64,000 nt of DNA from Flavobacterium aquiphilum (lineage in GTDB: Bacteria; Bacteroidota; Bacteroidia; Flavobacteriales; Flavobacteriaceae): the NCBI RefSeq assembly GCF_027111335.1, contig NZ_CP114288.1:2976001-3040000 (forward strand), read 5' to 3'. Positions 1 through 64,000 of this stretch are shown piece by piece; the first letter of the stretch is position 1, and each line of letters opens with the position of its first letter. The translations under genes and the position numbers were made by a program. Below the pieces are notes generated by a model. That model did not search any database. It was not told where the DNA came from and saw only the letters and a program-made list of their open reading frames with translations.

Positions 1-722
1 TTGACGGGCATTGGGACCAATTGGATAATGACACAGACAAAACATTACTCTCAAAAGTGAATTGGCATTATGATGAAATCTACAAATTGATTCACTCGTT
101 GCAACCCAACTGCATGATTTCGAATAATCATCACCTCACTCCCCTTCCTGGAGAAGATTTTCAGGCATTTGAAAAAGACTTGCCAGGTGGAAACACATCT
201 GGTTTTGGAGGGCAATCGGTTTCTCAATTACCACTGGAAACCTGCGAAACAATGAACAATTCCTGGGGGTTTAATATCAACGACCGGAAATACAAGTCGA
301 CGAAGGATCTACTGCATTATATGATAAATGCTGCCAGTATGAATGCAAATTTCCTTTTGAATGTTGGTCCTATGGCTGACGGGACAATTCAACCTGAATT
401 TGTGACTACTCTGAAAGAAATGGGAACTTGGATGGAGAAAAACGGAAATAGCATTTACGGAACCAGAGGCGGCATAATGAAAACCCAAGATTGGGGAGTA
501 TTTACTGCCAAAGACAAAAATTGGTTTGCGCACATCATCAACGCTCCAAAACAAAATGGTTATATTTTTATCCCGGAAATGAAACAAAAAATCAAAAAAT
601 GCTATTTGATGGACGGAAAAAAAGAACTGAAATTCAAACAACAACCGGAAGGAACTTTTGTGTATTTGGATGGTGCAAAAATTGACCCGATTGATACGAT
701 TATCGAAATGGAAATGCAATAG
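1..722 (+). CDS. Alpha-L-fucosidase GH29, 3' portion (gene starts before the window)
   Basis: This is the C-terminal part of a GH29 alpha-L-fucosidase, a retaining enzyme that removes terminal L-fucose from glycans. The frame is open from base 3, before any start codon, and its first residues are DGHWDQ. These match the DG of the family's WFDG motif, whose Asp is the nucleophile, so the gene begins upstream. Further GH29 hallmarks follow: a Trp-rich segment around NNSWGFN and the NFLLNVGPMADG strand near the end of the barrel, then a small C-terminal beta domain. The stop is the TAG at 720-722. It is one of six GH29 genes here and is followed by an inverted repeat and a peptidase gene on the same strand. 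Confidence 0.9.
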   Translation, partial: DGHWDQLDNDTDKTLLSKVNWHYDEIYKLIHSLQPNCMISNNHHLTPLPGEDFQAFEKDLPGGNTSGFGGQSVSQLPLETCETMNNSWGFNINDRKYKSTKDLLHYMINAASMNANFLLNVGPMADGTIQPEFVTTLKEMGTWMEKNGNSIYGTRGGIMKTQDWGVFTAKDKNWFAHIINAPKQNGYIFIPEMKQKIKKCYLMDGKKELKFKQQPEGTFVYLDGAKIDPIDTIIEMEMQ

Positions 723-736
723 TCTTTTATTTTTAA

Positions 737-796
737 ACCATTAAGATATTAAAGAAATTTAAGTTTGCTTCTTTATAAACTTAATATCTTAATGGT
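737..796. repeat. Perfect 16-bp inverted repeat with 28-nt loop
   Basis: The arm ACCATTAAGATATTAA at 737-752 is the exact reverse complement of 781-796. It lies between the fucosidase stop and the peptidase start. The stem is AT-rich and is followed by an A-run rather than a T-run on the plus strand, so it is not a convincing plus-strand terminator. It resembles a mobile intergenic palindrome more than a regulatory site. Confidence 0.7.
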
Positions 797-837
797 AAAA
801 AAAAACATAACGGTTAAAACATAACAAATCTCAAATC

Positions 838-1806
838 ATGCTTAAAAAAATTCTTTTCTTTTCAGTGATAGCGCTATTAGCAACTGAAAAAGGAACTGCG
901 CAATCGACATTTTCTGCGGAAAAATTCATGAAACACGATACCTATCTGGCTTCGGATAAACTGGAAGGCCGTCTTGTTGGAACAAAAGGTAACAATGAAG
1001 CAGCAGCTTACATCAAAAAACACTTTAAGAAATTCGGGTTGAAAAAATTAAACAACGATTATTATCAGCCATTCAAGGTTTTTATAAAACCGAATATCAA
1101 TAAGATGAAATCGGATAGCGTAGCTACGCAAAATGTGGTAGGTTTTATCGAAGGTTCGGATGAAAACCTAAAAAAGGAATTCATCGTCATTGGTGCGCAT
1201 TATGATCACTGGGGTTGGGGCGGAACAGGTTCTGGCAGCAAGAAAAAAGACACTCTGGCCATTCATAACGGTGCCGATGACAATGCTTCGGGAGTTTCGG
1301 CATTGCTGTCGATTTTGGAGGAATTCCATAATAAAAAGATTACTACCAAAAGAAGCATTATTTTTATTTCGTTTAGTGGTGAAGAAGAAGGATTATTAGG
1401 ATCCAAATATTTTGTAAATCATCTACCAGTTGATAAAAATTCAGTAAAAGTAATGATCAACATGGATATGGTTGGCCGATTGAACGACAAAAAAGAACTC
1501 TATATGGGAGGTGCTGGTACCTTTCCCGGAGGAGTTGAACTGATGAAAAAACTAGGTGAAGGCAGTGGATTGAATCCTATTGTTTTTGCTGGTGATGTTG
1601 GAGGATCAGATCATGTTACTTTCTATAAAAATGACATTTCGGCAGTTGGGTTACATACAGGCGGACATCCGCAATACCACACGCCCGAAGACGATTCTAC
1701 TTTAATTAACAGTAAAGGAGCTGTTTTAGTTTGTCAATATATTTGCAATGCTTTGATTGCGATTGCTAACTATGAGCAACCATTGACTTTTATAAAGCAA
1801 AATTAA
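838..1806 (+). CDS. Secreted M28-family zinc aminopeptidase
   Basis: This is a 322-residue exported peptidase with a signal peptide ending near GTAQ (about residue 22). The M28 two-zinc site is visible: GAHYDH at 119-124, NGADDNASG at 144-152, the catalytic GEEEG at 181-185, NMDMVG at 208-213 and a C-terminal YHTPEDD. M28 enzymes remove N-terminal residues from peptides; this one probably acts in the periplasm or outside the cell. Next to a glycoprotein-degrading locus it could trim the peptide part of glycopeptides, but that is inference from position. It stands alone on the plus strand, with a terminator-like hairpin after it. The family call is firm; the substrate is unknown. Confidence 0.9.
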   Translation: MLKKILFFSVIALLATEKGTAQSTFSAEKFMKHDTYLASDKLEGRLVGTKGNNEAAAYIKKHFKKFGLKKLNNDYYQPFKVFIKPNINKMKSDSVATQNVVGFIEGSDENLKKEFIVIGAHYDHWGWGGTGSGSKKKDTLAIHNGADDNASGVSALLSILEEFHNKKITTKRSIIFISFSGEEEGLLGSKYFVNHLPVDKNSVKVMINMDMVGRLNDKKELYMGGAGTFPGGVELMKKLGEGSGLNPIVFAGDVGGSDHVTFYKNDISAVGLHTGGHPQYHTPEDDSTLINSKGAVLVCQYICNALIAIANYEQPLTFIKQN

Positions 1807-1862
1807 ATCCTCACACCGCCCCTCTCCAAAGGAAATGGAAACAGAATGGTTACTGTACTAAA

Positions 1863-1892
1863 AAAAGCGCAAGAAATAAATCTCGCGCTTTT
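1863..1892 (+). terminator. Rho-independent terminator-like hairpin after the peptidase
   Basis: AAAAGCGC at 1863-1870 pairs perfectly with GCGCTTTT at 1885-1892 around a 14-nt loop and ends in a T-run. It lies about 57 bases past the peptidase stop and could also work for the minus-strand remnant. Confidence 0.6.
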
Positions 1893-1909
1893 CCTTCCAA
1901 CTTTAAGAC

Positions 1910-2149
1910 TTATTTCTTAAACGAAACCGACCATTTTACATCTTTGGAGGTTGGATTTTCCAGAACTAAAACTTTCAATACATCGCTGTCGGGATGGTTT
2001 TCCCATTTAAAAGAAGCGGCATCAGTATTGATTTTTACATTTTTCCAATTGTTGGTTGCGATTACGATCTTAAAAGGTTCTCCTTCAACAACTGTGACTT
2101 TTCCAGAAAGTGTTTTGTTGCTTTTGCTCCAGTTTAATTTTAACGTTCA
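1910..2149 (-). pseudogene. Remnant of the C-terminal end of a larger gene
   Basis: Read on the minus strand, about 79 codons run from a TGA at 2147-2149 to the TAA at 1910-1912 with no start codon. The peptide includes LKLNWSKSNKTLSGKVTVV and ends VKWSVSFKK. Its alternating hydrophobic and charged pattern looks like the last beta-sandwich domain of a secreted glycoside hydrolase. Just upstream, another frame reads AITKQDE, so a frameshift near 2145 may have broken it. I could not assign a family. It is probably what is left of a deleted PUL gene. Confidence 0.45.
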
Positions 2150-2252
2150 TCTTGTTTCGTAATAGCAATTAGAATAACATACAAGGCAGATTACATACAC
2201 CCCATAACTTTAGATATTTCATCAAACAATATTTTCTCGCTTTATATAAAGA

Positions 2253-2289
2253 AAACCCCGTCTCAAGAATTAACTCGAGTCCGGGGTTT
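2253..2289 (-). terminator. Terminator of the susCD operon
   Basis: AAACCCCG at 2253-2260 pairs with CGGGGTTT at 2282-2289. On the minus strand the hairpin is followed by TTTTC and further T residues. It lies 40 bases past the susD stop. Confidence 0.7.
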
Positions 2290-2328
2290 GCCCATTACTA
2301 ACAAAAAATATTAACTAAAAAAAACCAA

Positions 2329-3906
2329 TTACTTTACGTCCCAGAAAATTTTAGTACTCAAATTATCATTTGCTTTAACAGCATTGTAATTAGCAGTGTT
2401 ATAAACACTCTCAGAACCTGGATATGTCCAGCGAGTTGGCGGTGTTTTTCTAATGCTACTAGTCTCGTCATCCAAGAATGTTAAAGCTGGAAGTTTTAAT
2501 CTTCTTTGTTCAGCCCAAGACTCGTCAGCTTGCATTATGTTATAGTGAATATACTTTTGGAAAGCAATCAACTGTAATTGAGCAGCAGGTGTTAAAGCTC
2601 CAGCAAAATTAATTTTAAGAATATAAGCATCGATTTCAGCTGCTGTAGGCTCTACAGCAGGTTTCCAAGTAACAACATCAGCTTTATCACCTAATCTCAC
2701 ATAATACTCTATTGATTGTCTGATTGCTTTCTCGAAATGAGTTTTTGCCGTAGCAGCGTTACCACTTCTTGAATAGTACTCTGCAAGAATCAAGTTAACT
2801 TCAGCAGCATTAATCAATGTTCCAGGTAACCATTTGTTTCTACTGATTACAGAACGATTATAGATTGCAAGTTTACCATCAGTGATTAATAAATCCTGAG
2901 ATGCCGATGAAGCGATCGCTGGATCAAGTCCTGTATAAACTCCTGATGCGTTAGCTCCTGGTTCAAACAACCAAGGCTTACGAGGGTCAAGATTCGTATT
3001 CATATGATCAATCATTGCTTTTGGAGCAATATTATTGGGCCAAGATTCTAAAGCATCCTGAAATCCAGAACTATTCAATCCTGTATCAGAATTTTGATTA
3101 TAAACTCTGAATGCAATATTTTCTGAATTTTCATCAACTAGTTTTCCTTCAGCAATAATTGCAGCCATTTCAGTATTTGCTCTTGCTGTAAAAGCAGGAA
3201 CAGCAGAAACTCTGTTCAATAATTTCAAACGTAAAGAATTACAATAATTTTTCCACATTACCAAATCTCCCTTATTAATTAAGTCTTGATTTTTGAATTC
3301 TGTGTTAACCTTAGCAGATAGAGTAATGGTATTCAATTCAGTCGAAAAAGCTTTCAATTGATCCAACATCATTGTATAAAGCTCTGTCTGATTATCATAC
3401 TTAGCCAATGCATTAGAGTAAGCACCACCCGTCATACTGATTTTACCAGCTTCAGAGAAAGGAATATCTCCAAAGTTGTCAATCATTTTTGATGTATGAT
3501 CGAATAAATAAATAGTCGAAGCAATGGTAAAAATCCTGTTATCAGCCTGTTCTGCTGCAGGTAACGAAGCCATAACTTTCTCTAACTCTCTATATTGGGT
3601 AATAAACCTGTAATATCTATCCCATCTATAAACTGTAGCAGCACCTGGAATATAACGTCCGGGTGTATTTGTAAATCCATGCGCCTGAGTGTATGTTAAA
3701 GAAGTCGATCTTAAAACTGTAAAATAGTTCCAATATGACGGAATTACATCCTCATAGTTGATCTTCATGAAACCGGCAAACTGTTTAGGAACAGTTGTTG
3801 TTGTAACCGTAGAAGGATCTCTATAAGCATCCGCAAACTCGTCTTGCGAACAAGAGCCAAAGAAAACAGCTAAGCTTGCCAGTGATATATATAATAATTT
3901 TTTCAT
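2329..3906 (-). CDS. susD: SusD/RagB-like outer-membrane glycan-binding lipoprotein
   Basis: This is a 525-residue SusD-type lipoprotein, the surface glycan-binding lid that works with the SusC transporter. I chose the ATG at 3904-3906 because it starts a lipoprotein signal peptide (MKKLLYISL, lipobox FFGSC); an upstream in-frame ATG at 3936 would put ten extra polar residues before it. The segment MWKNYCNSLRLKLLNR and the C-terminal SWAEQRRLKLP match the SusD-like_2 type rather than classical SusD. It follows susC by 31 bases and ends at a strong terminator. It is the only SusD in the window, so one importer may serve the whole enzyme set. The ligand cannot be read from sequence. Confidence 0.93.
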   Translation of the reverse strand: MKKLLYISLASLAVFFGSCSQDEFADAYRDPSTVTTTTVPKQFAGFMKINYEDVIPSYWNYFTVLRSTSLTYTQAHGFTNTPGRYIPGAATVYRWDRYYRFITQYRELEKVMASLPAAEQADNRIFTIASTIYLFDHTSKMIDNFGDIPFSEAGKISMTGGAYSNALAKYDNQTELYTMMLDQLKAFSTELNTITLSAKVNTEFKNQDLINKGDLVMWKNYCNSLRLKLLNRVSAVPAFTARANTEMAAIIAEGKLVDENSENIAFRVYNQNSDTGLNSSGFQDALESWPNNIAPKAMIDHMNTNLDPRKPWLFEPGANASGVYTGLDPAIASSASQDLLITDGKLAIYNRSVISRNKWLPGTLINAAEVNLILAEYYSRSGNAATAKTHFEKAIRQSIEYYVRLGDKADVVTWKPAVEPTAAEIDAYILKINFAGALTPAAQLQLIAFQKYIHYNIMQADESWAEQRRLKLPALTFLDDETSSIRKTPPTRWTYPGSESVYNTANYNAVKANDNLSTKIFWDVK

Positions 3907-3937
3907 GTTACTTTTTTTTAAATTATGTTTTATCAAA

Positions 3938-6900
3938 TTAGAAAGAGGCTCTCATCATTAATCCAAAACTTCTAGTAGATGGAGTCAATCCAGCATTGTT
4001 CACGTTTTGATCCCATCTAGTACCCGCTACAGTTCCCTCGGTATCCATATCCTTAATAGTTCTGTAGATATAGAATAAATTACGTCCAAAAGCTGAAAAA
4101 CTTAATTTAGTAGCACCAATCTTGCTAGCCCAAGCCTTTGGCATATTATAAGACAATGATATTTCTCTCATTTTGATGTAATCGTTTTTCACGATATACA
4201 ATTCATAACGTGAGCTACTGTATTGAGGACCACCCCAGTTGTAAGTCATATTATAATAACCTGCCTGAGAGACAACGTTAGTGTTTTGCTTACCATCAGC
4301 TGTCACACCGTCCATCAACATACCATCTCTATACAATACTTGGCCTGTTGGCCCTGCTGTAGCACTATTTGGAACTTGAACTCCATTACCACTAGCATCC
4401 ATATAGTAAGTTAAACCTCCGCGATCATTAGTACTAGCGTTCAAACTTAATTCTGTTAACCCTCTGGCAGTCATCCAGTTGATACCCGTTGGCATCAAGT
4501 AACCTCCGTAAGAATAATCAATATTAACATCCAAAGTAAAATCTTTATACGTAAACGAGTTCAATAAACCTCCAACCCCTTTAGCTGTAGCAGTTCCATA
4601 CTTCTCCCATTTTTCCCCATCAATCATATAGAAACCATCACTATCAACCATTTTATTACCATTAGCATCAGTTTTTACAGGGTGAGCATAGATACCTCCC
4701 ATAGGATCACCTACAACAGATTTTAATTGAGCTGCAGATCCATCATAGTCAGCGTGTAAATACTCGGTTGCACCGTTAGCTAATTTTTCAATTTTATTTG
4801 TATTTTTAGCCCAGTTCAAAGTAATATCCCAAGAAAAATCCTCAGTTCTTATTGGAGAACCTGTTAACGCGATTTCAATACCTTGGTTGCTTAAATCACC
4901 TACGTTGGCCAAAATATTAGTTGCTCCAGTAGTAGGTGCTAACGATAATGGCAAAATTTGATCTTTAACTTTTGCGTTGTAGTAAGAGAAATCCAATCCC
5001 AACCTTCTGTCAAAGAATTTAGTTTCGAAACCAAACTCAAACTCATTTTTCATCTCCGGTTTAATACCTTCGTTTCCATAAGATGCATTTGAAGTAGTAA
5101 TAAGTACCGGAGTAGTTGTCCCCTGATTTCCTAATGTAGTTTGATTAAAAGCTACATTAGACTGATAAATTTCAGGATAGTTACCCACAATTCCCCAAGA
5201 ACCACGTAATTTTGCATAACTGATTACTTCTGGTAATTTAACTGCTTCAGACAATATGAAAGAAGAGTTTACTGAAGGATAAGTAAAAGCATTGTTATCA
5301 GGGTGCATTGTAGAAGTACGATCCTTTCTTATAGTTCCTTCAAGAAACAGGTAATTTTTATAGCTTCCGTTGATAGTTCCGAATATAGCATCTTTTACAA
5401 GTGTAGATCTACTAGATTTACTTGTAGGAGTATTAACTGAGGCATTCATGTCGTACCAGCCTTCAACACTTAAACCTCCATCAGTTGATCTCGTCAAAGA
5501 AGAAAAAGTTTCTTTAGTTGTATTATATCCCGCTTGAGCTCCCACCTCGAAATCTTCATTAATTTTTTTGTTGTAAATCAACATCCCTTCTCCGTAAAGA
5601 ACATTGTAATCATTTGACATCATTGAAAAAGAACCAGGTCCAGTTCCATAAAGTATAGGTTTTTCTACTGGATTTTTATTTTCAGTATTCTGTGAGGTTA
5701 AATCAGTTGAAACACGTCCACGCACTTTCAAATCTTTATAAATAGTTAGCGTTTCCGTAACACTCGCAATCAAACGGTTTGTAATTTCATCACTTGAATT
5801 TTCATTCGTATTCCAAAAATAATCACCAATATCACCTTTGAAACCATTACGGATGATGTTTTCACTTGGAGTCAAACTTTGATCTGTACCTGTTACATAT
5901 TTATAACCTAAACTAGTTTTGTATTTTGCTTTGTACCAGTCACCGTTGTCAAAAGGACTCATCATTCCACCAAAGTTATTTATCAATCTATCCATAAGAA
6001 TTGCACGATTATGAATATTTTGATTCATATAACTCACAATCACATCTGTTTTCGAATATTTACCAGTATTAAATGATGTATTCAAATTAAGTGTGTTTTT
6101 CTTATTCATATTTCCCATAGTCAACGCTTGTGACTCATTATGAGTATAAGAAAAACGGATAGAGCTATTTTCAGTATTGTTAGAAAGGGCAATGTTTGTT
6201 AGCCCATCCCAAGAATTCTGGAACATATTTTTGTATCCGTCTTTTTGAGCCGAATATGGGCGAACTACACCATCCCAGGACATAATAGGCTGACCGTCGA
6301 ACCACTGACCAAAATTTGATTGACTTGCTCCTGAAACACCTCTCGTATCAGCAACACCATCACCATTGGTATCATAATGAGCAAAACCATCAGGAAGAAC
6401 ATATCCTGACGAAGCATAATTATTATTTGAATACCCAGGACCTCTTTCATATTGAAATCTTGGTAGGTATGCAATCTTATTAACTGCATAACTAGTACTA
6501 AAATCTACACCTAAGCCTTTTTTCCCTTTACCTGATTTAGAAGTAATCAAAACAACCCCATTTACAGCCTCAGAACCGTATAATGCAGCAGCAGAAGCTC
6601 CCTTAAGGATAGAGATATTATCAATATCTTCCGGATTAATATCTGCCAATCCATTGTTTCTCACGCGGGAATCATCCCAATAGTTATTATTTTTTGCTTC
6701 TCCGTCACGAATTGGCACACCATCTAAAACGATAAGTGGATTCGTTTTACCTTTAATAGAGTTAAGCCCACGAATAGTGATATTAATTACTCCATTACCC
6801 CCAGGCGAAGAATTAACACGAACCCCAGGTGCTTTACCATACAAAGAGTTAGCAATTGTAGGTGAACCTGTTTTTACAATAGCCTCAGATTTTACAACGC

Positions 6901-7267
6901 TTGTAGCATAACCAATCGATTTGTTCTTTTTGGATTGTCCTAACGCAGTAACAGTAACTCCTTCTAATTCGTTTGTAGCAGTAGATAATTTGATTTTGAC
7001 ACCTTCAGCTGCTTTTACTTCAACAGTTTTGAATCCAACTGAACTTACAACAAGAGTTGCTCCTTCTTTTACTGAAATTTTAAAGTGTCCGTCAAAATCA
7101 GTAATTGCTCCTTCTTTTGTGCCTTTTTCCTTAACAGTAACTCCCGCAACCGGCATATCTGTATTGTCCGTAATCACTCCGGAGATTGTCTTATTTTGTG
7201 CATTCGCGTTCTGAAAGCACAACACCACTAGAAAAACTAATAGTGCTTCATATAACAGTTTTCTCAT
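3938..7267 (-). CDS. susC: SusC/RagA-like TonB-dependent glycan transporter
   Basis: This is a 1109-residue SusC-type outer-membrane receptor that imports oligosaccharides using TonB energy. After a signal peptide ending NANAQ comes a carboxypeptidase-D-like domain (ISGVITD to DGHFKIS, about residues 28-95). A plug domain with typical SusC strings follows (RGLNSIKGKTNPLIVLDGVP, and SILKGASAAALYGSEAVNGV near 220), then a long beta-barrel ending in a terminal Phe (MMRASF). It heads the susCD operon. Three pseudo-palindromic sites lie in the 369 bases upstream, between it and the lacI-type gene. Combined with the enzyme set, the likely cargo is a fucosylated N-glycan or glycopeptide, by inference. 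Confidence 0.95.
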   Translation of the reverse strand: MRKLLYEALLVFLVVLCFQNANAQNKTISGVITDNTDMPVAGVTVKEKGTKEGAITDFDGHFKISVKEGATLVVSSVGFKTVEVKAAEGVKIKLSTATNELEGVTVTALGQSKKNKSIGYATSVVKSEAIVKTGSPTIANSLYGKAPGVRVNSSPGGNGVINITIRGLNSIKGKTNPLIVLDGVPIRDGEAKNNNYWDDSRVRNNGLADINPEDIDNISILKGASAAALYGSEAVNGVVLITSKSGKGKKGLGVDFSTSYAVNKIAYLPRFQYERGPGYSNNNYASSGYVLPDGFAHYDTNGDGVADTRGVSGASQSNFGQWFDGQPIMSWDGVVRPYSAQKDGYKNMFQNSWDGLTNIALSNNTENSSIRFSYTHNESQALTMGNMNKKNTLNLNTSFNTGKYSKTDVIVSYMNQNIHNRAILMDRLINNFGGMMSPFDNGDWYKAKYKTSLGYKYVTGTDQSLTPSENIIRNGFKGDIGDYFWNTNENSSDEITNRLIASVTETLTIYKDLKVRGRVSTDLTSQNTENKNPVEKPILYGTGPGSFSMMSNDYNVLYGEGMLIYNKKINEDFEVGAQAGYNTTKETFSSLTRSTDGGLSVEGWYDMNASVNTPTSKSSRSTLVKDAIFGTINGSYKNYLFLEGTIRKDRTSTMHPDNNAFTYPSVNSSFILSEAVKLPEVISYAKLRGSWGIVGNYPEIYQSNVAFNQTTLGNQGTTTPVLITTSNASYGNEGIKPEMKNEFEFGFETKFFDRRLGLDFSYYNAKVKDQILPLSLAPTTGATNILANVGDLSNQGIEIALTGSPIRTEDFSWDITLNWAKNTNKIEKLANGATEYLHADYDGSAAQLKSVVGDPMGGIYAHPVKTDANGNKMVDSDGFYMIDGEKWEKYGTATAKGVGGLLNSFTYKDFTLDVNIDYSYGGYLMPTGINWMTARGLTELSLNASTNDRGGLTYYMDASGNGVQVPNSATAGPTGQVLYRDGMLMDGVTADGKQNTNVVSQAGYYNMTYNWGGPQYSSSRYELYIVKNDYIKMREISLSYNMPKAWASKIGATKLSFSAFGRNLFYIYRTIKDMDTEGTVAGTRWDQNVNNAGLTPSTRSFGLMMRASF

Positions 7268-7461
7268 AATTTTTTATTGGTTTTGTTTTGTTTTGATTTT
7301 AAAATTGAAGGGGTAGTTTCTTAACCGAGTCCTTCAACTACTTATTGCCCGTTTTTGTTGAGTTTTGACAATAATTAGTTTCCCTTAATACTATCTTTTT
7401 TCTTTTATATCATACGCAATTCTTTTTTTGTTTACTATTGATTTAATTTGTTTCATGTTTT

Positions 7462-7477
7462 ACTGAATCGTTTTAGT
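7462..7477. promoter_or_regulatory. Putative LacI-type operator, susC site 1
   Basis: The sequence ACTGAATCGTTTTAGT matches the shared 16-bp consensus ACTAAAnCGnTTTAGT with one mismatch. It is centred on CG at 7469-7470, about 200 bases upstream of susC. Confidence 0.6.
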
Positions 7478-7526
7478 ACAATTTAATAATAGTATTATAT
7501 TAAAGAACTCTTTTATTTAAAAACCA

Positions 7527-7542
7527 ACTACAACGTTGTAGT
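7527..7542. promoter_or_regulatory. Putative LacI-type operator, susC site 2 (perfect palindrome)
   Basis: ACTACAACGTTGTAGT is the core of an 18-bp perfect palindrome at 7526-7543. It matches the shared consensus at all but two symmetric positions and has the same central CG. Confidence 0.6.
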
Positions 7543-7596
7543 TAATATTTTAAAAAAAAGATAAAGATTCTATTTTGGTACTTTCAATAAAATTAT

Positions 7597-7612
7597 GCTA
7601 AAACGTTTTAAT
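7597..7612. promoter_or_regulatory. Putative LacI-type operator, susC site 3
   Basis: GCTAAAACGTTTTAAT contains the perfect 12-bp palindrome TAAAACGTTTTA at 7599-7610. The same 12-mer occurs at 24037-24048 in the divergent promoter region of the GH29 and uxaA-type genes. Confidence 0.65.
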
Positions 7613-7636
7613 AATAATTAAAAAAACTTAATCGTG

Positions 7637-8650
7637 TTAAACCGATTCTCTTATAATTAAGTTTCCTTTTTTCTTTTCCTTCTGGACTTTAAATTTGGTA
7701 ATATCATCCATCTGCATCATAAGTAATCGAACAGTTTTCTTCCCCATTTCTTCAATAGGCTGCGACATTACAGTTATCGAGGGCGAGTGCAGCCTAAAAC
7801 TATCGTGATCATCAAAACTGATTACTGCTTTGTCTTTAGGTATTTGTAAACCTAATTTTTTAAATGCTTGTAAACCTGCTAATAACAAATAATTGGTGCT
7901 AAACAAAACTGCATCAATATCGGTTACTGTACTCAAAAAATCACAAATCTTTTCAATTCGTTCTTCTTCTGTAATATGATAATCTAATTCCAATATTCTT
8001 GATTTATCATATAATCCAACTTCGTTCAAAGCATCTATATAACCTTGTTTTCTCAATTGCATCTGAACCAATTCTCGTAAATTAGTAACAAATCCAATTT
8101 TTTTAAATCCTTTTTCTAAAAGAAAGCGTGTGGCAGTGTGCCCTCCATCCAAATTATCAAGTACTACGTGACTAACGTTTTGATCCTCAAAATATCGGTC
8201 GATTAACACAACCGGACGTTTTAAATCAATCAATCTGTCAATTGTAGATTTCATTTGCACTGTAGGAGTAATTATAAAACCATCAACATTTGCCTGCAAC
8301 AAACTATCTACCAGTTCAACAGCGCGAGCATCGTCTCCTCCTGTGCTACAATAAAATACTCTATAATTTAATTGAATTGCCTCTCTTTCAATAACTCTTG
8401 CCAATTCAGAAAAAAATTGGTTTGAGATATCTTCAACAATAAGTCCAATAGATCGGGTCTTACCAGTACGTAAACTGCTGGCGATCATATTGGGTTTGTA
8501 TTTCATTTCCTCAGCAACTTTAAGAACTTTTTTGATCACTTCGGCACTTATCCCCATCTTCTCACCTTTATCATTCAAAACAAACGAAACAGTTGTTACC
8601 GATACGTTTGCCGCTTTGGCGATATCCTTGATTGTGATCATTTTACCCAT
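7637..8650 (-). CDS. LacI-family transcriptional regulator
   Basis: This is a 337-residue LacI/GalR-type DNA-binding regulator. The N-terminal helix-turn-helix is clear (TIKDIAKAANVSVTTVSFVL, about residues 6-25), followed by the hinge segment SSLRTGKTRSIGLIV and a periplasmic-binding-protein-like sugar sensor domain with the FDDHDSFRLHSPSITVMSQP signature near the end. Such proteins repress, or occasionally activate, sugar genes and respond to a sugar or sugar phosphate. Two operator-like sites lie 50-80 bases upstream, so it may regulate itself. The same motif upstream of several enzyme operons makes it the best candidate for the locus regulator. The inducer is unknown; fucose, a fucose catabolite or mannose are plausible. 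Confidence 0.93.
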   Translation of the reverse strand: MGKMITIKDIAKAANVSVTTVSFVLNDKGEKMGISAEVIKKVLKVAEEMKYKPNMIASSLRTGKTRSIGLIVEDISNQFFSELARVIEREAIQLNYRVFYCSTGGDDARAVELVDSLLQANVDGFIITPTVQMKSTIDRLIDLKRPVVLIDRYFEDQNVSHVVLDNLDGGHTATRFLLEKGFKKIGFVTNLRELVQMQLRKQGYIDALNEVGLYDKSRILELDYHITEEERIEKICDFLSTVTDIDAVLFSTNYLLLAGLQAFKKLGLQIPKDKAVISFDDHDSFRLHSPSITVMSQPIEEMGKKTVRLLMMQMDDITKFKVQKEKKKGNLIIRESV

Positions 8651-9077
8651 AAAAGTTAATTCTGTCTTAAACTCTGTTAAATTATTATTAACAAATATAT
8701 AGAATAAAACGATTTACAAAAACGTTTTAGTGATTTTTTTTTAACAAAAAATAACCTTTTAACATTTTAACATAATGTTTAAGTATTTAACACTAATGCT
8801 TTAAAAACAGTATCAAATATTACTGTACATTTTGAATTATTCGCAATAAAAAAATAACACCCAACCAAAATCACAGAAAAATACACTTAATAATTTTTAA
8901 CAAAAATTTAAAATAAGAATATCTTTCTTACTTATTCTAATTGCTTATCGATCAATCTATTTATTTCTAAAAAATTAGTAGCCGTATTTTATTATTAATA
9001 AAATTTCCTAGAGATATCAATTTAAAATAACTATTCTACAAAACAGATACAAACTTTTAATTTTGACTGAGAATATT
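8651..9077. other. AT-rich gap between the GH20 gene and the lacI-type gene
   Basis: The first 80 bases hold two overlapping operator-like sites (8703-8718 and 8716-8731) upstream of the regulator. The remainder, to the GH20 stop, is very AT-rich and shows no gene and no convincing terminator. Confidence 0.6.
8703..8731. promoter_or_regulatory. Two overlapping operator-like sites upstream of lacI
   Basis: AATAAAACGATTTACA (8703-8718) and ACAAAAACGTTTTAGT (8716-8731) match the consensus ACTAAAnCGnTTTAGT at 13 and 15 of 16 positions, counting the two n positions as matches. Their CG centres are 13 bases apart. The position suggests autoregulation of the LacI-type gene. Confidence 0.6.
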
Positions 9078-11327
9078 TTAATTTTTAAAATGACTCATCA
9101 CAGAAAAACCTTTTTCCTCAGTCGATTTCATTTTCACTGAAAAATTCCCTCCGGAATCCAAATCAAAATATTCTGCTGCCATTTTGTGCCAGCCTTTTGC
9201 CAACGCTTTTTGCCCTGTTTTGGCTTTGTTTCCGTGTGGTCCGTCATTATCGATTACCATTGCACCGTCAACATATAACATCGAACCATCATTCGAAGCC
9301 AATTCAAAAGTGTAAACGCCATCAGCTTTAACTTCAAAATATCCTTCAAAAATCAACCCCGCAAAACCTTTGAAATCCACTGGCATTTCCATAGTATCAG
9401 CCTTGGATTCTTTGACCAAATTGCTGTTTTTGATGTCGGCACATTTTTTCGATTTAGAATCGTATTCTTTTACGACAATTCCGTCTCCAGCGAAAGTTCC
9501 CGAATAAGCATTTGAATAACTTTCTTTTCTAAATTCTGCTTTGTAAACTTCTGATCCACTTCCATCAGGACGAAACGATCTAAAATTAAACTTTGTAGTT
9601 TCAGACACCGTAAATGGAGCAATATATTTTGTTGAATTTGCTTGCGGAATGGAACCATCTGTAGTATATCGAACCGTAATATTGGGTAAAATACAATTTA
9701 CATTTACCGCTTCATTTTCAGTAAATACATTTAAATCGTTGAAACCTGTCAAGTTTGGAACACGGTAATTAATTTTCTTGGCATCAAGATATTCGATTTC
9801 GTTTACCACTCGGCTTCTAAATTCTTCCCAATTGCGCTTTCCTCCATTCCATGCCCCTTCTGAAAGGGCAAAAAATCGTGGAAAATATTGATGTTCGGCA
9901 CGACGAACCGTAGGAACCGTTTCAGTCCAAAGATTCCCCTGAATACCAATCACATTATTGGATTGCTTTGGCGAAAGCCCTTTCAATGGCTCAAACATAT
10001 AAGCCGATTCCAGAGAAGTTGGCCCTTCCGTTAAATCGAAATACATTTCGAAACAAGGACTTGAAATCGCTTTATTTCCTTGTTCAGTAGCAGTTGGAAT
10101 TGCTTTTGGAGCCCAATTTCTCCACCACATAATTGTCGCTGTTGGCGATAGGCCGCCGTCTAAAATTTCATCCCAACCAATTAATTTCTTGCCTAACTTA
10201 TTGAAATGCTTTTCCATATCGTGAACAAACCACGCCTGTAGTTCCTCAACACCTTTCAAATGTTCCTTTTTTACCTTAGCCTGACATTTAGGGCATTCTT
10301 TCCAATTGGTTCTTTCTACTTCATCAGCACCCAAATGCATGTATTCATAAGGGAATAAACCGGCAACTTCGGTATAAATATCTTTTGCTAATTTCAACGA
10401 TTGCGGATTTCCAACGCATAATGGGTCTGAAAAGGTAGTTCCCATATGTGCGCCACCTTTACAGGAAAGATATGGATAACCAATAATTGCAGCCATAAAA
10501 TGCCCTGGCATATCGATTTCTGGCAAAACATCAATACCTCGCTCTTTTGCATATTTTACCACATTTTTAATTTGTTCCTGAGTGTAAAATCCACCGTAAA
10601 GTGTATCATTTTCGACAATTTTTAAATGTTCTTTAGGCAATTTGAAATCGCTGTTATCCTGTTCTTTACTCAATTTGATACAATCCCTGTCCTGATTATT
10701 CAATTTGCGCCAAGCGCCTTTTTCGGTCAGCAATGGATATTTTTTGATTTCTATTCTCCACCCCTGATCGTCCGTCAAATGCCAGTGAAATTTATTCAAC
10801 TTGTATCTCGCCATCAAATCCAAAAAATGTTTCACTTCATTTTCACTATAAAAATGACGACTCACGTCCAAATGTGCTCCTCTGTAACTGTATTTTGGAA
10901 AATCTTCAATTTTCAAAAATTGTACTTTAGTTTGACTTACACCAACAGGAATCAATTGTTGCAAAGTCGCAACCGACATCAAAACACCTGCAGGAGAAGC
11001 TCCGACAATTGCAATTCCATTATTTGAAACCTCCATTTTGTAAGCTTCCAGTTTTTCATTTTTGTAGCCCAATGAAAGTGTGATATCAGCTTTAATATCT
11101 TTTGAAATTTTCAAATCCAAGCCGTTTTCTTTTCCGATGGTTGCCACAAGATAATTTGCCAATGATGCAAGTCTTGCATCGGTTACTGCGACAGTTGAAC
11201 CGTTTTTTAACGTAAATCCGCCCTCACTATACGTTATACTTTGAGGTTTCGGAATTATAGAAACTCGGTATGGAGTTTGAGACATACAAAGGAATGGCAA
11301 CAATAAAAGTAAAAATGCTTTTTTCAT
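9078..11327 (-). CDS. Beta-N-acetylhexosaminidase GH20 with PA14-like C-terminus
   Basis: This is a 749-residue secreted GH20 enzyme that removes terminal beta-GlcNAc or beta-GalNAc by substrate-assisted catalysis. Order: signal peptide, a GH20b-type N-terminal domain (PYRVSIIPKPQSITYSEGG), a catalytic barrel with YRGAHLDVSRHF, FHWHLTDDQGWRIEIKKYP and the catalytic pair in HLGADEVERTNW, a Fn3/CHB-like domain with YTTDGSIP, then a PA14-like module (GVYTFELASNDGSMLYVDG). It is last in the operon GH3-PNGase-GH20, 30 bases after the amidase gene. In N-glycan breakdown it would expose mannose by removing antennal GlcNAc. It is only distantly like the two other GH20 genes here, which carry a different C-terminal module. 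Confidence 0.93.
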   Translation of the reverse strand: MKKAFLLLLLPFLCMSQTPYRVSIIPKPQSITYSEGGFTLKNGSTVAVTDARLASLANYLVATIGKENGLDLKISKDIKADITLSLGYKNEKLEAYKMEVSNNGIAIVGASPAGVLMSVATLQQLIPVGVSQTKVQFLKIEDFPKYSYRGAHLDVSRHFYSENEVKHFLDLMARYKLNKFHWHLTDDQGWRIEIKKYPLLTEKGAWRKLNNQDRDCIKLSKEQDNSDFKLPKEHLKIVENDTLYGGFYTQEQIKNVVKYAKERGIDVLPEIDMPGHFMAAIIGYPYLSCKGGAHMGTTFSDPLCVGNPQSLKLAKDIYTEVAGLFPYEYMHLGADEVERTNWKECPKCQAKVKKEHLKGVEELQAWFVHDMEKHFNKLGKKLIGWDEILDGGLSPTATIMWWRNWAPKAIPTATEQGNKAISSPCFEMYFDLTEGPTSLESAYMFEPLKGLSPKQSNNVIGIQGNLWTETVPTVRRAEHQYFPRFFALSEGAWNGGKRNWEEFRSRVVNEIEYLDAKKINYRVPNLTGFNDLNVFTENEAVNVNCILPNITVRYTTDGSIPQANSTKYIAPFTVSETTKFNFRSFRPDGSGSEVYKAEFRKESYSNAYSGTFAGDGIVVKEYDSKSKKCADIKNSNLVKESKADTMEMPVDFKGFAGLIFEGYFEVKADGVYTFELASNDGSMLYVDGAMVIDNDGPHGNKAKTGQKALAKGWHKMAAEYFDLDSGGNFSVKMKSTEEKGFSVMSHFKN

Positions 11328-11357
11328 TTAGTATTATTTTATGAATATTTCTTTATT

Positions 11358-12548
11358 CTAAAGTTCGTAAACGAGATACGAACTCACCATCCAGTGGTTT
11401 GAAGTGCCGTTTGCATTTTTTTGAGCTTCGGGAATACTGAAAATTATTGTATGCTTTCCATCTTTCAAGTCAAGCGGAACAATCATGGGCTGAACATTAC
11501 TTCCCGGACACCAGTTTGAGCGGCTTAAATCGCTGCTGGCAATAGGCTCTTCAATTTCTTTGGTCGTGTAAGTTCCTTTATCGTCTTGTATATAGGGAGC
11601 CACGCGCTTTTTCAACCAAACACCGGTTCCTGGATTGAATCGGCGGAAACTGGCACAGTCATCGCGCCACGGAATAAAATCGATTACTTTTTTATCATCA
11701 ATTTTTACAATATTCTGTTTTTTAACAAACTCATCTCCTTCACTGTGACCACCGTGACCTGTAGTGATGTAATATAATTTTGGATTTTTGGCTCCTTTCG
11801 GCAAATTAAATTCAACCTGAAAATCTTTGTAAGCAAAAAGTTCATCATTCCCTTGGTTTGGACCAAAAGGATCGGTATTTAATAGCGGTACAATTACCCT
11901 ATTTTTAGCAACATCACAGCTCAATTCGCTTGGCATAAGATTGATAGAAGCACTTACAATATGCCCGCCTTTGGTATAATTCCCAATGTGTACGCCAATC
12001 CAAACTTCACCTTGCAATAAAGTCGTGAATTGCGAAATATCTTCTTTCCATTTCACTTCTTTTTCCCAATACGGAATATAAACCGGTTTGCGTTGTAAAG
12101 AATCGTTACTGAAATAACCAACACCGAAAGTCGTCATAAAACGCATCAATTCTACCGTTGGACCAAAATTTCCTTCAGGTACAATAGTTTTAATTTTGCT
12201 AAATTCATTTGATGTAAACTTTTTATTTTTCACCACATCCTCAAGCGAATTGTTTTTATCCACAGGAAGTACATAAATTGAACCGGCACGATCGTAACGA
12301 TCTCCACCAGAAATCACTGTAACACTGATTTCGGCTTTGGTATTCAGTTTTTGTTTAGGGAAAGTTACTTTTTTAAACACATACTGGCCTCCACCGTAGT
12401 AAATATTTCCGTTATTGTCGGTTGAAAAATCCTTTCGGCTATCGTCTTGATTTACCCGTATCCGATCGAATATTTCAATCTTTTGTGCTTTTACATTATT
12501 GCAAAAAAACAAAGCTGAAAGTAGCATTGCAAAAATTATTTTTTTCAT
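11358..12548 (-). CDS. PNGase F-like peptide:N-glycosidase
   Basis: This is a 396-residue secreted amidase resembling PNGase F, which cuts the bond between Asn and the first GlcNAc and frees the whole N-glycan. A signal peptide ends near NVKAQ. Recognisable family segments are RYDRAGSIYVL (85-94; Asp86 aligns by eye with catalytic Asp60 of PNGase F), a Gly/His-rich TTGHGGHSEGDEF (262-274; Glu273 is the candidate for Glu206) and NWCPG (345-349), as in the Elizabethkingia enzyme. The position of PNGase F Glu118 seems to hold His187 in my hand alignment. The protein is longer than PNGase F between residues 95 and 160. It sits between GH3 and GH20 in one operon. The family is quite sure; tolerance of core fucose is unknown. 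Confidence 0.88.
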   Translation of the reverse strand: MKKIIFAMLLSALFFCNNVKAQKIEIFDRIRVNQDDSRKDFSTDNNGNIYYGGGQYVFKKVTFPKQKLNTKAEISVTVISGGDRYDRAGSIYVLPVDKNNSLEDVVKNKKFTSNEFSKIKTIVPEGNFGPTVELMRFMTTFGVGYFSNDSLQRKPVYIPYWEKEVKWKEDISQFTTLLQGEVWIGVHIGNYTKGGHIVSASINLMPSELSCDVAKNRVIVPLLNTDPFGPNQGNDELFAYKDFQVEFNLPKGAKNPKLYYITTGHGGHSEGDEFVKKQNIVKIDDKKVIDFIPWRDDCASFRRFNPGTGVWLKKRVAPYIQDDKGTYTTKEIEEPIASSDLSRSNWCPGSNVQPMIVPLDLKDGKHTIIFSIPEAQKNANGTSNHWMVSSYLVYEL

Positions 12549-12582
12549 TATTGTTTGTATTTATGTCAACCTATTTTAAAAT

Positions 12583-15252
12583 CTATTCTGTAACCGTTAA
12601 GATATCCCTCAACTTAATATCTCTTGAAGAAGCTCCAATCATAATTCTGAAATCGCCTGGTTCAACCACCCATTTCATGTCACCGTTCAATATCTGAAGT
12701 GTTTCTTTATTTATTTCAAATGAAATTTCTTTTGATTCTCCGGCTTTTAGGGAAATTCTTTGAAAACCTTTCATTTGTTTAATAGGCTGTGCAATAGATA
12801 CCAAAAGATCTCTTACGTACAATTGAACCACTTCTTCACCATCAACATTACTTGTGTTTTTTATGGAACAATACACTTTTGTGGTTTCTGATTTTCCAAT
12901 TTGCTTTTTATCAAAATGTATATTGCTGTATTCAAAAGTCGAATAACTCAATCCGTAACCGAAAGGAAATAAAGGAGCACCGTTTAAATTCGTATAATCA
13001 TCAGAACGTCCTGTTGGCTTATGATTGTACACCAATGGCAATTGTCCTTCAAAAACGGGAAAGGTAATTGGTAAACGTCCTGCAGGATTTTTGTCCCCAA
13101 AAAGAATATTTGCCACAGCATTTCCTCCGTCTTCCCCCGGATACCATACATCCAAAATTGCAGGAACATTGTTAATCCAATTATTCATCGTGATTGCACT
13201 TCCTCCAACCAAAAGCACAACAACCGGTTTTCCTGTTGCAGCAACAGCATTTATCAATTCTTCCTGATGGCCTAACAATCCCAGATAAGCTCTGTCATTG
13301 AACTCGCCCTCCTCAATTCCGGCAGCAATCACTGCCACATCCGATTTTTTGGCTGCCGCCACTGCATCATCAATTTTTCTTTGCCAATCATTATTTACGC
13401 CAATATTCCAAACTAATTTGAACTTGGCATAACCTTGAGACTCAAAAAACTCAACTCTAATATCGTATTCTTTATCTTTTTCAAAATTAAAATCAACCAA
13501 TTTTGTGGAATAGGTTTGGCTTTTCCAGTTATCAATGATTAGTTTTCCATTCAAATACAAACGGTAACCGTCATTGCCTTCAAAGCCAACTTTGTACGTT
13601 CCTGTTACGGGTGATTTTATTTTTCCGCTCCATTTAGCCGAATAAAAATCGTAATTGATTTTCTCCTGATCCGGTGAATACAAAGTCCAATCAAAATTTA
13701 TCGCATTGTCCAATCGTGACAAAGCAGGACTTCCACTCAATTGCACATTATTGAAATATTCTGCAGACAATCCATTTATCACTTTACCTTTTTCAACAGT
13801 AAATAAATTTGAAGAAGGAACCGGAACATATTCTATGCTTCTCCTGGCAACACCTTCGGCTAGATTAATCGAAACCGATTTTCCTAATTTACCTTTAATT
13901 CCGTCAAGAATACTCACTTTTCCATTTCCGGGGCCGCTGTAACCACCCAATCGGGCTTCAGTAATATCGTGACCAATTAAAGCGATTGATTTTATGTTTT
14001 TTTGCAAAGGCAAAACTTTATTGTCATTTTTCAGCAAAACCATCCCTTTTTCGGCAGCTTCTCTGGCTAATAATTTGTGAGCCGGATTTCCGTTCCATTT
14101 ATTCGTTTCCTTTTCATCGGCATACGGGTGTTCAAATAATCCCAATTCAAATTTCAATCGTAACACTCTTGTAACAGATTCATCAATATTTTTTCTATCA
14201 ATTCTTCCATCAAGGAAAGGTGGTTGAAATAATTTATAATGCTCATAGGCCGTTTGAAAAATAACATCCAGACCATTATTAATTGCATTTGCTCCTGATT
14301 GCGGATAATCTTTGGCAGTATAATGAAGTATATTCCCTCCCCCTACAGCATTAGCATCCGAAATAATGAATCCTTTAAAATTCATTTCCCCTTTGAGTTT
14401 TTTGTTCAATAGCCAATCGTTGGCAGTACAAGGACTTCCGTTTACGGTATTGTACGAAGTCATTACACTTCGACTTCCTCCTTCGGTAAAACAAGCCCTG
14501 AAAGGCGGAAACTGATATTCTTCCAGATAACGTTCGTTGTAATCAATCGGGTAACTGTCTCGTCCCCCATCCCCACTATTTGCCAGAAAATGTTTAGGTG
14601 TTGTTATTACTCCCCTTTCTTCAAAAGACGACACGTAAGCGACTCCCATTTTTGAAGAAAGAAAAGGATCTTCACCATAGGTTTCCTCAACACGCCCCCA
14701 ACGAACATCCGAAGCGAGGTTTACAACTGGCGATAAAATCTGGCGGATTCCGCGACTTTTTGATTCCAATGCAATCGCTGTTGAAACTCTTTTTACCAAA
14801 GCTGGATCAAATGTTGCCGCCAATGAAATAGATTGAGGGAAAGCAGTAGCCCCATCTCTTACCAATCCGTGCAAAGCTTCGTCAAAAGCAATAATCGGGA
14901 TACCAAGACGCGTGTTTTCTATAAAATGTTTTTGAATTTTGTTGATCAATTTTACTGTTTCCTGAGCATTACTTGCTGCGCTGTAATCTAAAATTTGGTT
15001 ACCCGCATCGGTACTTCCTTTGGCGCTTACCTGAAAGCCGAAAATTCCGTTTTTGTAGTTATCTGCACCGTCAGACAAGTCACCGGGAATCATATACATC
15101 TGCCAAAATTTTTCTTCGGGTGTCATTTGGAACAATAAATCCTGAACTCGCTCTTCTACAGGCAATTTTGGATTTTTATATTTCGGCGTTTTTTGAGAAA
15201 ACAATAATTGGCTCCCCAAAAACAAACAAAGTAAAAGTGTATTTTTTTTCAT
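12583..15252 (-). CDS. GH3 beta-glycosidase with PA14 insert (candidate beta-xylosidase or beta-glucosidase)
   Basis: This is an 889-residue exported GH3 enzyme. The signal peptide ends LLFSQ. The N-terminal barrel includes TPKHFLANSGDGG and the nucleophile Asp in GFIISDANAV. The second domain holds EEGEFNDRAYLGL, with the likely acid/base Glu. A PA14 module (GTYKVGFEGNDGYRLYLNGK) is inserted in between, and a Fn3-like domain closes the chain. It lacks the KH(F/I)PGHG motif of GH3 N-acetylglucosaminidases. It heads the operon with PNGase and GH20, with an operator-like site upstream. In that setting it may remove the core beta-1,2-xylose of plant N-glycans, as some Bacteroides GH3 enzymes do; beta-glucosidase is the alternative. 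Confidence 0.88.
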   Translation of the reverse strand: MKKNTLLLCLFLGSQLLFSQKTPKYKNPKLPVEERVQDLLFQMTPEEKFWQMYMIPGDLSDGADNYKNGIFGFQVSAKGSTDAGNQILDYSAASNAQETVKLINKIQKHFIENTRLGIPIIAFDEALHGLVRDGATAFPQSISLAATFDPALVKRVSTAIALESKSRGIRQILSPVVNLASDVRWGRVEETYGEDPFLSSKMGVAYVSSFEERGVITTPKHFLANSGDGGRDSYPIDYNERYLEEYQFPPFRACFTEGGSRSVMTSYNTVNGSPCTANDWLLNKKLKGEMNFKGFIISDANAVGGGNILHYTAKDYPQSGANAINNGLDVIFQTAYEHYKLFQPPFLDGRIDRKNIDESVTRVLRLKFELGLFEHPYADEKETNKWNGNPAHKLLAREAAEKGMVLLKNDNKVLPLQKNIKSIALIGHDITEARLGGYSGPGNGKVSILDGIKGKLGKSVSINLAEGVARRSIEYVPVPSSNLFTVEKGKVINGLSAEYFNNVQLSGSPALSRLDNAINFDWTLYSPDQEKINYDFYSAKWSGKIKSPVTGTYKVGFEGNDGYRLYLNGKLIIDNWKSQTYSTKLVDFNFEKDKEYDIRVEFFESQGYAKFKLVWNIGVNNDWQRKIDDAVAAAKKSDVAVIAAGIEEGEFNDRAYLGLLGHQEELINAVAATGKPVVVLLVGGSAITMNNWINNVPAILDVWYPGEDGGNAVANILFGDKNPAGRLPITFPVFEGQLPLVYNHKPTGRSDDYTNLNGAPLFPFGYGLSYSTFEYSNIHFDKKQIGKSETTKVYCSIKNTSNVDGEEVVQLYVRDLLVSIAQPIKQMKGFQRISLKAGESKEISFEINKETLQILNGDMKWVVEPGDFRIMIGASSRDIKLRDILTVTE

Positions 15253-15335
15253 CGTTTTGATATTAGCTATCTTACAGCATATTTTTATTTATCAAAAAAT
15301 CAATAAAATAGTGTTAGGTAAGATTTTTTCTTTTA

Positions 15336-15351
15336 TCTAAATCGTTTAAAT
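15336..15351. promoter_or_regulatory. Putative LacI-type operator upstream of the GH3-PNGase-GH20 operon
   Basis: TCTAAATCGTTTAAAT matches the shared consensus at 13 of 16 positions (two n positions counted). It lies 84 bases upstream of the GH3 start and just past the terminator of the preceding operon, as expected for a separately transcribed unit. Confidence 0.45.
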
Positions 15352-15363
15352 GGATTTTATAAA

Positions 15364-15397
15364 AAAATGACATCCTCAAAAATGAAAATGTCATTTT
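15364..15397 (-). terminator. Terminator of the GH29-GH110 operon
   Basis: AAAATGACA at 15364-15372 pairs perfectly with TGTCATTTT at 15389-15397. On the minus strand the hairpin ends in a run of seven T. It starts 10 bases past the GH29 stop at 15407. Confidence 0.7.
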
Positions 15398-15406
15398 CAT
15401 AGTTTA

Positions 15407-16744
15407 TTAATTAGTCAAGAAACCACCTTGGCCTCTGTATAATTTAATTGGCTTATCCAATGTTACTTTTATACAAGTCACATATTTGTCAACAGCAGTT
15501 TCCGGTAAATCAATATAAACCAAACCAGGAACAGCGCTCCAGGAAATTTTACCAACTACTTTATGAGTCAATTTCACGTTAGAACCCAAAACTGTAATAT
15601 CCTGAATTTTATTATCCAATCCTTTTAGCATAACCTGTCCTGAAGTTTTCCCATGAACAAATAAATAAAGTGTTTTTGAATCTTTCGACAATGTTGTTGG
15701 CCCATAGAAATGCCCTTGTGCAATTCCTGGAATAGTCCCAAAAATTCCTTCACCATTCCTTTTGTTCCAATCTCCTAATTCTTTCAAAGTAGAAACAACT
15801 TGCTCAGGATAAGTTCCATCAGGTTTTGGTCCAATGTCTAATAATAAATTTCCACCGTTAGAAACCGCGTCCACAAAAATGGTAATGATTTCATAAGGCG
15901 TTTTCCAGTTGTTGTCGCTCACACGGTACCCCCAGTTTTCGTTCATAGTCATACACAATTCCCACCATTTGAAAGCTGGACGTACAACAGGGAAATTTTG
16001 CTCAGGTGTATCATAATCACCATACCCTTGCAAACGACCATTGATGATGGTATTTGGGTTTCTGTCCAACATCATTTTACGAGTTTTTTCAGCTTGCCAC
16101 TCTTCGGCGCTGTGTTCCCAATCTCCATCAAACCACCACAAATCAGGATTATACCAATCTGAGATTTCTTTAATTTGTCCTTGAAAGAATTTTTGAAAAC
16201 GCTCCCAACGAGCAGGTTCCTTTTTGATATCATAACGCGCTTTATCTTTCAAAAATCCAGGATAATCATCATGTGTCCAATCGATTAATGAGAAATAAGC
16301 GCCACATTTTACGTCTCTTTTGCGAAGTTCTTCAAAGAAAGGTTTAATCATGTCTTTTTTGGCAGCACAGGTTTTAACCGAACTCAATTTACCCAATTTG
16401 GTATCATACATCGCTACTCCGTCATGATGTTTCGTAGTGATAACACAATATCTTGCGCCACAATCTTTAATCATTTGTGCCCAAGCAGCAGGGTCATATT
16501 TACTCAAAGTGTAGCTTTTTTGCTGTTTCATATAATCATCCACCGAAATGTTTCCGTTATGAAAACTCCAGGATTCCGAAACATCGGCAACTGAATAAAT
16601 TCCTGCATGAATGAAGATACCCAACTTCGCATCCTCAAACCATTTCATCTTGTCGGCAATATCCTTCGCCGCAATTTTATTTTGCGCATTGCCTACTATT
16701 GAAGTTCCAACGAAAAGAGCCGCTACTATTAATTTCTTTATCAT
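15407..16744 (-). CDS. Alpha-L-fucosidase GH29
   Basis: This is a 445-residue secreted GH29 fucosidase with a signal peptide ending VGNAQ. The barrel motifs are KLGIFIHAGIYSV, TTKHHDGVAMYD, the nucleophile strand LWWFDGDW and GGNLLLDIGPKPDG. A C-terminal beta domain follows and there is no carbohydrate-binding module. Its sequence differs clearly from the 22469/49153/55051 group, so it probably cleaves another fucose linkage. It is last in its operon, 20 bases after the GH2 gene and directly before a terminator. The family assignment is sure; the linkage (core alpha-1,6, alpha-1,2 or other) cannot be read. Confidence 0.94.
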   Translation of the reverse strand: MIKKLIVAALFVGTSIVGNAQNKIAAKDIADKMKWFEDAKLGIFIHAGIYSVADVSESWSFHNGNISVDDYMKQQKSYTLSKYDPAAWAQMIKDCGARYCVITTKHHDGVAMYDTKLGKLSSVKTCAAKKDMIKPFFEELRKRDVKCGAYFSLIDWTHDDYPGFLKDKARYDIKKEPARWERFQKFFQGQIKEISDWYNPDLWWFDGDWEHSAEEWQAEKTRKMMLDRNPNTIINGRLQGYGDYDTPEQNFPVVRPAFKWWELCMTMNENWGYRVSDNNWKTPYEIITIFVDAVSNGGNLLLDIGPKPDGTYPEQVVSTLKELGDWNKRNGEGIFGTIPGIAQGHFYGPTTLSKDSKTLYLFVHGKTSGQVMLKGLDNKIQDITVLGSNVKLTHKVVGKISWSAVPGLVYIDLPETAVDKYVTCIKVTLDKPIKLYRGQGGFLTN

Positions 16745-16764
16745 TCATTATAAATTTTATGTTT

Positions 16765-19320
16765 CTATTTTATTTTGATAACTGTCGAAGCGGCTTGTAA
16801 CCCGTTGCTTTCCGCTTTCACTGTAAATTGTCCTTTCTGATCTTTTTTCGCTTTTACGATCACTAAAACTTTTCCGTTATAAGCAGGTCGTTCATGACTT
16901 TGAAACGGAACAAAACTTGTTGCATCACCGTTATCTGTTGCCACAATTTCCCCCGCTCCTTCAACTGAAAACTTCACTGTTGGATTGGAACGAGGCACAA
17001 CCAAACCGTTTTTATCGGTAATATCAACAGTAACAAAAGCCAAATCTGCATCGTCAGCAAGGATTTCGTTTCTATCGGCTGACATTTTTAGTTTTGTAGC
17101 TTCTCCAGTAGTTTTAACCACGTCAGTAGCCCATTGTTTTCCTTTTTTATAACACACCACTTTCAGTTCGCCCGGTGTGTAAATTACATTGTCCCAAGTC
17201 AGACGAAAATCTTTTCCGGCTACCATTTTCTTTCTTCCAAGACTTTTTCCGTTAAGAAATAATTCGCCTTCATCCCCCGAAGTATATACATGAACAGGAA
17301 CAACTTTTCCAACACGCTCACTCCAATTCCAGTGCGGAAGAATATGAGCTGTCGGAACATCCGGTCTCCAATGCGATTTATAAATATAATAACGGTCTTT
17401 TGGGAAACCAGCCAAATCGATTATTCCAAAATAACTGCTTCTCGAAGGCGGATTGTTTTTTTGCAACTCCTCAAGTTTGGTTTGTAATTCAGCTTGTTTT
17501 AAAGGATCTGTTCTAAAGTTCAACAAATTGGTTTCATCAGAATTATAAGGTGTTGGTTCACCCAAATAATCAAATCCGGTCCAAACATATTCTCCCAATA
17601 AATGTGGAAATTGTGCATTGGTGCGGAATTGTGTATCCGGAGAGCATCCCCAACCTGGGAAAGCATCGTCATAAGACGAAATTTGCCATGTAGTTTTATT
17701 GTATTTATCATCAAAGAAATATTCGCCACGAGAGCTCACCGTTGATGCGGTTTCACTTCCAATCGTTGGTTTTTTCTCATATCTTGGATCAACATCCCAT
17801 TTTGGTTGTTGGCTGAAAAAATAGTTAACTCCCATAATATCCAATCCGACCACAGCGCCCGAAGCTCGTCCACCATCAGGATCGTTATATCCGTTCGAAA
17901 CAGGTCGAGTTGGATCTTCTCTTCTCACAATATCGGCCAAATGCTTAGTCAGCGGAACATTTTGCTGATCCGGAACTTCATTTCCAATTGACCAAATAAA
18001 CACCGAAGGATGGTTTCTGTCCCTGTGAACCAAAGCCATTAAATCTTTTTCATGCCATTCGTCAAAAATCACATTATAATCTAGTTTTTTCTTGCCATTT
18101 TTCCATGCGTCAAAAGCTTCATCCCAAACCAGGAATCCCATCTTATCAGCCAATTCTAATAATTCCGGAGCCGGTGGGTTATGTGAAGTACGTAACGAAT
18201 TACATCCCATTTCTTTCAACATTTTTAGTTGTCTTTTTAATGCCGAAGTATTAATAGCAGCACCCAAAGCCCCCAAGTCATGGTGATTACATGTTCCGAA
18301 AATTTCAACTCTTTTTCCGTTTAGAAGGAATCCGTTTCTTGGTGTAAACTCAATAGTACGAACTCCAAAAGGAGTATTGTAGGTATCAACCACTTTTCCG
18401 TCAACAGTAACTTTCGTTTGCGCCAAGTAGCGATTTGGAGTTTTTAGATCCCATAATTTTGGATTATTCAAAACCGAATGAGCCTCTGATCTTCCGGTTT
18501 CATTTGGCTTAATTTCAAACGTTGAAGGAATTAATGAACCCACTTTTAATTTGGCCACATCATTGACATCCATTTCATATAAATCGGTTGTAACTACTGC
18601 TTTTACAGTTTGATTCGAGGCATTATCAACATTCACAATCATTCGAATATCGGCTGCTTCTTTGGTAACATTCGGAGTCGTGATGTACGTTCCCCAATGT
18701 CCAACATGCACCGGATTTGTTTTTACCAACCAAACGTGGCGATAAATTCCAGCTCCCGGATACCAACGCGAATCCCAGTTTTCAGTATCCAAACGAACAG
18801 CTAAAATATTTTCCTGTCCGAATTTCAAAAAAGGAGTCAAATTCATTCGGAAAGAATTATAACCATAAGGCCAGGTTCCAACGTAATTTCCGTTCAAATA
18901 AACTTTGGCATTTGCCATAGCACCATCAAAATCAACAAAAATTTGTTTTCCTGAGTCGGATGCAGGAACATTAAAATGTTTTCGGTACCAACCAATTCCT
19001 TTCCATGGCAATTTCCCGGTTTCCCCTCTCAATTCAATTCTGAATGGTCCTTTGATTGCCCAATCGTGTGGCAAATTCAATTTTTCCCAATTGGATTCAT
19101 TGGTAGAAATGGCTTCCAAATCTTTAGGTTCTTGCTTGACCAAACCGTCAGCTTGAAGACCAAATCTTGAAAAAAGCCAGTTATTGTCGAATGACTGAGT
19201 ATCCGTCGCCCCCATCCTCTTTATCGTCGCGTTTTGAGAAAACACTGAAAATCCAATCATCAAACAAACTATCAGAGAAAGGCAATTCTTCAGAGAAAAC
19301 ATCTTTTTGTTCTTATTCAT
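16765..19320 (-). CDS. Beta-galactosidase GH2
   Basis: This is a GH2 enzyme of about 851 residues with a signal peptide (MNKNKKMFSLKN to SVFSQ). Order: sugar-binding sandwich (WEKLNLPHDWAI), immunoglobulin-like domain, TIM barrel with the acid/base Glu in IWSIGNEVPDQ and the nucleophile Glu in TIGSETAST, then a DUF4982-like domain (GDEGELFLNGKSLGRK) and a final Ig-like domain. That layout is typical of Bacteroidota exo-beta-galactosidases. I prefer the ATG at 19318-19320 because it begins the signal peptide; an in-frame ATG at 19366-19368 overlaps the GH110 stop by one base and would add 16 Lys-rich residues. It probably removes beta-galactose from antennae. Confidence 0.9.
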   Translation of the reverse strand: MNKNKKMFSLKNCLSLIVCLMIGFSVFSQNATIKRMGATDTQSFDNNWLFSRFGLQADGLVKQEPKDLEAISTNESNWEKLNLPHDWAIKGPFRIELRGETGKLPWKGIGWYRKHFNVPASDSGKQIFVDFDGAMANAKVYLNGNYVGTWPYGYNSFRMNLTPFLKFGQENILAVRLDTENWDSRWYPGAGIYRHVWLVKTNPVHVGHWGTYITTPNVTKEAADIRMIVNVDNASNQTVKAVVTTDLYEMDVNDVAKLKVGSLIPSTFEIKPNETGRSEAHSVLNNPKLWDLKTPNRYLAQTKVTVDGKVVDTYNTPFGVRTIEFTPRNGFLLNGKRVEIFGTCNHHDLGALGAAINTSALKRQLKMLKEMGCNSLRTSHNPPAPELLELADKMGFLVWDEAFDAWKNGKKKLDYNVIFDEWHEKDLMALVHRDRNHPSVFIWSIGNEVPDQQNVPLTKHLADIVRREDPTRPVSNGYNDPDGGRASGAVVGLDIMGVNYFFSQQPKWDVDPRYEKKPTIGSETASTVSSRGEYFFDDKYNKTTWQISSYDDAFPGWGCSPDTQFRTNAQFPHLLGEYVWTGFDYLGEPTPYNSDETNLLNFRTDPLKQAELQTKLEELQKNNPPSRSSYFGIIDLAGFPKDRYYIYKSHWRPDVPTAHILPHWNWSERVGKVVPVHVYTSGDEGELFLNGKSLGRKKMVAGKDFRLTWDNVIYTPGELKVVCYKKGKQWATDVVKTTGEATKLKMSADRNEILADDADLAFVTVDITDKNGLVVPRSNPTVKFSVEGAGEIVATDNGDATSFVPFQSHERPAYNGKVLVIVKAKKDQKGQFTVKAESNGLQAASTVIKIK

Positions 19321-19367
19321 TTTTTTGTTTTTTTGTTTTGGTTTTGATATTTTTCGAACTAAAATCA

Positions 19368-21191
19368 TTATTTAATATTCAAATCTTTTATATCGGTTTT
19401 GACTTGCTTTTTAGTCATTTTGGATGTGGCAATTTTCGGCTTCCAACTCGTATTAAAATGATTCTTTTTGATAATTACATTGTTACAAGCAGTGAGTGTA
19501 AACGAATTTTCATTGGAACCCGCAGGAAGCAAATCAGATGGATTAATTGTATTATTCACAAAAACCAAACCATCTGTAGAACGAGCCGACAAAATTGACT
19601 TGTCGAATATTTTGAAAAGGTTATTTTCAATACGAATGTTACGATGTACATAATAACCACTCACCAATTCATGATTTTCCGGTGCTATATTGATGATCGT
19701 TCCTGAATTATAGGCACATTCCTCAAAAGTGTTGTTCCGAATCGTAACATCTTTCACCGGGCCAGACTCAAACCAACTCGAAGCATCATTTGCAATCAGG
19801 ATGGCGTGCATTCCTGTCCGGTAAAAAATGTTGTTTTCTATTAAAACTTTTCGGCGTGTCGTTATCAATAATCCTCTGGTATTTGTACGCTCGAATCTTG
19901 AATTTCGAATGGTCACTTCCGGAGTCCAAGTTATGTTCTCGATAACATCTCCAACATTTACTTTATCCGAAATTTGCCCGTCCAAAACCAATTCCATTTC
20001 TTTTTTTCCGATCAATTTTGCCGACTTCAATTTACCTAAAATAATTGGTTTTAAAGTTTGTGGGCTTACAAAACTGATACTGTCTCCTGCAAAAAAAGCT
20101 TCAAAACCATAAGTTTGATGATGCATGAATTGCACCTTTATTTTTTTATCAGCTGTTATTTCAGAAATTTTCAAATGAGTCCCATGAACGTTAATTGGGT
20201 CGTCATGAGAGCCAGAAGTCTTGCAACCGTCAACCAAGATTTTTCCTTTGCAGCCTGAAAAATGAAAACAATCTGCAAATGACGAAATCACACGACCTGA
20301 ATCTTCACGAGGAGCAACAATAACTTTTGAAAGTGTAATATTTTCGGCAAATTGAGAAACGATTCCCAATCCGTGCATAAAATGCATCTTTACATTAGAT
20401 AGGACAATATCTTTGCTCAAAGTAATAAATCCACCGCAATTATCTCTGTAGGTATCACGAATCGAAAGCACATCACCCACTTTATAATTTGCTTTTGCAA
20501 AATCCCCCTCAAACAAAACTGTTCTTTTTTCTTCCTGAATCGTTTTAGCTTTTGCTTTTAAAAAAAGTTCAAATGAAGAGTAACGCATCAAATCGTTTTT
20601 CGGATCCAAAGAAATGGTATGATGTGAATTGCTTTTCCACCCTTCGCCATAAAATCCAATTTTCCCGTTTTCAATAAAATATCTTGAATCGGGATGAATT
20701 TTCATTTTGATTGCCGTTGGCGAAACCGAAGTGATTGTTAATTCAGACATCGTTGGCCTTTCGTAGTCGAATTGGACATTTTTAATTTGAATATTTTGGC
20801 AATTAAACAATGCAAACGAAACCATTTTTCCATGTAAAATCACCAAAGTATTATTTCCATCCAAAGTCACATTCTTCAAATAGTCAAAGAAAAAGCCAAT
20901 ATTTTTTACTTTTGATAACGTATCACTTTCGGTTGAATTCGAAATATAAATTTCCTTTTTAACAGCATCTTCAGGCCATAAATCAATTCGTCCACCCGGT
21001 AATTGAAGGACAACATTTTGTTTGCCTTTGCATTTTTCCAAAGCTTGTCGAATTCCTTTACTTGCATTCAAATAGCTATTAGATTTCACGCCAAATTGCG
21101 ACACTTTAATCGTATCGGCAATCTGTGCTGAAACGCTAAAAGTGATTAGAAGTAATAAAAAAAGTAAAACTTTTGCTTTGGAAAAATTCAT
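19368..21191 (-). CDS. GH110 alpha-1,3-galactosidase (right-handed beta-helix)
   Basis: This is a 607-residue secreted protein with a signal peptide ending SVSAQ and many short beta-helix repeats (rungs such as VTIRNSRFERTNTRG and VTIRNNTFEECAYNSG). GSHDDPINVHGTHLKI at 327-342 is the GH110 signature. The Asp pair 330-331 corresponds by eye to the catalytic Asp pair reported for a marine GH110. GH110 enzymes remove terminal alpha-1,3-galactose from blood group B or linear alpha-Gal epitopes. It follows the SDR gene by 28 bases and precedes a beta-galactosidase, so alpha- then beta-galactose could be taken off in turn. Whether it needs a neighbouring fucose branch is unknown. Confidence 0.88.
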   Translation of the reverse strand: MNFSKAKVLLFLLLLITFSVSAQIADTIKVSQFGVKSNSYLNASKGIRQALEKCKGKQNVVLQLPGGRIDLWPEDAVKKEIYISNSTESDTLSKVKNIGFFFDYLKNVTLDGNNTLVILHGKMVSFALFNCQNIQIKNVQFDYERPTMSELTITSVSPTAIKMKIHPDSRYFIENGKIGFYGEGWKSNSHHTISLDPKNDLMRYSSFELFLKAKAKTIQEEKRTVLFEGDFAKANYKVGDVLSIRDTYRDNCGGFITLSKDIVLSNVKMHFMHGLGIVSQFAENITLSKVIVAPREDSGRVISSFADCFHFSGCKGKILVDGCKTSGSHDDPINVHGTHLKISEITADKKIKVQFMHHQTYGFEAFFAGDSISFVSPQTLKPIILGKLKSAKLIGKKEMELVLDGQISDKVNVGDVIENITWTPEVTIRNSRFERTNTRGLLITTRRKVLIENNIFYRTGMHAILIANDASSWFESGPVKDVTIRNNTFEECAYNSGTIINIAPENHELVSGYYVHRNIRIENNLFKIFDKSILSARSTDGLVFVNNTINPSDLLPAGSNENSFTLTACNNVIIKKNHFNTSWKPKIATSKMTKKQVKTDIKDLNIK

Positions 21192-21219
21192 TTTAGGCTA
21201 TTTATTTTTTAATTAAAAC

Positions 21220-21999
21220 TTACAGTGCGCGATCCAAATGAGTATAACCTCCATCAACATAAATCAATTGACCTGTGGTGTGGCTCGATTTGTCAGACAA
21301 TAAAAACACCGTCATGTTTGCTATTTCTTCGGCAGTTGTCATTCGGTTTTCAAACGGAATTTTGGATGTAATCTCTTTTAATTTTTCTTCCGGGTTTTCA
21401 AGTGTTTTAATCCATTTGTCATATAATGGTGTATAACATTCGGCCACGATTACAGCGTTTACACGGATTCCGTATTTCAATAATTCAACAGCCCATTCGC
21501 GGGTTAAAGCGTTACGTCCTCCGTTTGAAGCAGCATAAGCCGAAGTGTTTCCTTGTCCGGTATCAGCGGTTTTAGAACCAATGTTTACGATTGAGCCTTT
21601 CGTTTTTTTCAATTCAGGCAAAGCGTGTTGCGCCATCAAATAGTAATGCACCAAGTTTTTGTGAACCGAAGCAACAAATTTTTCATAATCACCACTTTCT
21701 AGACCCACACCGTCATTTACACCTGCATTGTTGACTAAACCATCGATTCGTCCACACATTGCAATTACCTGATCAACGGCTCTCTTGCAATCGTCCGGAT
21801 GAGTAAGTTCAGCTACAACAGACAAAGCCTTTCCTCCTTCAGCTTCTATTTCTTTGATAGCGATTTGATTGTCTGCATCAACTCTACCCACGATTACAGG
21901 AATAGCTCCCTCCGAAGCCAGAACTTTACAAATTCCAAGCCCGATTCCCTTTGCTCCTCCAGTAACAATTACAATTTTATCTTTTAAATTAAGATTCAT
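21220..21999 (-). CDS. SDR dehydrogenase, probable L-fucose dehydrogenase
   Basis: This is a 259-residue cytoplasmic short-chain dehydrogenase. The Rossmann motif TGGAKGIG (13-20) and NNAG (90-93) are present. Of the catalytic residues, Ser142 and Tyr155 are present, but the usual YxxxK Lys is Asn159 (SAYAASNGG). I have the impression that sugar-oxidising SDRs near fucose genes share this change, but cannot verify it. Its place between a RhaM-type mutarotase and fucosidase genes points to oxidation of L-fucose to L-fuconolactone, the first step of the non-phosphorylative pathway. It lies 38 bases after the mutarotase. The SDR family is sure; the substrate is inferred. Confidence 0.85.
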   Translation of the reverse strand: MNLNLKDKIVIVTGGAKGIGLGICKVLASEGAIPVIVGRVDADNQIAIKEIEAEGGKALSVVAELTHPDDCKRAVDQVIAMCGRIDGLVNNAGVNDGVGLESGDYEKFVASVHKNLVHYYLMAQHALPELKKTKGSIVNIGSKTADTGQGNTSAYAASNGGRNALTREWAVELLKYGIRVNAVIVAECYTPLYDKWIKTLENPEEKLKEITSKIPFENRMTTAEEIANMTVFLLSDKSSHTTGQLIYVDGGYTHLDRAL

Positions 22000-22037
22000 C
22001 TTTTATATTTTTTTTAAAATTCTATTTTACAAAATGC

Positions 22038-22385
22038 TTAACCGTTTTGATGCAAGTCAAATATTTTATCCATCATCATCCACTTTTCACCTTCCTTAGT
22101 CCAAGGCAAAGCTTTTTGATATTTCCACATCAATTCTTCCCATTCCTGAACCTTTGGATTATTGGCATCCATTTCCCCTTTTCTTTCGAATGAAAAAGTT
22201 TCATTGGCCTCAATAATCATAAACATTCTGTTTCCAACACAATAAATATCAAGGTTTTCAATTCCTGAACCGATGATACTTTTTGTGATTTCCGGCCAAA
22301 TTTTCTCGTGCATTTTTTTGTATTCTTCCATTAGTATTGGATCTTCAATCAAATCTAATGCAAGACAATATTTTTGAGTTATCAT
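22038..22385 (-). CDS. L-rhamnose/L-fucose mutarotase (RhaM family)
   Basis: This is a 115-residue cytoplasmic protein of the RhaM-type mutarotase family, which interconverts alpha and beta anomers of 6-deoxy sugars. Family features are the start YCLALDL, a central YKKMHEKIWPEI helix with its His, IYCVGNRMFMIIE and the C-terminal Trp-rich helix. There is no signal peptide. It lies between a GH29 gene (83 bases upstream) and the SDR gene (38 bases downstream). It would supply the fucose anomer used by the dehydrogenase after fucosidase release. RhaM proteins also act on rhamnose, but no rhamnose enzymes are seen here. Confidence 0.88.
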   Translation of the reverse strand: MITQKYCLALDLIEDPILMEEYKKMHEKIWPEITKSIIGSGIENLDIYCVGNRMFMIIEANETFSFERKGEMDANNPKVQEWEELMWKYQKALPWTKEGEKWMMMDKIFDLHQNG

Positions 22386-22468
22386 TCTTTGTTAATTTGT
22401 TTTAGTTAATTGTTTATGGTTTAAAGTTAATAATTGCCTGATTAATAACCATTCAAAAGAAAAGCCTT

Positions 22469-23917
22469 TTACTGTGCACTTATTTTTATAACTGTACCAG
22501 CTTGTTTTGCCATTTCTGTTCTCAATGAATTAGGAATCGTAACACTAATCCCGCCGTTTACGTATTTATAATTCAGTTTTTGTTTATTTGCCAAAAGTGT
22601 AACATTCAATTTCCCTTTCAAACTGTTTTTTATGACGATTTGTGAAGGAAGTTCTTTTTCATTCTCAGTTGGAATATAAATTCCGAAAACTGTTTTTTCT
22701 CCTTTTGAAGTATAAAATAAATTACCCTCAGAATAAGGTGCAATTGGTTTTGTGGCATAAATAGCATCTCCGTTTACGTCAAGCCATTTACCAACTTCGG
22801 CCAAAGTCTGTTTGATTTTTGGTTCGAATTCTCCTTTTCCATCAGGACCAACGCCTAACAATAAATTCCCTCCTTTGGCAACAATTCCAGTCAGCAACTG
22901 AATCACTTCTTTACCTGATTTATATTTATCATTTGGTACCCAACCCCAATCATTTCCAAGGGTAACACAACTTTCCCAAGGCACTGGAATTGGTTTTTCA
23001 AGCACTTTTCGCTCAGGAGTCAAATAATCCTCGTAATCGCCCGGCACCCAACGATCCACTACAATTAGTCCCGGTTGTTTTTTACGTGCAGTTTCCGCGA
23101 TGAGTTTCATATTGATATCTAAATCCTGACGGCCTTTCTTTCCTTCACTTTCCTTTACATTAGATACTGGACGAACCCATCCACCATCAAGCCAAAGAAT
23201 ATCAACCTTTCCATAGTTAGTCGTCAATTCATCCAACTGATTTTGACTGTATTTTACAAAACTTTGCCATTTCTCAGGATAAGCTTTGATGCTGTAATTC
23301 GGATTCCTGTCTTTTGGAGGATAATATTTCCACCAAAAATCCTGAGAAGTCCAGTCCGGTTTCGAGAAATAAATCCCAACTGACAGACCTTCTTTTCGCG
23401 AAGCGTCTAAAACATTTTTCAGCACATCGGCATTTGGATTTTTGGCGTATGGCAAATTCGGATTGGTAATTTTGAAATCTGTAAATTTCGAATCATACAT
23501 ACAAAAACCATCATGGTGCTTGGATGTAAAAATCAAATACTTTACTCCAGCACTTTTGAACATTTTTGCCCATTTTTCAGAATCCAAATGTATCGGATTC
23601 AAACTGAAACGTGCCCTACGATAATCTGAAGCAAACGAATCGTAATCATCATAACCGTTGCGCGTTACCCAATCTTCGGGAGCCAATCCCCAGGACTCGC
23701 AAATTCCTAATTGGCTATACAACCCCATATGAATCAAAACCCCAAATTTATAATCCTGCCATTTGGCTAAATTTTCTTTTACAGCCTTGTCTTTTGGACC
23801 TACATAAGAGTCATACGGTGTTTTTTCGTTTTCAGGCATGATGTCCCCTTGCGCATGAGACAAAGTAACTGTTGCAAAACAACAGAGTACCAAAACTAGT
23901 TTTATTTTATTTTTCAT
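22469..23917 (-). CDS. Alpha-L-fucosidase GH29
   Basis: This is a 482-residue secreted GH29 enzyme with a signal peptide ending LSHAQ. Motifs: FGVLIHMGLYSQLGICESWG, FTSKHHDGFCMYDS, nucleophile strand ILWLDGGWV, GGNLLLGVGPDGKGE. It first appears in the operon with the mutarotase, SDR, GH110 and GH2 genes. It is strikingly similar along its length to the genes at 49153 and 55051 (shared LAPEDWVTR, YYPPKDRNP, TTNYGKVDILWLDG with the first), so these are paralogues. The 521-base upstream region, shared with a divergent gene, holds two operator-like sites. The linkage is unknown. Confidence 0.94.
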   Translation of the reverse strand: MKNKIKLVLVLCCFATVTLSHAQGDIMPENEKTPYDSYVGPKDKAVKENLAKWQDYKFGVLIHMGLYSQLGICESWGLAPEDWVTRNGYDDYDSFASDYRRARFSLNPIHLDSEKWAKMFKSAGVKYLIFTSKHHDGFCMYDSKFTDFKITNPNLPYAKNPNADVLKNVLDASRKEGLSVGIYFSKPDWTSQDFWWKYYPPKDRNPNYSIKAYPEKWQSFVKYSQNQLDELTTNYGKVDILWLDGGWVRPVSNVKESEGKKGRQDLDINMKLIAETARKKQPGLIVVDRWVPGDYEDYLTPERKVLEKPIPVPWESCVTLGNDWGWVPNDKYKSGKEVIQLLTGIVAKGGNLLLGVGPDGKGEFEPKIKQTLAEVGKWLDVNGDAIYATKPIAPYSEGNLFYTSKGEKTVFGIYIPTENEKELPSQIVIKNSLKGKLNVTLLANKQKLNYKYVNGGISVTIPNSLRTEMAKQAGTVIKISAQ

Positions 23918-23989
23918 AAGTGGAAAACTTTTTTATCCGTTGTCTTATATATAATGACTTTCTTTTTATTTATTTCAATAAGTATTTTT

Positions 23990-24005
23990 AAGAAAACGTT
24001 ATAGT
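23990..24005. promoter_or_regulatory. Putative LacI-type operator, GH29 operon site 1
   Basis: AAGAAAACGTTATAGT matches the shared consensus at 13 of 16 positions (two n positions counted). It lies about 75 bases upstream of the GH29 start at 23917. Confidence 0.45.
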
Positions 24006-24034
24006 AGTTTTTTCAGTAAACATCACTATCAACA

Positions 24035-24050
24035 ACTAAAACGTTTTAAA
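24035..24050. promoter_or_regulatory. Putative LacI-type operator, GH29 operon site 2
   Basis: ACTAAAACGTTTTAAA contains the perfect palindrome TAAAACGTTTTA (24037-24048), identical to the site at 7599-7610 upstream of susC. It could act on both divergent genes. Confidence 0.65.
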
Positions 24051-24438
24051 TTTTTAGGAGTACCATCTGAAAAAATAAAATTATTGTATTAAAAAGAAAC
24101 TTATTAACTCAAAATTATCATTATATAAGCAATTATTATCTTAACATTTGAAGGCAAAAAACAACAATATATTAACCATTACTTCTATTTGATTATTTAA
24201 TGTAAAAAAATAAAAAGCATGCCATAAATTCTGATGAAGACTAAAAGACAATAGATTATATCACTCTTAATTAGATAAACGTATTCAGTTATTGCACTCT
24301 CTTTGTTTTAAAATAATTAAAGATAAATAATAGCTAAATATGGATAAAATCGAGTCAATCGCTAAATTGATTAAGATGTAATTTTGAATTTCAAAATCAA
24401 GCTAATTATATTTTTAAAAAGCATAATCAAAATAAACA

Positions 24439-26094
24439 ATGTCAGTAAACGAATCTAAAAGTTTAGTAGTAAAAATGCATCCAAGTGACAATGCCCTTGT
24501 AGCATTAGTGGATTTGACAAAAGGTACAGAAGTAACTTTTGAAGGGCAAAGCTATATCCTTCAGGACGATGTAAAGGCTAAGCATAAATTTTACACCACC
24601 GACCTAAAAACTGGCGATGAAGTGATGATGTACGGTGTCTTGGTTGGAAAAGCACAATTTGACATTCCAAAAGGAAGCCTGATGACAACTGACAACCTTA
24701 AACACGCTGCAGATCCATACGCTTATCGAAAAATAGACTATCAATGGACAAGTCCTGATGTTTCTAAATTCGAAAACCGAACTTTCAACGGTTACAAACG
24801 TAAAGACGGAAGCGTAGGAACTGCCAATTATTGGATTTTTATCCCAACTGTTTTTTGTGAAAACAGAAATCTTGACGTAATCAAAGAAGCGCTTTACAAT
24901 CAGCTAGGATATGCTGTTACTGCAAAATACAATCAATTTACTCACGATTTACTGACCGCTTTCAAAAACGGGGAAGATTTGGCGACTGCAGATATTCATT
25001 TGAACCCAAACCCAAAAAGCAATCGTGTTTTTAAAAATATAGACGGAATCAAATTCTTAAATCATCAAGGAGGTTGTGGCGGAAATCGTCAGGATTCTGA
25101 AACTTTAAGTAAATTATTGGCTTCTTACGCCAATCATCCAAATGTTGCAGGAGTTACTCTATTGAGTTTAGGATGTCAACATTTGCAAATCAAAAATTTT
25201 GTTACTGATTTAAAGGCACAAAATCCAAAATTTGATAAGCCTCTTTATATTTTTGAGCAACAACAAATGGTAAGCGAGGAAGAATTAATTGCACAGGCAA
25301 TTAAATCGACTTTTATTGGTTTATCAGAAGCAAACGAAATTGAAAGAACAGCACAACCATTGCATCATTTAAATATTGGTGTAAAATGCGGTGGGAGCGA
25401 CGGATTCAGTGGTGTATCTGCCAATCCTGCCGTAGGTTACACAGCCGATTTACTTGTTGCATTAGGTGGAAAAGTTTTGTTGGCAGAATTCCCGGAATTG
25501 TGTGGAGTGGAACAGAATATGATTGACCGTTGCCAATCTGAAGAATTGGCAAATAAATTCATTCGTCTAATGGAAGAATATGACGAACAGGCGCATAGAG
25601 TTGGTTCCGGTTTCTTCATGAATCCTTCTCCCGGAAACATCAAAGACGGTTTGATTACCGATGCTATAAAAAGTGCCGGAGCTGCCAAAAAAGGAGGAAC
25701 TTCACCCGTAGTTGATGTTTTGGACTATACAGAATTAGCAACAAAACCTGGACTGAATTTAGTATGCACTCCAGGAAATGACGTAGAAGCTACTACGGGT
25801 CAGGCATCGTCTGGAGCTAACTTGATTTTGTTTACAACAGGATTGGGTACTCCAACCGGAAACCCAATTTGTCCTGTAATTAAGGTTGCTACTAATACTG
25901 TTTTAGCTACTAAAATGAAAGACATTATCGATATTGATTGTGGACCAGTTATCAGAGGAGAAAAAACAATCACCGAAATGGGCGAAGATATTTTAGAACT
26001 TTGCATCAAAGTTGCAAGCGGTGAAATTCTCCCAAAAGCGGTACAATTGAATCAGGATGACTTTATTCCATGGAAAAGAGGTGTTTCTTTGTAA
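24439..26094 (+). CDS. UxaA/altronate dehydratase-family sugar-acid dehydratase
   Basis: This 551-residue cytoplasmic protein has an N-terminal SAF-like domain (NALVALVDLTKGTEVTFEG, MMYGVLVGKAQFDIPKG) followed by the UxaA/GarD catalytic region: KDGSVGTANYW, NHQGGCGGNRQDSETL, KCGGSDGFSGVSANPAVG, and CTPGNDVEATTGQASSGANL near the end. UxaA-type enzymes dehydrate aldonates to 2-keto-3-deoxy acids. No uronate isomerase or altronate oxidoreductase is nearby, but fucose genes are, so L-fuconate is a reasonable substrate; that is inference. It is transcribed alone, divergently from the GH29 operon, and shares its operator region. D-altronate dehydratase remains the default family annotation. Confidence 0.88.
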   Translation: MSVNESKSLVVKMHPSDNALVALVDLTKGTEVTFEGQSYILQDDVKAKHKFYTTDLKTGDEVMMYGVLVGKAQFDIPKGSLMTTDNLKHAADPYAYRKIDYQWTSPDVSKFENRTFNGYKRKDGSVGTANYWIFIPTVFCENRNLDVIKEALYNQLGYAVTAKYNQFTHDLLTAFKNGEDLATADIHLNPNPKSNRVFKNIDGIKFLNHQGGCGGNRQDSETLSKLLASYANHPNVAGVTLLSLGCQHLQIKNFVTDLKAQNPKFDKPLYIFEQQQMVSEEELIAQAIKSTFIGLSEANEIERTAQPLHHLNIGVKCGGSDGFSGVSANPAVGYTADLLVALGGKVLLAEFPELCGVEQNMIDRCQSEELANKFIRLMEEYDEQAHRVGSGFFMNPSPGNIKDGLITDAIKSAGAAKKGGTSPVVDVLDYTELATKPGLNLVCTPGNDVEATTGQASSGANLILFTTGLGTPTGNPICPVIKVATNTVLATKMKDIIDIDCGPVIRGEKTITEMGEDILELCIKVASGEILPKAVQLNQDDFIPWKRGVSL

Positions 26095-26169
26095 ACCCAA
26101 AAATATTTTTTTTATTTTTTAAGTGAAAAGGTGGGCTGATTTTATGATGCCTATCTTTTTTCTTTAATA

Positions 26170-26185
26170 GCTAAATCGTTTTTGG
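26170..26185. promoter_or_regulatory. Weak operator-like site upstream of the esterase gene
   Basis: GCTAAATCGTTTTTGG matches 13 of 16 positions of the shared consensus (two n positions counted) and lies 83 bases before the -7 box. Confidence 0.35.
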
Positions 26186-26267
26186 TTTAGATTGAGACCA
26201 AACTTTTAAACTAAAGTTTGCTAAAATATTTTTAAAAAATAAATAAGTTTATAACCCATTTTATTAT

Positions 26268-26275
26268 TATATTTG
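26268..26275 (+). promoter_or_regulatory. Bacteroidota -7 promoter box
   Basis: TATATTTG fits the Bacteroidota -7 consensus TAnnTTTG exactly. No clear -33 TTTG was found at the usual distance. The operator at 26355-26370 lies about 80 bases downstream, where a bound repressor could block transcription. Confidence 0.45.
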
Positions 26276-26354
26276 TGGAAATAACATCGATTTATTTTGT
26301 TATTTTTTAAAAAAGCATGGAAATGAGATAGTTTCCATTTTTTTAACCCTTACT

Positions 26355-26370
26355 ACTAAACCGATTTAGT
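26355..26370. promoter_or_regulatory. Putative LacI-type operator of the esterase-GH35 operon
   Basis: ACTAAACCGATTTAGT is a full match to the consensus ACTAAAnCGnTTTAGT, with perfect ACTAAA/TTTAGT arms. It lies 66 bases upstream of the ATG at 26436 and differs from the site at 43835-43850 at only two positions. Confidence 0.65.
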
Positions 26371-26435
26371 TTGCGAAGTCATTTCTGAAAATTGAATTTA
26401 AAAACAAAGACGAATAAAACTAAAATTGATATAAA

Positions 26436-28892
26436 ATGAGGACAGGATTAATACTCTCTTTGTGTTTTTTGAGTGCAAATTTAGTTGCACAAACAAAAGT
26501 CACTGGAAATGTTGTAGAATATTTCGGAAAGGAAAAAATTGTAACCACTGCCGAAGGAAATGTTTTGCATCAATTCAGCGATGGGTATTTTCTTCCTGCA
26601 GATAAAAAAAACGGTACCCTTTTTAACGGGCAAGATCCTGTAGCCTGGCAATATGCGGTTGGGAAATTCGTAAATCCAAATAAACAAAAAGGAGATTGGC
26701 AATCGATCAAACAAGATTCTGTTGGAGTTTTTAGCCAAAAAGAAATGAGATCAGCTTTTCTTTTTACAGAATATAATTCGCCAAAAGAACAAATTGCCCT
26801 TTTGGAAACTACTGGCGGAACACGCACTTACATCAATGGAATGCCTCACGAAGGCGATCACTATGATTTTGGATACACACTAATTCCTTTTAAATTACGC
26901 AAAGGAACAAATGAATTTGTGTACACAAAAGGTCGCTTTGGCAGGGTGAAATCTAAAATTGTAATTCCGTCAAAAAGTATACTTTTTACCAAACGCGATT
27001 TAACACTCCCAGATGTAATTAATGGAGAAAAAGATGAAAAATGGGCTTCAATCCGTGTCATCAATGCTACCGAAAAAGACTTAAAAAACCTTGTTATTAC
27101 AGCAAAATTATCAAGTGGTGAAACCGCTACTTATGCAACAGACAACATTATGCCTTTGTTTGTCAGAAAAGTAAAATTCAAAGTTCCTGCTGCAAAAGCG
27201 GATTATACAGGTGAATTAAAAATGAAACTGACCCTTTCTGATAAGAGCGGAAAAGTGATAGACGAAACAGAAATACCTATTCAGCAACGTTCTGCCACGG
27301 TTCATCACGAGCGTACTTTTTTGAGCAAAGTAGACAACAGTGTACAATATTATAGTGTAGCTCCTGCATTGGGAAGTGGCCAAAAAGCCTTAGTTCTTTC
27401 AGTTCACGGTGCTTCGGTTGAAGCCCGTAACCAGGCTCGTGCTTACAAACAAAAAGACTGGGCAACTATTGTTGCTGCAACAAACCGTCGTCCTTTTGGT
27501 TTCAATTGGGAAGATTGGGGACGAATCGATGCTTTGGAAGTTTTGGCGGAAGCCAAAAAAGTATTCAATACAATCCCTTCACAAACTTATTTGACAGGAC
27601 ATTCGATGGGTGGCCATGGAACCTGGTTTTTGGGAACAACTTATCCAGGGAAATTTGCGGCTATTGCTCCTTGTGCCTCCTACCCTGACATCGCGACCTA
27701 TGGATTCGATAAAGGTGATGAAATGAATGATCAGTTCAAAGCTTTTGAAAGCATCAACCGTTCAGCCAATTCAGGTCGTGTAAAGAGTATTGTAAAAAAC
27801 CTGAAACAATCAGGTGTTTATATTCTTCATGGTGATGCCGACTCAACTGTACCTATTTCACAAGTTAGAGAGATGCGCCAGATTTTGAGCACTTTTCATC
27901 CAAATTTTTGTTATTATGAATATCCGGGAGGAGAACATTGGTACGGCGACCATTCTGTGGATTGGTTCCCTATTTTTGAATTCTTCAAACGTCAATCGAT
28001 TCCCGCCAATAAAGAAGTCAAAGAAATTGATTTCTACACTGCTACGCCAGCAGTTTCTTCGACTGATTATTGGATAAAACTACAACAACAAATTCGTCCT
28101 TTTGATTTTTCAAATATCAATGCTAAAATTGATAAGCAACAAATTAATTTCAAAACTGATAATGTTTCTATACTTGAACTCGACTTACCTTCATTAGAAT
28201 TAAAAGACGAAATCACAATAAATATCAACGATCAGGCTTTAAAAACTACCGCCGATAAAAAAGCGATTTTAGCTTTAAAAGATGGAAAATGGGCATTTAT
28301 TAACGAAATCAACACTGCTGAAAAATACGCTGATCGCCAAGGTGGGTTCAAGTTTGCTTTCAATAACAATGTCGTTTTTGTCTATGCTACTGGCGGTTCA
28401 GCCCCAGAGCGTGAATGGTACCAAAACAGAGCCAGATTTGATGCGGAAACCTTTTATTACAGAGGAAACGGAAGCATTGATGTGATTCCTGACAGCGAAT
28501 TTTCATTGAAAAAATACAAAGACCGAAATGTCATAATCTATGGAAATGCATCCAATAACAAAGCATGGAACTTATTACTGAAAAATTCGCCAATCCAAAT
28601 TAACAACCAGCAAGTAAAAGTGGGTGATAAAATCCTTAAAGGAGATGATTTAGCCGCTTATTTCGTTTTACCAAGAAAAGACAGCAAAATTGCCATGGTA
28701 GGTGTTGTTGCTGGAACTTCGGAAGCTGGAATGAAAGCCACGTGGGCAAACAATTACATTTCGGGGATTACAGGTTTTCCTGATGTAATGATCTTTAAAG
28801 CCGACTTACTTTTAAAAGGTTTACCCGAAATGAAAGTGACCGGTTTCTTTGACAATGATTGGTCAACCAAAACATTAGAATTTCTGAATTAA
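26436..28892 (+). CDS. Secreted alpha/beta-hydrolase (esterase/peptidase-like), 818 residues
   Basis: An exported protein with a signal peptide ending NLVAQ, a long N-terminal beta-rich region (to about 300) and an alpha/beta-hydrolase domain. The catalytic triad is plausible: Ser390 in GHSMGG, Asp467 or Asp469 in HGDADSTVP and His501 in GGEHWYGDH. ALVLSVHGA marks the oxyanion strand. A further beta-rich region fills 540-818. Similar large proteins are annotated as prolyl oligopeptidase-like or sugar esterases. At the head of a glycosidase operon it may remove acyl groups, for example O-acetyl, from the glycan; a peptidase acting on the glycopeptide is the alternative. The fold is clear, the substrate is not. 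Confidence 0.8.
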   Translation: MRTGLILSLCFLSANLVAQTKVTGNVVEYFGKEKIVTTAEGNVLHQFSDGYFLPADKKNGTLFNGQDPVAWQYAVGKFVNPNKQKGDWQSIKQDSVGVFSQKEMRSAFLFTEYNSPKEQIALLETTGGTRTYINGMPHEGDHYDFGYTLIPFKLRKGTNEFVYTKGRFGRVKSKIVIPSKSILFTKRDLTLPDVINGEKDEKWASIRVINATEKDLKNLVITAKLSSGETATYATDNIMPLFVRKVKFKVPAAKADYTGELKMKLTLSDKSGKVIDETEIPIQQRSATVHHERTFLSKVDNSVQYYSVAPALGSGQKALVLSVHGASVEARNQARAYKQKDWATIVAATNRRPFGFNWEDWGRIDALEVLAEAKKVFNTIPSQTYLTGHSMGGHGTWFLGTTYPGKFAAIAPCASYPDIATYGFDKGDEMNDQFKAFESINRSANSGRVKSIVKNLKQSGVYILHGDADSTVPISQVREMRQILSTFHPNFCYYEYPGGEHWYGDHSVDWFPIFEFFKRQSIPANKEVKEIDFYTATPAVSSTDYWIKLQQQIRPFDFSNINAKIDKQQINFKTDNVSILELDLPSLELKDEITININDQALKTTADKKAILALKDGKWAFINEINTAEKYADRQGGFKFAFNNNVVFVYATGGSAPEREWYQNRARFDAETFYYRGNGSIDVIPDSEFSLKKYKDRNVIIYGNASNNKAWNLLLKNSPIQINNQQVKVGDKILKGDDLAAYFVLPRKDSKIAMVGVVAGTSEAGMKATWANNYISGITGFPDVMIFKADLLLKGLPEMKVTGFFDNDWSTKTLEFLN

Positions 28893-28908
28893 AATAAAAT
28901 ATGTTACA

Positions 28909-28960
28909 ACCCTAATTCGCTAATTAATAATGCTGCAAGAAAAAAATTAGCGATTAGGGT
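28909..28960. repeat. Imperfect inverted repeat between esterase and GH35 genes
   Basis: ACCCTAATTCGCTAATT at 28909-28925 and AATTAGCGATTAGGGT at 28945-28960 pair fully apart from one bulged T, around a 19-nt loop. There is no T-run after it. It may be a mobile palindrome or an mRNA processing or attenuation structure within the operon. Confidence 0.6.
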
Positions 28961-28991
28961 GGACATAAAAAACTGCCAACTTATTTATAAA

Positions 28992-30857
28992 ATGAAAAAA
29001 AATCTATTCTCCCTTTTTCTTTTCCTTTTGTTGATTACAAATGCAATCGGGCAAAAAAAACATACGTTTGAAATTAAAGACGGTAACTTTATTTTGGATG
29101 GAAAAAACATTCAAATTCATAGCGGTGAGATGCATTATGCCCGAATTCCGAAAGAATATTGGCGCCACCGATTCCAAATGATGAAAGCAATGGGATTAAA
29201 TGCCGTTGCGACTTATGTTTTCTGGAATTACCATGAAACGGCTCCGGGAGTTTGGGATTTTAAAACCGGAAACAGAAATATTGCCGAATACATCAAAACG
29301 GCTCAGGAAGAAGGACTTTATGTTATATTGCGTCCGGGGCCTTATGTTTGTGCTGAATGGGAATTTGGAGGCTATCCTTGGTTCCTCCAAAAAGTACCGG
29401 GAATGGTAATTCGTGGTAACAATCCGCAATATTTGGCTGCCACTAAAGCCTATTTCACGGCACTTTACGGTCAGGTTAAAAATTTATTGGTAACCAATGG
29501 TGGGCCAATTATTATGGTTCAGGGAGAAAATGAATTTGGTTCCTATGTTGCCCAACGAAAAGATATTTCGGTTGAAGAACATAAAAAATACAGTGCCGCG
29601 GTTTTCCAACAGTTAAAAGACGTTGGTTTCAACGTGCCTTTCTTCACTTCGGATGGAAGTTGGTTATTTGCCGAAGGTGCGCTTCCGGGAGCATTACCAA
29701 CTGCAAATGGTGAAGACAATGTGGACAAACTAAAAGAGGTAGTAAATAAATTCAATGGTGGAAAAGGTCCTTATATGGTAGCAGAATTCTACCCGGGCTG
29801 GCTAGATCACTGGGCGGAACCTTTCCCGAAAGTTAGTGCTGAAAATGTTGCCAAACAAACCAAAAAGTACCTTGACGCAGGAATTTCTTTCAACTACTAT
29901 ATGGTTCACGGAGGAACGAATTTCGGATTCACTTCAGGAGCCAATTACGACGGAAAACACGACATCCAACCAGATTTAACCTCTTACGATTATGACGCTC
30001 CAATTAGCGAAGCGGGTTGGGCTACCGAAAAATACAATGCTATCCGTGAATTGCTGAAAACACCAAAAACACCTGCTATTCCAGCCAAAAACAACGTGAT
30101 TTCGATTCCGGAAATTAAATTGACCAAAGCGGTTTCATTGGAATCTTTGAAAGACAAAATCAAACCTGTAAATGATGAAAAACCGTTAACTTTTGAAGAG
30201 TTAAATCAAGGGCACGGTTATGTTTGGTACAGCAAAAAATTCAAACAGCCAATCAGCGGAAAACTAGAATTAAATGGTCTTCGCGACTATGCAATTGTTT
30301 ATGTCAATGGTGAAAAAGTAGCCGAATTGAATAGTTACTACAAAAAATACGAATGCACGATCGATGTCCCTTTCAATGCGACTTTGGACATCATCGTTGA
30401 AAATATGGGACGTATTAATTACGGGGCAAAAATAATCAACAGTACCAAAGGGATTATTTCACCAGTCATTATAAACGGAGAAACCATCACGGGTGACTGG
30501 AATATGTATCCTCTACCAATGGACAAAATGCCGAATCTGGCTGATGCCAAAAGCAATGCAAAAGCAGGAGAACCAACCCTTTACCAAGGTACTTTCAGTC
30601 TTTCCAAAAAGGGAGATACTTTCCTAGACATGCGTGATTGGGGCAAAGGAATTGTCTTTATCAACGGAATAAATATTGGGCGTTACTGGAGTGTTGGGCC
30701 ACAACAAACCTTATATGTTCCGGGTTGTTGGCTGAAAGAAGGGGCTAACGAAATTGTAATTTTCGAACAAAAAAATGACAAGCTTCAAACAAGCGTTAAA
30801 TCGATCGAAACACCAATTTTAGAAGATTTACAACCTGAAAAAGGCGAAGCTAAATAA
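28992..30857 (+). CDS. Beta-galactosidase GH35
   Basis: This is a 621-residue secreted GH35 enzyme. I chose the ATG at 28992 because it begins a signal peptide (MKKNLFSLFLFLLLI to NAIGQ); an in-frame ATG at 28959 lies inside an inverted repeat. The barrel motifs are SGEMHYARIPKEYW, VFWNYHE, RPGPYVCAEWEFGG, the acid/base Glu181 in QGENEFG and the nucleophile Glu265 in AEFYPGW. Two jelly-roll domains follow (GRINYGAKI, GIVFINGINIGRYW). It releases terminal beta-galactose, often beta-1,3- or beta-1,4-linked. It follows the esterase by 99 bases and precedes the beta-mannosidase by 33. Confidence 0.94.
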   Translation: MKKNLFSLFLFLLLITNAIGQKKHTFEIKDGNFILDGKNIQIHSGEMHYARIPKEYWRHRFQMMKAMGLNAVATYVFWNYHETAPGVWDFKTGNRNIAEYIKTAQEEGLYVILRPGPYVCAEWEFGGYPWFLQKVPGMVIRGNNPQYLAATKAYFTALYGQVKNLLVTNGGPIIMVQGENEFGSYVAQRKDISVEEHKKYSAAVFQQLKDVGFNVPFFTSDGSWLFAEGALPGALPTANGEDNVDKLKEVVNKFNGGKGPYMVAEFYPGWLDHWAEPFPKVSAENVAKQTKKYLDAGISFNYYMVHGGTNFGFTSGANYDGKHDIQPDLTSYDYDAPISEAGWATEKYNAIRELLKTPKTPAIPAKNNVISIPEIKLTKAVSLESLKDKIKPVNDEKPLTFEELNQGHGYVWYSKKFKQPISGKLELNGLRDYAIVYVNGEKVAELNSYYKKYECTIDVPFNATLDIIVENMGRINYGAKIINSTKGIISPVIINGETITGDWNMYPLPMDKMPNLADAKSNAKAGEPTLYQGTFSLSKKGDTFLDMRDWGKGIVFINGINIGRYWSVGPQQTLYVPGCWLKEGANEIVIFEQKNDKLQTSVKSIETPILEDLQPEKGEAK

Positions 30858-30890
30858 AAATTAGATTTTGTTTAAATAAAACCAAAAGAA

Positions 30891-32903
30891 ATGAATAGAA
30901 TCAGAAAAAACAATTTAAGTGCATTGTTGCTTTTGGCAGGAATGTGGTTTTTAGGAACAAGCTGTTCGAGCAATAAAGAAAAACTTTCGATGGAAATCGA
31001 TAAGGGTTGGCAATTCAGAGAAGTAACAAAAAATGATTGGCATTCTGCTACAGTTCCAGGCGAAGTTCATACTGATTTATTGAAAAATAAATTGATTCCG
31101 GATCCATTCTATCGTGACAATGAGAAAAAATTGGTTTGGATTGAGAAGAAAGACTGGGAATACAAAACCAATTTTAATGTTTCTCCCGAGTTTTTGAAAA
31201 AGAAAAATAATCTTTTGGTTTTCGACGGATTAGACACTTACGCCACTGTTTATATCAACGGAATTGAGGTTTTAAAAACCAACAATATGTTCCGTCAATG
31301 GTCTGCTGATGTGAAACAAAATTTGAAAGCGGAGAATAACGAATTGAGAATCATATTCAAATCGGCTCAAAATGTGGTTGATTCATTGGCTAAAAAAGAT
31401 TTGCCCTATGTTATTCCGGACAATCCGAGATGTTATGTTCGTAAAGCGCAATATCATTTTGGCTGGGATTGGGGACCAAAATTCACCACTTGTGGGATTT
31501 GGAAAGCAGTTCGTTTAGAAGCATTCGACGAAAAAGAAGCTGAAGAAGAATACAAGGCACCTCATAAATACGAATTGGTTCAGGAAAAAGACACTGCAGG
31601 AGCTTCGTTTTATTTCAAGATTGATGATAAAGCAGTGTATATGAAAGGAGCAAATTACATTCCATCAGATGCGTTTTTATCAAGAATGACTCATGCAGAA
31701 TATGACAAAGTGATTGCTACAGCCAAAGATGCCAACATGAACATGCTTCGTGTTTGGGGTGGCGGAATCTATGAAAATGATTATTTCTATGATTTGTGTG
31801 ATAAAAACGGAATCTACATTTGGCAGGATTTCATGTTTGCCGGAACGATGGTTCCCGGTGACAAAGATTTCTTTGATAATGTAAAAGAAGAAGTAAAATA
31901 TCAAGTTAAACGCTTACGCCACCATCCGTCGGTTGTGGTTTGGTGCGGGAATAACGAAATTGACGAAGCTTTCAAAAATTGGGGTTGGCAAAAGCAATTC
32001 AAAATAAATAAGAAAGATTCTATCCGTTTATGGAGTGACTACAAAAGACTGTTTCAAGACAGTATCCCAAAATGGGTAAAAGAAGTAGATCCATCGCGTC
32101 CTTACGTAAGCAGTTCTCCCCTATTTGGTTGGGGCAAAAAAGAAAGCATCAAACAAGGAGACAGTCACTATTGGGGAACCTGGTGGGGACTTGAAGACAT
32201 TGAAATTGTGAATAAAAAAACAGGTCGTTTTGTGAGCGAATACGGAATGCAGGCGATGCCAAATTATTCTACGATTGAAAAAATCACTCAGGAAGAAGAT
32301 AGAAAATTGTATTCGGATGTGTTGAAAGCGCACCAAAAAGCGGGTAAAGGATTTACAAAATTAAATAGTTATATTCAACGCTATTTCAAGGATACAACAC
32401 ACGTAAAAACTTGGTCTGTCAAAGATTATACTTATTTGACTCAATGTTTACAATATTATTCTTTTAAAAACATCATTGCGATTCATCGTTCCAAAGAACC
32501 ATACAATATGGGGACTTTATTGTGGCAGTTGAACGATTGTTGGCCGGTTGCGAGCTGGAGTATTACAGATTATTATAACCGCCAGCCAAAAGCCGCTTGG
32601 TACGCTGTAAAAGAAGCCTACCGTGACGATGTAAAACCAACAATCGACAAGGTTCGCCCAATTGATTTGAAATTGAAAAATCCTCAAATCACTTTCAAAG
32701 TTGAGGGTGACAATATCACTTTGAAAGCTACAAAAGGCGCCAAATTTGTATGGATTGATATAAAAGGTTACACTGGCAGATTAAGTGATAATTATTTTGA
32801 TTTGAAAGCTGGTGAAGAAAAAACTATTTCGATTCAAACTCCGATTTCAAAACCGCAAATCACGATTACTTCGTTGTTTGATGTTTTGAGTAGAAACAAA
32901 TAA
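30891..32903 (+). CDS. GH2 beta-mannosidase lipoprotein lacking two Ig-like domains
   Basis: This 670-residue lipoprotein (lipobox LGTSC, Cys25) is a GH2 beta-mannosidase, which would cut the Man-beta-1,4-GlcNAc core bond. The sugar-binding domain (FDGLDTYATVYING, HFGWDWGPKFTTCGIWK) and barrel are intact, with acid/base Glu356 in WCGNNEIDEA and nucleophile Glu450 in VSEYGMQAMP. Relatives run to about 850 residues. Here the second domain is missing: GIWKAVRLEAF joins through about 15 charged residues to the ELVQEKD strand that normally follows it. The fourth domain also seems absent between AWYAVKEAYRDD and the last domain (SDNYFDLKAGEEKTI). Catalytic residues are kept, so it may well be active. 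Confidence 0.88.
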   Translation: MNRIRKNNLSALLLLAGMWFLGTSCSSNKEKLSMEIDKGWQFREVTKNDWHSATVPGEVHTDLLKNKLIPDPFYRDNEKKLVWIEKKDWEYKTNFNVSPEFLKKKNNLLVFDGLDTYATVYINGIEVLKTNNMFRQWSADVKQNLKAENNELRIIFKSAQNVVDSLAKKDLPYVIPDNPRCYVRKAQYHFGWDWGPKFTTCGIWKAVRLEAFDEKEAEEEYKAPHKYELVQEKDTAGASFYFKIDDKAVYMKGANYIPSDAFLSRMTHAEYDKVIATAKDANMNMLRVWGGGIYENDYFYDLCDKNGIYIWQDFMFAGTMVPGDKDFFDNVKEEVKYQVKRLRHHPSVVVWCGNNEIDEAFKNWGWQKQFKINKKDSIRLWSDYKRLFQDSIPKWVKEVDPSRPYVSSSPLFGWGKKESIKQGDSHYWGTWWGLEDIEIVNKKTGRFVSEYGMQAMPNYSTIEKITQEEDRKLYSDVLKAHQKAGKGFTKLNSYIQRYFKDTTHVKTWSVKDYTYLTQCLQYYSFKNIIAIHRSKEPYNMGTLLWQLNDCWPVASWSITDYYNRQPKAAWYAVKEAYRDDVKPTIDKVRPIDLKLKNPQITFKVEGDNITLKATKGAKFVWIDIKGYTGRLSDNYFDLKAGEEKTISIQTPISKPQITITSLFDVLSRNK

Positions 32904-32949
32904 ATAAGAAAATCAATTAAAAAACTCAAAACATTTGATTTTCAAACAT

Positions 32950-32980
32950 GACCTAACAGGCTTTAAAAACCTGTTAGGTC
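32950..32980. repeat. 11-bp inverted repeat GACCTAACAGG
   Basis: GACCTAACAGG at 32950-32960 is perfectly complementary to 32970-32980 with a 9-nt loop. It lies 47 bases after the beta-mannosidase stop and could end or pause transcription, although no long T-run follows. Confidence 0.6.
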
Positions 32981-32993
32981 TAAATCAATAAAA

Positions 32994-33147
32994 AAGAAAT
33001 GATTGCAAAAAAACGAATTGTTTCCTTTTAGCCCCGATGGAAGGGAAAATCCTTTTTATCTCGTTTTTTGGGACGAGATAAAAAGATTGGAATGACAGCG
33101 GGAACAATGTTCATAAAAATGCCAATTGTTTGTGCTCCTAAAAAAGA
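32994..33147 (+). repeat. Dispersed hairpin element, copy A
   Basis: The element has a conserved head (GAATTGTTTCCTTTTAGCCC) and a tail ending TGCTCCTAAAAAAG. Its core is a 13-bp perfect stem, CTTTTTATCTCGT (33052-33064) with ACGAGATAAAAAG (33073-33085). A second, diverged copy lies at 48977-49115. Both are within operons, just before a glycosidase gene. Confidence 0.65.
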
Positions 33148-33167
33148 TTTAGATAAAAAATAAAATT

Positions 33168-35435
33168 ATGCAGTCTAACAAATTTAAAATTTCGGTTCTT
33201 GCAATGGCAACTATGTTATTTGCAACGCCAGCTTTCTCTCAAGGAAAAACAAAAAATGAACCAAAAGCCACCTACACCCAATATGTAAATCCGTACATTG
33301 GTTCGGGTGGGCACGGTCACGTTTTTGTGGGAGCGAATGTTCCTTTTGGGGCGGTACAATTGGGACCTTCAACTATTTTTGAAGGTTGGGATTGGTGCAG
33401 TGGATATAATTATTCGAGCAATACTATTCTAGGTTTTACACACACCCATTTGAGCGGAACAGGGATTGGAGATTTGAACGACATTTTGTTGTTGCCTGCA
33501 ACTGGAAAAGTACCTTTGAACAAAGCAGAGAAAAAAGATCCTAATGGTTATGGTTCTACTTTTTCGCATCAAAATGAAGTAGTGAAACCTGGTTATTACA
33601 GTGTTCTTTTGGACAAATACAATGTAAAAGCGGAATTAACGACCTCAGAAAGAGTTGGTTTTCACAAATATACTTTCAACTCAAAAGACGAAGCGCATAT
33701 TTTATTAGACCTTACTGATGGTGTAGGTTGGGATAGCCCAAAACAAACGATGATCCAGAAAACAGGAAGCAAAACCATTGTCGGATATCGTCATTCAAAA
33801 GGCTGGGCCGATGACCAACGCTTGTTTTTTGCGATGGAATTCTCAGAAGAAATTTCGAACATTGCTTTGTATGACAGTATTGCTTCAAAAAGCGGACTTC
33901 AAGGCGAAGGAAAAAAAATGAAAGCCATTTTGGATTTCAAAAACAAAAAAGGAAATGTTATTATGGTGAAAGTCGGAATTTCACCAGTGAGTGTTGAAAA
34001 TGCGTTGGCAAATATCAAAGCTGAAATTCCGCTTTGGGATTTCGCAAAAATGGTTCAAAATGCGGATGCTAAATGGAACAAAGCTTTAGCAAAAATAGAT
34101 ATCAAAGCCAATGCCAATACCAAAACTATTTTCTATACTTCTTTTTATCACACCATGTTTGCTCCATCAATTTTCAATGATGTGAATGGCGATTACAGAG
34201 GAACAGATAAAAAAGTCTATAAAAATAGTGGTTTCACCAATTACACAACGTTTTCATTGTGGGATACTTATCGAGCATTGCACCCACTCTACACTATTAC
34301 ACAACAAGACAAAATCAATGATATTGTAAAGACATTTTTGGCAATTTACCAACAACAAGGAAGATTACCGGTTTGGCATTTGATGGGGAATGAGACCGAT
34401 TGTATGAACGGAAACCACTCGATTGCGGTAATTGTAGATGCTTATTTTAAAGGTTATCGCAATTATGACGTGAATTTGGCTTACGAAGCCATCAAAAAAA
34501 CGGCTATGCAAACCCGAGCTGGAATGGATTATGTTCAAAAAATACAATATATCCCTGCTGATAGTCAATTGGAAACCGTTGCCAATGCTTTGGAATATGC
34601 AATCGATGATTGGTGTATTGCACGTATGGCTAAGGATTTAGGCAAAATGGACGACTACTCTTATTTCACTAAAAGAGCCGAATTGTACAAACAATACTTT
34701 GACAAAAACACTGGTTTCATGCGAGGAAAACTGGCTAACGGTCAATGGAGAGAACCATTCAATCCACTTGCTTCTTCTCACCGAAAAGACGATTATGTAG
34801 AAGGAAATGCTTGGCAATACACTTGGTTAGTTCCTCAGGATCCTTACGGTTTGATTGATTTATTTGGCGGAGACCAAAAATTCATCGAGAAATTCGATCA
34901 ATTATTTACACTTACAGAAAAAGTGGCTGGCGAAGAAGCTTCTCCGGACATCAGCGGTCTGATTGGGCAATATGCTCAAGGAAATGAACCGAGCCATCAT
35001 ATTCCGTATTTATACGCTTACGTTGGACAGCCTTGGAAAACAGCTAAAATTGTTCGTCAGGTTTTCGACCAATTTTATACCACCAAAATTGACGGAATTT
35101 GTGGAAATGAAGATGTTGGACAAATGTCGGCTTGGTATGTATTATCGTCTATGGGATTCTATGCGGTGAACCATGCAAACGGAATATATGTTTTTGGAAG
35201 TCCTGCGATTGACGAAGCTATTATTCATTACAAAGAAAATGTGTCATTCAAAATGATTGCTGTGAATAACAGTAAAGCCAATATATATGTTCAAAAAGTG
35301 GAATACAACGGAAAACCTTATACAAAATCATATATTACACATGATATGATTGTAAAAGGCGGCGAACTTAAATTATATATGGGAAGCCAACCTTCATTGA
35401 CTTTTGGAACTGCAAAAGCAGACAGACCTTTGTAA
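33168..35435 (+). CDS. GH92 exo-alpha-mannosidase
   Basis: This 755-residue secreted GH92 enzyme has a signal peptide ending PAFSQ. GH92 are calcium-dependent inverting alpha-mannosidases. Hallmarks: YVNPYIGSGGHGHVFVGA, PFGAVQLGPS, GFTHTHLSGTG, SLWDTYRALHPL, VEGNAWQYTW (Glu taken as the catalytic acid), GNEPSHHIPYLY and GNEDVGQMSAWYV (base Asp). The EPSHH form is typical of classical GH92 exo-mannosidases. It precedes an EEP protein by 28 bases and a second GH92 after that. It would trim alpha-linked mannose from N-glycans; alpha-1,2 or alpha-1,3 preference cannot be fixed by eye. Confidence 0.95.
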   Translation: MQSNKFKISVLAMATMLFATPAFSQGKTKNEPKATYTQYVNPYIGSGGHGHVFVGANVPFGAVQLGPSTIFEGWDWCSGYNYSSNTILGFTHTHLSGTGIGDLNDILLLPATGKVPLNKAEKKDPNGYGSTFSHQNEVVKPGYYSVLLDKYNVKAELTTSERVGFHKYTFNSKDEAHILLDLTDGVGWDSPKQTMIQKTGSKTIVGYRHSKGWADDQRLFFAMEFSEEISNIALYDSIASKSGLQGEGKKMKAILDFKNKKGNVIMVKVGISPVSVENALANIKAEIPLWDFAKMVQNADAKWNKALAKIDIKANANTKTIFYTSFYHTMFAPSIFNDVNGDYRGTDKKVYKNSGFTNYTTFSLWDTYRALHPLYTITQQDKINDIVKTFLAIYQQQGRLPVWHLMGNETDCMNGNHSIAVIVDAYFKGYRNYDVNLAYEAIKKTAMQTRAGMDYVQKIQYIPADSQLETVANALEYAIDDWCIARMAKDLGKMDDYSYFTKRAELYKQYFDKNTGFMRGKLANGQWREPFNPLASSHRKDDYVEGNAWQYTWLVPQDPYGLIDLFGGDQKFIEKFDQLFTLTEKVAGEEASPDISGLIGQYAQGNEPSHHIPYLYAYVGQPWKTAKIVRQVFDQFYTTKIDGICGNEDVGQMSAWYVLSSMGFYAVNHANGIYVFGSPAIDEAIIHYKENVSFKMIAVNNSKANIYVQKVEYNGKPYTKSYITHDMIVKGGELKLYMGSQPSLTFGTAKADRPL

Positions 35436-35463
35436 AAAATGTAACTAATTCAAAAAGAATATT

Positions 35464-36321
35464 ATGAGAAAATCCATCTTGGTTTTAGGAATATTATTTG
35501 CGTTAGCCAACGCAAATGCGCAGACCAAAGCGCAATCGAGTCTGAATATAATGACATTCAATATCCGTTATGACAATCCGGGTGACGGTTTGAACAATTG
35601 GCAAAACCGAAAAGAAAACGCTTTAAAAATGGTTCGTTTCAATGAGATTGATATTTTGGGAATGCAGGAAGTTTTGGCACATCAGTTAAAGGATTTCACT
35701 ACTAACTTGACTGAATATACTGCGATTGGTGTTGGTCGCGAAGATGGAAAAGAAAAAGGAGAATACAGCCCAATCCTTTTCAACAAAAATAAATTTACCC
35801 TAATCAAGTCAGGCTATTTCTGGTTGAGTCAAACACCGGAAAAACCAGGAAAAGGTTGGGATGCTGCATGTGAACGTATTGCTACTTGGGTACAATTGAA
35901 AGAGAAAGCAACTGGAAAAAAAGTCTTCGTTTTGAATACTCATTTTGATCACATAGGCGAAGTTGCCAGACGTGAAAGTGTAAATTTGATAAAATCAAAA
36001 ATCACACAACTAAGTGAAGGAATGCCTCAAATTATGATGGGTGATTTGAATGCAACGCCCGATTCATCAGTGATATTGGCATTGTTAGCACCTGAAAAAT
36101 CATTAACTCTCTTAGATTCGAAAAAACTGGCACCAATTGTTTACGGTCCAAATTGGTCTTTTCATGATTTTGGAAAAATTCCATTCAAAGACAGACCGCT
36201 TATCGATTATATTTTGGTAACCAAAGGAATCACAGTGAAAAAGTACGCTGTTTTTGCTGAAACGCTAAATGACCTTTGTCTTTCTGATCACGCACCCGTT
36301 TTCATCAATATTTCTCTTTAA
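35464..36321 (+). CDS. Secreted endonuclease/exonuclease/phosphatase (EEP) family protein
   Basis: This 285-residue protein has a signal peptide ending NANAQ and a complete EEP active site: TFNIRYDN, MQEV (metal-binding Glu), NTHFDHIG, GDLNATPDS, DYILV and SDHAPVF. EEP proteins cleave phosphodiester or phosphomonoester bonds in nucleic acids, lipids or sugars. Between two GH92 genes in one operon, and with an alkaline-phosphatase-type gene downstream, it could process phosphate-substituted mannose glycans. A simple secreted nuclease is the alternative. The family is sure, the substrate unknown. Confidence 0.9.
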   Translation: MRKSILVLGILFALANANAQTKAQSSLNIMTFNIRYDNPGDGLNNWQNRKENALKMVRFNEIDILGMQEVLAHQLKDFTTNLTEYTAIGVGREDGKEKGEYSPILFNKNKFTLIKSGYFWLSQTPEKPGKGWDAACERIATWVQLKEKATGKKVFVLNTHFDHIGEVARRESVNLIKSKITQLSEGMPQIMMGDLNATPDSSVILALLAPEKSLTLLDSKKLAPIVYGPNWSFHDFGKIPFKDRPLIDYILVTKGITVKKYAVFAETLNDLCLSDHAPVFINISL

Positions 36322-36347
36322 TATAATAATCATTTACCCCCTCTATA

Positions 36348-38624
36348 ATGAAAAACAACAGCTACATCCTTTTGACATTTCTTTTTTTGAGCTTTGCAGT
36401 AAATGCTCAAGACAAAACGGTTAGTCCGGTAGACCATGTTAGTACTTTGGTCGGAACACAATCGGTTCACAGTTTGTCAAACGGTAATACCTATCCTGCG
36501 ATTGCCCGTCCTTGGGGAATGAATTTTTGGTCTCCTCAAACAGGTAAAATGGGCGACGGATGGATGTACACTTATACAGCCGAAAAAATTCGTGGTTTCA
36601 AGCAAACTCACCAGCCTTCACCTTGGATTAACGATTATGGTCAATTTTCGATTATGCCGGTGACGGGAAAAATTGTTTATAAAGAAGACGAAAGAGCAAG
36701 TTGGTTCAGTCATAAATCGGAAATTGCAAAACCGCATTATTATAGTGTTTACTTAGCCGATTTTGACATCACAACTGAAATAACAGCAACTGAAAGAGCT
36801 GCTCATTTCCAAATCACTTTCCCTAAAAATGATCAATCATCAATTGTAATTGATGCTTTTGACAAAGGTTCATACATCAAAATCATTCCTTCGGAAAATA
36901 AAATCATTGGTTACACAACAAAAAACAGTGGTGGCGTTCCCGAAAATTTCAAAAATTATTTTGTTTTGGTTTTCGACAAACCATTTGAAACAAAATATAC
37001 TTGGAATGATAAAGGGTTAGCAAAAGACCAACTCGAAATGAAAGATGACCATTCGGGAGCTGTTGTTGGCTTTAAAACCAATAAGGGAGAAAAAGTGAAT
37101 GTTCGTGTAGCTTCATCGTTCATCAGTTTTGAACAAGCAGAACAAAACCTGAAAGCGGAATTAAAAAATATGCCTTTTGAAAAAGTAGTAGCCGAATCAA
37201 AAAATGCCTGGAACACAACTCTTGGAAAAGTAAAAGCTGAAGGCGGAACCGACGAACAACTGAATACTTTTTATTCTTGTTTGTACCGCACTGTTTGCTT
37301 TCCACAAAAATTGTATGAATTGGAAGCTTCGGGAAAAATTGTGCATTACAGTCCGTATAACGGAAAAGTTTTGGACGGTTATATGTACGGAGGTACGGGA
37401 TTTTGGGACACTTTTAGAGCCTTGTATCCCCTGTTGAATTTGGTTTATCCTTCCATCAACAGAGAAATGCAGGAAGCATTAATCAATGATTATAAAGAAG
37501 GTGGCTTTTTACCTGAATGGTCAAGTCCAGGTTTAAGAGATTGTATGGTGGGGAACAATTCGGCTTCGATAGTCGCAGAAGCCTATTTGAAAGGTTTGAG
37601 AGGTTATGATATCAACACTTTGTATGATGCCTTGCAACATGGAGCAAACAACGAAGGTCCAAATGCCACAGGACGTAAAGGAGTGGAATATTACAACACT
37701 TTGGGCTATGTTCCTTATGATGTAAAAATCAACGAGAATGCAGCACGTACTTTGGAATATGCTTATGATGACTTTGCAATATGGAAATTGGCGAAAGCTC
37801 TAAACCGTCCTGCGACAGAAATTGCGCAGTACGAAAAACGCATGATGAACTATAAAAACCTGTTCAATCCCGAATTCAAATTAATGAGCGGAAGAAATAA
37901 AGACGGTAGTTTTACCAAAAATTTCAATCCGTTTAAATGGGGCGATGCTTTTACCGAAGGGAACAGTTGGCACTATAGCTGGAGCGTTTTCCACGATATC
38001 CAAGGATTGATCAATTTGATGGGAGGCGAAAAAGCGTTTACAGACAAACTGGACGAAGTTTTTTCGTTGCCGCCAACTTTCGATGATTCTTATTATGGCA
38101 GTGTGATTCACGAAATCCGTGAAATGCAAATTATGAATATGGGACAATACGCTCACGGAAACCAACCAATTCAGCACGTAATTTACCTGTACAATTATGC
38201 GGGACAACCTTGGAAAACACAATATTGGTCTAGAGAAGTGATGAACCGTTTGTACAAACCAACACCTGATGGTTATTGCGGTGACGAGGATAACGGACAA
38301 ACTTCGGCCTGGTATGTTTTCTCATCAATGGGCTTCTACCCTGTTTGTCCGGCTTCGGATGAATATGTTTTGGGTGCGCCATTGTTCAAAAAAGTAACAG
38401 TTTCTTTGGAAAACGGAAAACAAATCGTGATCAAAGCAGATAAAAATTCGGCCGAAAACAAATACGTTCAGGAATTAAAGTGGAACCAAAAAGTGTATGA
38501 CAAAAATTACATCAACCATTTTGATTTGCAAAAAGGAGCCGAACTGGATTTCAACATGATTAATGCTCCAAACAAAAACAGAGGAGCAACCAAGGCAAGC
38601 TATCCGTATTCGTACAGTAAATAA
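36348..38624 (+). CDS. GH92 alpha-mannosidase, NQPIQH variant
   Basis: This 758-residue secreted GH92 enzyme has a signal peptide ending AVNAQ. It shares HVSTLVGTQSVHSLSNGNTYP, FWDTFRALYPL, TEGNSWHYSW and GDEDNGQTSAWYVFSSMGF with the family. Where the neighbour has GNEPSHH this one has GNQPIQH, so the subsite region differs and a different mannose linkage is likely. It follows the EEP gene by 26 bases and precedes GH125 by 73. It probably works after or beside the first GH92 on branched mannose. Confidence 0.94.
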   Translation: MKNNSYILLTFLFLSFAVNAQDKTVSPVDHVSTLVGTQSVHSLSNGNTYPAIARPWGMNFWSPQTGKMGDGWMYTYTAEKIRGFKQTHQPSPWINDYGQFSIMPVTGKIVYKEDERASWFSHKSEIAKPHYYSVYLADFDITTEITATERAAHFQITFPKNDQSSIVIDAFDKGSYIKIIPSENKIIGYTTKNSGGVPENFKNYFVLVFDKPFETKYTWNDKGLAKDQLEMKDDHSGAVVGFKTNKGEKVNVRVASSFISFEQAEQNLKAELKNMPFEKVVAESKNAWNTTLGKVKAEGGTDEQLNTFYSCLYRTVCFPQKLYELEASGKIVHYSPYNGKVLDGYMYGGTGFWDTFRALYPLLNLVYPSINREMQEALINDYKEGGFLPEWSSPGLRDCMVGNNSASIVAEAYLKGLRGYDINTLYDALQHGANNEGPNATGRKGVEYYNTLGYVPYDVKINENAARTLEYAYDDFAIWKLAKALNRPATEIAQYEKRMMNYKNLFNPEFKLMSGRNKDGSFTKNFNPFKWGDAFTEGNSWHYSWSVFHDIQGLINLMGGEKAFTDKLDEVFSLPPTFDDSYYGSVIHEIREMQIMNMGQYAHGNQPIQHVIYLYNYAGQPWKTQYWSREVMNRLYKPTPDGYCGDEDNGQTSAWYVFSSMGFYPVCPASDEYVLGAPLFKKVTVSLENGKQIVIKADKNSAENKYVQELKWNQKVYDKNYINHFDLQKGAELDFNMINAPNKNRGATKASYPYSYSK

Positions 38625-38697
38625 ATTGACAATGGTTTCAGCAGATCATCGTCAAATAGACAATAAACCATCAACAACAAAACAATTAACCGAAAAT

Positions 38698-40158
38698 ATG
38701 CAATCACGTAGAAATTTTATAAAAAATACAGGGATATTATCTGCAGGAATGTTAGCCCTGAGCACTGATGCTTTTGCTTTAGAATCCGGTTCCTTATTTA
38801 ATTTAGGAACTGATTTTGTGAGCCAACGCCCTCCATTGGCACAAAGAAAATTCACCAGTAAAGCTATTGAGGACGCCATTGTTCGTATCAAAAAACAAAT
38901 TGCAAATCCGGAATTGGCATGGTTGTTCGAAAACTGTTTCCCAAATACTTTGGATACCACAGTCGATTTCGAAATCATCGACGGAAAACCGGATACTTAT
39001 GTAATAACTGGAGATATCGATGCTATGTGGCTCCGTGATTCTACTGCCCAAATTTGGCCATACATCCCTTTTGTAAAAGAAGATAAAAAGCTGAAAGAAT
39101 TGGTAAAAGGAGTTATCAACCGTCAAACGAAATGCATTTTGCTTGATCCTTATGCCAATGCTTTTTACAAAGATTTCAATCAGGTGAGTGAATGGAAAAG
39201 TGATTTGACCAAAATGCAGTCCGGAATCCACGAACGCAAATGGGAAATAGACAGTTTGTGCTATCCGGTTCGTTTGGCTCACGGTTATTGGAAGGAAACA
39301 GGAGACACTTCTATGTTTGACGAAAACTGGATAAAAGCTATGAATTTGGTTTTACAAACGTTCAAAGAACAACAGCGTTGGACAAACAAAGGCCCTTACA
39401 CTTTCCAAAGAAACACCGCTTGGGCAACTGATGGTGTACCTTTATCAGGTTACGGCTATCCTGTAAAACCATGCGGATTGATTGTATCAACTTTCCGTCC
39501 GAGTGATGATAGTACTTTATTTGGCTATTTGATTCCGAGCAATATGTTTGCTATCGAAATATTGGGTTACATGATTGAAATGTGTTCAACTCCGACTTTA
39601 AAAGATGATGAAATTGTTAGAAAAGCATCCGAATTAAGAGCACAGGTTCAAAAAGGGTTGAAAGAGAACGGAATTGTTAACCATCCAAAATTCGGTGAAA
39701 TTATAGCCTTTGAAGTAAACGGTTATGGAAGTTTCCATTTTATGGACGACGCCAATATTCCTTCATTATTGTCGTTGCCTTATTTGGGTGCCATAAAACC
39801 AGACAGTCCATTGTATTTGAATACCCGAAAAGTAGTTCTTTCAGACAATAATCCATTTTTCTACAAAGGAAAAGCGGCCGAAGGAATTGGCGGGCCTCAC
39901 ACTGGAGCCGATACAATCTGGCCAATGAGTATTATTTTACGAGCAATTACAAGTGTAGATGAAAACGAAATTAAATATTGCATCAGCACCTTAAGGAAAA
40001 CCCATGCTGATACCGGATTTATGCACGAATCGATTCATAAAGACGATGCCACAAAATTCACGCGCAAATGGTTTGCCTGGGCAAATACCTTATTTGGAGA
40101 ATTAATTGTTAATGTCAGCAAAAATCATCCAAATATTCTAGCTGATAAAAATATTTAA
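38698..40158 (+). CDS. GH125 exo-alpha-1,6-mannosidase with Tat-like signal
   Basis: This 486-residue protein belongs to GH125, inverting exo-alpha-1,6-mannosidases. The motifs GDIDAMWLRDSTAQIWPY, SGIHERKWEIDSLCYP, GYGYPVKPCGLI and the final barrel segment DTGFMHESIHKDD are clear. I start it at the ATG at 38698, which begins MQSRRNFIKNTG, a twin-arginine export signal followed by a hydrophobic stretch; an open frame back to 38563 overlaps the GH92 end and is not plausible coding. It would remove the alpha-1,6 mannose left after GH92 action. Confidence 0.93.
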   Translation: MQSRRNFIKNTGILSAGMLALSTDAFALESGSLFNLGTDFVSQRPPLAQRKFTSKAIEDAIVRIKKQIANPELAWLFENCFPNTLDTTVDFEIIDGKPDTYVITGDIDAMWLRDSTAQIWPYIPFVKEDKKLKELVKGVINRQTKCILLDPYANAFYKDFNQVSEWKSDLTKMQSGIHERKWEIDSLCYPVRLAHGYWKETGDTSMFDENWIKAMNLVLQTFKEQQRWTNKGPYTFQRNTAWATDGVPLSGYGYPVKPCGLIVSTFRPSDDSTLFGYLIPSNMFAIEILGYMIEMCSTPTLKDDEIVRKASELRAQVQKGLKENGIVNHPKFGEIIAFEVNGYGSFHFMDDANIPSLLSLPYLGAIKPDSPLYLNTRKVVLSDNNPFFYKGKAAEGIGGPHTGADTIWPMSIILRAITSVDENEIKYCISTLRKTHADTGFMHESIHKDDATKFTRKWFAWANTLFGELIVNVSKNHPNILADKNI

Positions 40159-40334
40159 ATACATTCCTATGAAATCGCCATTAACAACAAGTTTGCGCAA
40201 GCAATTAATAATCATCGAACACCGATGAAAATAAATTGTTGTGAGATAAACACCAATAAACAAAAGGCGACCCGAGCGGTAGCGAATTGGCGAAGCATAC
40301 CCTATATGACCTATAATAAATAAATTTTACATAT

Positions 40335-41417
40335 ATGAAAAAATACTTATTGTTATTGCTGGTATTCACAAGTGTTTTATCTTATGCACAACAAGCAGAA
40401 AACATTATCATCATAACTACGGATGGACTTCGATGGCATGAGCTTTTTGAAGGAATGGATCAGACAATTGCCAAAGACCGAAAATTTAATCAAGGGGACA
40501 GCACCTATATTTTTAAAAAATACTGGAGTCCTGATGTTAAGGAACGTCGAGAAAAATTGATGCCTTTTATATGGTCATCTATTGCTTCAAAAGGACAATT
40601 ATATGGTAACAGAAATTATGGAAATAAAGTAAATAATGCGAATCCGCATTGGTTCAGCTATCCGGGTTATAGTGAAATAATGACCGGTTATGCCGATCCT
40701 GCAATAAATTCTAACGATTATGGTCCAAATCCTCATGTTACCTTACTGGAATTTTTAAACCAACAGCCAAAACTAAAAGGAAAAGTGGCAGCTTTTGGCG
40801 CATGGGAAGCATTTGACAGAATCTTAAATGAAAAACGAAGCGGAATACCCGTTGCTTCCGCTTTTGACAAAATAGGAGGAAATACGCCAACAGAACAACA
40901 AAAACTAATTAATAACATGCTTAAGGATTCTTATAAACCTTGGCATACCGATGAATGTTTTGATGTTTTTACTCAATATAGTGCCATAGAGGAATTAAAA
41001 ACAAATAAGCCAAAAGTATTATATGTCGCTTTTGGTGAAACAGACGAATGGGCACATGCGGGGCAATACCGTTCTTATTTAGATGCGGCTCATCAAGTCG
41101 ATGCTTGGATCAAACAAATTTGGGACTTTGTTCAAAATGACCCAAAATATAAAAATAAAACTGCTTTGTTCATCACAACAGATCATGGTCGTGGTGATAA
41201 GATAAAACAGGAATGGACTAGTCATGGCAGTTCTATTCAGGACGCATCCGAAATATGGTTTGCCGCTATGGGGCCAGGCATTAGTGAAAAAGGAGAAGTA
41301 AAAACGGAAGGTCAATTATATCAAGAACAATTTGCCCAAACTATTGCAAAACTGATGGGATATACTTTTAAGGCAGAACATCCTATAGCAAAAGAAATAT
41401 CAGAAGTATTGAAATAA
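40335..41417 (+). CDS. Secreted alkaline-phosphatase-superfamily hydrolase
   Basis: This 360-residue protein has a signal peptide ending LSYAQ. Metal-site motifs of the alkaline phosphatase superfamily are visible: IITTDGLRW near the start, GETDEWAHAGQY, ITTDHGRGD, then a His in TSHGSS. The nucleophile is probably in SYPGYSEIMTG. The family includes phosphatases, phosphodiesterases and sulfatases; there is no sulfatase CxPxR motif, so sulfatase activity is unlikely. It follows GH125 after 176 bases. It may take phosphate or phosphoethanolamine off a glycan, but this rests on context only. Confidence 0.82.
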   Translation: MKKYLLLLLVFTSVLSYAQQAENIIIITTDGLRWHELFEGMDQTIAKDRKFNQGDSTYIFKKYWSPDVKERREKLMPFIWSSIASKGQLYGNRNYGNKVNNANPHWFSYPGYSEIMTGYADPAINSNDYGPNPHVTLLEFLNQQPKLKGKVAAFGAWEAFDRILNEKRSGIPVASAFDKIGGNTPTEQQKLINNMLKDSYKPWHTDECFDVFTQYSAIEELKTNKPKVLYVAFGETDEWAHAGQYRSYLDAAHQVDAWIKQIWDFVQNDPKYKNKTALFITTDHGRGDKIKQEWTSHGSSIQDASEIWFAAMGPGISEKGEVKTEGQLYQEQFAQTIAKLMGYTFKAEHPIAKEISEVLK

Positions 41418-41475
41418 TAACCTTTTGTTTTTATTTCAAACAATTAATGCTTTTTGTTTTAAAATAAATTTTCAA

Positions 41476-43662
41476 ATGAATCGATTTCTATTTTCAATTC
41501 TGACAATCTTAAATATAGGACTTGTACAAGCGCAAAATAAAACTGAGCGCAAACAAAATTCACCCTATCAATCAACAAATGTTGATTGGCTGGTTACACC
41601 GATTACTCAAAAAGCATCTGTTTACAAAGAAGGAAAAACAATTATCCTAAATAACGGATTAGTGCGAAGAACTTTTAGAATTTCGCCAAATGTTGCATGC
41701 ACTGATTTCACCAATCTGACTACAGATCAACAATTAATCAGAGCTGTAAAACCAGAAGCCAAAATTACGCTTGACGGAAAAGAATACAACATTGGCGGAT
41801 TAAAAGGTCAAAAAGAAAATGCCTATCTATTACCCGAATGGGTTGATAAAATGGAAGTTGGCAAAGAGGATTTTACTTTTGTCAACTATACAATTTCAGA
41901 CATAAAACCATACATTAATTGGAAAGCAAATAATTGGGCAATGAACAAAAAACTAGCCACAGGAAAATTATTGGTTTTTGAATACGCTTCTTCCCTACAG
42001 GAATTTAAAGGTCTAAAAGTTAAAGTAAACTATGAATTATATGATGGTTTACCATTGATTACCAAATCAGTTACAATCGAAAATTCAACTCAAAAAGTTT
42101 TCAAACTTGATAGAGTCATAAATGAAACCATTGCTATGGTTGAAGAGCAAAGCGCCGTGGAAGGCAATCCCGAAAAGATGCGAAGCCAACACGGATTTTA
42201 TATCGAAACCAATTATGCTTTCAACAACTCAATGAGTTACGAATTGAGCGATCAAACTACACATTGGAAAAAGGATTCCGTTTACACTTCACAAGTACAT
42301 TACAATTACAAAACACCTTGCCTACTTGAGGTTTATCCTAAAAAAACACCGGGAATTGAGTTAAAACCGGGTGAAGTTTACAATTCGGTTCGCAGTAACG
42401 AATTACTGATTGACACTTACGACCGTCAACGTCGCGGATTGATGATCAAGAAAATGTATCGTACTATAGCTCCCTGGACAACCGAAAACCCAATTTTCAT
42501 GCACTTGGTAAGCAAAAACGACGAACAAGTGCGTACTGCAATTGACCAATGTGCCGCAACGGGTTACGAAGCATTGATTTTGAGTTTTGGAAGTCATTTG
42601 AACATGGAATTGGATACTCCTGAAAATTATCAAAAATGGAAAGCATTAGCAGATTACGCTCATAGCAAAGGAGTAAAAATTGGTGGCTATTCGTTGTTTA
42701 GCAGCCGACGAATTAGCGATGAAGATGATGTAGTCGATCCAAAAACCGGGAAACCTGGCGGAGCGTTTTTTGGCGGACATGCGCCTTGTTTTGGAAGTAA
42801 ATGGGGATTGTCCTATAGAGACAGAATCAAGAAATTTTTCACAGAAACAGGTTTTGACATTTGGGAAAATGACGGGCCGTATCCCGGAGATGTATGCGCT
42901 TCGACCACACATCCCGGTCACAAAGGCATAGATGATTCACAATGGAGACAAATGGAAATCCAAAAAGAGTTGTACCGTTGGCTAAACGAAAAAGGAGTTT
43001 ATATCAACGCACCCGATTGGTACTTCCTTGACGGAACACATAAAATAGCTTTGGGTTATCGTGAAGTCAATTTTTCTTTGCCAAGAGATCAACAACGCAT
43101 TTTGAACCGCCAGAATATCCACGACGGAACAATTGAAAAATCAGCTTCCATGTCCTGGGGATTTGTTCCTTTGACAGCTTATCAGGGTGGTGATGCTTCG
43201 GCTGTTTTAGAGCCATTGAGCGAACACTTAAAGGATTACGAACAATTGATGATTCAATATTACGGAGCTGGAGTTCAGGCATGTTACAGAGGTCCTCGCT
43301 TATATGACACTAATGCAACAAAAGAATTGGTTAAAACAACCATCAATTGGTACAAAAAATACCGTGAAATTCTGAATTCCGACATGATTCAGTTACGTCG
43401 CGCTGATGGCAGGGATTGGGATGGTTTTGTGCATGTGAATCCGACATTGAAACAAAAAGCATTTATCATGTTGTACAACCCTACCAAGGATAAAATGATA
43501 AGAACAATCAAAGTGCCTTTGTATTATTCGGGTTTAACCGATAATGCTAAAATTCGGGAGAAAGAAGGTATTGCTAAAAATTACAAAATCAACCGTAATT
43601 ATGAAGCCGAACTGACTTTTTCAATCGAACCGGAAAGTTACACTTGGTATGTTGTTGAATAA
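41476..43662 (+). CDS. Putative TIM-barrel glycoside hydrolase, alpha-galactosidase-like, family unassigned
   Basis: This is a 728-residue secreted protein; the ATG at 41476 begins the signal peptide MNRFLFSIL to LVQAQ. The first half (to about 330) looks like the large beta-sandwich that precedes the barrel in GH36/GH97-type enzymes (ILNNGLVRRTFRISPN). The barrel contains GYEALILSFGSH, FDIWENDGPYPGDV with Asp466, and YINAPDWYFLDG with Asp514. These two Asp are candidates for nucleophile and acid/base as in clan GH-D, by analogy only. It ends the esterase-GH35 operon. It could be an alpha-galactosidase or alpha-N-acetylgalactosaminidase; I do not recognise the exact family. Confidence 0.6.
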   Translation: MNRFLFSILTILNIGLVQAQNKTERKQNSPYQSTNVDWLVTPITQKASVYKEGKTIILNNGLVRRTFRISPNVACTDFTNLTTDQQLIRAVKPEAKITLDGKEYNIGGLKGQKENAYLLPEWVDKMEVGKEDFTFVNYTISDIKPYINWKANNWAMNKKLATGKLLVFEYASSLQEFKGLKVKVNYELYDGLPLITKSVTIENSTQKVFKLDRVINETIAMVEEQSAVEGNPEKMRSQHGFYIETNYAFNNSMSYELSDQTTHWKKDSVYTSQVHYNYKTPCLLEVYPKKTPGIELKPGEVYNSVRSNELLIDTYDRQRRGLMIKKMYRTIAPWTTENPIFMHLVSKNDEQVRTAIDQCAATGYEALILSFGSHLNMELDTPENYQKWKALADYAHSKGVKIGGYSLFSSRRISDEDDVVDPKTGKPGGAFFGGHAPCFGSKWGLSYRDRIKKFFTETGFDIWENDGPYPGDVCASTTHPGHKGIDDSQWRQMEIQKELYRWLNEKGVYINAPDWYFLDGTHKIALGYREVNFSLPRDQQRILNRQNIHDGTIEKSASMSWGFVPLTAYQGGDASAVLEPLSEHLKDYEQLMIQYYGAGVQACYRGPRLYDTNATKELVKTTINWYKKYREILNSDMIQLRRADGRDWDGFVHVNPTLKQKAFIMLYNPTKDKMIRTIKVPLYYSGLTDNAKIREKEGIAKNYKINRNYEAELTFSIEPESYTWYVVE

Positions 43663-43834
43663 CGAAACAAAGATGCTTTGCTTTTAGAAGAAATAGATTA
43701 GGTTTAAACTATCAACTATATCGATTTAATTTACATCAAAATAAGATTTTAGTTATATATTTTCACGAAGCAATGGTTAAAATAATGGAAAATATTTAGT
43801 TTTATGTTAAAATTTGACTATCGACATTCAAATT

Positions 43835-43850
43835 ACTAATACGATTTAGT
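43835..43850. promoter_or_regulatory. Putative LacI-type operator of the GH20-ROK-AGA operon
   Basis: ACTAATACGATTTAGT has one mismatch to the shared consensus and is flanked by T and A that extend the symmetry (TACTAA/TTAGTA). It lies 68 bases before the GH20 ATG. The TACTTTAG at 43870-43877 just downstream resembles a -7 box only loosely. Confidence 0.6.
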
Positions 43851-43917
43851 ATTTCCATAAAAAATAATTACTTTAGCAAAAAATCACAAGAAAGCAAAAA
43901 ATAATATTGGTTTTGAA

Positions 43918-46227
43918 ATGAAAAAAATTGTCTTTTTAGTATCGTTCTTTTTGTCCTTTGCTTTGCAGGCGCAACAAGTCGTGCATATCATTCCGGAACC
44001 TGTAAATCTCGAATTAAAAACGGGAAGCTTTCTTATTGACGCTTCAACTTCCATTAGCTATAACGCCAAAGACAAATCTGTTGAGCCAACGATTCTTTTC
44101 TTCAAGGAATACATTAAGAGAATAACTGGAACTGCTCTACAAATCAATACTAAAAAAAACAAAAACATTCGTTTCGAAATTCAGAAAACAAACGAAATTG
44201 GTGACGAAGGTTATCTTTTGAATGTCAACCCGAATGAAATTTTAATAACGGCCAATACACCTAAAGGCCTTTTCTATGGTGTACAGTCATTAATTCAAAC
44301 CCTTCCCATAACCCGTACTAATAGAATTGCTGAAATTCCTTGTATGCAGATTAAAGATTACCCACGCTTTCAATGGAGAGGGTTAATGCTTGATACAAGT
44401 CGTCATTTCTTCCCTGCTGATATGGTGAAGGAATTTATCGATTTATTGTCATTGTACAAAATGAATGTCTTCCATTGGCATTTGGTTGACGGAGCAGGCT
44501 GGCGTTTGGAAATAAAGAAATACCCTAAACTGACTCAACAAGCTGCTTGGCGCATTGATGATACTGGAAAGCCTTGGAATTGGTCTGGAATACAATTTTC
44601 TGATGATTTTACTAAATCGATTTATGGAGGTTTTTACACTCAGGAAGAAGTCAAAGATATTGTTGATTACGCAAAAGTAAGGAACATTACAATTATACCC
44701 GAAATTGAAATGCCAGGACACACCGAAGCTTTATTGGCAGCCTATCCGGAACTTTCCTGTAACGGAAAAGTACATTTTGGTAATGGCGGTACTTTTCCAG
44801 CCAGCACTGTTGATGGTAGTTTCTGTGCAGGAAATGACAAAGCTTTTGATTTTTTGCAAGATGTATTGACGGAAGTTATGGCTCTTTTCCCTTCGAAATA
44901 CATTCACATTGGAGGAGATGAAGTTGATAAAACAAACTGGAAAAACTGCCCGAAATGTCAGGCGAGAATGAAAAGCGAAGGTTTGAAAAACGAAGAAGAA
45001 TTACAAAGTTATTTTGTCAAAAGAATTGAAAAATTCATTGTTTCCAAAAACAGAAAAATGATTGGTTGGGATGAAATTCTGGAAGGAGGTTTGGCACCCG
45101 AGGCTACTGTTATGAGCTGGCGAGGCGAAGCTGGAGGAATTGAAGCCTCCAAAATGGGACACGATGTTATTATGACACCTGCTACTCCACTCTATTTTGA
45201 TTATTACCAAGGCGATAGTGAAAATGAACCTCAGGCTTTCGGTGGATTTAATACATTGAAACGTATTTATAATTACGATCCTATTCCAAAAGAATTGACT
45301 GCTGAACAAGCCAAACATATTTTAGGTTCGCAAGCCAATTTGTGGACAGAATATATCACTACAAGAGAACAAGTCGAATATATGATTTTGCCTCGTATGC
45401 TGGCTTTATCAGAAGTGGTTTGGTCACCCAAAGAAAAACGCAATTGGGATAATTTTAGCCAAAAGTTAAAACCTCATTTAACATCATTTGAACAAAAAGG
45501 ATTCAGATATTCCAAAGGAAATTTTAAAGTTGACATCAATGCTGAACGCATCAAGGGTACGATAACTGTTTCTCTTTCATCTGAAAATAATGACGGAACG
45601 ATTTATTACTCTACCGATGGAAGTTTTCCAAATATTGGTTCAAAAAAATATGAAAAACCCTTTGAAATTAACGGAACAACAACCGTAAGGGCAATTCTCG
45701 TAGTTGATAATAAAACAATGGTTTCGAAACCAGCTGAACAGCGATTCACTTTCAACAAAGCCACTGGCAAAGACGTCAAATACGAAAAGCTATACAGTAA
45801 AAATTATCAAGGAACGGGAAATAATTCCCTTACCGACGGATTTAAAGGCACTAAAAACCATTATCTGTATTGGCATGGATTTGAAGGAGACGACGTAGTG
45901 GCAACAGTTGATTTGGGAACACTAACAGATATCAGCAGTATTTCGATAGGAACCATTCAAAATTTTAATAACTGGATGTTCATGCCTAAATGGGTAAAAT
46001 TCGAGATTTCGGTTGATGGAATAAATTTCAAAGAAGTAGAAACCATTCTAAATCCGGTTCCAACCAATGTAACCGAAGTGATGTTGAATGATATCACAAC
46101 AAATTTTGCAAAGCAAAAAGCAAAAGTGATTCGCGTTACAGCCAAAAATATTGGTGTTTGTCCTGAAGGATCACCAGGTGCTGGGAAACCTGCCTGGCTA
46201 TTTGTGGACGAAATCACAGTGGAATAA
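43918..46227 (+). CDS. Beta-N-acetylhexosaminidase GH20 with C-terminal F5/8-type domain
   Basis: This 769-residue secreted GH20 enzyme has a signal peptide ending ALQAQ. Order: GH20b domain (IIPEPVNLELKTGSFLID), barrel with WRGLMLDTSRHFFP, FHWHLVDGAGWRLEIKKYP and the catalytic Asp-Glu in IHIGGDEVDKTNW, then a CHB-like strand (YYSTDGSFP) and a discoidin-type domain (VVATVDLGTLTDISSISIG). It is a close paralogue of the gene at 56553, sharing long identical stretches. It heads an operon with a sugar kinase and glycosylasparaginase, which fits removal of GlcNAc from N-glycans. Confidence 0.94.
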   Translation: MKKIVFLVSFFLSFALQAQQVVHIIPEPVNLELKTGSFLIDASTSISYNAKDKSVEPTILFFKEYIKRITGTALQINTKKNKNIRFEIQKTNEIGDEGYLLNVNPNEILITANTPKGLFYGVQSLIQTLPITRTNRIAEIPCMQIKDYPRFQWRGLMLDTSRHFFPADMVKEFIDLLSLYKMNVFHWHLVDGAGWRLEIKKYPKLTQQAAWRIDDTGKPWNWSGIQFSDDFTKSIYGGFYTQEEVKDIVDYAKVRNITIIPEIEMPGHTEALLAAYPELSCNGKVHFGNGGTFPASTVDGSFCAGNDKAFDFLQDVLTEVMALFPSKYIHIGGDEVDKTNWKNCPKCQARMKSEGLKNEEELQSYFVKRIEKFIVSKNRKMIGWDEILEGGLAPEATVMSWRGEAGGIEASKMGHDVIMTPATPLYFDYYQGDSENEPQAFGGFNTLKRIYNYDPIPKELTAEQAKHILGSQANLWTEYITTREQVEYMILPRMLALSEVVWSPKEKRNWDNFSQKLKPHLTSFEQKGFRYSKGNFKVDINAERIKGTITVSLSSENNDGTIYYSTDGSFPNIGSKKYEKPFEINGTTTVRAILVVDNKTMVSKPAEQRFTFNKATGKDVKYEKLYSKNYQGTGNNSLTDGFKGTKNHYLYWHGFEGDDVVATVDLGTLTDISSISIGTIQNFNNWMFMPKWVKFEISVDGINFKEVETILNPVPTNVTEVMLNDITTNFAKQKAKVIRVTAKNIGVCPEGSPGAGKPAWLFVDEITVE

Positions 46228-46263
46228 TAAAAAAAAAGATATATAAAGAACAATTACATTACA

Positions 46264-47172
46264 ATGGAAAAAAGATTTGCAATAGGGATGGATGTCGGCG
46301 GTTCACATATTACTGCCGCAATTATTGACATAAATGAGATGAAAATTATTGAAGAATCTGTTTCTAAAGTTTCTTTCAATTCGAATTTATCAGTCAGTAT
46401 GGTAATGGATTATTGGGAAAATATTATTCGTTCTTTATGCGAAAAGTTGAAGGTGGAAAAACTTTCGGGAATTGCTATGGCTATTCCTGGGCCATTTGAT
46501 TACGAAAAAGGAACTTTTTGGATAAAGGATCAAAATAAATACGACAATTTTTATGGTTTGAATATAAAAGACCTGTTAAGAGAACGTTTCAATTTTGAGC
46601 AAAATTTTCCAATAGTTTCAGATAATGATGCCACCAGTTTTGGCAAAGGTGAAGTATATAAAGACCCGAAAAACCTTACCAAAAGAGTAATGGCAATTAC
46701 CTTAGGAACGGGGCTTGGCGGCTGTTTTGTTGAAAATGGAAAAGTAATAAACAAAGGAAACAATGTCCCTGAAAATGGTGAAATATGGAATCTTCCATAC
46801 AAAAATGGTATCGCCGAAGATGCAGTTTCATTAAGAGGTTTGCTCGCCAATTACAAAAACTTAAGTGGTAATCAACTGAATGAAGGCATAGATTTATACA
46901 ACTTAGCTTATGAAGGAGATGAAAAAGCTATCGAAGCTTTTAGTAAATTTGGGGAAGATCTTGCCGAGGTTGTAATTCCATGCCTAAAAAACTTTAATGC
47001 CGATATGCTTGTCATTGGTGGAAAATTAGCCAATGCTGGTGATTTATTTCTGAATGCTTTTGAAGAGAAAGCAAAAAATGCTGGAATTAAAATTGAAGTA
47101 GCAATCTCAACTGACAATGAAACTTCCGCTTTATTGGGAGTAGCGACTTTACTTAACGCAGTTAACGTATAA
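46264..47172 (+). CDS. ROK-family sugar kinase
   Basis: This 302-residue cytoplasmic protein has the ROK ATP-binding loop GMDVGGSHITAAI (8-20), the catalytic-Asp region VSDNDATSFGKGE and the glycine-rich ITLGTGLGGCF. ROK kinases phosphorylate glucose, GlcNAc, ManNAc, mannose or fructose. The Cys-rich zinc-binding motif and its preceding His found in many ROK proteins are missing; that region reads PENGEIWNLPYKNGIAED. With GH20 upstream (36 bases) and glycosylasparaginase downstream (44 bases), GlcNAc or mannose is the most likely substrate. It has no DNA-binding domain, so it is not a ROK repressor. Confidence 0.87.
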   Translation: MEKRFAIGMDVGGSHITAAIIDINEMKIIEESVSKVSFNSNLSVSMVMDYWENIIRSLCEKLKVEKLSGIAMAIPGPFDYEKGTFWIKDQNKYDNFYGLNIKDLLRERFNFEQNFPIVSDNDATSFGKGEVYKDPKNLTKRVMAITLGTGLGGCFVENGKVINKGNNVPENGEIWNLPYKNGIAEDAVSLRGLLANYKNLSGNQLNEGIDLYNLAYEGDEKAIEAFSKFGEDLAEVVIPCLKNFNADMLVIGGKLANAGDLFLNAFEEKAKNAGIKIEVAISTDNETSALLGVATLLNAVNV

Positions 47173-47216
47173 TATTATTTTCTGATTTTAAACGATCAGA
47201 TTTAAAATTAAAAGAT

Positions 47217-48221
47217 ATGACTAATCGCAGAAATTTTCTAAAAACAACAGCCATTGCATCGGCAGCCGTTGCATTAACTTCGTTCAGAGGCACATCTGAA
47301 GAAGTCGAAGAAACAATTTTGGACTCATCCAAAGTAAGAAAACCAATTGTGCTTTCAACTTGGCGATTCGGGCTTGCAGCCAATGATGCCGCTTGGGAAG
47401 TTTTAAAAAAAGGAGGTCGTGCCTTAGACGCCGTAGAAGCAGGTGTAAAAGTACCTGAAGGCGATCCTAAAGAAAGAAGCGTGGGTTACGGAGGACGTCC
47501 CGACAGAGATGGCCGCGTAACGCTGGATGCTTGTATCATGGATGAAATGTCAAATATCGGATCCGTTGGCTGTTTGGAATACATCAAACACCCGATATCT
47601 GTAGCACGTGCCGTAATGGAAAAAACACCTCACGTTATGCTGGTGGGAGACGGAGCACTACAATTTGCCTTATCTCAAGGATTTCCTAAAGAAAATTTAT
47701 TGGTTCCCGATTCTGAAAGAGAATGGAAAGAATGGTTGAAAACCTCCGAATACAAACCAATTGCAAACATCGAAAATCATGACACGATTGGGATGATTGC
47801 CTTGGATGCCGCCGGAAATCTTTCAGGAGCTTGTACTACAAGTGGAATGGCTTTCAAAATGCACGGACGTCTGGGGGACTCCCCTATCATCGGTGCGGGA
47901 TTGTATGTTGACAATGAAATTGGCGCTGCAACTGCAACAGGGCACGGCGAAGAAGTGATCCGAATTTCAGGATGCCATTTGGTTGTCGAATTGATGCGTC
48001 AGGGAAAATCACCTCAAAAAGCGTGTGAAGAAGCCGTTTCGAGAGTAGTAAAACTAATGAAAATCAGAAATAAAAATTTGAAAGATATTCAGGTTGGATT
48101 TATCGCCTTGAACAAAAAAGGAGAATACGGTTCTTACTGCGTGCAAAGCGGTTTCAATTATGCCGTTAATGACGAAACCGGAAACCGATTAATTGACGCT
48201 GATTTTCATTTGAAACCATAA
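47217..48221 (+). CDS. N4-(beta-N-acetylglucosaminyl)-L-asparaginase (glycosylasparaginase)
   Basis: This 334-residue Ntn-hydrolase cleaves GlcNAc-Asn, the stub left when N-glycoproteins are digested. It starts with a twin-arginine type signal (NRRNFLKTT) and then aligns with the bacterial enzyme: STWRFGLAANDAAWEVL, SVGYGGRPDRDG, the self-cleavage site NHDT with catalytic Thr190 followed by IGMIALD, CTTSGMAFKMHGRLGDSPIIGAG, and ATATGHGEEVI. The chain would split before Thr190 into two subunits. Its length suits the Elizabethkingia enzyme. It pairs functionally with the PNGase-like gene at 11358, which acts on intact N-glycans. High confidence. Confidence 0.95.
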   Translation: MTNRRNFLKTTAIASAAVALTSFRGTSEEVEETILDSSKVRKPIVLSTWRFGLAANDAAWEVLKKGGRALDAVEAGVKVPEGDPKERSVGYGGRPDRDGRVTLDACIMDEMSNIGSVGCLEYIKHPISVARAVMEKTPHVMLVGDGALQFALSQGFPKENLLVPDSEREWKEWLKTSEYKPIANIENHDTIGMIALDAAGNLSGACTTSGMAFKMHGRLGDSPIIGAGLYVDNEIGAATATGHGEEVIRISGCHLVVELMRQGKSPQKACEEAVSRVVKLMKIRNKNLKDIQVGFIALNKKGEYGSYCVQSGFNYAVNDETGNRLIDADFHLKP

Positions 48222-48244
48222 CCTTAAAAGCACTAAGCAGAATA

Positions 48245-48919
48245 ATGAAAAAATATAATTTGGAAATTGCCTGTTTCAATCCGGAATCGGCGGTGATTGC
48301 ACAAAAAAACGGTGCAAACCGCGTTGAACTTTGCAATGAAATGAGCAAAGGCGGAACATCTCCTTCAATGGAAACGATAATTGCTACCCGTGAAGAACTG
48401 ACCATTGCTTTGAACGTTATGATTCGTCCACGAGGCGGAAATTTTGTTTATAGCGATGCCGAATACGAGCAAATGAAACAGGAAATAAAAGCATACAAAA
48501 AGTTGAATGTTGACGGATTTGTATTCGGGATTTTGAATAAGGACAATAGTGTAAACGTAGTTCGAAACAAAGAATTAGTCGCTTTGGCCAAACCTTTGCC
48601 TTGTACTTTCCACCGCGCTTTTGATGTTGTTACTGATGTTTACAATTCGTTGGAAACTGTAATTGATTGCGGATTCAAAACTATTTTGACCTCTGGACAA
48701 GAACCTAATGTTGTTGAAGGAATTTCGGTTTTGGAAGAATTGGCTAAAAAAGCTGGAAACCGAATTGTGATCATGCCAGGCGGAGGTGTTCGCTCATCGA
48801 ATGTAGGGATGTTGAAAGAGAAAATGAATACGACCTACTACCATTCGTCAGCAATTACAGATGGAACTGAAACTGCCGACGGTAAAGAAGTGAAGGCTTT
48901 GGTTTTGGGTTTGAAATAA
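48245..48919 (+). CDS. cutC: CutC-family protein
   Basis: This 224-residue cytoplasmic TIM-barrel protein matches the CutC family: LEIACFNPESAVIAQKNGANR, ELCNEMSKGGTSPS, VMIRPRGGNFVYS, FHRAFDV, ILTSGQE, IMPGGGVRSSN and a final YHSSA. CutC was named for copper tolerance in E. coli, but its biochemical role is not settled. Here it lies 23 bases after glycosylasparaginase in a glycan operon with no metal genes, which argues for a sugar-related job. The family is sure; the function is open. Confidence 0.92.
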   Translation: MKKYNLEIACFNPESAVIAQKNGANRVELCNEMSKGGTSPSMETIIATREELTIALNVMIRPRGGNFVYSDAEYEQMKQEIKAYKKLNVDGFVFGILNKDNSVNVVRNKELVALAKPLPCTFHRAFDVVTDVYNSLETVIDCGFKTILTSGQEPNVVEGISVLEELAKKAGNRIVIMPGGGVRSSNVGMLKEKMNTTYYHSSAITDGTETADGKEVKALVLGLK

Positions 48920-48976
48920 CTCACAAATTGCTTTGCACCATTGCTTCTTTGTCTAATTTCACGCAAAGACGCAAAG

Positions 48977-49115
48977 AAAGAAATGATGGCAAGAAAGCCA
49001 ATTGTTTCCTTTCAGCCCCGATAGAGCCGATATCCTCGTAGTGAAGCGAAGAGATAAAGGCGAAAGCGGGAATCATGCATACAAAAAAAACTAATGTTTC
49101 TGCTCCTAAAAAAAT
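48977..49115 (+). repeat. Dispersed hairpin element, copy B
   Basis: This is a diverged copy of the element at 32994-33147. It shares GAAATGATGGCAAGAAAGCC, AATTGTTTCCTTTCAGCCCC and GAGATAAAGGCGAAAGCGGG as head and core, and TTTCTGCTCCTAAAAAAA as tail. The inner 13-bp stem of copy A is largely lost. An in-frame ATG at 49075 for the next gene falls inside it and is not the real start. Confidence 0.6.
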
Positions 49116-49152
49116 TATATCATCCATCGTTTCAAAAACTAAAAGACAAAAG

Positions 49153-50601
49153 ATGAAAAACAGATTTAAATTATTATTTGCCGCAGTTGTTTTTTCCAAC
49201 ACGATTGCCCTTCACGCGCAAGGTGAATTCAGTATGAAAGCCGACAAATCAGAAGAAGAAGGCTATGTTTGGACCAAAGACCCTTTGGTAAAAGCTAATC
49301 TTGATAAATGGCAGGGTTACAAGTTTGGAGTATTAATCCACATGGGGCTTTACACGCAGTTGGGAACCGTTGAATCCTGGGGCTTGGCACCTGAAGACTG
49401 GGTAACCAGAGATGGCTATGATGATTATTACAAATACGCCACTGATTACCGAAATACCAAATACAAATTGAATCCGACCAATCTGAATTCGGAGAAATGG
49501 GCAAAAATGTTCAAAGGTGCTGGGGCAAAATATATGATTTTTACTTCGAAACACCACGACGGATTTTGTATGTATGATTCGAAATACACCGATTTTAAAA
49601 TTACAAATCCGGAGTTTCCTTATGGAAAAAATCCAAAAGCGGATGTGTTGAAAGACGTTTTGGATGCGTCGAGAAAAGAAGGATTGGCTGTTGGAGTTTA
49701 TTTTTCAAAGCCTGACTGGACAACCGAAAATTTTTGGTGGTCGTATTATCCACCAAAAGACAGGAATCCTACTTATGACATCAAAAAATTTCCGGAAAGA
49801 TGGGATAGCTATGTTAAATACACTCAAAACCAATTGAACGAATTGACAACCAATTACGGAAAAGTTGATATTCTTTGGCTTGATGGATGCTGGGTTCGAC
49901 CTTTAAATACGATCAATAAAAAAGTCGAAGAGTTTTGTAAATATCCTTATGATATGGATATCAACATGAAATTGATTTCGGAAACGGCACGCAAAAAACA
50001 ACCAGGAATGTTGGTTGTGGATCGTTGGGTTCCTAGCGAATATGAAAACTACCTGACACCTGAACAAAAAACTCCCGAAAAACCTTTGACAGTGCCTTGG
50101 GAAAGTTGCATTACCCTTGGAGGAGCCTGGGGATGGGTACCAAATGACCATTACAAATCTTCGAAAGAAGTGGTACAATTGCTTACGAACATTGTTGTAA
50201 AAGGCGGTAATCTTTTATTGGGAGTTGGACCAGATGCCAAAGGGGAATTTGACCCGAAAATTGAAAAAACGTTAGCTAATGTTGGAAAATGGCTTTCTGT
50301 TAATGGTGAAGCGATTTATGATACCAAACCTGTTGCACCCTACTTGGACGGAAAAGTAGGTTATACACAAAAAGGAGCTGCTATTTACGGGATTTACATG
50401 CCGGCAAAAGACGAAAAAGAATTGCCTGCACAAATCACTATCAAAACCGATATGAAAGGCAGTTTGAAAGCTACTTTATTATCTAACAAACAAAAATTGT
50501 CCAGCAAAAAAACAGATGGAGGAATCATTGTTACGATTCCGCAAGAGCTTAGAAGTTCGTTAGCCAGTCAAGAAGCGGTAGTAATCAAAGTAAGTAAATA
50601 A
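49153..50601 (+). CDS. Alpha-L-fucosidase GH29
   Basis: This 482-residue secreted GH29 enzyme starts at the ATG at 49153, which opens a signal peptide (MKNRFKLLF to LHAQ); an ATG at 49075 would add 26 residues encoded by a repeat element. It has FGVLIHMGLYTQLGTVESWG, FTSKHHDGFCMYDS, nucleophile strand ILWLDGCWV and GGNLLLGVGPDAKGE. It is the same length as, and closely similar to, the GH29 at 22469, so a gene duplication is clear. It follows CutC after a 233-base gap and precedes another GH29 by 19 bases. Confidence 0.94.
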   Translation: MKNRFKLLFAAVVFSNTIALHAQGEFSMKADKSEEEGYVWTKDPLVKANLDKWQGYKFGVLIHMGLYTQLGTVESWGLAPEDWVTRDGYDDYYKYATDYRNTKYKLNPTNLNSEKWAKMFKGAGAKYMIFTSKHHDGFCMYDSKYTDFKITNPEFPYGKNPKADVLKDVLDASRKEGLAVGVYFSKPDWTTENFWWSYYPPKDRNPTYDIKKFPERWDSYVKYTQNQLNELTTNYGKVDILWLDGCWVRPLNTINKKVEEFCKYPYDMDINMKLISETARKKQPGMLVVDRWVPSEYENYLTPEQKTPEKPLTVPWESCITLGGAWGWVPNDHYKSSKEVVQLLTNIVVKGGNLLLGVGPDAKGEFDPKIEKTLANVGKWLSVNGEAIYDTKPVAPYLDGKVGYTQKGAAIYGIYMPAKDEKELPAQITIKTDMKGSLKATLLSNKQKLSSKKTDGGIIVTIPQELRSSLASQEAVVIKVSK

Positions 50602-50620
50602 TTTTTCGAAGAAATAAAAA

Positions 50621-52738
50621 ATGAAAAAAAGGTTATTGACCGCTATTGGATGTTTAGCATTTTTGTCTATGACAGCCCAAAAAGTGACTGCTCCTGCTCC
50701 CTATGGCGTCTTGCCTACCGAACCACAATTACAGTGGCATGAAATGGAACAATATGTTTTGGTACACTTTACACCAACAACTTTTCAAAACAAAGAATGG
50801 GGTTATGGAGATGCCGATCCAAAAATTTTCAATCCAACTAAATTTGATGCGAGTCAAATTGTAAATGCTGCCAAGGCTGGTGGCTTCAAAGGAGTGATTC
50901 TTGTTGCCAAACACCATGATGGTTTTTGTTTGTGGCCTACCAAAACAACAAATTACAATATCAGTAAAAGCCCTTTCCGTGACGGAAAAGGAGATATGGT
51001 AAAAGAATTTGAAACTGCTGTACGTAATGCAGGAATGAAATTCGGGCTTTATTGCTCACCTTGGGACAGAAATAATGAAGATTATGGCAAACCTGAATAT
51101 GTGACCAAATTTCGTGAACAATTAACCGAATTGTATTCAAATTACGGGAACTTATTCATTACCTGGTTTGATGGTGCCAATGGAGGCGATGGTTATTATG
51201 GCGGAAAAAACGAAAAAAGAAGTATCGATCGCACAAAATATTACGGTTGGGAAACCACTTGGGGAATTTCCAGAAAATTGCAACCGGGAGCCGTTATTTT
51301 TGCCGATATGGGTGATGTACGTTGGGTAGGTAATGAGCATGGTTTTGCTGCCGAAACCTCATGGGCAACATTTACGCCACTACCAACAGACGGTAATACA
51401 GTTGCTGCACCGGGAGCAACCGATTCCAGAAAAGCACCTGAAGGAACAAGAAACGGTAAATATTGGAAACCGGCCGAATGTGATGTACCGTTAAGAAATG
51501 GTTGGTTTTACCACACTACTGATGATAATCACGTGAAAACAGTTTCAGAATTATTTGAGATTTATACTAATTCCGTAGGAAGGGGTGGTTGTCTTGATTT
51601 AGGGCTTTCGCCAACAACTGATGGTTTGTTGCATCAAAATGACGTAAAAAATCTAAAAGATTTTGGGGACTATCTGAAAAAATTATTTGCTGACAACCTT
51701 GCTAAATCTGCTGTAATTACAGCTTCTAATACCAGAGGTGGTGATGCCAAATCATTTGGTATTAAAAACCTGATTGATGAAAATCGTTACTCGTATTGGG
51801 CGACCGATGATGATGTAAAAAAAGCATCGCTTACTTTAGAATGGAAAAAAGACCAAACATTTAATGTTATCCGTCTTAGAGAAAACATCAAATTGGGGCA
51901 ACGTATCGAAAAAGTTGAAATCGATGCTTTTGTCAATGGAAATTGGAAAAAAATAGGCGAAGCAACAAGCATTGGTTCAAACCGATTGGTACGTTTGCCA
52001 AATTATGTTACTGCTTCAAAACTAAGAATTCGTATCGAAGAATCGCCTGTTTGTATTGCTTTGAGCGATGTTGGAGTATTTAAAGAGCCGGAACAATTGG
52101 CAAAGCCAAAAATCAAAAGAGATAAAGATGGAATGGTTTCTATAACTACTGAAATGCCTGTAAAAGAAATCCATTTTACCATTGACGGAACAGAACCTTC
52201 TGCGCAATCTCCGGTTTATAAAGAAGCATTTGTATTTTCTACTTCGGGTGAAGTGAAAGCAAAATCATTTGGAACCGATATGAAATCAAGCGAAATGGTA
52301 ATTCAATCGTTCAATGTATCTAAAAAAGACTGGAAAGTAGTTGCAGCTACTTCTGAAAATCAAGAAAACGGAAAATCGTTGAATACCATTGATGATAATG
52401 TAAGAAGTCTTTGGAGCACTCCTGAAAATACAGCTTTACCACAATCAATCACTATTGATATGGGCAAAGAAATAAGTATTGCTTCATTTTCATATTTACC
52501 TCGTCAAAACGGAACTGGCGGCATTGTGAAAAACTACGAATGGCAAACAAGTAACGATAATACAACCTGGACAACCGTTGCCGAAGGCGAATTTTCAAAC
52601 ATCAAAAGCAATCCTGTTGAACAAAACGTTCCTTTAAAAACAGCTGTAAAAGCACGATATTTTAAATTCATTGGCAAAAGCAGTGTTGATGGAAATTATA
52701 TTTCGACTGCTGAATTGGGTGTGAAAACAGTAAAATAG
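50621..52738 (+). CDS. GH29 fucosidase with C-terminal F5/8-type modules (GH29-B-like)
   Basis: This 705-residue secreted enzyme has a short signal peptide ending MTAQ. The barrel has YVLVHFTPTTFQNKEWGYGD, VAKHHDGFCLWPTKTTNY, nucleophile strand FITWFDGANGG and GGCLDLGLSPTTDG. Two discoidin-like modules (about 355-480 and 570-700) flank a chitobiase-like strand region (IHFTIDGTEPSAQSPVYKE). This layout and barrel match subfamily B GH29, which usually cut alpha-1,3/4-fucose of Lewis structures. It differs strongly from the other five GH29 genes. It ends the operon before a bidirectional terminator. Confidence 0.9.
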   Translation: MKKRLLTAIGCLAFLSMTAQKVTAPAPYGVLPTEPQLQWHEMEQYVLVHFTPTTFQNKEWGYGDADPKIFNPTKFDASQIVNAAKAGGFKGVILVAKHHDGFCLWPTKTTNYNISKSPFRDGKGDMVKEFETAVRNAGMKFGLYCSPWDRNNEDYGKPEYVTKFREQLTELYSNYGNLFITWFDGANGGDGYYGGKNEKRSIDRTKYYGWETTWGISRKLQPGAVIFADMGDVRWVGNEHGFAAETSWATFTPLPTDGNTVAAPGATDSRKAPEGTRNGKYWKPAECDVPLRNGWFYHTTDDNHVKTVSELFEIYTNSVGRGGCLDLGLSPTTDGLLHQNDVKNLKDFGDYLKKLFADNLAKSAVITASNTRGGDAKSFGIKNLIDENRYSYWATDDDVKKASLTLEWKKDQTFNVIRLRENIKLGQRIEKVEIDAFVNGNWKKIGEATSIGSNRLVRLPNYVTASKLRIRIEESPVCIALSDVGVFKEPEQLAKPKIKRDKDGMVSITTEMPVKEIHFTIDGTEPSAQSPVYKEAFVFSTSGEVKAKSFGTDMKSSEMVIQSFNVSKKDWKVVAATSENQENGKSLNTIDDNVRSLWSTPENTALPQSITIDMGKEISIASFSYLPRQNGTGGIVKNYEWQTSNDNTTWTTVAEGEFSNIKSNPVEQNVPLKTAVKARYFKFIGKSSVDGNYISTAELGVKTVK

Positions 52739-52767
52739 TTTACTTCTTATTTAATTTGAAACAAAAC

Positions 52768-52797
52768 AAAAGGGGCATCAATTTAGAAGCCCCTTTT
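52768..52797. terminator. Bidirectional terminator between convergent operons
   Basis: AAAAGGGGC at 52768-52776 pairs with GCCCCTTTT at 52789-52797, with A- and T-tracts on both sides. It lies 30 bases after the plus-strand GH29 and just after the minus-strand GH92 stop. Confidence 0.8.
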
Positions 52798-52802
52798 TCA
52801 TT

Positions 52803-55046
52803 TTAATTCTGAATCACTTTCAGCGTAGTTCCATTTACAAAATCATCATGCGAAATGAAATAGCTATTAAGTGTTTTTCCGTTTAATTGAATCGCCTTGA
52901 TTTTACCATTGTTATTGATTTCCCGTTCAATCACAATAGTTTTCTTTTTATAATATTTTGGATCTAGTTGAATTGTAATTTTATCAAACATTGGTGTCGT
53001 GATCGTATAAATTGGATCACCGGGCGAAATAGGATAAATTCCCATCATAGAATACACCAACCAAGCAGACATTGTTCCAGTATCGTCATTTCCAGGCAAT
53101 CCTTTTGGTTTATTTTGAAAATACTCTTTCACAAGTTTTTTCACTAATTCCTGACTTCTCCACTCCTTTCCTTGTACGTAATTAAACAAATAAGGATAAG
53201 CAATGTCTGGCTCATTTGCCATATCAAATTGTTTATTGTCAAAGACTTTTTGCAATTGATTTGAAAAGCTTTTATCACCTCCCATTAAATTCATTAATCC
53301 TTTTATATCGTGTGGTACCATAAAAGCATATTGCCATGCATTTCCCTCAACAAAACCAACATTCGCCTGAAAATTAGCTCCTGTATCAGGATTAAATGGT
53401 TCATACCATTTTCCGTCAACGGTTCGAGGTCGAAGCAATTTTAGGTTTTTATCATATAATTTTCGGTAAGATAACGAACGATTTTTAAAGCGTTCATAGT
53501 CTTGTTTTTTTCCTAAAGCTTTCGCTAAAAGAGAAATGGAATAATCCGCAGTATTATACTCTTCTGTCGTAGAAACCGGGCCATGATGATTGGTTGTCAA
53601 AAATCCTTTTTCAATATATTCTTTAAGCCCCGGACGTAACGGATTATTCTCGATCTGATCGGCTCCTTTCAACATTGCTTTGTAAGCTTTCTGAACATCA
53701 AAATCCTGAATTCCTTTCAAATAAGTATCTGCAATAACAATACTCGCAGGATCTCCAACCATTGTAAAAGTCTCAGTCGAATTCAGTTCCCATTTTGGTA
53801 ACCAACCGTTTTCATCATACATTTGCAACATACTTTTAACCATATTGGACTGTTGTTGCGGATAAACCAAAGACATTAACTGATGCATGTTTCGGTACGT
53901 ATCCCACAAGGAAAAAACCGTATAACGTGTGCCTTCGGTTTTACCAATCTTACTTCGTCTAATTTCCGGGTACTCTCCATTAAAATCATTTAAAGTATTT
54001 GGATGAATCAAAGTATGGTACAATGCGGTATAAAAAATAGTCTTATCATCATTAGAACCTCCTTCGACCAAAATTTTCGAAAGCTCTTCGTTCCATTCAT
54101 TGTAGGTATCTTTATAAATAGCTTCAAATGACTTATTTCCTGTTTCTTTTTCTAAATTCTCACGGGCATTTTGGATACTCACATACGAAACCCCAATTTT
54201 AACTTCAACCGTCTCCTCTTTATCAAACTGATACGAAAAATAAGTCCCAATACTATCTCCAACCACCGTTTTAATGGTATTTTCCATCATTCGAGTTTTG
54301 CCATTATAACCCATCCATTTTGCTTCTTCTCCTTGATATTTTGCAGTCTTTTTCCAGACTCCAAATTGATCTGCGGGTTTTGAAAATTTTGCTACAAAAT
54401 AGACCGGATAAGCTTGTTCGGGGCTATTATAACAAAATGAACCTACGGTACGCATCCCTTCTATTTCGGTTGAAGAAACGACTTTTACCATCGCTCCTTC
54501 TTCATTGGTTAATCCCAAGCCGAGATTCAATAAAATATTAGCTTGCCCTTTCGGGAAAGTGAATTTGCTAACTCCAACTCTTTTTGAAGCTGTAAATTCG
54601 CCTTTAACCTTATATTTATCAATATCTACGCTATAGTAAGCCGTTTTGGCAACTTCATTGGAATAAGTCGAACCATATTTTAAATGATTGGTTTCAACAG
54701 TTCCAGTCGTTGGCATTAGCAAAATAACGCCTAAATCTGGGCAACCTACCCCACTTAAATTCACCTGGCTAAATCCGGTTAAAAATGTATTTTCATTCAC
54801 ATAAGGATTAGACAACCACTGACTGTCTTTTTCCAGAGGCAAGTTCTTAGGCCCAGCCACATTAAAAGGACTAATGCTTGCCATTCCTCGTGGCGCAATT
54901 GGTCCTGGAAAATCAGCTCCGTAATTTGAAGTTCCAATAAACGGATTCACAAAATCTGCTGGTTTTTGAGCAGAAATTATTATACTAAAAAACAGCATGT
55001 AAAGAAAACATACTGTTTGTATTGTTCTTTTTCTTCCTAAAAACAT
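52803..55046 (-). CDS. GH92 alpha-mannosidase, NEPDIA variant
   Basis: This 747-residue secreted GH92 enzyme has a start at the ATG at 55044-55046, 4 bases after the GH29 stop and preceded by an AGAGAT-like purine stretch; a TTG at 55070 would overlap the GH29 gene by 20 bases. The signal peptide ends IISAQ. Motifs: FVNPFIGTSNYGADFPG, SLWDTYRNMHQL, VEGNAWQYAF, ANEPDIAYPYLFNYV and GNDDTGTMSAWLV. The NEPDIA form differs from both other GH92 genes, so the three probably divide the mannose linkages between them. It is last in the GH20-GH29-GH92 operon. Confidence 0.94.
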   Translation of the reverse strand: MFLGRKRTIQTVCFLYMLFFSIIISAQKPADFVNPFIGTSNYGADFPGPIAPRGMASISPFNVAGPKNLPLEKDSQWLSNPYVNENTFLTGFSQVNLSGVGCPDLGVILLMPTTGTVETNHLKYGSTYSNEVAKTAYYSVDIDKYKVKGEFTASKRVGVSKFTFPKGQANILLNLGLGLTNEEGAMVKVVSSTEIEGMRTVGSFCYNSPEQAYPVYFVAKFSKPADQFGVWKKTAKYQGEEAKWMGYNGKTRMMENTIKTVVGDSIGTYFSYQFDKEETVEVKIGVSYVSIQNARENLEKETGNKSFEAIYKDTYNEWNEELSKILVEGGSNDDKTIFYTALYHTLIHPNTLNDFNGEYPEIRRSKIGKTEGTRYTVFSLWDTYRNMHQLMSLVYPQQQSNMVKSMLQMYDENGWLPKWELNSTETFTMVGDPASIVIADTYLKGIQDFDVQKAYKAMLKGADQIENNPLRPGLKEYIEKGFLTTNHHGPVSTTEEYNTADYSISLLAKALGKKQDYERFKNRSLSYRKLYDKNLKLLRPRTVDGKWYEPFNPDTGANFQANVGFVEGNAWQYAFMVPHDIKGLMNLMGGDKSFSNQLQKVFDNKQFDMANEPDIAYPYLFNYVQGKEWRSQELVKKLVKEYFQNKPKGLPGNDDTGTMSAWLVYSMMGIYPISPGDPIYTITTPMFDKITIQLDPKYYKKKTIVIEREINNNGKIKAIQLNGKTLNSYFISHDDFVNGTTLKVIQN

Positions 55047-55050
55047 ATCT

Positions 55051-56535
55051 CTATTTGTCAATCGTTTCAATTTTCAAAGTCCACGCTTCTTTTGCTGGTA
55101 AATTTTGTCTAAGACTTTCTGGAATTACAACTTTAAATCCTTGAGCTTCTTTTTTCCATTTAAGAGAAACTTTTGAACCTAACATTGTAATTTTTGTTCC
55201 TTTTTTTGGATTAATAGATTTTACTGTAACTTCTGCGGGAATCTTATCTTCTCCATCTTTTGCCAAATAAAACAAGAAAACGTTACCCATTTTATTTTGC
55301 GTCATGCAAATGTTGTTTTCCTTATAAGGCACAATTGGTTTTGTGTCGTAAATTGCGATGCTGTTTACCTTCATCCAATCGGCATATGCTGCCAATAAAT
55401 CATAAGCACCTTGCTGCCATTCACCCTCCGGGCTTGGAGCAATGTTCAACAATAAGTTCCCGCCTTTGGCAACTACATCAATCAACATATGAATTCCTTG
55501 TCTTCCTGTCATGTATTTCGCGTCTGGAGTATAAGACCAACCACCTCCTGAAGTAATACAAGATTCCCAAGGATAAGGCAACGTCTTTTCAGGAACTCTG
55601 TTTTCAGGGGTTAAATAATTTTGATTTTTACCGTGAACTGCTCTGTCCACAACGATCAATCCCGGTTGTTTCTGACGTGCTTTTGCAACCAATTCGTCCA
55701 TTTTTACATCTTGATCCACTACTCTATGTTTGATAAAACCATCTTTCGATTCATTTTCAGCAAATTTTTCAGCATAGTTTTCTTTGATGTTCTGCAAATC
55801 TCTTTTTTTAACCCATCCGCCATCTAACCATAAAATATCAACTTTACCATAATTGGTCAAAATTTCTAAAATTTGGTTGTGCGTGAAATCAACATATTTT
55901 TGCCATTTTTCAGGGTAAAGCTTTGGATCGTAATTTACGTTTCTGTCAAAAGGAGGAAAATAAGGATCCCAATAGTTTTCGCAATGCCAATCAGGTTTAG
56001 AAAAATAAGCTCCCGTTGAAATATTTTCATTTCTAAAAGCATTAAAAACTTCCTTCAAAATATCGGCTTTTGAATTTGTACTAAAAGCACAATCTTTGTC
56101 GGTTACTTTATAATCAGTATATTTTGAATCAAACATTGTAAACCCATCATGGTGTTTTGTGGTAAAAACCATGTATTTCATTCCGGCTGCTTTAGCTGCT
56201 TTGGCCCATTTTGAAGGGTCGAATTTTGTTGGATTAAATGTTTTTTTCAAACCTTCATACTCTTTTACATATTGTGTATAGTTGGCTGGATTACTTCCTT
56301 TTTTGCGCTCACACCATCCATAATCTTCCGGGCAAATTGACCAAGATTCAACAATTCCCCATTGACTGTAAGTTCCCCAGTGCATCAATAATCCAAACTT
56401 TTTCCCTTGCCATTGCTCTAGATTTTTCAGAACCAACGGATCAGTTTCAGGCACATAACGTTCGTCTTCGTAGATAGCCTGCGAAAACATTTGAACTGTA
56501 AACAATAACGCGATAATAAATATTCCTTTTTTCAT
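55051..56535 (-). CDS. Alpha-L-fucosidase GH29
   Basis: This 494-residue secreted GH29 enzyme has a signal peptide ending QMFSQ. Motifs: FGLLMHWGTYSQWGIVESWS, FTTKHHDGFTMFDS, nucleophile strand ILWLDGGWV and GGNLLLNIAPSPEGE. It belongs to the same broad group as the genes at 22469 and 49153 but is more divergent and has an insertion around CPEDYGWCERKKGSNP. It lies 17 bases after the GH20 gene and 4 bases before the GH92, so the three are cotranscribed. Linkage unknown. Confidence 0.94.
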   Translation of the reverse strand: MKKGIFIIALLFTVQMFSQAIYEDERYVPETDPLVLKNLEQWQGKKFGLLMHWGTYSQWGIVESWSICPEDYGWCERKKGSNPANYTQYVKEYEGLKKTFNPTKFDPSKWAKAAKAAGMKYMVFTTKHHDGFTMFDSKYTDYKVTDKDCAFSTNSKADILKEVFNAFRNENISTGAYFSKPDWHCENYWDPYFPPFDRNVNYDPKLYPEKWQKYVDFTHNQILEILTNYGKVDILWLDGGWVKKRDLQNIKENYAEKFAENESKDGFIKHRVVDQDVKMDELVAKARQKQPGLIVVDRAVHGKNQNYLTPENRVPEKTLPYPWESCITSGGGWSYTPDAKYMTGRQGIHMLIDVVAKGGNLLLNIAPSPEGEWQQGAYDLLAAYADWMKVNSIAIYDTKPIVPYKENNICMTQNKMGNVFLFYLAKDGEDKIPAEVTVKSINPKKGTKITMLGSKVSLKWKKEAQGFKVVIPESLRQNLPAKEAWTLKIETIDK

Positions 56536-56552
56536 CTTTACACTTTATTTTT

Positions 56553-58859
56553 TTAATTCACCGTAATTTCATCAACAAACAACCAAGCCGATTGATTTTC
56601 GCCCGGATGGCCTAGAGGACATTGCCCAAGATTCTTGGCTGTAACACGAACAATTTTCGCTTTTTCTTCCGAAAATTTAGCCTCAAAATCTTTAATCACC
56701 AACTCTTTTTCTGAAGCTGGAACCGAATTTATTATAGTCTTTACTTCTTTAAAATTAATTCCATCACTCGAAACTTCAAATTTTACCCATTGCGGTAAAA
56801 ACACCCATTGTCCGTAATTTTGGATACAGCCCAAAGTAATAGTATTTACATTAGTTATTGCTCCTAAATCTATTGTAGCCACTAAATCATTTCCATCAAA
56901 TGCATGCCAATGTTTGCCAATATTTTTAGTTCCCTTAATACCGTCTGTTAACGTATTTGCACCGTTGGCAGGATAATATTTGCTGAAAGCATTTGTATAA
57001 ATTACGTTTTTCCCTGTAGCCTTATTGAAAGTAAATGATTGTTCAGCTGGTTTTTTATTCATAACCTTGTTATTCAATACCATAATAGCCTTTACTGTCA
57101 TAAATGAATTAACTGCAAATGGCTTTTCATATTTACTGCTTCCGATAGTAGGGATACTCCCATCGGTTGTATAATAAATGACACCATCAGTATTTTCTGT
57201 TTCAAGCGCAATAGAAAGTTTACCATTTTCCACTATCGGTTTAATGTCTACTTTGAAATTTCCTTTGGAATAATGAAGCCCTTTTTGATCAAAACCTACT
57301 AAGTGGGGCTGCAATCGTTTATTGAAATCTTCCCAATTACGCTTCTCCTTTGGAGACCACAATACTTCCGCCAGAGCTTGCATACGCGGAAGAATCATAT
57401 ATTCAGCCTGTTCTGCAGTTGGGATATATTCTGTCCATAAATTAGCTTGTGAACCCAAAACGCGTTTGCCTTCCTCTTGGGTTAATTCTGACGGAATCGG
57501 TTCATAGCTATACACTTTTTTCAAAGTATTAAATCCACCGATTGCTGCAGGTTCTGTTTCAGGATCGCCCTGATAATGGTCAAAATAACATGGAGAACCA
57601 GGAGTCATGATCACGTCATGCCCCATTTTGGCTGCTTCAATTCCACCTGCTTCACCCTGCCAACTCATAACAGTTGCTTCAGGAGCTAAACCGCCTTCTA
57701 AAATTTCGTCCCAGCCAATCATTTTTCGATTTTTGGAAACCAAAAACTTTTCGATTCTACGGATGAAATAACTCTGCAATTCTTTTTCGTCTTTCAATTG
57801 TTCTGCTTTCATTCTGGCTTGACATTTAGGGCAGTTTTTCCAACTTGTTTTATCAACTTCATCACCTCCCACATGAATATATTGGGAAGGAAAAATAGCC
57901 ATCACCTCAGTAAGTACATCTTCTAAAAACGCAAATGCCTGATCATTTCCAGCGCAATAATTGCTTTCGCCTTTACTGGCAAAGAAATTTCCAGTCGTCC
58001 CAAAATTAACTTTAGAATTACAAGAAAGTTCAGGATATGCAGCCATTGCAGCTTCTGAATGTCCTGGCATTTCAATTTCTGGAACAACGGTAATATTTCT
58101 TTCTTTGGCGTAAGCAACAATCTCTTTTGCCTGCTCTTGGGTATAATAACCTCCGTAAGTCGATTTACTTCTGTCTGCATTGAATGTTACCTCTGCCCAG
58201 TTCCAAGGTTTTGCGGTATCATCTACACGCCAAGCGGCTTGCTGAGTCAGTTTAGGATATTTTTTGATTTCTAAGCGCCATCCGGCTCCGTCAACTAAAT
58301 GCCAATGAAAAACATTCATTTTATAAGTTGCCAACAAATCGATAAATTCTTTTACCAATTCGGGGGCAAAAAAATGTCGGCTGACGTCAAGCATCAAACC
58401 TCTCCACTGAAAACGTGGATAATCTTTAATTTCCATACTCGGAATTTGAACCAAATCGTTGGTTCGTGTAAAAGGCAAAGTTTGTAACAATGACTGAACG
58501 CCATAAAACAGCCCTTTAGAAGTATTTGCTTTAACTGAAATCTCATTTGAATTTACCGAAATCAAATATCCCTCATCTCCTATATTCTCGATTTTTTCAA
58601 TTTGAAAAATAATTTTATTTCCTTTGTTGTTTGCTTTTAAATCAAAGCCTGAAACCCTTTTTACATATTCTGTAAAAAAATGAACTACTCGTTCTGTTTC
58701 TTTATCTTTTTTAGAAATTTTGATAGCTGTTTTATCATTGATGACAAAACTTCCCTGCTTCATTTCTAAACTAACTGGTTGCGGGATAATGTTAATTGTT
58801 TGCTGTGCTCGCGACAACATAGAAAATAACAGTACCGCCAATAAAATCGTTTTCCTCAT
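56553..58859 (-). CDS. Beta-N-acetylhexosaminidase GH20 with C-terminal F5/8-type domain
   Basis: This 768-residue secreted GH20 enzyme has a signal peptide ending LSRAQ, IIPQPVSLEMKQGSFVIND, WRGLMLDVSRHFFA, FHWHLVDGAGWRLEIKKYP, the catalytic pair in IHVGGDEVDKTSW and a discoidin-type C-terminus (LVATIDLGAITNVNTITLG). It is a near full-length paralogue of the gene at 43918. It heads the operon GH20-GH29-GH92. The region upstream, shared with the AraC-type gene, contains only a half-match to the operator consensus (ACTAAACC at 58953-58960), so control may differ from the rest of the locus. Confidence 0.94.
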   Translation of the reverse strand: MRKTILLAVLLFSMLSRAQQTINIIPQPVSLEMKQGSFVINDKTAIKISKKDKETERVVHFFTEYVKRVSGFDLKANNKGNKIIFQIEKIENIGDEGYLISVNSNEISVKANTSKGLFYGVQSLLQTLPFTRTNDLVQIPSMEIKDYPRFQWRGLMLDVSRHFFAPELVKEFIDLLATYKMNVFHWHLVDGAGWRLEIKKYPKLTQQAAWRVDDTAKPWNWAEVTFNADRSKSTYGGYYTQEQAKEIVAYAKERNITVVPEIEMPGHSEAAMAAYPELSCNSKVNFGTTGNFFASKGESNYCAGNDQAFAFLEDVLTEVMAIFPSQYIHVGGDEVDKTSWKNCPKCQARMKAEQLKDEKELQSYFIRRIEKFLVSKNRKMIGWDEILEGGLAPEATVMSWQGEAGGIEAAKMGHDVIMTPGSPCYFDHYQGDPETEPAAIGGFNTLKKVYSYEPIPSELTQEEGKRVLGSQANLWTEYIPTAEQAEYMILPRMQALAEVLWSPKEKRNWEDFNKRLQPHLVGFDQKGLHYSKGNFKVDIKPIVENGKLSIALETENTDGVIYYTTDGSIPTIGSSKYEKPFAVNSFMTVKAIMVLNNKVMNKKPAEQSFTFNKATGKNVIYTNAFSKYYPANGANTLTDGIKGTKNIGKHWHAFDGNDLVATIDLGAITNVNTITLGCIQNYGQWVFLPQWVKFEVSSDGINFKEVKTIINSVPASEKELVIKDFEAKFSEEKAKIVRVTAKNLGQCPLGHPGENQSAWLFVDEITVN

Positions 58860-59025
58860 ATTTTTGATTTTTTTTTGTTTACTGCTTATAATTCCTAAAA
58901 CTTATTAGTAGGACATTATATTTTTAGCATTTTATTTTCTAAATATACTGGTACTAAACCATATTTATTACCTCAATATTACCTTAGTTTAATTATTACT
59001 TATCTTTACGGCAAAAAATAGAAAA

Positions 59026-59892
59026 ATGAAAATTGAAAAAACCAAAATAACATCCTACCTGAATAGCTACATTTCAGTTATTTCCCGTGAGGAATCTTTT
59101 TTTCAATCTCCTTTTCATTCACACCCCGAACTCGAATTAGTTTATATCAAAGAAAGTTACGGAAAAAGAATCGTGGGAAATTCTGTTGAGCAGTTTGTTT
59201 CCGGCGATATGGTTTTTCTTGGTTCGGACATTCCCCATGTATGGCTGAATGACGAAATTTATTACAAAGGCATCAATACATTAAAAGCCCAAGCTATCGT
59301 AGTTTATTTTAACAAAGATATTTTTGGACCTATTTTTTATGAATTAAAAGAAACGCAAAAAATAAACAACCTTTTCAACAAGGCCGTAAGAGGACTTTCG
59401 ATTTCGGGAAAAACAAACGAATTGGTTGCAAAAAAACTGGAAAAGTTAGTCAACAAAAAAAACTTCGAAATCATTATTGGCCTTTTTGAAATCCTGTCAA
59501 TTCTTTCTGAAAGTGAGGACATTTCATTTGTAAATAATGAAGCTTATTTGCCTGTAAATGAACAAACCAAAAATGATCGCATATCTGATGTTTTTGATTA
59601 TGTAAAAAACAATTTCAAACAAGACATTTCATTAGATGAAATTTCCCAGATCGCAAATTTAACCCCAACTTCTTTTTGCAGAATGTTTAAAGCGAAAACC
59701 CAAAAACATTTTGTGGAATATCTCAATGAAATTAGGGTTGCCAACGCATGTAAATTTTTAATAGAAACCGATATGGGAATGTCTGAAATCGCATACGAGT
59801 GTGGTTACAAAACCGCTTCTAATTTCAACAAGCTTTTCAAAAAACTGACAGGGACTACGCCAAAAGAATACCGTAAAAAAACTGAAAACTAA
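59026..59892 (+). CDS. AraC-family transcriptional regulator
   Basis: This 288-residue protein has an N-terminal cupin-like sensor (SPFHSHPELELVYIKESYGKR with a GDMVFLGSDIPHVW turn) and a C-terminal double helix-turn-helix of the AraC type (ISLDEISQIANLTPTSFCRM and MSEIAYECGYKTASNFNKLF, ending GTTPKEYRK). Such regulators bind a sugar and activate transport or catabolic genes. It lies between the divergent GH20 operon and the fucP gene, so it may control one or both; L-fucose is a reasonable inducer by context. Confidence 0.93.
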   Translation: MKIEKTKITSYLNSYISVISREESFFQSPFHSHPELELVYIKESYGKRIVGNSVEQFVSGDMVFLGSDIPHVWLNDEIYYKGINTLKAQAIVVYFNKDIFGPIFYELKETQKINNLFNKAVRGLSISGKTNELVAKKLEKLVNKKNFEIIIGLFEILSILSESEDISFVNNEAYLPVNEQTKNDRISDVFDYVKNNFKQDISLDEISQIANLTPTSFCRMFKAKTQKHFVEYLNEIRVANACKFLIETDMGMSEIAYECGYKTASNFNKLFKKLTGTTPKEYRKKTEN

Positions 59893-60112
59893 TTTTTTTA
59901 GGGCTAATATTTTTTTATCAAATAGCTTTTATTTTCTGATAAATATCATAATAAAATCCGCAGAAAGTGCATTATTTTGATTTTTTGTTTCTAATTGATT
60001 CAATTCAAAAAGATAATTAATAACTAAACTATGATAATATTGAATTAACAAACAGACTTTAGTAATTATATCTTTCAAATCCTAAAACTATACTAACTTA
60101 AAAGCAATTTGC

Positions 60113-61411
60113 ATGGCATTAGCACCTCAATCCGGAACCCCAAAGAATGGGAACTCAAACGAAAATAAAAAATGGTTATTCCCCTTTATATTAGTAACCA
60201 GCTTATTTTTTTTCTGGGGATTTGTTCACAATTTGGATCCGATACTTATTCCTCACTTAAGAAAAGCATTTAATCTTTCGGATTTACAATCCTCACTGAT
60301 AGATTCCTCCGTTTTTATTGCCTATTTCGTTATGGCTTTGCCTGCGGGTTACATTATGCGAAAATATGGTTATAAATCGGGAATTATATTAGGATTACTT
60401 CTTTTTGGAATGGGATGTATTCTTTTTGTTCCGGCCGCTAATTCATTGCAATATATCTATTTTCTTGGGGCTTTGTTTGTGATTGCTTGCGGACTTACCT
60501 TTTTGGAAACCGCCGCCAATCCTTATGTTACGATCTTAGGACCTGCTGAAACGGCAACCAAAAGATTGAACTTTTCACAATCTTTCAACGGACTTGCCGC
60601 TTATGTTGCTCCAGCCTTTATCGGACCAATGATTTTATCCGGAAAAAGTTTGACTAAAGAACAATTGGATGCTCTGACTCCTTCTGAAATGCACGCTCAT
60701 ATTTTGGAAGAAGCAGCGAGTGTAAAAATGCCTTATTTGATTTTAGGATTAATCATTTTGACAGTAGCAGTTATATTTTATTTCACCCACATGCCTGATA
60801 TCACAAATGAAGACAAAGAAGACGCCGAAGGACATGAAGCAGGAAGTTTTGCCGGAGCTTTGAAATCGATGCGTTTACGATGGGGAATTTTGGCACAGTT
60901 TTTTTATGTGGGAGCGCAAGTTTGTGTGGCTAGTTTTTTCATAAAAATGGCAACTACTTCAGCCGGTCTTACTGAAGATTCAGCAGCAAAATTCTTAGGT
61001 GCTTTTGGTTTAACCTTTATGCTAGGCCGTTTTGCAGGCACATTCTTCATGCAATACATACAACCAAGAAAACTATTGATCATCTATGCAATAATCAATA
61101 TTTTGCTATCACTTTTGGCCATCGTTGGTACAGGAATGGTTGTAGTATACACTTTGATTGCAATTGCATTTTTTATGAGCATCATGTTCCCTACAATTTT
61201 CTCCATGGGAATCGACGGACTTGGGCATAATACAAAAATTGGTTCTTCTCTTATTGTAATGTCAATCGTTGGAGGAGCATTATTACCTCCTGTTCTAGGA
61301 TTAATTTCAGATGCTACCGGAAATATCCAAAACGGTTACGTTGTTCCATTAGTTTGTTTTTCAGTAATCCTTTTATTCGCCTTTAACGGTCATAAAACAA
61401 ATCAAGCCTAA
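60113..61411 (+). CDS. fucP: FucP-type L-fucose:H+ symporter (FHS family, MFS)
   Basis: This 432-residue inner-membrane permease has about 12 hydrophobic segments. FFFWGFVHNLDPILIPHLRKAF in the first helix (split here as FFFWGFVHNLDPI and LIPHLRKAF), GLTFLETAANPY and the RLNFSQSFNGLAAYVAP region are those of fucose/glucose-galactose permeases. Glu of FLETAANP matches Glu135 of E. coli FucP. Where E. coli FucP has NLND with Asp46, this protein has NLDP, so the helix-1 acidic residue is one position earlier. It is followed after 40 bases by an SDR gene. L-fucose is the likely substrate given the six fucosidases; galactose or glucose are alternatives within the family. Confidence 0.88.
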   Translation: MALAPQSGTPKNGNSNENKKWLFPFILVTSLFFFWGFVHNLDPILIPHLRKAFNLSDLQSSLIDSSVFIAYFVMALPAGYIMRKYGYKSGIILGLLLFGMGCILFVPAANSLQYIYFLGALFVIACGLTFLETAANPYVTILGPAETATKRLNFSQSFNGLAAYVAPAFIGPMILSGKSLTKEQLDALTPSEMHAHILEEAASVKMPYLILGLIILTVAVIFYFTHMPDITNEDKEDAEGHEAGSFAGALKSMRLRWGILAQFFYVGAQVCVASFFIKMATTSAGLTEDSAAKFLGAFGLTFMLGRFAGTFFMQYIQPRKLLIIYAIINILLSLLAIVGTGMVVVYTLIAIAFFMSIMFPTIFSMGIDGLGHNTKIGSSLIVMSIVGGALLPPVLGLISDATGNIQNGYVVPLVCFSVILLFAFNGHKTNQA

Positions 61412-61451
61412 ATTGACTTAATTAATATATCTATAATAAAAAATAAAGACC

Positions 61452-62216
61452 ATGTTTTCATTAAAAGACAAAAAAACAGTAATTACAGGTGGTGGTAGCG
61501 GAATAGGAAAAGCTATTTCTGTTTTATTCGCTAAACAAGGAGCCGAAGTACATATCGTTGAACTGACTAAAGAAAGTGCTCAAACTGCGGTAGAAGAAAT
61601 CACTGCTTTAGGAGGAAAAGTAGTTTCACATGCATGCAATGTTGCCAATCAGCAAGAGGTAACCGCGACATTTGAAAAAATCGGAGCTTTTGATATTTTG
61701 GTTAACAATGCTGGTATTGCGCATGTTGGTAAAGTAGATACTACACCCGAAGCCGATTTTGATCGTATCATGAGTGTGAACGTAAAAGGAGTTTACAATT
61801 GTTTGTATGCGGCCATACCACAACTAAGAACTTCAGGCGGAGGAGTTATCCTTAACATGGCATCAATTGCATCATGGGTTGGAATTCCTGACAGATTTGC
61901 TTATTCTACGGCTAAAGGAGCAGTAATGTCAATGACTTTGTCTGTAGCCAAAGATTACATTAACGAAAACATCCGTTGTAACTCAATTTCTCCGGCAAGG
62001 GTTCACACTCCTTTTGTGGATGGTTTTATCTCCAAAAATTACCCTGGTCAAGAAGCTGAAATGTTCGAAAAACTATCAAAATCACAACCAATAGGCCGTA
62101 TGGCAAAACCGGAAGAAGTAGCTGCTTTGGCTTTATTCCTTTGTAGTGATGAAGCTGGCTTTATTACTGGTTGCGATTACCCTATTGATGGAGGATTTAT
62201 AAAATTGAATAACTAA
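61452..62216 (+). CDS. SDR oxidoreductase, possible 2-keto-3-deoxy-L-fuconate dehydrogenase
   Basis: This 254-residue cytoplasmic short-chain dehydrogenase has TGGGSGIG (12-19), NNAG (85-88) and an intact catalytic set: Ser138, Tyr151 and Lys155. The C-terminus has the usual ITGCDYPIDGGF. It lies directly after fucP, 40 bases apart, and before a terminator. In non-phosphorylative L-fucose breakdown an SDR oxidises 2-keto-3-deoxy-L-fuconate, and this gene suits that role by position; 3-oxoacyl-ACP reductase-like proteins look similar. Family sure, substrate inferred. Confidence 0.85.
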   Translation: MFSLKDKKTVITGGGSGIGKAISVLFAKQGAEVHIVELTKESAQTAVEEITALGGKVVSHACNVANQQEVTATFEKIGAFDILVNNAGIAHVGKVDTTPEADFDRIMSVNVKGVYNCLYAAIPQLRTSGGGVILNMASIASWVGIPDRFAYSTAKGAVMSMTLSVAKDYINENIRCNSISPARVHTPFVDGFISKNYPGQEAEMFEKLSKSQPIGRMAKPEEVAALALFLCSDEAGFITGCDYPIDGGFIKLNN

Positions 62217-62274
62217 AACATGAACAACTTATAGACCTACCAATCTATAAAGACACAAAGAATCTGAGAAAAAC

Positions 62275-62310
62275 AAAAGCTCAAACTATCTTAGGATTGT
62301 TTGAGCTTTT
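62275..62310 (+). terminator. Terminator of the fucP-SDR operon
   Basis: AAAAGCTCAAAC at 62275-62286 is perfectly complementary to GTTTGAGCTTTT at 62299-62310 around a 12-nt loop and ends in a T-run. It lies 58 bases after the SDR stop. Confidence 0.85.
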
Positions 62311-62419
62311 TAATTTGACCTTGCCTCACCTTTTTAGAGAATACCCTCCAAATCAGCATTCGAACAAAATTTAACTTTAAGATATAAAGGAATACCTTAC
62401 CCAATTATTTTAAATTAAT

Positions 62420-62427
62420 TATATTTG
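62420..62427 (+). promoter_or_regulatory. Bacteroidota -7 promoter box upstream of the DUF3943-type gene
   Basis: TATATTTG matches TAnnTTTG exactly, 87 bases before the ATG at 62515. No clear -33 element was found. Confidence 0.4.
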
Positions 62428-62514
62428 CGCCGCTTTTGAGAGAAGAATACCAATATAAAAAAGCTTGGAATTCAACAACAAAAAGCCTAACTCAACTATA
62501 TTCTAAACCAAAAA

Positions 62515-63366
62515 ATGAATTCTTTAAAAAATATTTTATACGCCATTGTAATTTTATTGTCTGCCAATACAGTTTTTGCCCAACAAACACTACAGCCAGT
62601 AAACTTTCATAATCTCAATCAAACTCCTCCTTCCGAAAACACACTTGCCTACTCTGACACTCCAGAGAATGTTAATCCGTACAACATGCTTATTTTAGCT
62701 GATAGCACGGTCGTACAACAAAATGCAATTAACTATCCGCCAATCAAAAGAGATTACACAAGATTAGGTTATGATACTGCAATGTATTTTGGAGCTGCCG
62801 TTATTTCGTTTGGGATATTGTATGCCATGCCTGAAAGCGTGACCAATTGGGACAAAGAAGCCATGAAAGAAAATGGAATTACATATAAATGGAAGCAAAA
62901 TGTAAAAGCAGGTCCGGTTTGGGATCATGATGACTGGGTTTTAAACTGGGTTACCCATCCTTATGCGGGAGGAATTTATTATATGACTGCCAGAAGTAGT
63001 GGTTTTACTTGGTTTGAATCCTTTTTGTACTCGGCCTTTATGTCTACCTGCTTTTGGGAATATGGAATTGAAGCATTTGCTGAAATCCCTTCAAAACAGG
63101 ATTTAATAATTACACCTGTAGTTGGTTCTGCCATAGGAGAAGGATTTTTCTATTGCAAAAAAAGTATTTTGAGACATGATAAAAGAGTATTGAAATCAAG
63201 ATTCCTTGGTTACACTTCCCTCGTTTTAATGGATCCTTTCAATACACTTTTGGATGGTCTAGGATACCAGCAGAAAGTTAAAGTACAATCAAATGTAAGT
63301 CCTGTTGGTTTTAACAGCGGTACTAACAAAGCGATTTGGGGATTGAATCTTAATGTACAATTTTAA
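62515..63366 (+). CDS. DUF3943-like exported protein
   Basis: This 283-residue protein has a signal peptide ending TVFAQ and a hydrophobic, aromatic-rich body: a segment near ISFGILYAMPESVTNWDK, the conserved-looking DDWVLNWVTHPYAGGIYY, and SFLYSAFMSTCFWEYGIEAF, ending in a C-terminal Phe. These resemble DUF3943 proteins, an uncharacterised family thought to be membrane-associated. It has its own promoter box and follows a strong terminator, so it is probably not part of the glycan locus. Function unknown. Confidence 0.7.
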   Translation: MNSLKNILYAIVILLSANTVFAQQTLQPVNFHNLNQTPPSENTLAYSDTPENVNPYNMLILADSTVVQQNAINYPPIKRDYTRLGYDTAMYFGAAVISFGILYAMPESVTNWDKEAMKENGITYKWKQNVKAGPVWDHDDWVLNWVTHPYAGGIYYMTARSSGFTWFESFLYSAFMSTCFWEYGIEAFAEIPSKQDLIITPVVGSAIGEGFFYCKKSILRHDKRVLKSRFLGYTSLVLMDPFNTLLDGLGYQQKVKVQSNVSPVGFNSGTNKAIWGLNLNVQF

Positions 63367-64000
63367 GTCGTAAGATTTTTAATAAACTAAAAATCACTTT
63401 ATTAAACCAATACTTTCAATAAAAATTCAAATGAATCAGAAGCGTTAAAATTTAAAAAAAATCTAGATTTTAACATTCATGAAAAAAAATAATTATTACT
63501 TTTATCTCATGCTAATCGTTATTCTAAAGTAAAACAACGTTAGTTATTAATTCAGGTTAGCATAGAGTTATTCACTGATTTACAAACCTAAAAAACGATT
63601 TTTTTGAGTGAATTTGAAATTATTGTCGCTTCTATTTTTTTGGTTTTAAATTATGTAAATATTTCAAAGACCATAAAATACAAGCATTTAAATGAAGTAT
63701 TCGCTAAAGTGGTAATTGATAAAATAGTAGCACCAAAAGGTTAAATAAAAGATTTATAATCCAACAAGTTTTTAAAATCAAAACAAATTGTTCCAGGAAA
63801 ATAAACTTTAAATGTATAGTCAACCAATGGTTTTATTGCGAAATTTAGATTTTACTATCGAAAAGAGAGTATTTGATTTATAAGACAATCCATTTTACAA
63901 AGTAATTTTCACACTTAGAGATTACAGGTATTACCAATACAATAGTAAAAGTGCTTAAATATACTTTTGAAAATGCAAGAAAATTTTATTTTTGTTTATA
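63367..64000. other. Gene-free AT-rich end of the window
   Basis: I found no recognisable gene in these 634 bases. A 50-codon open stretch without a start codon runs from 63592 to 63744 on the plus strand (ending VVIDKIVAPKG) and matches nothing I know. It may be an old remnant or chance. Confidence 0.5.

Follow-up and report, generated by a model that had tools for sequence, protein, structure and literature searches.

In the LacI regulons surveyed in PMC4052901, the operator is an even palindrome with a central CG for 1173 of 1303 regulators, 72% of the regulators are autoregulated, more than 75% of the sites lie 30-140 bp before the start codon, and the targets serve sugar utilisation. According to the sections of that paper drawn on here, it treats the Bacteroides phylum as a single taxonomic group, and its main text does not contain the term "flavobacter". 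In Bacteroides thetaiotaomicron, the pertinent sections of PMC3878776 describe three paralogous regulators with similar motifs, and the LacI proteins tabulated there (KdgR, UxaR, UxmR and UxuR) control uronic-acid pathways. A lacI gene inside a SusC/D locus, as in the present case, is found in the xylan locus of Gramella flava (PMC5306329) and, as lacI23, in Flavobacterium IR1 (PMC9131120); the glycan differs in each, and the relevant sections of the two papers mention no operator for either gene. No LacI-controlled N-glycan locus was found in the parts of the literature covered, chiefly papers free of subscription (including PMC12125979 and PMC7440613).

The window analysed here is a stretch of 64,000 nucleotides from Flavobacterium aquiphilum. 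It carries a gene (7637..8650, minus strand) for a LacI/GalR-family protein of 337 aa, assigned by Pfam, recognition helix and tree. This protein is in all likelihood the local repressor of an N-glycan programme, acting through the palindrome ACTAAAnCGnTTTAGT. Its scores lie well above the family cut-offs, with PF00356 (LacI, 1.9e-15) at 56.8 bits against 27 and PF13377 (Peripla_BP_3, 5.3e-27) at 95.4 bits against 26.5. Profile searches match it to CcpA and PurR chains over nearly the full length; the solved structures nearest by sequence are of the CcpA type, then PurR and others, and do not tell the sugar effector. The recognition helix reads VSVTTVSFVLN, and its TVSF occurs in just one of the 11 LacI-type genes of the genome, namely this one. 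Next to it, a SusC-like TonB-dependent transporter (3938..7267, minus; Pfam Plug 6.9e-21, CarbopepD_reg_2) and a SusD-like lipoprotein (2329..3936, minus; SusD-like_2 1e-50) stand beside glycan-degrading enzymes predicted by Pfam, which is the make-up of a polysaccharide utilisation locus.

The palindromic operator-like motif is real in the window. All 11 positions given for it in the preliminary description carry it with zero to three mismatches, and the window holds 19 such sites in total, compared to 5.40 +/- 2.44 in 100 dinucleotide shuffles, none of which reached 19 (maximum 14). The eight additional sites comprise six inside genes (13976, 16862, 17000, 20534, 30123 and 44611) and two between genes, at 43715 with two mismatches and at 58894 with three and without the central CG. 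The genome holds 444 sites at up to three mismatches, about one per 11 kb, so a single site of that quality is no evidence. At up to one mismatch, six of the seven genome sites cluster around the regulator within 2954177-3020626 (66.5 kb around lacI, on a chromosome of 5.05 Mb); at up to two mismatches it is 12 of 50, with the other 38 elsewhere. At neither of these two stringencies is the motif equally common outside the locus. Within the core of the locus (66,701 bases), 11 of the 12 sites at up to two mismatches are intergenic, although intergenic DNA amounts to only 5,005 bases. Three strong intergenic sites stand to the left of the window, at genome positions 2954177, 2969537 and 2973274, and the sites reach about 22 kb beyond it. 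The first list therefore covered part of the site set: its coordinates were sound, and it lacked those of the GH3-GH92, GntR/ROK and PNGase F-II units, which are situated wholly or in part to the left of the window.

When all 839 other palindromes obtainable by permuting the half-site were counted in the same way, they averaged 0.15 intergenic core sites. Only two had as many as 11, each of them almost identical to the motif, with just the free position moved; an earlier set of 2,998 random permutation draws contained two that equalled the motif. The motif reversed without complementing is commoner genome-wide (151 vs 50 sites at up to two mismatches), and it equals or exceeds the motif genome-wide in this genome and in three of four relatives; its five core sites are all intragenic. 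A weight matrix trained solely on lacI-flanking sites from other species finds 14 strong places (at least 14 bits) in the 66.7-kb core, compared to three in 400 kb sampled from the same genome. Twelve of the 14 are intergenic, and the remaining two (20534 and 44611) are intragenic.

At lacI itself, the operator overlaps the gene's own promoter, as at an autoregulation site. The putative autoregulatory operator O1 (8716..8731, minus; 21.8 bits), which reads ACTAAAACGTTTTTGT on the coding strand, includes the TTG of the -33 element. A second operator, O2 (8703..8718, minus; three mismatches, 10.3 bits), overlaps O1 with a 13-bp shift and occupies the spacer before the -7 box, TATATTTG (8692..8699, minus), which was placed by promoter geometry 49 bp before the ATG. 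A site beside lacI is conserved in the best 80 of 222 related loci, which were retrieved with a pattern that included the recognition helix, are related to one another, and divide into 18 loci of clade 1 and 62 of clade 2. Among these best 80, a site lies upstream of lacI in 80/80, the strongest one 71-168 bp before the gene, and another just downstream in 79/80; 17 of the 18 clade-1 relatives also have the tandem with its 13-bp shift, and in 76 of 79 relatives the operator is followed by TAnnTTTG without a mismatch. Identity within the operator is 0.84-0.94, compared to 0.33-0.75 in the 30-bp flanks. Sites at up to two mismatches fall outside ORFs longer than 200 aa, or within 30 bp of ORF ends, in 63/63 cases in clade 1 and 162/165 in clade 2.

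Upstream of susC there are three sites. The one in the lacI-susC gap (7597..7612, minus; 17.7 bits) matches the relatives' site just after lacI, and it is accompanied by a perfect palindrome with two mismatches (7527..7542, no strand assigned; 15.0 bits) and a stronger operator (7462..7477, minus; 19.9 bits). A susC promoter was sought relative to the operator and could not be placed, so repression at susC is a guess. The susC leader was also checked for a conserved RNA switch, but RNAalifold predicted for 18 leaders just one hairpin of 7 pairs (-2.57 kcal/mol, covariation term -0.23), which is too weak to support such a claim. One could consider that LacI, once bound to the palindrome, activates susC and some of the enzyme operons or has a dual role there, given that the susC and esterase-unit sites overlap no recognisable promoter and that some sites lie far upstream, by up to 345 bp. 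However, repression usually has the operator lying across the -33/-7 region, and this is what is seen at lacI and at the GH3-GH92 unit to the left of the window; an activating or dual role is judged unlikely.

The enzyme genes appear to form large units with putative operators at their heads. To the left, Pfam assigns GH29, SDR, GH110, GH2, GH29, GH3, PNGase F and GH20 to a unit (9078..23917, minus) that gene order and orientation suggest to be one operon. Its operator (24035..24050, minus; 16.1 bits) has counterparts in relatives, where sites precede GH29c or an SDR-led unit, and a weak companion (23990..24005, minus; three mismatches, 9.8 bits) lies 45 bp from it. Both had been ascribed to the GH29 unit and to a divergent UxaA-type gene; the first assignment holds through 24035, whereas the second is weak, the UxaA-type gene being 389 bp from the nearest site. 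A separate operator proposed for the GH3-PNGase-GH20 genes (15336..15351, minus) has been dropped: it scores only 11.9 bits, and among nine relatives in which the 350 bp ahead of the orthologous GH3 gene are visible, none has a site at up to two mismatches there. Because of this weakness and this missing counterpart, these genes are probably read through from 24035.

To the right, the sole exact match in the genome (26355..26370, plus; 21.0 bits) lies 66 bp before an esterase/peptidase-S9-like gene, with a companion 185 bp upstream (26170..26185, plus; three mismatches, 17.9 bits with the clade-2 matrix). The unit behind it (26436..43662, plus), whose extent as an operon is putative, encodes by Pfam an S9-like esterase, GH35, a GH2 beta-mannosidase-like protein, GH92, EEP, GH92, GH125 and two more. 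Further on, the site newly recognised between genes (43715..43730, plus; 15.7 bits) and an operator 68 bp before GH20 (43835..43850, plus; 19.9 bits) precede a third unit (43918..52738, plus), comprising by Pfam GH20, a ROK kinase, an aspartylglucosaminidase-like protein (AGA), CutC, GH29 and GH29. The 16 letters of the latter operator recur before AGA in the relative G096 (site 4111996).

How far this set extends in other species bears on a narrower alternative, in which lacI and susCD are the true targets and the remaining sites are leftovers or chance. In three of four deeply read relatives (G102, G091 and G054), sites at up to two mismatches adjoin the lacI genes and at most one other place, leaving a lacI-susCD module with few further sites; the wide regulon is therefore not universal. 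Against the narrower alternative stand the 14 strong places of the core, compared to 0.5 expected from the sampled background, and the orthologous units of G096 and other relatives, in which sites precede the AraC, ROK, esterase and PNGase F-II genes, and it is regarded as very unlikely. In G096, seven of the eight genome-wide sites at up to one mismatch fall in the homologous locus (4094137-4150617), three of them around its second, clade-2 lacI. For a LacI group further removed, lacI is accompanied by a site at up to two mismatches in 10 of 15 matches, compared to 9 of 2000 random 640-bp stretches of the F. aquiphilum genome. Across 150 genomes of the genus, sites number 0.71 per Mb with the LacI and 0.43 without (one-sided rank test, p = 0.0005), and at least one at up to one mismatch occurs in 25/25 genomes with it, compared to 78/125 without a close relative of it. 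Such genus-wide co-occurrence, suggested earlier as a check, is just moderate, and where the sites stand relative to lacI tests the link better. Among seven places examined with exact sites in genomes lacking a close LacI relative, four have a more distant LacI and three do not, so distant relatives explain these sites only partly. Taken over species, the comparison strongly supports the local LacI-type regulon that had been proposed from the window, by which N-glycans would be taken up, released and trimmed.

Other regulators are present as well. Hybrid two-component, ECF sigma/anti-sigma and SusR-type proteins were absent from the ORFs scanned with Pfam, which were the 36 of 41 window ORFs of at least 120 aa (the remaining five overlap with larger genes), together with 18 proteins from part of the flank ORFs. 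The preliminary description had seen none of these three types; it was right about the hybrid two-component and sigma/anti-sigma systems, but an AraC-type gene (59026..59892, plus; HTH_18 2.6e-23) lies in the window and a GntR/UTRA gene to its left. Both are possible second regulators. The AraC gene has only the weak site 58894 nearby, while its homologues have a site upstream in 5/5 clade-1 loci where this is visible (among the best 80 of 222). Could one of these proteins read the palindrome, with lacI merely one of its targets? The GntR gene has two sites upstream of it, and in several relatives the AraC gene is flanked by sites. Yet G102 and G054 keep an exact site beside lacI although the 98 and 120 kb covered there show no GntR or AraC homologue by BLAST label, and clade-2 loci keep it with neither label within about 10 kb. 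In the cited sections of PMC4052901, moreover, an even palindrome centred on CG is the pattern reported for LacI proteins. Such a reader is highly improbable, and the motif very probably belongs to the LacI of 7637-8650.

A sister clade of LacI proteins employs this operator too, in that case for an N-glycan locus of the mannose-core type. The window genome has neither the second-clade LacI nor its SusC, and homologous enzymes of the second-locus type (GH2, GH92, GH92 and GH125) stand behind the first LacI's operators. Tentatively, two sister repressors may have kept one operator while their sensors and target loci diverged, one LacI serving a fucosylated/complex N-glycan locus and the other a mannose-core locus, with the window genome a merger of the two. 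This idea is plausible rather than probable, and the merged layout may be the older state. On this reading, operons could pass between both regulons without a change of promoter, because the operator is common to them.

In the proposed mechanism, a LacI dimer would bind the 16-bp palindrome and, without inducer, occupy operators at its own, the susCD and the large enzyme operon promoters, blocking RNA polymerase. At the lacI promoter, it would cover the TTG of the -33 element, with the overlapping second operator filling the spacer before the -7 box. An imported sugar from N-glycans would then bind the periplasmic-binding-protein-like domain and LacI would leave the DNA, jointly switching on uptake, release by PNGase F, trimming of fucose, galactose, GlcNAc and mannose, and Asn-GlcNAc cleavage. 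This would give N-glycan foraging in environmental Bacteroidetes a defined control point, where comparable Bacteroides loci use other regulator types. The operator also lets the regulon be predicted by sequence across other Flavobacterium species, and the sister repressor pair with its common operator offers a natural test of regulon merging or splitting.

Set beside the sections of PMC4052901 cited above, the locus resembles the LacI sugar regulons in its even palindrome with a central CG, the site at the regulator's own promoter, the placement of sites ahead of start codons and its sugar-utilisation targets. It is unlike them in that a single LacI would serve a SusC/D pair together with several large units of enzyme genes. 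In content, it is like the alpha-mannan/N-glycan regulons of Bacteroides thetaiotaomicron, which combine SusCD with mannosidases; as far as the cited sections of PMC3878776 go, however, that species uses hybrid two-component regulators of the HTCS_Man type and the GntR protein ManR, whereas the window locus appears to rely on a LacI protein.

With up to three mismatches allowed, the window contains 19 sites of the 16-bp motif ACTAAAnCGnTTTAGT, among them all 11 positions at which the preliminary description had placed it. Dinucleotide shuffles of the window (n = 100) hold 5.40 ± 2.44 sites, with a maximum of 14. On the chromosome of 5,054,800 bp (the window being 2976001-3040000), the strong sites are clustered: at up to one mismatch, six of seven distinct places lie within 2954177-3019850, and at up to two, 12 of 50 lie within 2954177-3020626, the core around lacI. 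At up to three mismatches there are 444 places genome-wide, and isolated sites of this grade have little meaning. The reversed reading of the motif is about three times commoner across the genome (151 and 1331 places at up to two and three mismatches), and its five core sites at up to two mismatches are all intragenic. The motif's own core sites at that level are intergenic in 11 of 12 cases, where intergenic DNA makes up 5,005 of 66,701 bases. Other half-site permutations (n = 839) average 0.15 intergenic core sites; the two that reach 11 are each a near-copy of the motif.

Since the window's sites must not train their own test, a weight matrix was built from foreign sites only, namely 15 distinct sites (of 122) flanking the lacI genes of a sister group, clade 2, in other species. 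It finds 14 places of at least 14 bits in the 66.7-kb core, whereas an evenly spaced 400-kb sample of this genome's DNA beyond the locus has three. Window places of at least 15.0 bits are, in order of score, 8716, 26355, 43835, 7462, 26170, 7597, 44611 (intragenic, GH20), 24035, 43715, 20534 (intragenic, GH110) and 7527. Places to the left that reach this score are 2954177, 2973274 and 2969537. Positions 15336, 8703 and 23990 score 11.9, 10.3 and 9.8 bits.

The predicted targets in the window are lacI itself (operators 8716 and 8703), susCD (7597, 7527 and 7462), the GH29-SDR-GH110-GH2-GH29-GH3-PNGase F-GH20 unit (24035), the esterase-GH35-GH2-GH92-EEP-GH92-GH125 unit (26355 and 26170), and the GH20-ROK-AGA-CutC-GH29-GH29 unit (43835 and 43715). 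To its left, the predicted targets are GH3-GH92 (2954177) and the GntR-ROK unit with the divergent PNGase F-II-GH29-M28 unit (2973118 and 2973274). The sugar-transporter gene by the site 2969537, also left of the window, is perhaps a further target; the corresponding place in the related genome G096 has no site with the CG at up to three mismatches. The window's PNGase F lies at 11358-12548, and the PNGase F-II type (L017:17346-19019, left of the window) is a second PNGase with an extra N-terminal domain. The window's left boundary truncates a GH29 gene (1-722), whose full ORF begins at genome position 2975391. Immediately ahead of the exact operator 26355 lies a terminator-like hairpin and T run (26317-26346), with a TATATTTG box upstream; it could belong to a leader transcript or to the end of the upstream unit.

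Of 150 genus genomes, 25 encode a close LacI relative (E <= 1e-90); of 397 family genomes 2 do, and these belong to the same genus. Each count includes the window's own genome. A scan of named genomes gave 222 LacI-encoding stretches. The best 80 were used, 18 at 71-83% identity (clade 1) and 62 at 61-66% (clade 2). Because the recognition helix was part of the scan pattern, its recurrence in these proteins does not count as a separate finding of the scan. These 80 loci are titled Flavobacterium or Flavobacteriaceae, except two in one [Flexibacter] sp. record. In a tree of 63 LacI sequences (the window protein, the 18 of clade 1, 16 of the 62 of clade 2, 18 more distant ones and 10 own paralogues), the clades are supported at 99/98 and 97/99, and the window protein falls within clade 1. 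Among the best 80 of 222, a site lies upstream of lacI in every locus (79 at up to two mismatches, one at three) and within 350 bp downstream in 79 (78 and one, respectively). In alignments anchored on the site, mean operator identity within clade 1 is 0.937 upstream of lacI and 0.885 downstream; for comparisons across the two clades the values are 0.869 and 0.839. The 30-bp flanks are less conserved, at 0.33-0.75.

The window genome has 11 LacI-type genes, with the helices TVSF (the window gene), TVSK (4), TISR (2), TVSR (2) and TVDR (2). Two other types of regulator are encoded nearby, and the motif tracks neither, because sites occur without a GntR or AraC label in the related genomes G102 (98 kb fetched) and G054 (120 kb), which retain exact sites beside lacI, and within about 10 kb in clade-2 loci. 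The GntR/UTRA gene (genome 2972272-2973024; L017:16272-17024), left of the window, adjoins a ROK-domain fusion gene and has two operator sites upstream; its product is likely a second regulator, itself under LacI control. The AraC gene (59026-59892) stands at the right end here and in several relatives lies inside the locus, between operator sites.

Seven places in genus genomes were chosen because they combine an exact site with the lack of a close LacI. A distant LacI (40-43% identical, with the same TVSF helix) adjoins the site in four of them and not in the other three. Loci L104, L105 and L106 carry exact copies and no LacI label in the 19 kb fetched. A family-wide search with one distant LacI gave 15 matches, spread over 12 of 397 genomes and 9 of 237 genera. 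Ten of these 15 have a site at up to two mismatches beside lacI, compared to 9 among 2000 random 640-bp pieces of the window genome. One genome holds an adjacent pair of distant-group genes (L213/L220; G449 C12:91322 and 92384).

Among clade-1 genes of at least 50% identity with 350 bp upstream in hand, a site at up to two mismatches precedes lacI (17/17), susC (17/18), AraC (5/5), ROK (2/2), AGA (1/2), and the esterase, GH29c, beta-mannosidase-like GH2, PNGase F-II and MFS2 genes (1/1 each). None precedes susD (0/18), M28 and GH29a (0/13 each), GH29b (0/12), GH3b (0/9), GH2 and SDR1 (0/7 each), PNGase F and GH110 (0/3 each), GH20a and GH29d (0/2 each), or UxaA and GH125 (0/1 each); for operon-internal genes such absence is expected. 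The wide pattern recurs in G096, where seven of eight genome-wide sites at up to one mismatch lie within the homologous locus. Three of these surround its second lacI, and one is letter for letter identical to 43835 and also stands before AGA. The related genomes G102, G054 and G091 have few sites besides those flanking lacI.

The operators of lacI, the esterase, GH20, GH3-GH92 and PNGase F-II begin 72-83 bp upstream of the start codons. By what we take to be the promoter consensus, lacI has a -7 box, TATATTTG, 49 bp upstream of its ATG and a -33 element whose TTG, at -69, lies within operator O1 (-81 to -66); operator O2 (-68 to -53) occupies the spacer. O1 and O2, which together span 8703-8731, overlap by 3 bp. 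The GH3-GH92 operator, too, coincides in part with a promoter-like pair. Among relatives from the best 80 of 222, a perfect TAnnTTTG follows the lacI operator in 76 of 79, and in clade 1 the TTG keeps its operator position with a 17-19 bp spacer in 16 of 18 and the second operator its offset of exactly 13 bp in 17 of 18. The upstream site is one letter off the palindrome in 75 of these 80, whereas 48 of the 62 clade-2 loci have a perfect site after lacI, suggesting that lacI self-repression would be the weaker. The susC leader (7268-7480, reverse strand) is long, and a conserved hairpin in it is weakly supported across 18 sequences.

Clade-2 LacI proteins, putative repressors, accompany a presumed mannose-core N-glycan locus. 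A SusC homologue follows LacI in 58 of the 62 loci (from the best 80 of 222); its identity to the window SusC is 28-30%, with a single exception at 59%. GH2 and GH92 usually come next, and in longer sequences GH92, GH125 and ROK. LacI proteins of both clades occur in six genomes among the best 80 of 222. A clade-2 LacI is absent from the window genome, where the next best match reaches 33%, and so is a close clade-2 SusC, for which the highest identity is 34% over the full length and 43% in a single partial stretch. Homologues of the clade-2 enzymes, mostly 69-84% identical, nevertheless sit within the unit behind 26355, so that two regulons with a common operator may have merged in this genome. 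The layout is not unique to it, since in F. succinicans (L122) the same GH2 adjoins a site in the clade-1 locus.

Operators of such shape and self-control are the rule for LacI regulators in the available text of PMC4052901. A LacI-controlled N-glycan locus, as predicted from these sites, would be both new and wide; the literature searched gave no earlier description of one. The mannan and N-glycan loci of B. thetaiotaomicron are run, in the available text of PMC3878776, by hybrid two-component systems and a GntR protein, whereas the locus described here is predicted to be under LacI control.
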